Virus record (IMG/VR): IMGVR_UViG_3300037200_000103
Location: 1-28,157 of that record
Length of the DNA stretch: 28,157 bases
Direction: 5' to 3' (one strand)
Source of the DNA: a virus
The position numbers and the translations under genes are program-made. This document shows positions 1 to 28,157 of this stretch, piece by piece (within the stretch, counting starts at the first letter, position 1; each line of letters opens with the position of its first letter). The notes under the pieces are model-generated. The model had not been told where the DNA came from. It saw nothing but the letters and a program-made list of their open reading frames with translations, and did not search any database.

Positions 1-152
1 TGGGCGGCCGTGATGACCATGCCAGGCGTAACATCGGGGCCGGTGTGCCCGTAGCCGATCGTCCAAACTCCGCCACTATCCTGGTACGCGCTCAGGCGCA
101 AGCCCTCGGACTGTTCAGTGAGTGCGAGCCCGGCGGCGTTCATCGTTGGCAT
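1..152 (-). CDS. Phage endolysin, GH24 lysozyme (partial, C-terminus off window)
   Basis: Muramidase that cleaves the peptidoglycan glycan backbone at the end of infection. Only the first 50 residues are in the window. They contain the T4-lysozyme-type active-site segment with Glu16 (SEGLRL), Asp25 (YQDSGG) and Thr31 (VWTIGYGHT). The 9- and 6-residue spacings equal those of T4 lysozyme Glu11/Asp20/Thr26. The start chosen is the ATG at 152, which overlaps the stop of the upstream small membrane gene as TGATG and so suggests translational coupling; a second in-frame ATG lies at 143. No signal peptide or signal-anchor is seen at the N-terminus, so export would depend on a holin, for which the upstream gene is the candidate. 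The family call is strong; the specific bond cleaved is known only from the family. Confidence 0.9.
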   Translation of the reverse strand, partial: MPTMNAAGLALTEQSEGLRLSAYQDSGGVWTIGYGHTGPDVTPGMVITAA

Positions 153-385
153 CAGTGGCCGTGCGCCGAGGCGACAAGCTCGAACAGACGCAGGCCGAGG
201 CCCGTCGCAGCCGTTGCCAGCGTTGTCCACAGGAGCGTCCGATTGCGATCGCTGGCCTTCTTGGCGTTCTGCGCGGCTTGGATATACTCGACAATGCCGG
301 GCGTGCGGACACCGTTCTTCCACTCGCCGTAAAGAACGGATTGGTGGTCAGCCACGATCGCGCTCAGAGCGGTCAAGTCGTCCAT
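152..385 (-). CDS. Small membrane protein, holin-like candidate
   Basis: 77 aa. The N-terminal ~45 residues are polar; one hydrophobic segment (about residues 50-70, from LLWTTLATAATG onward) is preceded by a basic patch (KKASDRNR) and followed by a short tail. Its stop overlaps the endolysin start as TGATG, the usual coupling of a lysis cassette. Size, single membrane span and position make a holin or other lysis accessory the best guess, but I recognise no holin family in the sequence. No good Shine-Dalgarno precedes the ATG at 385. A 77-bp gap with a small hairpin separates it from the internal virion gene upstream, one of the few real gaps in this operon. Confidence 0.6.
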   Translation of the reverse strand: MDDLTALSAIVADHQSVLYGEWKNGVRTPGIVEYIQAAQNAKKASDRNRTLLWTTLATAATGLGLRLFELVASAHGH

Positions 386-437
386 GTTCTAAAGAATCGT
401 TCGCGATTGACATACGCGCTTGCCTGTCCTCTCAAAT

Positions 438-451
438 GTGCGGAGCCGCAC
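438..451. repeat. Perfect 14-bp palindrome between virion and lysis genes
   Basis: GTGCGGAGCCGCAC is a perfect palindrome (as RNA, a 5-bp stem with a 4-nt loop). It lies 11 bp past the stop of the 642-aa virion gene and ahead of the lysis pair. No T-run follows on the minus strand, so it is at most a weak terminator or a processing/pausing hairpin. It could also be chance in GC-rich DNA. Confidence 0.4.
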
Positions 452-462
452 CTTTACAATTC

Positions 463-2391
463 TCACGGCTTCGGCTTTTGGTAGGAGCCGCCGGTTAGCA
501 GTGGAAGCAGGTCGCTTGTAGCCTTTTCCCCAGCTTGGCCGCGTTTCTTGCGCATCATGTTCGCGAAAACTTCTCCTGCCTCCGAGAGCGGGATATAGCG
601 CCCGGCGACCTGGCTGAGCGCCGCGCGGACGTGCCCCTTTTCGGCCTGGGGAATGGCCGAGTACCCCTCGCCCGCAGCGCCAAGCGGTCCGAGCAACGAA
701 AAAAGGTAGCCCATGGGGTCCATCGTCGCTCGGGCGATGTTGAGCCCTGGCGTCGAGAGATGGAACTTCGGAGAAGCCCCGGGATTGACTTGCGCGTTGT
801 AGTCTTGCTGCGCCTTTTGGACGTTCGCGATGCGGCCTGGGTTCGTGGCGAGGGTCCGAACGCCTGAGCCGATCATCGTCTGCGCGTGGAACTTCGAGAA
901 CGGGGTTCCAATGTCCGAAGCCGCTCGAGTAACCGCGTTGGGGGCATCAGTTCCGAAGTCTTTGTGGATTTGCCTCGCCGCCTCGACGCCGACATTCCCG
1001 GCCTTCTTCTCAGCATCGAGAGCAGCCGAGCGCAGCCCGGTTTCCAGCGGGTTCAGGAACTTGTTCTGGAGGAAGTTCGAGCCGCGCTCAAGCGGCACGA
1101 TCACCTTGTTGGCCGCATTCGCGAGCCCTTCAGTGCCAGGGATATGCGCTAGCCGGGTGATGCCCATCTCATCGAAGATGTTGGTGTACTGCGAGTGCGC
1201 TCCAGTCTCGGTTAGTTCGGCAATCTTCTTGGCAAGGCGTCCCTGCCCAACGGTTCCCGTCGAGACGCGAGCGGCGTTCACGAGGCCCTTGGCGAGCGTC
1301 GGAACGCCATAGCGGCTGTACGTCAAATTCGCTAGGTTGAGCCCGTGAGGGAACGGCAGCGCGAGGAAGGCCTTATTCCCGAGGTGCGTGGCCTTCTGCA
1401 GCACGCGGAGAATCTTGGGCGGCGTATCGTGAATCTCGGAGGCGGCCGTTGCGAGCGCCTTCTTGACCGTATCCGCCTCGGCTGGATTGTTGAACACTTT
1501 CTCCAGGGGATGCTCCAGCATCCCAATGGTGTTGTTCGGGCCATGGATGAGGTTGACGCGGGATAACCCTTCCTTGATTGCCGCCTTGAGCTTGGGCGCT
1601 CGATCGCGAATGAGCGCCGTGGTGATGTCCTGGGGCTTGAGGCCCTTCACGGCATTGGGGATGTTCTCCGCATCTTGGAACAGCGCGCGCACGGCGTCTG
1701 GAATCTTGCCGCTGCGGATTTCCTCGGCGTAGCGCTTAACCACGGCATCGTCCGCGATTTTGATCTTGTGCATGGCTTGCGTGGCGTTGTTCTGGACCGA
1801 TTCATACAGCGATTTGCCGTAGTCGGTCAGCCCGTGCAGCGGCGCTTCCGGATCCAGGAGCCTTCCGAGGCCGGTCCCGCGCGCCGCATCGGCAACGGCG
1901 GTAGCGCCATGGGCGAGCGCTGGGACCGCTTTTCCCAGGAGCTTCGCGCCCTTCCCGATCGGAGCCACAGTGAGCGGGTCATTCAGGTCTGCTAGGAAGT
2001 CGAGCCCGCCGCGCTCCAGCTTACGCGGTAAACTGGAGCCCGCGAGTTGCATGTCCTCGTACTGCTGGAGGCCGATCTTTTGCTTCACGGCTTTTGAGAG
2101 GCGCTTCGCGTCGCTCGGGTGCGTGATCGCATGGCCGACATCCGCGCCTGTTTCGACCGCCTGCAGCGCACGCTGCGGCGTACCAATCGCGCCCATGAAC
2201 GCCTCATAGGGGTGCTGGTGGCCATAGACGATGGCCCCGCCGACCGTCTTCTCGAGCTTGTCGCCGAGCTTGCCCGCCTGCTTCGCAACGCTCTTGGGAT
2301 TGATGCCGAAATACCCGTCCGCGCCAGCCGCTGGAGCGGGCGCGGCCTTAGCGTCCGGCCCCAATCCAAAAGCGGCGTCAGCATCGGGCAT
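463..2391 (-). CDS. Large internal virion (ejection) protein candidate
   Basis: 642 aa. Last gene of the tail block, just before lysis, where T7-like phages place the large internal core protein. The N-terminal ~30 residues are Ala/Pro/Gly-rich. The next section (about 35-180) is Gly/Ala-rich with amphipathic helical stretches. The C-terminal third contains a stretch with ASDIGTPFSKFHAQTM, then a conserved-looking NPGR motif, then hydrophobic helices (MGYLFSLLGPLGAAGEG). That C-terminal arrangement reminds me of phage polyvalent/ejection proteins, but I see no lysozyme or other enzyme motif. The start at 2391 lies 3 bp after the upstream stop. Role as a DNA-ejection protein is inferred from position and composition. 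Confidence 0.75.
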   Translation of the reverse strand: MPDADAAFGLGPDAKAAPAPAAGADGYFGINPKSVAKQAGKLGDKLEKTVGGAIVYGHQHPYEAFMGAIGTPQRALQAVETGADVGHAITHPSDAKRLSKAVKQKIGLQQYEDMQLAGSSLPRKLERGGLDFLADLNDPLTVAPIGKGAKLLGKAVPALAHGATAVADAARGTGLGRLLDPEAPLHGLTDYGKSLYESVQNNATQAMHKIKIADDAVVKRYAEEIRSGKIPDAVRALFQDAENIPNAVKGLKPQDITTALIRDRAPKLKAAIKEGLSRVNLIHGPNNTIGMLEHPLEKVFNNPAEADTVKKALATAASEIHDTPPKILRVLQKATHLGNKAFLALPFPHGLNLANLTYSRYGVPTLAKGLVNAARVSTGTVGQGRLAKKIAELTETGAHSQYTNIFDEMGITRLAHIPGTEGLANAANKVIVPLERGSNFLQNKFLNPLETGLRSAALDAEKKAGNVGVEAARQIHKDFGTDAPNAVTRAASDIGTPFSKFHAQTMIGSGVRTLATNPGRIANVQKAQQDYNAQVNPGASPKFHLSTPGLNIARATMDPMGYLFSLLGPLGAAGEGYSAIPQAEKGHVRAALSQVAGRYIPLSEAGEVFANMMRKKRGQAGEKATSDLLPLLTGGSYQKPKP

Positions 2392-2394
2392 GAG

Positions 2395-3333
2395 TTATTG
2401 TCCCGTCAGCGTGCTGAGCGCTTCAGTCGCTGCGTCCTTCGTCATCATCGGACTTTGAGCGCCGCCCGCGATCTTCCGAAGCGTGTTGAGTGTGGCTTGC
2501 ATCCCGTGCGCCGAAACCGAGCCGCGGATAATCGACTGAGACGCCGCCGGCAAGCCCTTGAAGTCGGCGTTGGAGTTGAGGCCGTTTTCTTCGGCTGCGA
2601 ATTGGTGGTTGACGGGAGTGGCTGGCTTCGGCTTCTTGGCCGCAGCCGCATCTTCATGCCCGAAGCGAAGCTGGAGCATCTGCATTTGCTGCGCGAATGT
2701 GGCCTGCTGCCGCGCATCCTCGCCGCCAATGACTGCGAGCGTGCGCTCCCACGAAGCTGCCTCAGAGGCTGCCTGCCGGGACTCGGCCGCGCCAGGCGCG
2801 ATCATGGCTCGCTGCATCGCGGCGTCTCGATTCTTTTGCGCCTCGCTTATCCGCTCCTGAAGCGCCGAGCCTTTGTCCAGCGATGTCTGCCGCGCCGCGA
2901 TGTCTTTCGTGGTCTGCTCGTAGGGGCCAGCGCCGATCGTGCCCTGCTGCGAGTGCTCGATCTGCTGGCGGTTCCGCAAATAATCAACTTGCTGTTGCGG
3001 GGTCATCTTGGCCCAATTCTTGGGGAGCTTTTCTTTGCCCACGAACTGGCCAGCGGCTGTGGCAATCGCCTCGTCGTGGGCGCGATCACCTTGGCCCTGG
3101 TTGAACACGGTTGTCTGCTGCGCGGCCGTCGTATCCTCGCGCGCATCGCGCTTCTGATCTTCGGCGTGGCGGTACAAGGCCTCGCTGACGGCCTGGGCAT
3201 CCTGAGCCGCCTGGCGCGCCTGCTCAGCCTTCTGCTGCTTGGCCCGTTGCTGCCCGCCGATGAATGCACCGGCCGCGCCCAAGAGGCCGCCGATGATGTC
3301 GCCTGCTGGTTGGTCGCCTTGAAGTACCGGCAT
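2395..3333 (-). CDS. Internal virion protein candidate with N-terminal membrane-active segment and coiled coil
   Basis: 312 aa. After a short polar start there is a Gly/Ala hydrophobic stretch (GDIIGGLLGAAGAFIGG, about residues 11-27), then a long Gln/Ala/Lys-rich helical region (about 28-240) typical of a coiled coil. This is the profile of internal virion proteins of the T7 gp14 type, which insert in the host envelope during ejection; I see the profile, not sequence identity. It starts at the ATG overlapping the preceding stop as TAATG and is followed after 3 bp by the 642-aa protein. Function is inferred from layout. Confidence 0.75.
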   Translation of the reverse strand: MPVLQGDQPAGDIIGGLLGAAGAFIGGQQRAKQQKAEQARQAAQDAQAVSEALYRHAEDQKRDAREDTTAAQQTTVFNQGQGDRAHDEAIATAAGQFVGKEKLPKNWAKMTPQQQVDYLRNRQQIEHSQQGTIGAGPYEQTTKDIAARQTSLDKGSALQERISEAQKNRDAAMQRAMIAPGAAESRQAASEAASWERTLAVIGGEDARQQATFAQQMQMLQLRFGHEDAAAAKKPKPATPVNHQFAAEENGLNSNADFKGLPAASQSIIRGSVSAHGMQATLNTLRKIAGGAQSPMMTKDAATEALSTLTGQ

Positions 3334-3935
3334 TAGTATGGACTCGCGTAGGGGTTGGAGCCGGGGGTGCTGCCCCCTCCGCTAAAACCCTCGGCGGCTC
3401 CCGCGGCCTGCCCCGCTGTTCCTATGCCTTGCATGATCGAGGACCAAATGCTCGGCGTTTGCGTGACGGTCGAGCCGTACTGATTGGCGTTCTGATTGCC
3501 TGCGCTCTGACCGCCGTTAATCATGCTGTTGATCGCGTTGAAGATGCTCGACTGCTGGTTGTTGTACGCGTTCGCGTTGAACTCGCCCGCGCCGAGCTGC
3601 ATCCCCTGCGAGCCTTGAATGGCGTTGGCAAGCGTGGGGCCCAGCGCGCCGGCAAGCTGGCTCTGAAGCTGCGACATGGCGCCCACGGCTTGCCCGCCGT
3701 TGATGCCGAAATCGGCCAGCGTTTGGTTGAGGTTGTTCTCGCTGCTTTGCGCTTGCGGCGCGAACCCGGCCATGATTTGCTGGATGGTCGCGTTGGGCGA
3801 GAATTGCGATGGGTCAACATACGTCGGCTGTTGGTAGTTCGAGCCGGTGTTGCCGTAGGGATTCTGCGCCGAGTTCGGCTGATTGGGATTCTGTTGGGCG
3901 GGCGTCTGCTGCTGCCCGGGCGGCATCCCCGCCAT
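3333..3935 (-). CDS. Asn/Gln/Gly/Ser-rich virion-associated protein
   Basis: 200 aa. The first ~50 residues are Gln/Pro/Asn-rich and look disordered. The middle has alternating hydrophobic helices (FNAINSMINGGQ, IWSSIMQGIGTAGQAAGAAEG) within an Asn/Gln/Gly-rich background, and the C-terminus is Gly/Ser/Pro-rich. No known domain recognised. TAATG overlaps at both ends couple it to the upstream 102-aa and downstream 312-aa genes, so it probably belongs to the same virion or ejection set. It could be a small internal virion protein. Confidence 0.7.
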   Translation of the reverse strand: MAGMPPGQQQTPAQQNPNQPNSAQNPYGNTGSNYQQPTYVDPSQFSPNATIQQIMAGFAPQAQSSENNLNQTLADFGINGGQAVGAMSQLQSQLAGALGPTLANAIQGSQGMQLGAGEFNANAYNNQQSSIFNAINSMINGGQSAGNQNANQYGSTVTQTPSIWSSIMQGIGTAGQAAGAAEGFSGGGSTPGSNPYASPY

Positions 3936-4243
3936 TACTGCTGGGGCCCGCGCATGGCCATCGCCTGCATCAACTGCTGAACCTGCTGCGGATTCATCGT
4001 CTGCTGTCCGCCCGGAGGCTGTCCCTGCGCTTGAGGTGCGCCACCAGGCGTGGCGACTTGGCCGCCGCCCATCATCGGTGCGCCGCTCATTTGCGGGCGT
4101 CCGGGCGTGACGCCACCGGGAGGCGGCTGGGCCTGATTCTGGCCGAGGTACTGCATCAGCCGCTGCATCGCTTGCGTGGTCTGCTGGTCGATCTGCTGCC
4201 GAGCGCCAGCGTTCTGGCCCTGGGCGTTGTTGCTAGCCCCCAT
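3935..4243 (-). CDS. Small Gln/Pro/Met-rich protein
   Basis: 102 aa starting MGASNNAQGQNAG. Start at 4243 chosen because GAAAGGGAGAACGT directly precedes the ATG as a ribosome binding site and because it overlaps the end of the GNAT-like gene by only 11 bp; longer in-frame extensions run antisense-style through the GNAT gene. Composition is Gln/Pro/Gly/Met-rich with a helical section around QQIDQQTTQAMQRLMQYL and another at QQVQQLMQAMAM. It resembles the 148-aa protein of the capsid block in style (Pro/Gly/Gln/Met-rich low complexity) but not in a clear alignment. No function recognised. Confidence 0.65.
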   Translation of the reverse strand: MGASNNAQGQNAGARQQIDQQTTQAMQRLMQYLGQNQAQPPPGGVTPGRPQMSGAPMMGGGQVATPGGAPQAQGQPPGGQQTMNPQQVQQLMQAMAMRGPQQ

Positions 4244-4661
4244 ACGTTCTCCCTTTCGGTGCTCGCTTGTATTCGATAGACACGGGAACGAAGCCCCGCG
4301 CCAAGAGGATGCGGATGTATGCCGAGTTCTCGGGGTCGGTGTGTGCGCGGAGTTCCCAGCCTTCGCGATCGCACATGCCCTCAAGCGCCCGGCCCAGCGC
4401 CAGCGCGTCCAGCACATGGCCGCTCGCCGCGTAGAGGTCGTGGCCCGCACAGACTCCATCCTCGACGGTGAAGCTGGCCGCCGCCACGGGCCGCCCGTCC
4501 TTCTCGAGCACGAGCCATTCGGCATCGAGCAGCGTGCGCTGGCCAGTGACCGGGCGCGGCACATCCATGCGCGCGGCCATCTCGAGGAAGTGCCCGGCGC
4601 GCCACGATTCGATCGCAGGCCAATCCGTCTCCGTTGCGATGCGGATGAAGCTCTTGGTCAT
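4233..4661 (-). CDS. GNAT-like acetyltransferase fold protein
   Basis: 142 aa. Begins MTKSFIRIATETDWPAIESW, the usual first strand and helix of GNAT enzymes, and ends with HTDPENSAYIRILLARGFVPV, matching the C-terminal GNAT helix-strand pattern in which an Asn/Ser precedes the last helix and GF-x-PV closes the sheet. The central strands (EWLVLEKDGRPVAAASF) fit as well. The classic Q/R-x-x-G-x-G/A acetyl-CoA loop is not obvious, so catalysis is uncertain. Start at 4661 chosen for the ATGA overlap with the upstream fibre gene; an ATG at 4679 is possible. It sits between nozzle/fibre and internal virion genes, the slot of T7 gp13, a family I recall as GNAT-related. It may therefore be a virion or assembly protein, not a free enzyme. 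Confidence 0.72.
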   Translation of the reverse strand: MTKSFIRIATETDWPAIESWRAGHFLEMAARMDVPRPVTGQRTLLDAEWLVLEKDGRPVAAASFTVEDGVCAGHDLYAASGHVLDALALGRALEGMCDREGWELRAHTDPENSAYIRILLARGFVPVSIEYKRAPKGRTYGG

Positions 4662-5272
4662 GTGCCGATTGCTATCCAATTCACGGTCGCGCTCGTGATG
4701 TTGCTCCCGCTCGTGTTGTTCAAGTTTATCTGAAAGCCGGTTGCCGTCTGAGCCGATACGTAAAAGAAAAACGAGCTTATAGTCGTGACTTGATTGTTTA
4801 TCGCCATATAAACGGCATACGATGTGGAGCTTGTGAACTGCGCGGCTCCACTCAGCGTAATGGTAGAAGTCCCAACGAACCCGCTATTTGCAGTGATTGT
4901 CGCCGAGCCTGTGACAATGTGCGCCGTGCTCGCCACAGCCGTGCCCGTCGCGGTGTAGACCGGAGGCACAAACGAAAGCGTGGACGCGTTCGAGCTCGCC
5001 TCAAAGGCACCAGTGATCGAGAACGACGTCACCCCTGTAAGTGGGCCAGCCATCGCCACGCCTACTGGGAATGTGTACGTCTGCGACCCGCCGAACGTGG
5101 CCGCCGATGCGCTCGTCGGCTTGAGCTGGCTGGCGTAGATTCCCGCCGCTCCAATGTTCGTGTAGTCGATATTCGAGAACGCCGCCACGAGCGTGACGAA
5201 GTTCGAATTCCACTGCGTGGCAGTCGGAACGGCGCCGGTGACAAAGAAGTAGGACTGGCTGGGAATGGCCAT
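4658..5272 (-). CDS. Tail fibre or appendage protein, short
   Basis: 204 aa, rich in Ser/Thr/Ala/Gly and beta-prone. N-terminal residues GAVPTATQWNSNF resemble the virion-attachment start common to phage fibre proteins. This is followed by repeated short beta segments (SATITANSGFVGTSTITLSG) and a C-terminal beta region with no catalytic motif. It lies directly after the nozzle gene (TAG then ATG, no gap), as fibres often do in podoviruses. It is short for a full fibre, so it may be an adaptor to which another receptor-binding protein, such as the 757-aa protein, attaches. The latter is inference. Confidence 0.65.
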   Translation of the reverse strand: MAIPSQSYFFVTGAVPTATQWNSNFVTLVAAFSNIDYTNIGAAGIYASQLKPTSASAATFGGSQTYTFPVGVAMAGPLTGVTSFSITGAFEASSNASTLSFVPPVYTATGTAVASTAHIVTGSATITANSGFVGTSTITLSGAAQFTSSTSYAVYMAINNQVTTISSFFFYVSAQTATGFQINLNNTSGSNITSATVNWIAIGT

Positions 5273-7069
5273 CTATGAACTCCCCGGCGGGCCGGGCCGC
5301 GCCTGACGATTGGCGATGAACGTGTAGCCGAGCGACGTCCAGGGGAATACGCTCGATTCGTTCCAGCCCCATTGCAAGATCGTTCCGAGCGCCGGCTGCT
5401 GCACATAGATGTTCAGCACTTGGTACGTCGGCGCTCCGTAGGTCGCCCCGATGGCCGAGGTCCCAATGATGAACGTGCCGATCGTGGCGCCACCCGGAGC
5501 CGGAAGCGCGAACGTCGAGGCGTTCCCCGTCGTGGAATTGCTCTGATCATACGTCATCGTCCCGTTGAACGTGTACGATTGCGACGATGAGATGACCGGA
5601 AGTGAGAACAGCATCTGGACGGAGTCCACGACCTTCTCGTCCACGACGGCTTCTTCGCCCCACGTATCCGCGAAGTAATCCGCTTTGCCTTGGACCGTCG
5701 CGGTGATCGGCGCCCCGAAGTCCGCCGACGCGGTGAAGCCGTTGACGGCTCCCGCGAACAAACCGATCTGATCGATCGTGGCGCTCGCCCAGGCGAAGTT
5801 CCCTTGGTCGAGCGGGCCGCGCAGCGGAGCGAGCCCCGCCACCTGCATGTTCGAGATGGTCCCAACGGCGGGGTATCCGTCTACGTCCGGCTTGCCGAAG
5901 TCGAACCACGCCCCCACGCTCGGGTAGCCGAGGCCAATATCAAAGAAGATGATGTACTTGTTCCCGTAGCGCACGGCTTCGGCGTTCTTGCGGTTCTGGA
6001 TTTGCGCGGTCGGGCCATCAAAGAGATCCGGGTTGTTCTCGCTGATCTTGCGGGTGTTGGTTCCGTCGAACGTATACACGCCGTCGATGCCGAGGAACAC
6101 ATGGAATTGGTCGAACGGGACGATGGAGCCCGGCGAGAGGGCGCCAACCGACGAGGACCCGATGGCCGTCGCCCACAGCATCTCTCCCGCGAGCGAGACG
6201 TTGTACATATAGTAGATGCTGGACTCTTTGTAGATCACCATCATCTGCTGCAGCACAGCAAGGCCCGTGATGTACCCGCCGTTGATGCCGTCGCCGCGCC
6301 CAGCGTACAGCGGGATGTACGTGTTCGTCGTCGTCGGGGGTGTCGGCGCGATGATGTTGATCGTGAACTGCTCGGGCTGGAACGGATTGCTCACATACAC
6401 GGCGCACGGGTCTGTCGGCTCTCCCGCATAGAACAGTGACGAGAATAGCGTGGCGCAGTACTTGGGCGTGATGACTCCGGCTTGCCCGGTCTTTTGCGGA
6501 AGCTGCGCTTGCACGACGGACTGCATCATGTTGCCAGGACCAGCCCAGCGCTGCGGCCCACCAACGCCCGTCGTGATAAACAGCGTGCCATCGGCGCTCT
6601 GCCCGATGCCAGCAGCCGTGGGGTCTGGGTCAAAGAGTTGCACGGCTTGGATGTACGTCGCGCCGGGAACGGAGCCGATGCGCTGCCATTGCGGCGGCGT
6701 CGTGCTCACGGCTGGATTCGTGATTGGCGCGGCGTACACGTTATCGTTCGTCCCTAGAACGACCAGCGCGGTGGTATCAAAGAAGCGCCCCTCGACCATG
6801 GCGAGATACGGGACGCTCGACCCAACGGCGCCCGCCGAGATGAGCGGCAGCGACGGAAAGCTGTTGGGGTTGTAGGGCTGGACGGAAATGCCGATGTTGC
6901 CCGGACGCTTCTGGATGGTGTTGCCTTGCGCCATCCACGTATTGTCCGATTGGACGAGCATGTTGCGATCGAGCGCGTGCGGGTCGCGCTTCGTGTTGCG
7001 CCCGCCCGACAAGTCGAGGTACGCGATGTACTGCTGCGGTGGGAGGTCTTTCTCAAACGGCGTGGGCAC
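5273..7069 (-). CDS. Tail nozzle / stabilisation protein (T7 gp12, P22 gp10 type)
   Basis: 598 aa. The N-terminus YLDLSGGRNTKRDPHALDRN, followed by SDNTW and KRPG, is the signature start of podovirus nozzle/stabilisation proteins, which form the tube below the adaptor and carry a beta-propeller. The remainder alternates beta strands with Gly/Pro/Asn turns, including a GIDGVYTFDGTNTRKISE blade-like repeat around residues 320-345. Length is in the usual range (about 500-800 aa). It follows the adaptor gene directly, the same order as T7 genes 11 and 12. Start is the GTG at 7069; no strong ribosome binding site is visible, so coupling to the adaptor gene is likely. Confidence 0.8.
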   Translation of the reverse strand: MPTPFEKDLPPQQYIAYLDLSGGRNTKRDPHALDRNMLVQSDNTWMAQGNTIQKRPGNIGISVQPYNPNSFPSLPLISAGAVGSSVPYLAMVEGRFFDTTALVVLGTNDNVYAAPITNPAVSTTPPQWQRIGSVPGATYIQAVQLFDPDPTAAGIGQSADGTLFITTGVGGPQRWAGPGNMMQSVVQAQLPQKTGQAGVITPKYCATLFSSLFYAGEPTDPCAVYVSNPFQPEQFTINIIAPTPPTTTNTYIPLYAGRGDGINGGYITGLAVLQQMMVIYKESSIYYMYNVSLAGEMLWATAIGSSSVGALSPGSIVPFDQFHVFLGIDGVYTFDGTNTRKISENNPDLFDGPTAQIQNRKNAEAVRYGNKYIIFFDIGLGYPSVGAWFDFGKPDVDGYPAVGTISNMQVAGLAPLRGPLDQGNFAWASATIDQIGLFAGAVNGFTASADFGAPITATVQGKADYFADTWGEEAVVDEKVVDSVQMLFSLPVISSSQSYTFNGTMTYDQSNSTTGNASTFALPAPGGATIGTFIIGTSAIGATYGAPTYQVLNIYVQQPALGTILQWGWNESSVFPWTSLGYTFIANRQARPGPPGSS

Positions 7070-7072
7070 AAG

Positions 7073-7891
7073 CTATCGGCCGTCCGTTCCCATACCGATG
7101 CGATCGAGAAAGGGCTCCACCCGAATCGTATCGCCATGCTGAATCTTCGTGTACTTGTACTTGATCATCGCGAGTTCGTCTTTGTACGACTTGAGCGAAA
7201 CCTCAGCCATGGACATCTCTCGCGCGCGAATCCACAAGAGCCACAGCGCGAAGTAGAAGATCGCCATGTGACAGTCATACGGGAGCACGGGCGTGTCCGT
7301 CGAGTTCACGAGAATCGGGCAACTCGTCGGCTGCACCCCGGCGAGATATGGCGTCGGAATGGGCGTGTACTGAATCGTGATCGAGTCGCCGCTCCGCGCG
7401 CTGCCGGGATAGAAGTAGATGTTCTGGCGCAGCGGGTCCACCGTCGCCCACGTCGGTTGCGTCCCAAACGAATACGGCAAGAGATAGCCCTGGCCCGTGA
7501 TCGTGTTGAAGTTGGGCCATGAGGTCAACTCGGTGCCGGGTCGGAACTCGCGCTTGTAGAGCAGCCCGAACGGCTGATAGATGATGCGCGCGATGTGCGA
7601 GACTTCCGGGTACACGAGCGTGGCCGTGGGCGCCGGCGGAAATGGGTAGATGAACGTCTGCGCGATGGAGCTCGTCGTGTAGCTCGTCAAGAACAACTCG
7701 ATGTCATCGAGATCGCCCATGACTTTCTTGTAGCCTTCGTTGATGCAGAACTCGATGAGCCCTTGCGAGTATTGCGGGTTCGTCGAGCCGGCCCAATTCG
7801 GACCGGGAGCCGTGGCCCCGCCCGTGGCAAACTGCGCCCCACCCTGTTGCAAGTGCGTGAGGATTAGATTGCTGATGTCGCCCAAGGTCAT
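7073..7891 (-). CDS. Head-tail adaptor (tail tubular protein A type)
   Basis: 272 aa. The start MTLGDISNLILTHL and the following QGLIEFCINEGYKKVMGDLDDIELF fit the N-terminal helical bundle of podovirus adaptors (T7 gp11/P22 gp4-like), which bind below the portal. The middle carries strands with IYFYPGSARSGDSITIQY, and the C-terminal helix region ends ALWLLWIRAREMSMAEVSLKSYKDEL, also typical of adaptors (a helix before the tail). Position between capsid/decoration genes and the nozzle supports the call. The pattern is recognisable but the family is divergent. Confidence 0.75.
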   Translation of the reverse strand: MTLGDISNLILTHLQQGGAQFATGGATAPGPNWAGSTNPQYSQGLIEFCINEGYKKVMGDLDDIELFLTSYTTSSIAQTFIYPFPPAPTATLVYPEVSHIARIIYQPFGLLYKREFRPGTELTSWPNFNTITGQGYLLPYSFGTQPTWATVDPLRQNIYFYPGSARSGDSITIQYTPIPTPYLAGVQPTSCPILVNSTDTPVLPYDCHMAIFYFALWLLWIRAREMSMAEVSLKSYKDELAMIKYKYTKIQHGDTIRVEPFLDRIGMGTDGR

Positions 7892-7894
7892 GGG

Positions 7895-8137
7895 CTAGTC
7901 GTCGGAGCTAGATTCGCGAACCCGACGCCCGAGCTTGGAGAGCTTATGGCGCATCCCGGTATCAGTGATGCCGAAGCGAAACCCATCGACCATCCCGTAC
8001 TCTTTGTCCGCGGGCCCCTGCACGTAGCCTTTGCGGATGCGCTCGGGGTACACGTTGTGCGAGTCGATCTGCACGTCGGGATTGGGAAAGCCGATCGACG
8101 CGGGCCGGCCCTCCGGCTTGCTGCTATTTTTTGGCAC
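7895..8137 (-). CDS. Small hypothetical protein in head-tail block
   Basis: 80 aa, charged, no membrane segment, no domain recognised. Begins with GTG (MPKNSSKPEGRP) overlapping the end of the 251-aa gene by 14 bp and ends 3 bp before the adaptor start. The C-terminus is basic then acidic (KLGRRVRESSSDD). Location suggests a minor head or connector component. Confidence 0.6.
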   Translation of the reverse strand: MPKNSSKPEGRPASIGFPNPDVQIDSHNVYPERIRKGYVQGPADKEYGMVDGFRFGITDTGMRHKLSKLGRRVRESSSDD

Positions 8138-8879
8138 CCGACACCTTGGCTTTCAGCATCTCGCGCAGCGCTTCCATCTCGTCTTGCGTGAGTCCGGACA
8201 GGAACGCCGGAACGCCGGGGTCCTTCGCCGCGCCACGAACGCGATGCCCCTCGGGGATGGGGTCGTACAACTGCGAGTCATCGAACTGCCAGAACGAGTA
8301 CGGGCGAATCACGACCTCCTCGCCCTCGTACTTGATCGGCATCATGGCTTGGTTGAGCGGGCGCAGCGCCACCTTGGGCATTTGCGGAGGCCCGATGCGC
8401 GAGGTGTTGCGCGGGTCCGCCGCGACGTTCGGCAGATCGTAACCGTGCCAGAACTGCGCGAGGCGCGGGCGCTCGTTGGCTTGCGTCCATCCGACGATGC
8501 CGTTCTTGGGCTCGACGCGCGGAGCCATGAAGTAGCCGAACGCGATGAACGCGGCGTGTTGGCGCACGTCGGGCAGGATCTCTTTGCTTTTCTTGCCCTG
8601 AAGATGCGCGTTGATGTTCGCCGGCATAAAGAAGCTGTCGCGCTCCGGGTCCCCGAAAATCGCGGGCGCGTCGTCCGGATACATGATCGGGACGCCTGGG
8701 AACCAGGGCCCCTCATCGTCGGGGTCATGCGGATTGAACGAGAGGTTCCGGCGGGGTTCCGTTGTGCCTTGACGCCAGCGCAAACCGCCACCGCGCCACG
8801 GAGCTTCCAGCGTGACTTTGACATGCGTGACCCGATCCCAATCGACCAGGGTCAGAGGCTCCATGGGTGCGATGTTCAT
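8124..8879 (-). CDS. Hypothetical head-tail block protein, 251 aa
   Basis: No family recognised. The sequence is rich in Pro, Trp and aromatic residues with long charged segments; it has no signal peptide or membrane span, and ends with a helical KAKVSGAKK tail. Notable segments are FNPHDPDDEGPWFPG and FWQFDDSQLYDPIPEGHRV. It starts at an ATG overlapping the stop of the 26-aa basic peptide as ATGA. Being between decoration and adaptor genes, it is probably a minor capsid or connector protein; that is inference only. Confidence 0.65.
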   Translation of the reverse strand: MNIAPMEPLTLVDWDRVTHVKVTLEAPWRGGGLRWRQGTTEPRRNLSFNPHDPDDEGPWFPGVPIMYPDDAPAIFGDPERDSFFMPANINAHLQGKKSKEILPDVRQHAAFIAFGYFMAPRVEPKNGIVGWTQANERPRLAQFWHGYDLPNVAADPRNTSRIGPPQMPKVALRPLNQAMMPIKYEGEEVVIRPYSFWQFDDSQLYDPIPEGHRVRGAAKDPGVPAFLSGLTQDEMEALREMLKAKVSGAKK

Positions 8880-8956
8880 TTCCGCGATCTCGACTTTCTG
8901 ACTTCGCGCATCCCGCGTTTGGACATGCGCTTCATGCGGCGCGCTCCGGGGGCCAT
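8876..8956 (-). CDS. 26-aa Arg/Lys/Met-rich micro-protein
   Basis: Reads MAPGARRMKRMSKRGMREV followed by RKSRSRK. Eleven of its 26 residues are Arg or Lys. It is placed by two overlaps: its ATG shares bases with the stop of the 45-aa basic gene (TAATG at 8958-8954), and its TGA overlaps the ATG of the 251-aa gene (ATGA at 8879-8876). Overlaps at both ends in the same strand argue for translation. The product would bind nucleic acid or an acidic partner; function unknown. Confidence 0.5.
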   Translation of the reverse strand: MAPGARRMKRMSKRGMREVRKSRSRK

Positions 8957-9093
8957 TACTTGCGCGCCTTCATCTTCCGTTTGCCCTTGCGGCTGTGCTT
9001 CTTGCGCCCAGACTTGCGTCCGCCGCCATCCTCCATGCCGTCTTTCTCGTCGTGACGACCGAACGTCGCCTCGTTTTCGGGCCCATTTCTCAT
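8956..9093 (-). CDS. 45-aa protein with acidic head and Lys/Arg tail
   Basis: First half is acidic/polar (MRNGPENEATFGRHDEKDGMED), second half almost only Gly, Lys, Arg, Ser (GGGRKSGRKKHSRKGKRKM). Ribosome binding site AAGGAG lies about 6 bases upstream of the ATG at 9093. The TAA overlaps the next ATG (TAATG). No family recognised. The basic tail resembles DNA-condensing or capsid-interior tails; a minor head protein or a packaged basic peptide are possibilities. Confidence 0.62.
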   Translation of the reverse strand: MRNGPENEATFGRHDEKDGMEDGGGRKSGRKKHSRKGKRKMKARK

Positions 9094-9103
9094 GGGTTAC
9101 TCC

Positions 9104-9973
9104 TTAGGCTTGGATGTTGACGTATGCGGCAACCAGCGCCGATTCCGTGGTTCCGGCGCCCGCAACCGAGATGAGCAGCGAAGCGTTTGCCGCGCTCGTG
9201 CGCGTATCGGTGATGCGGAATCCGCCCGCGTGCGCATTCGCTAGGGCCACGGAGAAGGTCGGATACGAGATGGAACCGATCGAGACGGACTCTTGTACGC
9301 CCGAGGCCAGCGAGTCGATCAAGACGATGGTGTTCGGCGTGATGGACTGAAGGCTGTTCGGGACGACGGACACGACGCCCGGACCCATCGCCGCACCTGC
9401 GCCGCCGGCCGGAATGTTCTGGCCGCTGACGATGAACGATTCCGTGGTGTTGATGGCCGTGGCCAGGGCTTGGCCCACGGTGCTGCCGATCGCCGCAGAG
9501 CCCGCGATCGCAAAGGCGTTCGAGCTGTTCGTGACGAGCTGGGCGCCAACAGTCACGTTCGTGGTGGCGTTGGTGCGGTTCGTTCCGGCCCACACATACG
9601 CCCAGCCGAGTTGACAGACCGTGACCAGCACGGTGAGCGGGGCTCCCGTGAGGTTCGTGTACGTCGGCACGCCGTTGACGTAGGTGATAGGAAACTTGAC
9701 CGCAGGGACGGGACCATTGATCGCGGCGATGACGCCGAACAAGTCCCCGGCGTTCGCCGAGGTACACGCGACGAGCCGCTCGCAGAGTGGGAGGGCTGCG
9801 CCGTTGTTGGGCACGTTGTTGTCCGGTCCGAACTGCGTGACGTCCAGACACATCGGCTGCCCGATCTTGAGCGTGCCGTTGGCCGCGACGACGACCTGCG
9901 CCTGTTCATCATCAACGCCCCAATTTGCATATGGGCCGTCTGTTACGCGAGACGGGCCTTTGCCAGTACTCAC
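9104..9973 (-). CDS. Capsid-associated (decoration-like) protein
   Basis: 289 aa, strongly beta-prone, rich in Ala, Val, Thr, Asn and Gly, with no charged coiled region and no membrane span. N-terminal section includes QAQVVVAANGTLKIGQPMCL, the C-terminal part repeats VVSVVPNSLQSITPNTIVLIDSLASG. It starts with GTG at 9973 directly after the 83-aa gene's stop. Lying two genes after the major capsid protein, it is most likely a decoration, head-fibre or minor capsid protein. The exact family is not recognised. Confidence 0.68.
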   Translation of the reverse strand: MSTGKGPSRVTDGPYANWGVDDEQAQVVVAANGTLKIGQPMCLDVTQFGPDNNVPNNGAALPLCERLVACTSANAGDLFGVIAAINGPVPAVKFPITYVNGVPTYTNLTGAPLTVLVTVCQLGWAYVWAGTNRTNATTNVTVGAQLVTNSSNAFAIAGSAAIGSTVGQALATAINTTESFIVSGQNIPAGGAGAAMGPGVVSVVPNSLQSITPNTIVLIDSLASGVQESVSIGSISYPTFSVALANAHAGGFRITDTRTSAANASLLISVAGAGTTESALVAAYVNIQA

Positions 9974-10225
9974 TTAGTTGCCCCCGGTGTTGAGCTTGTT
10001 GCGGAACACGACTTTGGCCCCGCCGCGACCTTTGGCGCCTTGCGTCGGAAGCATCTGCGACCCGATCACTTTGTGGTTGCCATACGTTGGCGAGAAAGGC
10101 GCGCTCGTCGTAATGTCGCCCATGAAGCCCTCGACATCGGTGCCGATGCCTCCCGAGGTAACGATGCCTTCGGTGCGTCCTCTTTTGGCGGCGTTGTCCC
10201 GCCCGCTGTGAGACTCTTTGGCCAT
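9974..10225 (-). CDS. Small basic protein next to capsid gene
   Basis: 83 aa, MAKESHSGRDNAAKRGRTEG onward, Gly-rich and basic with no membrane span. It begins 3 bp after the capsid stop and ends flush with the next GTG. Another of the short Lys/Arg-rich proteins of this operon. A head-completion or minor decoration role is possible from position; no motif supports it. Confidence 0.65.
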   Translation of the reverse strand: MAKESHSGRDNAAKRGRTEGIVTSGGIGTDVEGFMGDITTSAPFSPTYGNHKVIGSQMLPTQGAKGRGGAKVVFRNKLNTGGN

Positions 10226-10228
10226 GAG

Positions 10229-11254
10229 TTAACCCCCTGAGTTCCACAGCACCCCAGGGGCTGCGGGCTTGAAGTTCACGAGGTTACACCCAAGGTGGAT
10301 TCTCGTGAAGTAGGTGTTGTTGGTCTGGGATTTCTGCCATTCCTCGACGTCGAAGTACGCACCGCGCAAGACGACGAGTTTGAGATACCGGCTGTTGAGG
10401 CCGTAAATGAAGCCCCCCGAGCCCGTCCCGGTTGAGGGCGAAGCGACACCCGTTGGCACGTTCGAGTCGATGAACAGGGGGCCTGAGTTGAACGACACGT
10501 CCACAGAGCCGGTCGTCCGGGCAAGATCGGGTTGGATGTAGCGGTCCAGCGTCGTGAGCAGTGCGATGACGGAGGCGTAATTCAGCCGGTTCGCCATGTA
10601 GAAATCGGGGCGCGCGTTGTCGATCTGCGCGGCGATATCGAGCGTCTGCATGTTGCCGAGCAGCGAGCCCGTGACGTTGTAGTTCGTTTGCGTGGCGCAA
10701 CCCCAAAGGTTGCCGACCGCACCCGCCGTCACCGGGATGCCTGCATACGTCGGGACCACCGTGCCGTTGTCGATCGACCCAGCCAGGCCATCGACGGCCA
10801 GCGGGTTGAGCAAGAACGTGTTGGTAATCCAGGCCGTCGCGAGGCCTTGCACGATCGACATTTTGGTGATGTCGAGTTGCGCGGTGACGTAGTTGGCAAC
10901 GGCGTCGGGCGAGCCGTCATTCATCAGCACGTCGGTGAACAGCACGACCAGCGCGTCGTCCAGGAACTTCCAGTCGAGCGCGGCGGTGTAGACGTTGTTG
11001 TTGAGTGAGCCGATGGGCAAGTCTTGGTCGCCCGCATACCACACGGTGTTGGGCGATTTGCCGATGTTGACGGTCCACGTTGCCGCAAGTCCGCCGTCCA
11101 CTTCATCGACCATCTCGCGCTGCCGCAAGAAGTCGAGTCCCTTCATGGACTGGAACACGAGATCGATCACGAAGTCCGTGAGCGAGTGATCGCGGTTAAG
11201 CGAGTTCAAAGTGTTCGTAAATTGGTAGCCTGAGGCGAAGGATGGCGCTGCCAT
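10229..11254 (-). CDS. Major capsid protein (HK97 fold)
   Basis: 341 aa. Directly downstream of the scaffold gene and in the length range of podovirus capsid proteins. Typical features are an N-terminal helical arm (residues 1-35), then a long section with TWTVNIGKSPNTVWYAGDQDLP resembling the E-loop/P-domain start, helix-rich A-domain segments (NYVTAQLDITKMSIVQGLATAWI; ARPDFYMANRLNYASVIALLTTLDRY) and a late beta section ending in YFTRIHLGCNLVNFKP. Ribosome binding site GAGAGGA sits about 7 bases before the ATG, one of the clearest in the operon, as expected for the most abundant protein. Confidence 0.88.
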   Translation of the reverse strand: MAAPSFASGYQFTNTLNSLNRDHSLTDFVIDLVFQSMKGLDFLRQREMVDEVDGGLAATWTVNIGKSPNTVWYAGDQDLPIGSLNNNVYTAALDWKFLDDALVVLFTDVLMNDGSPDAVANYVTAQLDITKMSIVQGLATAWITNTFLLNPLAVDGLAGSIDNGTVVPTYAGIPVTAGAVGNLWGCATQTNYNVTGSLLGNMQTLDIAAQIDNARPDFYMANRLNYASVIALLTTLDRYIQPDLARTTGSVDVSFNSGPLFIDSNVPTGVASPSTGTGSGGFIYGLNSRYLKLVVLRGAYFDVEEWQKSQTNNTYFTRIHLGCNLVNFKPAAPGVLWNSGG

Positions 11255-11257
11255 AGG

Positions 11258-11926
11258 TTATCCTCTCTGCGCAGCGCGCATGTTGTCTGCGAGGCGCTTC
11301 CGCATGGAACTGAGCGTTGTGGCTTTTTCTTGGCGACTCTCGCCGGGAACGCCAGGCGCAGCCGCGTCGCCGCGTAGCGAGGTAGGTGGAGCTTTCTTGG
11401 CCGGAGGGGCGACGAAAAGGTCGCCCTCGGCTTTGTACGCATCTTCCAGCGATAGCCCGCGCATTTGCGCGATGCTGGCAAGCATCAGAACGCCCGCGTT
11501 GTTGTTGCGCGCCAATTCAGGGCGCTCAGCCACAAGGCGCTGGGCGTAGGCCAGATTGGCCGCCGTCGCCGCCGCTTCTTGGTCTTTCTTAGCCTGCTCT
11601 TTGGCGGTCCGCTCCGAGTTGACGTACTCAAGAACGGGCGTCAATTCTTTGCCGACTTCTTCGCGGAGCAGCGCGAGTTCCGGCGTGTACTGCGGCTTTT
11701 GCTTTTCCAGGCGCTCGTTGTACGTTTCGAGCGCGGACTTCATAAACGTGCGCCGGTCGTCGTCTGAGACGATCGGCTCGATGAGATCGGCGTAGGGTTC
11801 GAGCTGGGCCATCGTGCGCTCGTAGGCGCTCACGCGATTGCGCAACTCCTCGTAATCCGAAGGATACGTGACCGCAGGAGCGGTTGACTCCGGCGTAGCT
11901 TGTGGTGAGGGGTCAGTGACGCTCAT
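11258..11926 (-). CDS. Capsid scaffolding protein
   Basis: 222 aa, predicted almost wholly helical and charged. A Pro/Ser/Thr-rich start is followed by coiled-coil-like segments (LRNRVSAYERTMAQLEPYADLI; LETYNERLEKQKPQY; NSERTAKEQAKKDQEAAATAANLAYAQRL) and a basic C-terminal end (SSMRKRLADNMRAAQRG), the part of scaffolds that binds the capsid protein. It ends 3 bp before the capsid start. TAGGAG lies about 10 bases before the ATG. Composition, length and order fit scaffold well; no primary-sequence motif is available for this group. Confidence 0.82.
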   Translation of the reverse strand: MSVTDPSPQATPESTAPAVTYPSDYEELRNRVSAYERTMAQLEPYADLIEPIVSDDDRRTFMKSALETYNERLEKQKPQYTPELALLREEVGKELTPVLEYVNSERTAKEQAKKDQEAAATAANLAYAQRLVAERPELARNNNAGVLMLASIAQMRGLSLEDAYKAEGDLFVAPPAKKAPPTSLRGDAAAPGVPGESRQEKATTLSSMRKRLADNMRAAQRG

Positions 11927-11945
11927 GCGGTCATTCTCCTACGGG

Positions 11946-11993
11946 TTACTTGCGGTGGCGCTTTTTGCGGCCACCCTTGTGGCGACGAGCCAT
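11946..11993 (-). CDS. 15-aa basic micro-protein upstream of scaffold
   Basis: MARRHKGGRKKRHRK, with nine Arg/Lys and two His among 15 residues. Supported by a strong ribosome binding site, AAAGGAG about 7 bases before the ATG at 11993, by its isolated place between two larger genes, and by its likeness in composition to the other basic micro-proteins of the operon. The next gene has its own Shine-Dalgarno after this stop. It could be a translated leader instead of a functional peptide. Confidence 0.5.
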   Translation of the reverse strand: MARRHKGGRKKRHRK

Positions 11994-12021
11994 GGGCAAC
12001 TCCTTTCGTCATAACAACGGC

Positions 12022-12432
12022 CTACGCAGCGGGCGGCATTTGCGGCGGACCGCCCATGCCTGGCTGCGGAGGTACTGCCGGTGCGCCCATCCCTTGCGGT
12101 CCTGGCGGTGGGGGACTGCCCGCTAACCCCGGTGCTCCGGTCGGCGGGAAACTTTGGGTCGCTTCCTGGAGCGACTGCATCACGGCTGAACCGTCGAACT
12201 TGAGGAGCGCCTTGTTCAGCGTTCCGATCATCGCGTTCAGCGTCATCTGCATAGGCTGGTCGTTGGTGAATTGCGTGGCGCGCTCAAGAGACACCGACGC
12301 GGCTTTGATATGCTCGAGTGCCTGCTGGTCGGGATTGAGTCGCTCGAACGGGGTGCCGGGCTTCTGCGCGGGCTGCGCCGTCTTGAGTGCGGCGACCAAC
12401 GCGGCAGGGTTCTGCACCGCGTTTGGGCCCAT
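12022..12432 (-). CDS. Pro/Gln/Gly-rich protein between portal and scaffold
   Basis: 136 aa from the ATG at 12432 (MGPNAVQNPAALVAALKT). A GTG at 12468 would add 12 residues, but it abuts the U-tract of the intrinsic terminator, so the shorter form is preferred; GCAGGTG upstream of 12432 is a weak ribosome binding site. The middle (about 25-105 of the long form) is helical (LEHIKAASVSLERATQF; MTLNAMIGTLNKALLKF), and the C-terminal 40 residues are Pro/Gly/Met-rich. No family recognised. It is a candidate minor scaffold or head protein by position. Confidence 0.66.
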   Translation of the reverse strand: MGPNAVQNPAALVAALKTAQPAQKPGTPFERLNPDQQALEHIKAASVSLERATQFTNDQPMQMTLNAMIGTLNKALLKFDGSAVMQSLQEATQSFPPTGAPGLAGSPPPPGPQGMGAPAVPPQPGMGGPPQMPPAA

Positions 12433-12468
12433 CTGCACCTGCCCGGTTCCAGCCAACGAAAACCCCAC

Positions 12469-12502
12469 AAAAGAAAACGCCGAACTCCAAAGGAGCCCGG
12501 CG
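12469..12502 (-). terminator. Intrinsic terminator between packaging and capsid blocks
   Basis: Minus-strand RNA reads CGCCGGGCTCC, loop TTT, GGAGTTCGGCG, then TTTTCTTTT. The 11-bp stem is complete if two G-U pairs are allowed. On the plus strand the same positions give A-C mismatches and no T-run follows, so the hairpin is specific for leftward transcripts. It would cut the late transcript after the portal and 57-aa genes and before scaffold and capsid. Confidence 0.8.
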
Positions 12503-12538
12503 CGGATGTTCTACCGCTACCACTGACTGACGCGCCTA

Positions 12539-12712
12539 TTATACGGGCTTAGGGCCGGGTCCTGTCAACCGCACCTGCTCGAACCGCTCGACACACGTCG
12601 GACGCCCGGCTTCATACCGAATTGTGATGTAGCCATACTGCACGGCGTTGACCAAATGCAACCGCACGAGATCCGCCAACGGCAACTCGGGCTCGGGCTT
12701 TCGCTCGATCAT
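12539..12712 (-). CDS. 57-aa protein, DUF2292-like
   Basis: Starts MIERKPEPELPLADLVRLHL at an ATG overlapping the portal stop as ATGA (12712-12709) and ends at the TAA at 12541-12539. The core VQYGYITIRYEAGRPTCVER followed by FEQVRL resembles, from memory, the small DUF2292-type pattern (helix, YGS-x-T-I, short acidic turn, hairpin, IE-x-x-E-K-x-R). The codon pattern is protein-like and the following DNA is non-coding until the terminator. Function unknown; similar small proteins are common next to phage head genes. Confidence 0.7.
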   Translation of the reverse strand: MIERKPEPELPLADLVRLHLVNAVQYGYITIRYEAGRPTCVERFEQVRLTGPGPKPV

Positions 12713-14667
12713 CCGTGCGGGCTCGGCGCTTTAGGCGGTCCCGCTTTCTTCGCCGTCTGGCGCGTTCTCGGGGGCGGGCTGGCTGCCGGACCCAGCGCGC
12801 CCTGCGGACCCGTCGCAGCGGCGATGCGAGCCAGAATCTGGCGCCAATTCGGCTTCTTGACTTCCTCGTAATAGCTCTGCCGGTCGATGAGACCTTGCTG
12901 GTATTCCGTTAAGGACCGCGTGGCCTTCGATGATTCGGACCACGCCATCGTCGAGCCAGTCGCAACCGTGTACGAGAAGGAACCCTGGAGCAACGGACTC
13001 GACGCCCTCTCCCATGTGATATTCCCTTCGTTGTCCTCTACCGCAATAGCGTGGCGTTCATCATAAAACTCTTGAGCAAATTGGCCACAAATCTCGGCCC
13101 ATTCAGCCAAGGTCGTCTCCAATCGTTGCGTACACTCCACGAGAGTTGAACCACCAATTTCCGCCAGCGTATCGTAACCTGCTGCAGAATCAACCCGTCC
13201 GGCAGATTCTCCCTGCATAACACCAGTGGCCCCCATGATCCTTTCCATAAAGAGTACGGCGCGGTCGAGTAACGTGAAGAACTGCGGGTCAAGTGGACTT
13301 ACCTCCAGGGCTTTCATTTGCGTAATATCGTTCACGGGAATGACTTGCCCGATGCCCGGTATGATCTGCGTAGATGTAATGCCAGATGACGTGCCCGCAA
13401 GCCAAGCGCAAAGCGCACCGTAGCGCAACGTATCCGTTACCGTGGAGAGCCCGACGTTGACTAAGGCTTGGAGGTGCTCCGTTTGCAGCAAGCTGCCACG
13501 GCCCAAGATTCCGTCGAGTGGCTCGATGTCCGTGTAGAACGCGAATGGGAGGCGGTAATCCCATGGGCGGTCCTCCAAGATCGTTCCATCACCGCCAGCC
13601 ACGCAGATCGTCGTGCGCCGCCACTGCGGATACTTGCGCACGAGCTGCATCTCGGTGACATCTTCCATGACCAGCTCGAACTTCGGAAGCGCGACGAATG
13701 AGCCGTCCGGCATCGGGTGCATCTCCGGCTCGCCCTCGGTGAACTGCGGCATCCCGGATTCCTGGTCGCGCGCAATCTCTTGCTTGATGCGGCCCAGCGG
13801 GTCGCGCACCGGGACTTCTTTCTCGGCCAGGGTGTGGTCGCGGTGGTACACCTCCATGATGTCCACGTCCTCAGTTCCCGGTGACGTGATCGCAATCTCG
13901 CCGGCAAACGAGGTGACCACGGGCTTGCCGTTCACGATCGACGCGCCCGGACTCGGCAGATACGAGGTTTTCCACGGCGTTGAGATCGGGGTGCCCGCGT
14001 TCTGGAGCGTGGCCTGTTTCTTGGACGAGAGCGAGTTGACGAGTTCTTGAATCTTGTCAGCGGCGTCCGGATAGTAGAGCATCGCACGCGAGCGGTTCAT
14101 CGTCGCTCGATTGCCGCAAAACTCCATCGCGCGCACATCGCTCACGCGGTTATCGCAAATGAGATTCCAGCCAGGGATGACGTCCGTCGCGATGCCGCCT
14201 GCGCCCCCGTTCATCACCGGGTCCCACGACACTTTGAAGGCGCACGTTCTCGTCGCATTCGCCAGCGTGGCGAGTCTGCGCGTTTTGGCTTTCATGTTGG
14301 TTGAGCGCCACAGATCGCGAATCACTTGCGCCATGAGTTGCGCGGCGCGCTGATCGCCAACATCGCGCGGCTCGAGCACCGGAATCGGGTCTTGCTTCGT
14401 CATGATCGCCACTTTGTGACGGAGCATCGCGCCTGCAAGATTGGCCGTGATGGCGGCGCGATCGCTCGGCATCGGGCGGTCCCAATGCTGGGCGTAGGTG
14501 ATCTTCGCGCCGAGACGATCATGGCGGCGGCGGGCTTCTTCGCCCAGGTCCGCCGTGCGAACGTAGGTTAGGATACGCCGCTTGAGGCGCTCCTCCCAAT
14601 CATTCGTGCTGCCCTTACCGCCTTTGCGAACGCTCATCGCGGCTGGGCCGATCGACATCACGCTCAC
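12709..14667 (-). CDS. Portal protein
   Basis: 652 aa. Forms the dodecameric ring at the capsid vertex that DNA passes through. The early part (about 30-130) has AAQLMAQVIRDLWRSTNMK and the following RLATLANATRTCAFKVSWDP, which match the portal helix and wing start of podovirus portals. The middle has VIPGWNLICDNRV and long amphipathic helices; the last 60 residues are Pro/Ala/Lys-rich. Length fits T7/P22-type portals (about 530-730 aa). It starts with GTG overlapping the zinc-ribbon gene stop (GTGA) and follows TerL and a small gene in the usual order. Confidence 0.85.
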   Translation of the reverse strand: MSVMSIGPAAMSVRKGGKGSTNDWEERLKRRILTYVRTADLGEEARRRHDRLGAKITYAQHWDRPMPSDRAAITANLAGAMLRHKVAIMTKQDPIPVLEPRDVGDQRAAQLMAQVIRDLWRSTNMKAKTRRLATLANATRTCAFKVSWDPVMNGGAGGIATDVIPGWNLICDNRVSDVRAMEFCGNRATMNRSRAMLYYPDAADKIQELVNSLSSKKQATLQNAGTPISTPWKTSYLPSPGASIVNGKPVVTSFAGEIAITSPGTEDVDIMEVYHRDHTLAEKEVPVRDPLGRIKQEIARDQESGMPQFTEGEPEMHPMPDGSFVALPKFELVMEDVTEMQLVRKYPQWRRTTICVAGGDGTILEDRPWDYRLPFAFYTDIEPLDGILGRGSLLQTEHLQALVNVGLSTVTDTLRYGALCAWLAGTSSGITSTQIIPGIGQVIPVNDITQMKALEVSPLDPQFFTLLDRAVLFMERIMGATGVMQGESAGRVDSAAGYDTLAEIGGSTLVECTQRLETTLAEWAEICGQFAQEFYDERHAIAVEDNEGNITWERASSPLLQGSFSYTVATGSTMAWSESSKATRSLTEYQQGLIDRQSYYEEVKKPNWRQILARIAAATGPQGALGPAASPPPRTRQTAKKAGPPKAPSPHG

Positions 14668-15080
14668 TTCAGAATGTCTTTATACCGGGGCGGGGCTTCC
14701 TTGAAAGCCGAGGTGTCACCGGGACCGATGGGTCGGTGAGGCACGCCCGAATCGACTTCCGCTTTGTACGCAATGGCTTCCGCCGCTTCTTTGTTTGAGG
14801 CGACAAGCTCTGCGGGTGAGATAAACTCCACCCCTTTGCGTGCGGCAAGTTGGTCACGCCCCTCTCTTGTCTCTGGCATCGGCGCGCCAAGCGCCGTGCT
14901 CCACCCGTTTCCAAGCGGCCCCTTCCACATCCGAAGCCGATCTTCCTGAAACTGCGGGACCTGCGGGACCTTGGGGCGCGGGCGCTGGCAGACCGGGCAG
15001 TCCGCATACGGGCTGAAGCTGATGCGCTCGATCGTCTCGCGCTCCCCGCACACCTGGCAGCGCACAACATAGGTCGGCAT
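14664..15080 (-). CDS. Small zinc-ribbon protein (FmdB-like N-terminus)
   Basis: 138 aa from the ATG at 15080, which overlaps the TerL stop (TAATG). The first 35 residues, MPTYVVRCQVCGERETIERI then SFSPYADCPVCQRP, hold a CxxC...CPxC zinc ribbon like that of FmdB-family regulatory proteins. The rest is charged and Pro-rich, without a known domain. Longer reading frames extending upstream would overlap TerL and are rejected. It could bind nucleic acid or act in packaging, since it lies between TerL and portal. Confidence 0.75.
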   Translation of the reverse strand: MPTYVVRCQVCGERETIERISFSPYADCPVCQRPRPKVPQVPQFQEDRLRMWKGPLGNGWSTALGAPMPETREGRDQLAARKGVEFISPAELVASNKEAAEAIAYKAEVDSGVPHRPIGPGDTSAFKEAPPRYKDILK

Positions 15081-17077
15081 TAGAGTGGCATCTCCGAATT
15101 GAACGGGTTCCACGAACCCTGGTACTTGATCGCGACAAGCTCGGCAATCTTCTTGGGCAACACGGTGTTCGCCGGACCGTCGGCGGCGCTCGAGGCCAAG
15201 TGCAAGTCCCGCGCGCTTGGGATCCGATGGCGATTCTTGCTCAACTCGACCATGAGAATCGGGGTCTGCTCGATCGCCATGACGCACAAGCCGAACGCCA
15301 TCACCCGATCGTCGTAGCGGCCCTTCTGCGCATTGAACGTGAACCCGTCGAGATACGTGTTCTCTTTGCGCTCGAACGTGGACATCTCCGCATACAATTC
15401 TTTGCTCGCGATGCGGATCGTCTGTTCCTCGCATTGGTAGATCATCCCGGAGACGAGAATTTGCTTACTCCGTGGGTTGGTCTCCCATCCCTTTTTGTTG
15501 GAAAACTTGTTGCCTTCGTCCCACTTGGGCCACTTGTACATATACGGATATTGGATGTTGGAGGTGAGTCGCTTAAGGACCACGCTCCCGATTGCGTTAA
15601 TCTCCGGTGTAGCCAGCGCGGTATTGTACCAATAACACGCTGCGGCAATCTCGATGGCGAAGCGCTCGGGGGGCATGGTATCGGTGAACTCTGCGACCTG
15701 ACGACCAGCAGTAACGTCAACCACGCAAATGCAAGAATTATCCCCATCCTCAAGGCCGAGCGCCGGGTCAGCCCCGACCACGTATTTGTGCCCATCCACG
15801 GGGGGAGCCCAGACCAGCCACTTCCCATGCGCGTGTACCTCGAAGTCAACGTGCGTGATCGGCGTGAAAGAGCCTCGTATTTCCACCTTCGGATGGAGTA
15901 TGATGCGCGCCGGCCCATTCGTAATCACGGGATGGCCGTTGACCATTTGCTTGGACCAAATCTCTTTGGCGAGTTCCGGCGCTTCGTGAATACACTCGCC
16001 CAAGAAATCCGAGTATTGCTTGAACACGGACTTGGACGAAAGCATCCAACACGAGATGTCGTCCTCGGGGTACTCTTGCCGGAAGCGCGCTTCGTCGCCG
16101 CGGAACTGCGTGTTGATCGTCATGCGTCGCCAATACATTTGCTCGCGCGTCACGGGCACGCCGCCGCCGTCGCGCTCCTCGTACTCGTGCATCCGAATGC
16201 GCGTCAACTTTTTTTGTAGAGATTTTTCTTCGTTGTTGAGCTTGAACTCTTGCGGAGCTGTGGCGCAGTACTGCTCCTCAAATAAGAACCACGGGAAGAA
16301 CACCGCCGTGAACGGCTCGAACCGTCCATTCTTGGCGTCCATGTACATATCGTGGAATTCGTTTTGGCCTTTGGGCGTCGATTCGATGATGACTGACGAC
16401 CGCAAGATCGCTTCGCTGCCGAACGTCGGAAGCTGCGGCAGCAGCGCGCCGTTGAGTTCCGTTGAGTTCGGGTACATCGCCGATTCGGTTTCGAGAACGT
16501 GCGTGACTTGCTGGCCTCGAGGGTCCATGTTCTTTGCCAAGTGGATAAGGCAATACGAGCGCCGGTCAGCAAAATACACCTCGCCGCGAGGGATGGAAGC
16601 GCCGTGGTTGCCTTCCCGGAGATCGGGGCGGAACATCTCGGGGAGTTCATCGTAGAACACGCGCATCGTCTCGATCATGGTTTCGGCGGTAGGAAGTTGG
16701 TGCGCCACGACCATCGTTTGAAGATTCGTCTGCCGCCACATTTGCCAGAACAACCACGCGCACCAAAACGTGGACATGCCCGCTTGGCGGAATTTCAGAA
16801 TGACGAACCACGGCGGTTTGCCCGCGTTGATCGCATCGCACATCTCGCGCCACATGCGCCGTTGCACTTGGTTCCAAAGGAACTCCGTCGTGTAGCCGCC
16901 GCCTTTGGGGCGCACTTTGAGGAGCATCCCGCAGAATGTCGGGAAGTCTTGTTGGAAAATGCGGATGAGTTGTTGGAGAACGTCTTGGTTCTTGTTGTCC
17001 TCGGCATAGTGGTTCCAGAGTGCGAGGGCTTCAGGATCGCACTGCTGGACGAGCGTCCAACTCACGGCGACATCCAC
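15080..17077 (-). CDS. terL: Terminase large subunit
   Basis: 665 aa. Packaging motor plus nuclease. ATPase part: adapted Walker A RQAGMST (about residues 97-103), Walker B VTHVLETE (191-198, with Glu198 as candidate catalytic base), and coupling motif IESTPKG (231-237). Nuclease part, RNase H fold: Asp437 in VVGADPALG, and a C-terminal acidic pair in GRYDDRVMAFG (Asp589/590). All of these are visible, so it should be active. Start taken as the GTG at 17077; GTG at 17065, which would overlap the preceding stop as GTGA like its neighbours, is equally plausible. It is preceded by a small acidic gene and, two genes further, by the probable small subunit. Confidence 0.92.
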   Translation of the reverse strand: MDVAVSWTLVQQCDPEALALWNHYAEDNKNQDVLQQLIRIFQQDFPTFCGMLLKVRPKGGGYTTEFLWNQVQRRMWREMCDAINAGKPPWFVILKFRQAGMSTFWCAWLFWQMWRQTNLQTMVVAHQLPTAETMIETMRVFYDELPEMFRPDLREGNHGASIPRGEVYFADRRSYCLIHLAKNMDPRGQQVTHVLETESAMYPNSTELNGALLPQLPTFGSEAILRSSVIIESTPKGQNEFHDMYMDAKNGRFEPFTAVFFPWFLFEEQYCATAPQEFKLNNEEKSLQKKLTRIRMHEYEERDGGGVPVTREQMYWRRMTINTQFRGDEARFRQEYPEDDISCWMLSSKSVFKQYSDFLGECIHEAPELAKEIWSKQMVNGHPVITNGPARIILHPKVEIRGSFTPITHVDFEVHAHGKWLVWAPPVDGHKYVVGADPALGLEDGDNSCICVVDVTAGRQVAEFTDTMPPERFAIEIAAACYWYNTALATPEINAIGSVVLKRLTSNIQYPYMYKWPKWDEGNKFSNKKGWETNPRSKQILVSGMIYQCEEQTIRIASKELYAEMSTFERKENTYLDGFTFNAQKGRYDDRVMAFGLCVMAIEQTPILMVELSKNRHRIPSARDLHLASSAADGPANTVLPKKIAELVAIKYQGSWNPFNSEMPL

Positions 17078-17406
17078 GGTGAGGGATTGGGGGCGTTCGG
17101 GTCATACGTCGTGGGGCGCGGTGGATTTTCTTCTTCTTGGTCTTGTGCAGCGGCGCGCTCGCGCGCTTCATGCACGCGGCGTAGTGTCATCTCGGCGATT
17201 TCATCCGGGTCGGTGCTAAAGGGCATGCCCATCTGCTCGCCAGGTTGCGGTTCTTCGACCAGCGGCCCCAAGAACTCGGCGACAGCTTTGCGCACGTCGT
17301 CTTGCTTGATGACCTGCGGCCGTTTTTCTTTGGGCTCTTTGCTGGCGAGTAAGCCTTCCATGAGGCCCTTCGCAAAAGCGGAAGCGATGGATTCAGGAGT
17401 GCTCAT
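17062..17406 (-). CDS. Small acidic hypothetical protein before TerL
   Basis: 114 aa. N-terminal helix (ESIASAFAKGLMEGLLASK), then QDDVRKAVAEFLGPLVEEP, then acidic and Pro-rich with a helix EIAEMTLRRVHEARERAAAQ. No HTH or zinc motif. Its end overlaps the TerL start by 16 bp or, with the GTG at 17065, by 4 bp. GAGGACC precedes the ATG. Its place suggests a packaging or TerL accessory protein; nothing in the sequence shows a function. Confidence 0.65.
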   Translation of the reverse strand: MSTPESIASAFAKGLMEGLLASKEPKEKRPQVIKQDDVRKAVAEFLGPLVEEPQPGEQMGMPFSTDPDEIAEMTLRRVHEARERAAAQDQEEENPPRPTTYDPNAPNPSPWMSP

Positions 17407-17412
17407 TGGTCC

Positions 17413-19686
17413 TCACAGAATTGATAACGACGCCAGTGCGATCCCCGACGACGCAAAGATCGGCGGCATTGCGAATGAGGGCATCGGCAACCCCACTCCC
17501 GTTCCCTTGTTATTCAGCGCCATGAGTAACAGGGCGCGTGAGCCGTTCACGTTGTCTAGTGAAAGGTCTATCCACCCTCCATTTGCCAATGCGTTTTTTG
17601 ACAGTGGTCCGCTTGGGGTGACGTTTCCGGGCGTGTACGCGCCGCAACAAAAGATGGCCGACCCCGCAGTGGGAGTGATGCTTGGCGGAATCTGCTGCGC
17701 TACTGGGGTTGCTGAGCCGCTCGTCGCGGATTGGTCCAAAACGCGGGCTCCGCTGATCTCACACACATAAGCCGCAATGAACTGCGATACAGAAAGCGCC
17801 ACCGTTATAGAGGACTCGCCAGCAGTGGCCTTCTTGAATACTCCGACGAACGCAAAACTTGCTTGCGATTTTGACACAATCGAGGTAAACCCAGTGGAGG
17901 TCACCGTGCTACTGGGGTCCGTTGCAACGAAAAGGAGCAGGGTGTTGCCGGACGCGGCTGTGGCCTGCGGGAGCGTAATGACGAGGCTGGTTGTTCCACC
18001 GGCTGTGGTAAAAACTGAGGATGCATCCTGGACAACGGTAAAAGGAAAGGCTGGCGTCGAACCTCCTCCGCCGCCGCCAGCCGAGCCAGCGACGGAAATG
18101 TAGAACGTATTCGGCGCGGTCTGCAGGACGTTCGGCCCGGTGAAAACGATGCCCGTGTTACTCGCCGTGTAGCTCGGCCCGGTTACCGTCTGGATGCCCG
18201 TGTTGATAATCTCGGCTTGGTTCGTCAGTGTGGACACGCCGATGTACGTGCTGCCGACAATCGAGAAAGCAGGGCCCGTTTGTGAGTTGATCTGCGTGAT
18301 CGCCGCCGTTGTCTCGGGCGCAGAGGTCCACGCCAACCCGGTACTCTTGAGGACGTTGAGCGATGGTCCTGGTGAGGCCAGGCCCGTCCCGCCATACGAT
18401 GGTCCAAGCGGCGTTTGAAGTGTGACGATCGGGTTGGCGCCAGTTCCAACGACGACGATCGGCACGATGCCGGCAACGCTACCAACGGCGCCCGACGCGC
18501 CCGCTGCCGCAGCCGGTGGAAACGCCAAGATCGCGGCGAGACAGTAGCCATCGCCCGTGGTTCCCGCTCCCTGAATCGTCGTGTTCGAGCGCAAGGCATT
18601 CGTCGGAGACTGCGCTGCGAGTAGCGCGAGTCCCGAGGTTGCAATGCGCACGAAGTACGTTTGCGTCCAGCCTGTTGAGGGCGCAAAGCCAACGCTGTTG
18701 CGCACGCAGAATAGCGCTTGAATAAAAGAATTCGGCGCGGAGGGGATGATGGAGTTCGTCGAAGGTGACGCCGAGTTGACGTAGACCAAGCTGTGCTGCA
18801 TGAGCCCGACGGCCGCGCCCGTGATCTCCTGAATGAGTCCGTTCTCAAGGCCGCCGCCGGTACACGTCCAGGTGTAGGTCGTGCCGTCTCCAGCTTCCAC
18901 GTCACGGAACCATGAACCCAGCACCACGTCGAGCAGGCCCGAGGCCGTCGCCGTCTGCGGGTCGAGCACGTTCCATCCCGTCGGGGGGAACATCGTTTGC
19001 CCCGCCGCGCACGAGACGTAGGCGACCATGCGGTTTCCAACGCTCGGGCTTCCGCTCAGGGTAATTGGCATGGACGTCGAGCCCGTGCCGCCCGCTTCGC
19101 CGTAATTGGCGACGGAGGGGGTGAGGCCGGTGACGGAAGGCGTCGAGCCCCAGGTGACGGTGGTGCCATTCGCGATCGTTCCGCTGACCGCATAGGTTCC
19201 CAGGCTCACCGTCTCAACGACGAGGCTCGCCGTTCCGCCACCGCTGATGACTTGCGCCACATACGGCTGCTGGTCGTTCGTTGTCCCATTCGCAATGAAC
19301 AGCGTTACGAGGTCCTGCAGCTTCTCGTAGTCGCCGGCAACGGTCATCGCCGCCGAGTTGCCCACCGCCGGAATCGTGAAGCTCGCGCCGAGCGTGATCG
19401 CGGCAGCTCCCGTCGTTGCGGGGAAGTTGAACGTTTGTCCGCTTTGCACGACGCCCGGGCCGCTGAAGATAATCGCGCCATCAACGGTGGCGTTGTCGGT
19501 GATCGAGGTGATGATGCCCGCGCCGCCGCCACTGATATGGCCGGGAATGCCCGCGCTCAGCGCATAGAGCAACTGCACCGGTGCAAAGATTTGGCGGAGG
19601 TTCTGTTCGTCGCTGGGACCCGAGACGCGGATCGGCGTCACGGGCTGCGGCGGGTTGGGCCCTCTACGCTCCGGCGGCGACGACAT
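17413..19686 (-). CDS. Large fibre-like / receptor-binding protein with internal duplication
   Basis: 757 aa, Ser/Thr/Gly/Ala-rich and beta-prone. Two long segments (about residues 195-390 and 545-757) share the same pattern: an S/T-S-x-x-ITL strand, S-x-GN-x-x-x-x-x-V, then TGW/TGF, a V-x-x-F-x-x-A-x-x-G block, an EI(T/S)GA turn and an Asn/Ser-rich closing part. Between them are GPSYGGTGLASPG, a motif typical of fibre shafts, and a Gly-rich linker (AGSAGGGGGG, about 534-543). A shorter motif also occurs twice (IIFSGPGVVQ near 72, IVFTGPNVLQ near 513). Catalytic residues are not seen. The 23-bp overlap with the preceding gene's end links it to the packaging block. Confidence 0.75.
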   Translation of the reverse strand: MSSPPERRGPNPPQPVTPIRVSGPSDEQNLRQIFAPVQLLYALSAGIPGHISGGGAGIITSITDNATVDGAIIFSGPGVVQSGQTFNFPATTGAAAITLGASFTIPAVGNSAAMTVAGDYEKLQDLVTLFIANGTTNDQQPYVAQVISGGGTASLVVETVSLGTYAVSGTIANGTTVTWGSTPSVTGLTPSVANYGEAGGTGSTSMPITLSGSPSVGNRMVAYVSCAAGQTMFPPTGWNVLDPQTATASGLLDVVLGSWFRDVEAGDGTTYTWTCTGGGLENGLIQEITGAAVGLMQHSLVYVNSASPSTNSIIPSAPNSFIQALFCVRNSVGFAPSTGWTQTYFVRIATSGLALLAAQSPTNALRSNTTIQGAGTTGDGYCLAAILAFPPAAAAGASGAVGSVAGIVPIVVVGTGANPIVTLQTPLGPSYGGTGLASPGPSLNVLKSTGLAWTSAPETTAAITQINSQTGPAFSIVGSTYIGVSTLTNQAEIINTGIQTVTGPSYTASNTGIVFTGPNVLQTAPNTFYISVAGSAGGGGGGSTPAFPFTVVQDASSVFTTAGGTTSLVITLPQATAASGNTLLLFVATDPSSTVTSTGFTSIVSKSQASFAFVGVFKKATAGESSITVALSVSQFIAAYVCEISGARVLDQSATSGSATPVAQQIPPSITPTAGSAIFCCGAYTPGNVTPSGPLSKNALANGGWIDLSLDNVNGSRALLLMALNNKGTGVGLPMPSFAMPPIFASSGIALASLSIL

Positions 19687-19921
19687 TGAACCCCGCGCTC
19701 GGACCGTTCACGGCTTTGGTCGCAACGGAAAGAAAGACGGTCGAGACTTGGGGGGCGGCATCGCAGCCGAGCGGGAGCAATGCCGCGCCGCCACTCACCG
19801 GGTTATTGGGGCAGTTTGGTCCGCCGCACCAGACCGCTTGCCCGCACACGCTGCACGTCGGATTGACGGCGGGAAGCGGAGGCCCCCCGCCTTTGACCGT
19901 CTGGGAGATGTACGTGGTCAC
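19664..19921 (-). CDS. Small Cys-rich protein
   Basis: 85 aa starting with GTG, which overlaps the preceding stop (GTGA). Residues 22-40 hold a CxxC...CxxxxC cluster (CSVCGQAVWCGGPNCPNN), consistent with a zinc-binding knuckle. The second half, after PVSGGAALLPLGCD, is an apolar strand-like part (STVFLSVATKAVNGPSAGF). The latter resembles short decoration or fibre-tip segments, but no family is recognised. It ends inside the fibre gene start. Confidence 0.62.
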   Translation of the reverse strand: MTTYISQTVKGGGPPLPAVNPTCSVCGQAVWCGGPNCPNNPVSGGAALLPLGCDAAPQVSTVFLSVATKAVNGPSAGFNVVAAGA

Positions 19922-20460
19922 GCATTGCCTTTTTTGCCTGGGAGCGCATCGAGCGAGCGGGCTTTGATCGCCGGCGGTTCATCGGTCACCAGGGCCTTGG
20001 CCACCAGCACGCGCTGGTCGATCTGCACTTGCTTTGGCGCTTTGGGAATCGCCAGGGCCAAATATTTCGAGAGCATCTCTTGGCTGGGTGGAAGCTTCTC
20101 GCCGTCGTGCTCGACGTTGCCGTGGATCCAGTCCGACATCTTTTGCAAGCCCGTCGCCAAAGTGAGATCGCCGCCGGTCGCAACATCTGTTGCTTCGCGG
20201 AACGCTTGGCTGATGTCCGGGCGCGAGATGAGCTTCTCGACTTTGCGCGCGATCGTTTTCTCGGTCAAGGGGTAGCCGTTCGAGGCGCGCCAATCCATCC
20301 GGCGGCCCGCTTGGAGGGCGGCCGCCATGACCTCCTGGCCTTTGGTGAGTTCCTCAAGAAAGTACCCGACGAACCGGACGTAGCGCTCTTTGCGGATACC
20401 CGTCTTGGCTTGCCACTGCTCGAGCGTGAGCGGGGTGAAGTCGCGATTGGGATTCGCCAT
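19918..20460 (-). CDS. terS: Probable terminase small subunit
   Basis: 180 aa. The segment ASNGYPLTEKTIARKVEKLI followed by SRPDISQAFREAT (about residues 58-92) matches the pattern of small-terminase N-terminal helix-turn-helix domains, in which a GY-x-x-x-x-T turn is followed by a helix and a (L/I)xRPxIxxA box. The rest is helical and charged, ending with a basic tail. Position upstream of TerL supports it, though a fibre-like gene lies between the two, which is unusual. Starts directly after the preceding stop (TGA then ATG). Alternative: another DNA-binding head protein. Confidence 0.62.
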   Translation of the reverse strand: MANPNRDFTPLTLEQWQAKTGIRKERYVRFVGYFLEELTKGQEVMAAALQAGRRMDWRASNGYPLTEKTIARKVEKLISRPDISQAFREATDVATGGDLTLATGLQKMSDWIHGNVEHDGEKLPPSQEMLSKYLALAIPKAPKQVQIDQRVLVAKALVTDEPPAIKARSLDALPGKKGNA

Positions 20461-20682
20461 TCATCCGTGATAGGGGTTAAGAAACCCCGGATCCCCGCCC
20501 CAGATCCATGTGCCGCCCACGCGAATGCGTAGCGGTCGCAGCATCACACCGAGGTCAATCTTGATCGGCGTCCAGCGCTGCGTCGCAACCATACAAAGCA
20601 GCATCCATTGCCAACCGCTCAGCGTCTGCTTGTGATCGACTTCGAACGACACACGTGCGTGGAACGCCAGATGATGTTTCAC
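20461..20682 (-). CDS. Small hypothetical protein
   Basis: 73 aa from the GTG at 20682 (MKHHLAFHARVSFEVDHKQT as initiator-translated). Trp/aromatic-rich with possible beta hairpins (TPIKIDLGVML, IRVGGTWIWGGDPGF) and no membrane span long enough. Longer in-frame starts would overlap the preceding gene and are not used. No family recognised; it is immediately followed by the probable TerS. Confidence 0.5.
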   Translation of the reverse strand: MKHHLAFHARVSFEVDHKQTLSGWQWMLLCMVATQRWTPIKIDLGVMLRPLRIRVGGTWIWGGDPGFLNPYHG

Positions 20683-20689
20683 GTGTGAC

Positions 20690-20941
20690 TTACTCGTCGG
20701 CTCCGGGGCCGCCCAGCATGTACCCGGCGCCTCGGATCCCGCGCTTGGCCTGTCGAACATCCTCGCCCACTTCGCGACCAATCGCACCGCCAATCTCATC
20801 CATCTTTTTCTTGGCGCGACCGCCGAGAATCTGCGCGCCTTGGTACGCGCTCTTGAGCAGGTCGTCTTTCTTGCCCTGGGCGCTGGCCTTCATGGCCGCA
20901 CCCTTACTCAGCATCTTCTTCTTGGGCTTAACCTTCGGCAT
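20690..20941 (-). CDS. Small Lys-rich, helical protein
   Basis: 83 aa from the ATG at 20941 (MPKVKPKKKMLSKGAAMKAS). Basic N-terminus, then helices (DDLLKSAYQGAQIL; KKKMDEIGGAIGREVGEDVRQAKRGIRGAG). Its start overlaps the end of the Cys-rich gene by 14 bp. No motif known. A Gly-spaced amphipathic helix at about 52-70 could contact membranes or nucleic acid. Confidence 0.6.
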   Translation of the reverse strand: MPKVKPKKKMLSKGAAMKASAQGKKDDLLKSAYQGAQILGGRAKKKMDEIGGAIGREVGEDVRQAKRGIRGAGYMLGGPGADE

Positions 20942-21062
20942 AGAACGCCTCACGAATCGCAAGGCCGCGCTGGTCGGCATGGAAGGGCGAGCCGTCGCGA
21001 TACCAGCCGCGGCAGACGCACCGACACTCGCCCTGACAGCACTCGCACCAAGCCTTAGACAC
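20928..21062 (-). CDS. 44-aa Cys-rich micro-protein
   Basis: Starts with GTG at 21062 overlapping the preceding stop region, and reads MSKAWCECCQGECRCVCRGW then YRDGSPFHADQRG and on to the TAA at 20930-20928. Six Cys within 12 residues (CxCCxxxxCxCxC) could bind a metal ion or form disulphides. The C-terminus (GLAIREAFYAEG) is helical. No strong ribosome binding site; translation by coupling to the preceding gene is possible. Treated as likely because the frame is closed to other signals and the Cys spacing looks selected. Confidence 0.45.
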   Translation of the reverse strand: MSKAWCECCQGECRCVCRGWYRDGSPFHADQRGLAIREAFYAEG

Positions 21063-21351
21063 CCGGCGTATCCCAATGGCTGCCCACGTACTTCACGCCC
21101 GTGGCATCCTGAAACGCTCGCAAGAGCGCCGTCACAGCCAGCCCCGCCGGCCCTTTCTTCAGGAGGTGATCCGGCATCTCGCCCAAGTGCTCGAGCGCCG
21201 TCACGCTGGCATTGACCAGCATCCGCTCCTTGTCCGAGAGTCCGCTGAGGATCGCTGCTCGTGTCTCGACGTTCGTGGATCGTTCAGCAACCAGCGAGAC
21301 CGGGCTCGGTCCCGGCGAGAGCTTAACGCGGAGCGGCGTGATTGGACTCAC
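21055..21351 (-). CDS. Small hypothetical protein
   Basis: 98 aa, starts at the ATG overlapping the preceding stop as ATGA. Helical middle (SDKERMLVNASVTALEHLGE; GPAGLAVTALLRAFQDATGV). No signal peptide, no cysteine, no known motif. It ends within the start of the Cys-rich micro-gene. Confidence 0.58.
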   Translation of the reverse strand: MSPITPLRVKLSPGPSPVSLVAERSTNVETRAAILSGLSDKERMLVNASVTALEHLGEMPDHLLKKGPAGLAVTALLRAFQDATGVKYVGSHWDTPGV

Positions 21352-21551
21352 GGCTCGTCCAGCCAGACGATCTCGCCACGCGCGAGTTCCACCAGACCCC
21401 GGCGAAACCGCGCCATCAGTTCCGGATCAAGTAAAATCTCAAGCGAAGCGCGCCACTGCTCGATTACGGCTTCGCGCTCATCCGCCGACTTGGCCGCGGC
21501 TAGCTCGGCACGGAACTGGCGCAGTTCCACTTCGTCGAAGCTCACAGTCAT
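21348..21551 (-). CDS. Small helical hypothetical protein
   Basis: 67 aa from the ATG at 21551, which overlaps the preceding stop (ATGA); longer in-frame extensions overlap that gene and are rejected. Highly charged, Glu/Arg/Ala-rich helices (ELRQFRAELAAAKSADEREAV) suggest a coiled coil or a helical bundle. Ends with an ATGA overlap to the next gene. Confidence 0.58.
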   Translation of the reverse strand: MTVSFDEVELRQFRAELAAAKSADEREAVIEQWRASLEILLDPELMARFRRGLVELARGEIVWLDEP

Positions 21552-21814
21552 TCGTACTCTCTCGTACTCTCCAAAAATGACGGCAACGAAGGCGCGTGTG
21601 TGAATCTGGGCCGCCAATCTCGGAACTGACGCTCCAGGTAGTCTACCGCAGCCTCTAGCCCTGGCGCACCCGGGCTCAAGTCCGCTATAAGCACCGCTGC
21701 TGCATTAATTAGCTCCGTTTGAATCAGCCGGGCATCCTCGTCATGCGAGCACTCGCAACAGTGCACCGTGGCGACCGTGGGCACCAACGACGTTTCAGAA
21801 GGGGCCTCCATCAA
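21548..21814 (-). CDS. Small hypothetical protein
   Basis: 88 aa, starting ATG-ATG with ATGA coupling to the preceding membrane gene. Contains CCECSHDE near residue 19, a possible metal site, followed by a helical segment (LIQTELINAAAVLIADLSPG). No recognised family. Confidence 0.55.
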   Translation of the reverse strand: MMEAPSETSLVPTVATVHCCECSHDEDARLIQTELINAAAVLIADLSPGAPGLEAAVDYLERQFRDWRPRFTHAPSLPSFLESTREYE

Positions 21815-22026
21815 AGAGCCCCGACGCTATGGTGACCAAACACAATCCAGATCGTCAGCGCCACCGCAAACGTCACCCACGAACCAACCGCGTTCGGGCC
21901 GCCCAAGGGATACCACGCATTCGCTTTCACCGCCGGGACGAAAAAGCCCAAGACAAACGCCACAACCCACAGTACGCAGTAGATTCCGCAAAACACCACG
22001 AGGCATTGAAGAAGTAGCCCGATCAT
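21811..22026 (-). CDS. Two-helix membrane protein
   Basis: 71 aa from the ATG at 22026 (ATGA overlap with the preceding gene). Two clear hydrophobic spans, LLLQCLVVFCGIYCVLWVVA with FVLGFF following (about residues 4-30), and WVTFAVALTIWIVFG (about 50-64), separated by a polar loop with YPLGGPN. A holin-like hairpin is possible, but it lies at the promoter-proximal end of the late operon, far from the lysis pair, so an early-late membrane role is as likely. Confidence 0.62.
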   Translation of the reverse strand: MIGLLLQCLVVFCGIYCVLWVVAFVLGFFVPAVKANAWYPLGGPNAVGSWVTFAVALTIWIVFGHHSVGAL

Positions 22027-22211
22027 CTGATCCCCGCCGCCCGCTTGAGGGGCACTTGTCCCGGCAGCGGCAGGTCCTCGACCGGCAAGTCGCGTGGGAG
22101 CCCAAGCAACACGCGAGCCTCGCCGCGCGTCAGCAGTCCCTGCATATAACACCGCATCACTGACTCGAACTGCTCAGGGGTCAGCAGTTGCTTCGATCCT
22201 GGCAGACTCAT
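22023..22211 (-). CDS. Small protein with EAR-LLGL motif
   Basis: 62 aa from the ATG at 22211, coupled (ATGA) to the 29-aa gene upstream. After SKQLLTPEQFESVMRCYMQG it has LLTRGEARVLLGLPRDLPVED, a helix-turn pattern (G-(I/L)-(I/L)-x-x-x-EAR-x-x-LGL) shared with the 63-aa gene at 22592 and similar to a short motif in portal C-termini. No catalytic residues. Confidence 0.6.
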   Translation of the reverse strand: MSLPGSKQLLTPEQFESVMRCYMQGLLTRGEARVLLGLPRDLPVEDLPLPGQVPLKRAAGIR

Positions 22212-22297
22212 CGACAACCCTCGCAGGCGTAGCCGCGCTCGCCAGCCAGCAGGCGCTTGAAGCACCGCGGCAGGTGGCGTATGACGCGGCCCCTCAT
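22208..22297 (-). CDS. 29-aa basic, Cys-containing micro-protein
   Basis: MRGRVIRHLPRCFKRLLAGE followed by RGYACEGCR. Its ATG overlaps the stop of the 24-aa gene (ATGA at 22297-22294) and its TGA overlaps the next ATG (22211-22208), so it is fixed at both ends. Nine Arg/Lys/His, three Cys (last two as CxxC). Function unknown; it could bind metal or nucleic acid. Confidence 0.5.
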   Translation of the reverse strand: MRGRVIRHLPRCFKRLLAGERGYACEGCR

Positions 22298-22368
22298 CCG
22301 AGCAACAACCAAGCGAGCCCAACGACGATGCTCAGAATATGCGGATACGCGTTCTCCGGAATGATCAT
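22294..22368 (-). CDS. 24-aa hydrophobic micro-protein
   Basis: MIIPENAYPHILSIVVGLAW followed by LLLG, a short single membrane segment (about residues 11-24). ATGA overlaps at both ends place it between the coiled-coil gene and the 29-aa gene. A small membrane peptide or a coupled leader; no family known. Confidence 0.48.
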   Translation of the reverse strand: MIIPENAYPHILSIVVGLAWLLLG

Positions 22369-22592
22369 CCCAGCCGCCTTTCGAGCGAGAGCACACGGCC
22401 AACGGTATCTCGCACGAATGCGTCGTGTTGGTCGCGCATCTGCATCACTTCTCTCTCAAGGCCGCAGATGCGATCGCGTAGTGTTTGTTCTGCCGCCAGG
22501 TTGTCGGCCTGCGGCGGCAGGGGCACATCGTATTCGCTCCTTTGATTAACCGCCGCGTACCCGACGGTCTGCGGCACGTCATATGCTCCCAT
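22365..22592 (-). CDS. 75-aa coiled-coil protein
   Basis: MGAYDVPQTVGYAAVNQRSE then a Leu/Glu/Arg-rich helical part with ICGLEREVMQMRDQHDAF and VGRVLSLERRLG (about residues 35-75), which looks like a coiled coil. It starts at ATG 22592, overlapping the preceding stop as TGATG. Function unknown. Confidence 0.6.
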   Translation of the reverse strand: MGAYDVPQTVGYAAVNQRSEYDVPLPPQADNLAAEQTLRDRICGLEREVMQMRDQHDAFVRDTVGRVLSLERRLG

Positions 22593-22783
22593 CACTTTTC
22601 CTCCCAGGGCGCGAGCCCCAACATCGCACGAGCCTCTGCCGTGCCAATTATCCCACGCCCATGCAACTCCAAGATCCGCTCGAACAGATACAGGTCCGGC
22701 AGAAACTCGCCCGACGAATCAGCCACACGACCAGGATGCTTCTCGCGTAGCTCGCCCACGAACTCCTTGCTCATGTCAATCAT
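22592..22783 (-). CDS. 63-aa protein with EAR-MLGL motif
   Basis: MIDMSKEFVGELREKHPGRV start; the C-terminal IIGTAEARAMLGLAPWEE is a variant of the motif seen in the 62-aa gene at 22023. The start at 22783 is fixed by the ATGA overlap with the 20-aa gene. A small helical protein, possibly paralogous to the 62-aa protein; role unknown. Confidence 0.6.
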   Translation of the reverse strand: MIDMSKEFVGELREKHPGRVADSSGEFLPDLYLFERILELHGRGIIGTAEARAMLGLAPWEEK

Positions 22784-22842
22784 CGGCGACGCGCGCGGGC
22801 CTTCTTCTTGCGCTTAAGTCGCTGCCGGTCGAATTTCGTCAT
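22780..22842 (-). CDS. 20-aa basic micro-protein, first gene of late operon
   Basis: Begins MTKFDRQRLKRKKK and ends ARARRR; 12 of its 20 residues are Arg or Lys. GGAGAG lies about 8 bases before the ATG at 22842, and its TGA overlaps the next ATG (ATGA). It opens the chain of coupled small genes. Possible roles are a nucleic-acid-binding peptide or a translated leader that sets expression of the operon; the sequence does not decide. Confidence 0.52.
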   Translation of the reverse strand: MTKFDRQRLKRKKKARARRR

Positions 22843-23376
22843 CCACGCTCTCCAAATTTTAGTTTTGCGATAGGGCTGGGCTGTCGTCCCTCGTGTGCGG
22901 CCCGGCCTGGGGGGCCGCCCGGTAGCGGCGGCCGTGTCTCGATCAACCGGGGCTCAAGAGGCGCGCATGCCTGGCACGTTGGCTTCTGGCGGTTGGTGGT
23001 GGTGCGTTGGTGGTCGTTTGGTTCGCCCCGTCCTCTTGAGTTGGTCGTGCCGTTCGCGTGGTGCTGGCGGTGTGCCTGCCGGCTCGCTCGCGTTTCGCTC
23101 GCTTGCGGCGGGAGCCGGCGGCGCCCGGCGAACCTCGTCGTTCCCCTTTGCTCTATAGCAAAGCGTTGTTGGCGGGAGCGCCGTCCGGCGCGCTGGCTTG
23201 CGAGCCGCGCTTGGGGAAAAGGACAGTTGGAGGCCCTATCTCCGTAGGTTCTTCCCCACGGAGTTCGCTTGGTGTTTGCCGTGCGGTTGCGTCGCTGCGC
23301 TTCCGGCCGGCTGGCGATCTCGCTGAGTCTCGACTCGAGCTCGGCTGCGCGCCATGAGGGCTGGGCGATCGTAGCG
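22843..23376. other. Apparently non-coding GC-rich stretch
   Basis: 534 bp in which no reading frame looks protein-like. It is strand-asymmetric, with G/T-rich runs on the plus strand around 22980-23060. Hairpin-forming repeats are CTTTGCT (23146-23152) with AGCAAAG (23157-23163), CTCCGT (23240-23245) with ACGGAG (23258-23263), and CTCAAGAGG (22953-22961) with CCTCTTGAG (23032-23040). A TAAAAT (minus strand, about 22855-22860) near the late operon start could be a -10, but no fitting -35 is seen. It may hold the late promoter, an origin, a packaging site or a structured RNA. Confidence 0.45.
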
Positions 23377-23709
23377 CTACTCGATAGCCGGCTCCAGGAT
23401 CCGCCCGGTGCCGTCGCAGACCTTCGAGTGCAGCCAACGCGCAAAGTCAACGGCGCTGAGCAACGCCTTCTCGCGAGCGGTGCCCCGAAGGATGCCGCAC
23501 GCGCCGCAGCCGGAGCACGGCTCATCGCGCCACACCTTGGGCAAGCGCAAGACGTCAGTCCACGGCATGATCATCGCACCCGGGCGCGCCATCCCGGCTG
23601 CCACGATCGCCTCAGCTTCTGGGTGAATAAGCACCGCTCCAAGGCCGAAAACGCGAACAGCCGCAGCGTCTAAGCTTGCGGCGGTGTCGGGGTCTGTGGT
23701 ATCGTTCAA
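23377..23709 (-). CDS. Small Cys-containing protein, DnaJ-zinc-like motifs
   Basis: 110 aa from a TTG start at 23709, chosen because TAGGAG lies 7 bases upstream. Cys motifs: CSGCGACG (about 66-73) and a later CDGTGRI (about 97-103) with the order C-x-x-C-G-x-C-G ... CDGTG, like single zinc repeats of DnaJ-type or phage small zinc proteins. Between them lies a helix (REKALLSAVDFARWLHSKV). The transcript would start at the minus promoter near 23801-23829. It is the last leftward gene before the non-coding stretch. Function unknown. Confidence 0.6.
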   Translation of the reverse strand: MNDTTDPDTAASLDAAAVRVFGLGAVLIHPEAEAIVAAGMARPGAMIMPWTDVLRLPKVWRDEPCSGCGACGILRGTAREKALLSAVDFARWLHSKVCDGTGRILEPAIE

Positions 23710-23745
23710 CTGCGGCTCCTACGTGCATAGGGTCCGCTCCTCGTA

Positions 23746-23778
23746 GAGAACGCTTCGGCTCGTCACCGGGGCGTTTTC
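23746..23778 (+). terminator. Plus-strand-specific terminator-like hairpin
   Basis: GAGAACGCTTCGG, loop CTCGTCA, CCGGGGCGTTTTC: a 13-bp stem if three G-U pairs are allowed in the plus RNA. On the minus strand these become A-C mismatches. It is followed by TGTTAG, not a long T-run. It would stop rightward transcription before the early promoter; it also lies in the leader of the leftward 110-aa gene. Confidence 0.5.
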
Positions 23779-23800
23779 TGTTAGCGAGTGCGGTTTGGGA

Positions 23801-23829
23801 ATCGTACACCTGGCAAGCGAATCCGTCAA
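23801..23829 (-). promoter_or_regulatory. Leftward sigma70-type promoter
   Basis: On the minus strand, TTGACG (23829-23824), 17-bp spacer, TACGAT (23806-23801). Start would be near 23794, giving an ~85-nt leader for the 110-aa gene at 23709. No other candidate upstream of that gene fits as well. Confidence 0.55.
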
Positions 23830-23952
23830 TATGGACGAAACGCGATCGAATGCGAGCCCAGGAGGCGCTTTGGCCGGGTCGGCCCGACCGAGGGTAGCCC
23901 GGCTTTCGGCAGAACGCCTCCGTGATTTTGCACACATGCACCCTCCGATTAC

Positions 23953-23996
23953 TTGACACGTTGCACCCGTGCATGGTAGCATATATGCATACACTC
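23953..23996 (+). promoter_or_regulatory. Rightward early promoter with operator-like element
   Basis: TTGACA (23953-23958), 18-bp spacer, TAGCAT (23977-23982), with TGG before the -10 (extended -10). The bases TGCATGGTAGCAT, three variable bases, TGCAT (about 23971-23990) recur at the second early promoter. TGCA half-sites lie 12 bp apart around the -10. Transcription would start near 23989, about 30 nt before the 47-aa gene. Confidence 0.7.
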
Positions 23997-24018
23997 TCCC
24001 TAGAAAGAGAACGCCACG

Positions 24019-24162
24019 ATGTTTCAGCTGCACATCCTCAAGAACGACGCACCGCACACGACGGTGCGGCGCTTCTTCGAGAGCGTCGAGGACGCGCTCA
24101 TCTACACGATCACCGCCGACCTCGGCGGGCGCGGCATCAGCTACGAGGTGACGCCGGTATGA
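24019..24162 (+). CDS. 47-aa hypothetical protein, first early gene
   Basis: MFQLHILKNDAPHTTVRRFF followed by ESVEDALIYTITADLGGRGI and a short end to the TGA at 24160-24162. A small alpha/beta-type protein, perhaps a two-strand plus helix fold; no family recognised. AGAAAGAGAA precedes the ATG as a moderate ribosome binding site. Its stop overlaps the next start as ATGA. Confidence 0.6.
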   Translation: MFQLHILKNDAPHTTVRRFFESVEDALIYTITADLGGRGISYEVTPV

Positions 24163-24359
24163 GCTACCGCCCACTTCAGAAGTGTAACCTCTGCGGCGAC
24201 GCGCTCGACGTCTACGAGGAATCCGGCAACCACCGCGACTGCGAGGAGTACGAGGCGGCCCAAGCCGCGCTGGCAGTAGACGGTCCTTGTGAGCCACGCC
24301 TCTACGCCCCGGAGCGAGAATCCCTAGGGACGCAAGCGGCGCGCGAAGGTGGAGTATGA
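24159..24359 (+). CDS. 66-aa zinc-knuckle protein
   Basis: Starts MSYRPLQKCNLCGDALDVYE (ATGA overlap with the preceding gene). CNLC near residue 9 and a later HRDC (about 30-33) form a CxxC...HxxC cluster that fits one zinc ion. The rest is Ala/Glu/Arg-rich. Ends with an ATGA overlap to the membrane micro-gene. Function unknown; typical of small early phage zinc proteins. Confidence 0.62.
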   Translation: MSYRPLQKCNLCGDALDVYEESGNHRDCEEYEAAQAALAVDGPCEPRLYAPERESLGTQAAREGGV

Positions 24360-24469
24360 CCAGCTACGCCGCAACCACTCTCGTCGCCGTTGGACTCGGC
24401 GCAGTCATCCTGTTCGCGATCATGCTCGCCAGCCCGTTCCTCGCTAGCGTCGCAGGGCTCCTCGGATGA
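24356..24469 (+). CDS. 37-aa single-span membrane protein
   Basis: MTSYAATTLVAVGLGAVILF followed by AIMLASPFLASVAGLLG: almost wholly hydrophobic, one helix of about 20-25 residues. ATGA overlaps at both ends tie it into the operon. No known family; it may act at the inner membrane, for example on a host factor. Confidence 0.58.
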   Translation: MTSYAATTLVAVGLGAVILFAIMLASPFLASVAGLLG

Positions 24470-24648
24470 GCCGCGGCTACGACGTCGATCGCGACTACGC
24501 CGACCGCAACGACGCGGACAACGAGCGCCCCCACGGCGCGTGCTTCTTCTGCGGACGGCCGGCACCGTTCGAGCCGAGCGTGCGGGTCGTGGCGTGCCCG
24601 GCGTGCCGCCAGCAGATCGCCGACACCCAGGCTGAGAGGGCGGGGTAA
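24466..24648 (+). CDS. 60-aa zinc-ribbon protein
   Basis: MSRGYDVDRDYADRNDADNE start, then CFFCGRPAP (CxxC) and CPACRQQI (CxxC) about 20 residues apart, a classic four-Cys ribbon. It begins with an ATGA overlap and ends with a TAATG overlap. Nucleic-acid binding is possible; no specific family. Confidence 0.65.
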   Translation: MSRGYDVDRDYADRNDADNERPHGACFFCGRPAPFEPSVRVVACPACRQQIADTQAERAG

Positions 24649-24911
24649 TGAGTGCCGACCCCACGTTCACAGTTCAGGCCTTCTTGCTCGGCCTCGCCTT
24701 TGGGCTGCTCGGAGCGCACATCGGCTGGTCGATCGGCGAAGTGTTCGAGCGGCGCGCGCGGCGTCGAGGCATCCGCGAGACTAACGAGCGCCGTGCACGC
24801 TTCAACGACCAACTGCGCGCGCTCGGTCGCTCCGAGGGTTACTTCCGCATGCTCGACGAGGACGGCGATGGTTACAGCTACACTGAGAAGGAGGCAGACG
24901 CCGGCCGGTGA
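24648..24911 (+). CDS. 87-aa membrane-anchored protein with EF-hand-like loop
   Basis: One N-terminal hydrophobic span (FTVQAFLLGLAFGLLGAHIG, about residues 7-26) followed by a basic cytoplasmic-type section (RRARRRGIRETNERRARF). Near residues 70-81 DEDGDGYSYTEKE resembles a calcium-binding EF-hand loop (D-x-D-G-D-G-x-x-x-x-x-E), although the flanking helices are short. Start by TAATG overlap. Last gene before the hairpin. Confidence 0.58.
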   Translation: MSADPTFTVQAFLLGLAFGLLGAHIGWSIGEVFERRARRRGIRETNERRARFNDQLRALGRSEGYFRMLDEDGDGYSYTEKEADAGR

Positions 24912-24978
24912 AGGTCGGCAGCGTGGACACCGCTTGCAGTAGTATCCACAACGCAAAGATGAAGCTCCAGAGGTCCCT

Positions 24979-25012
24979 GAAACGCTCAAGCATCAATGCG
25001 CTTGGGCGTTTC
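24979..25012 (+). terminator. Hairpin terminator after the first early operon
   Basis: GAAACGCTCAAGC, 8-nt loop, GCTTGGGCGTTTC: 13-bp stem with one U-G pair in the plus RNA (an A-C mismatch on the other strand). A short GCTTTGTG follows. It lies between the 87-aa gene and the next promoter and probably ends the first early transcript. The weak U-tract keeps the call moderate. Confidence 0.6.
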
Positions 25013-25032
25013 GCTTTGTGCTCGTTGCGCGC

Positions 25033-25072
25033 TTGACAGGTGTCACTCATGCATGGTATCATTGGTGCATGA
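25033..25072 (+). promoter_or_regulatory. Promoter and operator of the HTH gene, leaderless start
   Basis: TTGACA (25033-25038), 18-bp spacer, TATCAT (25057-25062) with TGG before it. A perfect 7-bp inverted repeat, TCATGCA (25047-25053), 12 bp, TGCATGA (25066-25072), surrounds the -10 and includes the start codon. The ATG at 25069 is only 6 bases after the -10, so the transcript start and the start codon should coincide. Its TGCATGG..CAT...TGCAT core is shared with the promoter at 23953. Confidence 0.75.
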
Positions 25073-25344
25073 CGTTTGCGGAGATGCTCACGACGGAGAT
25101 CACCCGATCGCGCTTGACGCGCGCGGTGGTCGCCACGCAAGCCCAGATCAACACGACGACGCTGTACCGGCTCACGAGCGGACGCTCGCCCGGACCAACG
25201 CTCGACGTCTTTCGCCGGCTGGTGCGCGTGCTGCCGGGCCTTCTGCAATACGTTCTCACAGAAAACGGGGCTGCCGCGCCTAGAATCGCAGCAACCCCAA
25301 AGGAGACGACTACTCGTGATAGACGTTCCCGGAGTCAACATTAG
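25069..25344 (+). CDS. Small HTH regulator (Cro/CI-like), leaderless
   Basis: 91 aa. Residues about 7-55 (LTTEITRSRLTRAVVATQAQ, then INTTTLYRLTSGRSPGPTLD and a following helix) fit the five-helix XRE/Cro fold: TQAQINTTTLYRLTSG is the turn and recognition helix region. The C-terminal ~25 residues are Arg/Thr-rich and probably unstructured. No ribosome binding site precedes the ATG; the promoter -10 is only 6 bases upstream, so translation would be leaderless. The inverted repeat across the -10 is a natural site for this protein, suggesting autoregulation and, via the shared element, control of the first early operon. Binding is inferred. Confidence 0.72.
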   Translation: MTFAEMLTTEITRSRLTRAVVATQAQINTTTLYRLTSGRSPGPTLDVFRRLVRVLPGLLQYVLTENGAAAPRIAATPKETTTRDRRSRSQH

Positions 25345-25633
25345 CATGCCCGAGAGCTTCACGGCAACCACGCCCGGACGCTGGGAGATGCCAACGACGG
25401 TGCAAGTCACCGAGATGAATGAGATCGTGGGCGAGCTGTCCGACGATCAGCTCCCGCTCGAGGCGGCGCTCGCCGAGCAGCGCGCGCTGCATGAGATGCT
25501 ACTGAGCTTCCTCGACGCCCACGAAGCGCGATCGAAGCAAGTCCACGCCGTGGTCATGTCGCGCTTGGGTATCCCGCTCGGGTTTGCGGCCGTCCCTGGC
25601 GCGCCGCGGTTCCTTGAGGTGAGCCGGCCGTGA
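25316..25633 (+). CDS. 105-aa hypothetical early protein
   Basis: Start at the GTG at 25316, after AAAGGAG, overlapping the end of the HTH gene by 29 bp; an ATG at 25346, just past the HTH stop, is the alternative (95 aa). Contains a helical middle (MNEIVGELSDDQLPLEAALA; EQRALHEMLLSFLDAHEARS) that may form a coiled coil. No known domain. It overlaps the next GTG as GTGA. Confidence 0.6.
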   Translation: MIDVPGVNISMPESFTATTPGRWEMPTTVQVTEMNEIVGELSDDQLPLEAALAEQRALHEMLLSFLDAHEARSKQVHAVVMSRLGIPLGFAAVPGAPRFLEVSRP

Positions 25634-25920
25634 ACGAGCTGAACCGGTTAGCAAACCTATACGCAAACGGCGGACAGCGCAACATTGCCGACTTCGAGTG
25701 CCCGAATTGTGGGCACCGATACGCGAACCACATCGCCAATTCGTGCGGAAACGGCTGCGACGTCGCCATCCTATCGTACACGACCGCCGATGATGGGTTC
25801 CCGCAAGAGCACTTGAATCATTGCCCTTGTCGCCTCAATGGGCGCGAGGCACTCGCTGCCTATGACGAGGGCCTGCGATGGGACGCGCTACGCGGCGTTG
25901 TCGCCAAGAGGCCGCAATGA
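25630..25920 (+). CDS. 96-aa zinc-finger-like protein
   Basis: GTG start overlapping the preceding stop (GTGA). Cys/His pattern: CPNCGHRYANH (about 24-34), CGNGC (about 39-43) and later HCPC (about 64-67). These could bind one or two zinc ions, in a fold like other phage small zinc proteins. No catalytic motif. Ends with an ATGA overlap. Confidence 0.62.
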   Translation: MNELNRLANLYANGGQRNIADFECPNCGHRYANHIANSCGNGCDVAILSYTTADDGFPQEHLNHCPCRLNGREALAAYDEGLRWDALRGVVAKRPQ

Positions 25921-26072
25921 ACTGCACAGACTGCCCGGATTGCCTCACGATGCAGTACATGCGATGGGGCAACACCTGCGAGCGCTGCTGGGCGTTCAAT
26001 CGCGCGTGGGTCACCGTGCAGCTTCTCTGCGAAAATCGCGGCGAGCTGAGCACAGCGGGGCTGGTTGTATGA
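25917..26072 (+). CDS. 51-aa Cys-rich protein
   Basis: MNCTDCPDCLTMQYMRWGNT followed by CERCWAFNRAW and on. Three Cys in CxxCxxC at the start and a second CxxC pair near residues 21-24 give a probable zinc ribbon. Start ATGA-coupled; end overlaps the next ATG. Function unknown. Confidence 0.6.
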   Translation: MNCTDCPDCLTMQYMRWGNTCERCWAFNRAWVTVQLLCENRGELSTAGLVV

Positions 26073-26323
26073 ACCACGACTTCGACGGAAACGCGGCCGC
26101 CGTCATTGCGACCATCCGCGGCCGCGCCTTCTCTGCGAAGGGCGCGCGTGAAATTATCGAGTGCTTGATGCCGAACGTGAACATCCAGCCTGAATTTCAC
26201 GATTCGTTCAAGCCTTGGACTAAGGAGCCCATCTCGTCCGACAAGCTTTTGTTGCTTCAGGCCGAGCTAAAGCTCTTGAAGGAGATCATCGTTCAGGCTG
26301 TTGCGAAGGCGTACAAGCCATGA
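26069..26323 (+). CDS. 84-aa hypothetical protein before nuclease
   Basis: MNHDFDGNAAAVIATIRGRA start; mixed charged and hydrophobic, ending in a helix (KLLLLQAELKLLKEIIVQAV followed by AKAYKP). No known motif. It is coupled to both neighbours by ATGA overlaps, directly before the nuclease; a helper or regulator of recombination is possible but unsupported. Confidence 0.6.
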   Translation: MNHDFDGNAAAVIATIRGRAFSAKGAREIIECLMPNVNIQPEFHDSFKPWTKEPISSDKLLLLQAELKLLKEIIVQAVAKAYKP

Positions 26324-26961
26324 TCGACCTCACGCAAGTCTTATTCGAGCAGCGCGGCCAGCCGCGTGGCGATGAGCATAACGCCCATATCGCAGACCTC
26401 TACAACTGCGATCGCGCTACTTGGTACAGACGTAACGGATACTCGCCTGAACCGTTCACGCCGGAGAAGCTGGCACAGTTTGCGATCGGTCACGGCTACG
26501 AGATGGAAGTCGGCGCAACGCTGATCGACGCAGGCTACAATGTGCGGACCGGCGTGGAAGTCGAGTATCTCGACATGATCGGACACCCGGACATCGTGAT
26601 CGGGGACGAGCTGCTGATCGAGTGCAAAACGACGGAAGCCGTGAACCCCAAGGATGCCGTCTCACTGCATCACGCGGTCCAAGCCGCGGCCTACGCGCTG
26701 GCCCTGGGCATCGAGGATTGCGCGGTGCTGGTCAAGCATGCGCGCTCGCACGTCGAGGCGGTGTACACATTCAAGGCAGAAGGCTATCGCGAACTGATCG
26801 AGCAGCGCGCCGCAGAAGTTGTCACGCGCACGAAGCCAGGCGCACCGATTCCGCCGGCGGTCCCGAATCCGATCGCGAAGTGGGGCTGTTCCTACTGCGA
26901 TTACCGCATGTGCGTGAGCAATCCCAAGTTCGACAAAGCGCTTGAGGAGATTGGATTCTAA
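26320..26961 (+). CDS. Cas4-like PD-(D/E)XK exonuclease with iron-sulphur cysteines
   Basis: 213 aa. Nuclease motifs: GHGYEMEVG (58-65, Glu61), GHPDIVIG (88-95, Asp91), ECKTT (101-105, Glu101 and Lys103), QAAAY (121-125). Cys30 (LYNCDRATWYRRNG) and the C-terminal Cys190/193/198 (WGCSYCDYRMC) match the one-plus-three cysteine pattern that binds a 4Fe-4S cluster in Cas4 and AddB-type enzymes. Such proteins resect DNA ends to leave single strands for recombination. No CRISPR genes are near, so this is a phage recombination nuclease. All catalytic residues are present. It is ATGA-coupled at the start and TAATG-coupled at the end. Confidence 0.85.
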   Translation: MIDLTQVLFEQRGQPRGDEHNAHIADLYNCDRATWYRRNGYSPEPFTPEKLAQFAIGHGYEMEVGATLIDAGYNVRTGVEVEYLDMIGHPDIVIGDELLIECKTTEAVNPKDAVSLHHAVQAAAYALALGIEDCAVLVKHARSHVEAVYTFKAEGYRELIEQRAAEVVTRTKPGAPIPPAVPNPIAKWGCSYCDYRMCVSNPKFDKALEEIGF

Positions 26962-27140
26962 TGACAAGCATTAAAATGTGGATTGCCATCGACGTGCTGC
27001 TCGTGGCGGTGAACGCGGGATTTGTCGGCTGGGGCTTGGCTCTTGGCCACATGGCAACTGTAATGATTAGTGGCGCTGCGCTCCTCATCGTGACCGGCGC
27101 AACGCTCGTGCAATCCTGGAGGTTGCGCGATGATGGCTGA
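26961..27140 (+). CDS. 59-aa two-helix membrane protein
   Basis: MTSIKMWIAIDVLLVAVNAG onward, with two hydrophobic spans (about 6-27 and 31-51) and a polar end (SWRLRDDG). Starts within the nuclease stop (TAATG) and overlaps the recombination gene start by 11 bp. A membrane protein between nuclease and annealing protein is unexpected; its role is unknown. Confidence 0.62.
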   Translation: MTSIKMWIAIDVLLVAVNAGFVGWGLALGHMATVMISGAALLIVTGATLVQSWRLRDDG

Positions 27141-28157
27141 AGATGTAATCGACGCGGAGTTTCGCTCGGATACGGCTGCTTTGGTGCCGCAATCGGCGCA
27201 GGAGCGGCTTCCGGCAGTCCTCTCGCCCAAGCAGGCGCGGGAAGAACTCGAAGCGTTCCAGGCCCTCAAAGCGAGCCTCGCGCAGCCTGGCGACTTCCAA
27301 GAATTCATAGATAAGAAATCTGGCGCGAAGCATTCCTTCGCCAAGAAGCGGCTCGTCAAGAACCTGGCGATGGCGTTCCGCGTCTCCGTGCAGATCGTGA
27401 AAACCGAAGTTGATCAACTCCCAGGCAATCACATCGGCGTTCGCATCGTGGCGCGGGCCACGCGGCTATCCGGCGCGTTCGCTGAAGCCAGCGGGGCCTG
27501 CTCGACGCTCGAAGCGCGGTTCGAGAAAAGCTACGATAAGGGCGTGACGGGCCGCAACTATCACGACTGTGTTTCGACTGCGGAAACGCGCGCGACGAAC
27601 CGCGCGGTGCTCAACCTCATCGGCGGCGGCGAGGTCAGCGCAGAGGAGATGGCGGCGGAGAAAGCCGCGCTTGCCGGCGATACGCCCACGGCGGCCCCAG
27701 AACCGCCCTCTGAGCCTGGTCTCAGCAACGCCGAGTTGGAAGCCTTGTGGCGCCGCAAGGGCGAGCCAGAGGGCCTAGGACGCACGTTTATCGCGAAGGC
27801 TGGGAGCCGGGCAGCGGCGATCGCTATGCTCGAGGCGATGCCGGATGCGGCGATGCCGGAGCGCTCCGAGCGGGACGTGCTTGCCTCGATGCGCCAAGAC
27901 GCGATGGTCGCCGCTCAGCATCCGCTCACGAAACCGGCCGAGCGGAAGAAGATGCTGGATATTGCGGATGACTTGACGGAGCGCCTGGCCGACGACACCG
28001 ATCCGCTCGAGAAAGAGCGGCGCAGGATGTTCGCGCTTGCAAAAGATCGCAACGTGTCCGACGATGTGCGGCGAGCGATCATGCTCCGCCTCTTTGGCGC
28101 GAAGTGCATCCGCAACGGCAAGCCATCGAGCACGGCGTTGAACCACGCACAGCTTGT
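27130..28157 (+). CDS. ssDNA-annealing-type recombination protein (partial)
   Basis: At least 342 aa, running off the right edge; no stop is seen. TGGAGG lies 7 bases before the ATG at 27130 (an ATG-ATG pair). Two conserved-looking blocks: SGAKHSFAKKRLVKNLAMAF (about 64-83) and STAETRATNRAVLNLIGGGE with VSAEE after it (about 149-173), the second like the TRA-x-NRA-x-x-x-LIG-x-GEVSAEE signature I recall in a RAD52-like group of phage and archaeal annealing proteins. A Pro-rich linker (about 184-197) joins a charged helical C-terminal part. Together with the nuclease it would form a two-gene recombination pair. The family call is from memory. Confidence 0.65.
   Translation, partial: MMAEDVIDAEFRSDTAALVPQSAQERLPAVLSPKQAREELEAFQALKASLAQPGDFQEFIDKKSGAKHSFAKKRLVKNLAMAFRVSVQIVKTEVDQLPGNHIGVRIVARATRLSGAFAEASGACSTLEARFEKSYDKGVTGRNYHDCVSTAETRATNRAVLNLIGGGEVSAEEMAAEKAALAGDTPTAAPEPPSEPGLSNAELEALWRRKGEPEGLGRTFIAKAGSRAAAIAMLEAMPDAAMPERSERDVLASMRQDAMVAAQHPLTKPAERKKMLDIADDLTERLADDTDPLEKERRRMFALAKDRNVSDDVRRAIMLRLFGAKCIRNGKPSSTALNHAQL

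Follow-up and report, generated by a model that had tools for sequence, protein, structure and literature searches.

Comparative evidence indicates that a 15-aa basic micro-gene, MARRHKGGRKKRHRK (11946..11993, minus strand, as for all features placed below), is protein-coding and under purifying selection at the level of its peptide. It lies in the head gene block of the window, the whole stretch of 28,157 nucleotides of viral DNA analyzed here, and belongs to a group that we term family I. The gene order, namely a 150-180 aa ORF followed by the family I micro-gene with a Shine-Dalgarno (SD) motif, a scaffold-like gene and the major capsid gene, recurs in 12 of 13 uncultured tailed phages, among which capsid protein identity falls as low as 39-48%.

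Head gene block and the family I micro-gene

The head gene block is preceded by a promoter-like site, TTGACA-N19-TATAAT (12538..12568), which was recognized by sequence match; the window contains no other exact match, and 0 were expected. The interval between this site and the first gene holds the strongest terminator-like hairpin of the region, with a U tract (12477..12503); a tRNA remnant or other known RNA near position 12530 was considered and rejected. The first gene of the block is a 148-aa 'pre-scaffold' ORF with a Pro/Gly tail (12022..12468), which belongs to no PHROG family and has homologues of 146-181 aa with 23-95% identity across 8 aligned phages. The micro-gene follows, its SD AGGAG (12000..12004) placed 6 nt before the ATG, and is succeeded by the gene for a 222-aa protein (11258..11926) that is termed scaffold-like by position and composition only; its homologues are 23-74% identical, and comparison of these proteins with PHROG gave just one weak scaffold match, in one member. 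The major capsid protein (10229..11254) matches phrog_9953, major head protein (E 6e-15), and the portal protein (12709..14667) matches phrog_156 (E 4e-24) and PF16510 (P22_portal). An AlphaFold2 model of the capsid protein, built from an 8-row alignment, reached a pLDDT of 29 and was left unused.

Each of the 12 phages with the micro-gene has an SD-like motif ahead of it. The predicted products are basic peptides of 13-23 aa, rich in Arg, Lys and His, with a net charge of about +5 to +9; in nine of the 12, K/R/H account for 68-77% of the residues and hydrophobic residues number at most one. Their length and exact sequence vary widely between phages, and an Arg/His/Gly pattern is conserved beyond what generic basic codons would give. 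Phages L012 and L027, for example, have 12 of 13 peptide residues in common, despite a capsid protein identity of only 48%. As read from the sequence, L012 also has a second basic frame, of 30 aa, inside the same junction. A 28-aa frame that overlaps the 15-aa gene in the window was ruled out as a real gene by its amino-acid changes between the window and the closest relative, L004.

Frames of this kind are rare elsewhere. Across both strands of 227.7 kb, comprising the window and 11 relatives, only 16 frames of 12-25 aa combine an ATG and an SD with at least 38% K/R, and 11 of these, from 10 phages, sit in the family I junction; the number of junctions holding such a frame is 12, against 0.011 expected from dinucleotide shuffles. 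Moreover, the 15-aa genes of the window and L004 differ by 3 synonymous and 0 nonsynonymous changes, and three close pairs of family I genes together show 10.8 synonymous versus 5.2 nonsynonymous differences (pN/pS 0.14, P 9e-5). The one exception is L025, in which the junction is 12 nt long and the gene is absent; no replacement basic stretch was found fused to the adjacent head proteins. Thus, the gene has been dispensable at least once. Furthermore, the head modules of five model tailed phages contain no such gene, and motor-driven packaging therefore does not generally depend on one.

With respect to wider distribution, tblastn with the capsid and portal proteins of the window gave no match in 50,697 phage records; with the relatives' proteins as queries, all matches were to remote phages, and the micro-gene is absent from the regions retrieved from them. 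No relatives were found in 84,980 prokaryote genomes. In IMG/VR, the strict micro-gene pattern with an SD occurred in only three contigs, all of the same phage family, and a 13-aa pattern matched two contigs. Gene calling usually applies length cut-offs above 13-16 codons and can therefore easily overlook a conserved head gene this small. The combination used here, of a syntenic junction, an SD, peptide composition and synonymous change, could be extended to other phage head modules.

Other basic frames of the window

The first-pass annotation had proposed a series of at least four Lys/Arg-rich micro-genes with strong ribosome binding sites or start/stop overlaps, and all four frames that it placed are present (22842-22780, 11993-11946, 9093-8956 and 8956-8876) with such signals: AGGAG for the 15- and 45-aa frames, GGAG for the 20-aa frame and overlaps at both ends of the 26-aa frame. 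They do not form one uniform series, but the 15-aa and 45-aa genes represent two separately conserved types. The 15-, 45- and 26-aa frames are kept in close relatives with mostly synonymous change, whereas the 20-aa frame is not.

The 45-aa gene (family II; 8956..9093), acidic at its N-terminus and basic at its C-terminus, has its SD at 9100..9104, 6 nt before the ATG, and is 84% identical in L004 and L002 (pN/pS 0.18). Counterparts occupy the same site in three relatives, same-site examples including L012 and L048, and four similar genes were found at other sites of the head module, in the terminase-portal gap of L005, L007 and L009 and upstream of the portal gene in L018. The 26-aa basic gene (8876..8956) shares one base of its ATG with the TAA of the 45-aa gene, and its TGA overlaps the ATG of the next gene. 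It is a companion gene found only in the nearest relative, L004, to which it is 96% identical, with 7 synonymous and 2 nonsynonymous differences (pN/pS 0.09). By the same kind of comparison, both appear to be real genes, and their products are probably additional peptides akin to the 15-aa product.

The 20-aa basic frame, MTKFDRQRLKRKKKARARRR (22780..22842), is the weakest of the four cases: it has no counterpart even in L004, where the region is replaced, and tblastn yielded no credible match. Two larger proteins, each of 83 aa, had been thought to follow the same basic trend. This holds for the first (20690..20941), in which 21 of 83 residues are K/R and which is 44% identical to its L004 counterpart over 87 columns (E 7e-15), but not for the second (9974..10225), which is encoded between the capsid gene and the next gene. 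The latter is an ordinary, mildly basic and unrelated protein (11 K/R versus 6 D/E), with frames of 66-90 aa of similar composition and motifs at the same position in most relatives.

Possible roles of the 15-aa peptide

Both a head-interior or DNA-condensing peptide and a coupled leader had been suggested for these frames. The former is the best-supported idea for the 15-aa product, given the position in the head operon, the strong SDs and the conserved basic composition. With roughly even confidence, we propose that the 15-aa frame represents a true head-block gene, which is translated and acts in trans, and whose peptide most likely binds nucleic acid, or the interior of the scaffold or shell, by charge. 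An unstructured and strongly cationic peptide, produced together with the scaffold and capsid protein, would by such binding become enclosed in the procapsid or coat the DNA during its entry, and neutralization of phosphate charge would ease packaging. We infer translation of the peptide in vivo, its presence in the head, its binding to DNA and its effect on packaging. Somewhat more tentatively, at a little under even confidence, this lineage of tailed dsDNA phages may encode stand-alone protamine-like peptides, down to 13 aa, that are packaged with the genome or coat it.

A cis-acting leader, in which translation of the polybasic mini-frame rather than its product tunes scaffold and capsid translation through ribosome slowing or coupling, would fit the location of the micro-gene immediately upstream of these genes, and the scaffold ATG of L005 and L007 follows its stop after a mere 3 nt, with no separate SD in between. 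Across the phages, however, this distance ranges from 3 to 118 nt, several other scaffold genes have SDs of their own, and the RNA energies of the family I junctions (z +0.7 to -2.1) are in most cases not beyond those of mononucleotide shuffles. The variable spacing and the lack of an RNA fold signal suggest that the product rather than the RNA matters, and the conserved Arg/His/Gly pattern exceeds what a run of generic basic codons would require; a leader is accordingly disfavored and appears unlikely. To a similar degree, we doubt that the peptide is an assembly factor which bridges or neutralizes acidic surfaces of the scaffold, portal or capsid protein with no contact to DNA. The scaffold-like gene directly adjoins the micro-gene, and both the capsid protein (17 K/R, 29 D/E) and the scaffold-like protein (30 K/R, 34 D/E) are acidic, but the widely varying length and sequence of the peptides are easier to reconcile with non-specific charge than with a defined interface.

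Slightly less probable still is regulation of the head block in trans by an arginine-rich RNA-binding peptide, comparable to the segment of lambda N, acting for instance at the terminator-like hairpin. The length of the family I peptides fits an RNA-binding arginine-rich motif, and the block is preceded by the promoter-like site and the hairpin, with hairpins close to this position in 10 of the 13 phages. Yet the hairpin sequences are unrelated between phages that keep the peptide motif; L025 has a hairpin and no peptide; L006, L008 and L048 have the peptide and no detected hairpin; and the micro-gene lies downstream of the very hairpin that would need to be overcome. A cationic lysis peptide that disturbs the outer membrane would be in keeping with the existence of disruptins, small cationic phage peptides that are a recognized class of lysis protein (PMC9239132), but is highly improbable given the head-block site, away from any recognizable lysis gene, and the near lack of hydrophobic residues in nine of the 12 peptides, unlike membrane-active cationic peptides. 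Least probable of all is that the frames arose by chance in GC-rich DNA, a reading that may hold for the 20-aa frame, for which no counterpart was found, but opposed for the other three by the scarcity of such frames elsewhere, the pN/pS values and the shuffle expectation.

Should the peptide enter the head, the notion that tailed phages do without a DNA-condensing peptide would be called into question, and a minimal natural system would be available for testing the effect of charge neutralization on motor-driven packaging. Were the protamine-like reading true, these would be among the shortest conserved protein genes known.

Comparison with known systems

Family I members of at least 20 aa have no match in Pfam, NCBIfam or PHROG, and these resources cannot be searched with the shorter ones (13-19 aa). 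A literature search for arginine-rich peptides of tailed-phage heads found nothing relevant; a review of short, easily missed phage genes, of the kind that comparative or metagenomic surveys bring to light, deals, in the text searched, with lysis-lysogeny and host-expression proteins and there mentions neither capsid nor arginine-rich peptides (PMC11323111).

The internal head proteins of T4 are packed with dsDNA, their lysines contacting phosphates (PMC3012670), and come, as does the window, from a tailed phage, but they are much larger and folded, with a capsid-targeting sequence removed by the head protease; in contrast, no protease was recognized in the head block of the window. The adenovirus core peptide Mu (protein X), with 19 aa, is likewise short and arginine-rich, helps condense dsDNA and is present in 100-300 copies per virion (PMC7998265). 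Mu is, however, the product of a eukaryotic virus and is released by a protease from a precursor of 79 aa, whereas family I peptides have their own gene and SD. Protein J of phiX174 and VP8 of gokushoviruses share with family I a very small size, an Arg/Lys-rich composition and a gene placed among those of the capsid; they lie inside the capsid and guide DNA in packaging (PMC11281519; PMC13386984). These are ssDNA phages with a different capsid, whereas the portal of the window is of the P22 type and its major head protein that of a tailed phage, and VP8 of SpV4 has 38 aa and a buried hydrophobic C-terminus, which most family I peptides, at 13-20 aa, do not have. The best reading is that family I provides a nucleic-acid-binding peptide for head assembly or DNA packaging, which works like microvirus J/VP8 or adenovirus Mu but is homologous to them by no test; if its protamine-like character is true, it would represent an equivalent of J and Mu in phages thought to pack their DNA by motor force alone.

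A conserved 15-aa gene ahead of the scaffold-like gene

The minus strand of the window, a viral contig of 28,157 bases, carries a tailed-phage late block, with genes for the terminase large subunit (15080-17077; weak match to PF17289), the portal (12709-14667; phrog_156 and PF16510), a 148-aa ORF (12022-12468), a 222-aa scaffold-like protein named from position and composition only (11258-11926), and the major head protein (10229-11254; phrog_9953). Between the 148-aa ORF and the scaffold-like gene lies a 15-aa basic frame (11993-11946), with AGGAG six bases before its ATG. Scanning of IMG/VR with the capsid and portal proteins, together with alignments, yielded 12 further phages and thus a comparison set of 13 uncultured contigs including the window. 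The capsid protein of L004 (= L002) is 97% identical to that of the window, and those of L005, L006, L007, L008 (= L003), L009, L012, L018, L025, L027, L030 and L048 are 39-48% identical to this pair; no capsid relatives surfaced in prokaryote genomes, and phage records provided remote ones only.

One short basic frame preceded by an SD sequence lies between the 148-aa-type ORF and its scaffold-like neighbor, the gene that precedes the major capsid gene, in 12 of the 13 phages. The flanking proteins fall to 23-32% identity with those of the window, L004 excepted. The encoded peptides (hereinafter family I) are MARRHKGGRKKRHRK (window and L004), MRRHHKGRGRHGRRK (L005), MRRHHGGRKGRHGRRK (L007), MRRHGRGRHKRGRKHK (L009), MHIMRRGRRGKHRKEHFRKK (L006; 17 aa from the second ATG), MKRHGRSKKARKESRKHHR (L008), MRRHKRGKKGRKK (L012), MRKHKRGKKGRKK (L027), MLDSMIAGYERRRGGRKHKGRHK (L018), MFDNSVVMPERRKGRKRK (L030) and MLEVFRRRGGRMKHGRKK (L048). 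The L012 junction holds a second, tandem basic frame of about 30 aa (approximately 9169-9261; MAAAVPGARFVGGGKRVGPKKKKRGSGRRK). Only L025 lacks the gene, which looks like a loss because its capsid protein groups with those of L005 and L018 (65-68%).

Frames with an ATG, an SD sequence, 12-25 codons and at least 38% K/R number 16 on both strands of 227.7 kb, and 11 of these, from 10 phages, fall in the junctions, which together span about 1.4 kb across the 13 phages; after dinucleotide shuffling of all 13, the expected number of junctions carrying such a frame is 0.011. A small survey of P22, lambda, T7, epsilon15, P2 and three remote phages gave a single passing frame, of mixed charge and inside an annotated gene of a remote phage. 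Moreover, a degenerate pattern (SD + MR[basic]H..G) matched three contigs in all of IMG/VR, every one from the phage family of the window. Across three close pairs (window/L004, L005/L007, L012/L027), change is mostly synonymous, with 10.8 synonymous against 5.2 nonsynonymous differences and a pN/pS of 0.14 (P 9e-5 if both rates were equal), besides one whole-codon indel. The 15-aa gene is very probably translated.

Other basic micro-genes

The first-pass annotation had proposed three more basic micro-genes, each with a strong SD sequence or start/stop overlaps, and all are present where it placed them: a 45-aa frame (9093-8956; AGGAG six bases before ATG) after a 289-aa ORF (9104), a 26-aa frame overlapping its neighbors on both sides, both ahead of a 251-aa ORF, and a 20-aa frame (22780; GGAG), all on the minus strand. 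The 45-aa and 26-aa frames are 84% and 96% identical in L004 (pN/pS 0.18 and 0.09), and the latter was seen in no other relative. The 20-aa frame is unsupported as a gene by sequence comparison, its region being replaced in L004 and the frame itself finding no credible match. The trend toward basic composition holds for the larger protein at 20690 (21 K/R of 83 residues; 44% identity in L004) and not for the 83-aa minus-strand ORF at 9974 (11 K/R, 6 D/E), which has counterparts of 66-90 aa and similar make-up at that position in most relatives.

The 45-aa protein has an acidic N-terminus and a basic C-terminus with an RKKHGRK-like tail. Similarly built counterparts share this site in L012 and L048. 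Genes resembling it are found in the terminase-portal interval of L005, L007 and L009, and L018 has one upstream of its portal gene. Because no composition correction was applied in tblastn, homology among all of these is suggested but not proven. In L002, an extra 155-aa ORF (12179-12646), HNH-endonuclease-like by eye, is inserted between the 290-aa and 45-aa genes, displacing the SD sequence of the latter and leaving its frame intact. An arrangement analogous to the 45+26 aa pair of the window, though in another position, is present in L018, where two basic micro-genes of 42 and 20 aa overlap at ATGA (1879-2066) upstream of the portal.

Directly after the terminase gene, L012 (3056-3199), L030 (3694-3843) and L048 (2748-2882) encode a basic-tailed protein of 44-49 aa (MP..S..QRRYLW..P..A), the L012 copy matching phrog_1375 (function unknown; E 1e-4). 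Many relatives carry a 140-151 aa ORF with an MPxYEYxC-like start, zinc-ribbon-like by eye, between terminase and portal (L005:9480-9935, L006:9511-9960, L009:9520-9975, L025:6494-6925, L027:6564-6986).

Possible roles of the 15-aa peptide

Ahead of the head block stands an exact, promoter-like TTGACA-N19-TATAAT (12568-12538, minus strand), the sole occurrence in the window, followed 34 bases later by a 12-bp terminator-like hairpin with a U tract (12503-12477, minus strand). Sites corresponding to this stretch (12477-12568) occur in L004, L005, L007, L009, L012, L018, L025, L027 and L030. Ten of the 13 phages have such a hairpin close to their first head gene (in L018 inside the called frame), with a promoter-like site ahead in several, about 23-64 nt from the strong hairpin, and the stem shows compensatory changes between the window and L004. 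From this layout, the head block may be controlled by attenuation or antitermination, which is a separate lead. The peptide is unlikely to be the dedicated partner of the hairpin, given that stem sequences differ from phage to phage and that L025 carries the hairpin despite lacking the peptide.

Family I peptides have a net charge of +5 to +9, and 9 of the 12 contain no more than one hydrophobic residue, a scarcity that argues against a membrane-active role in lysis. The interval between the micro-gene stop and the scaffold start ranges from 3 to 118 nt, several scaffold genes have their own SD sequence, and junction folding energies seldom improve on those of shuffles that keep base composition only; together, these features argue for a trans-acting peptide. 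Family I peptides would be made alongside the scaffold and capsid protein and, in head assembly, would most plausibly bind nucleic acid or acidic capsid or scaffold proteins, a model to which we assign roughly even chances.

No test run detected homology of family I to microvirus J/VP8 or adenovirus Mu, and membership in J/VP8 fails on virus type. Both offer parallels: J/VP8 proteins are arginine-lysine-rich, reside within the capsid and guide DNA (PMC11281519, PMC13386984), and Mu is a condensing peptide of 19 aa present in 100-300 copies (PMC7998265).
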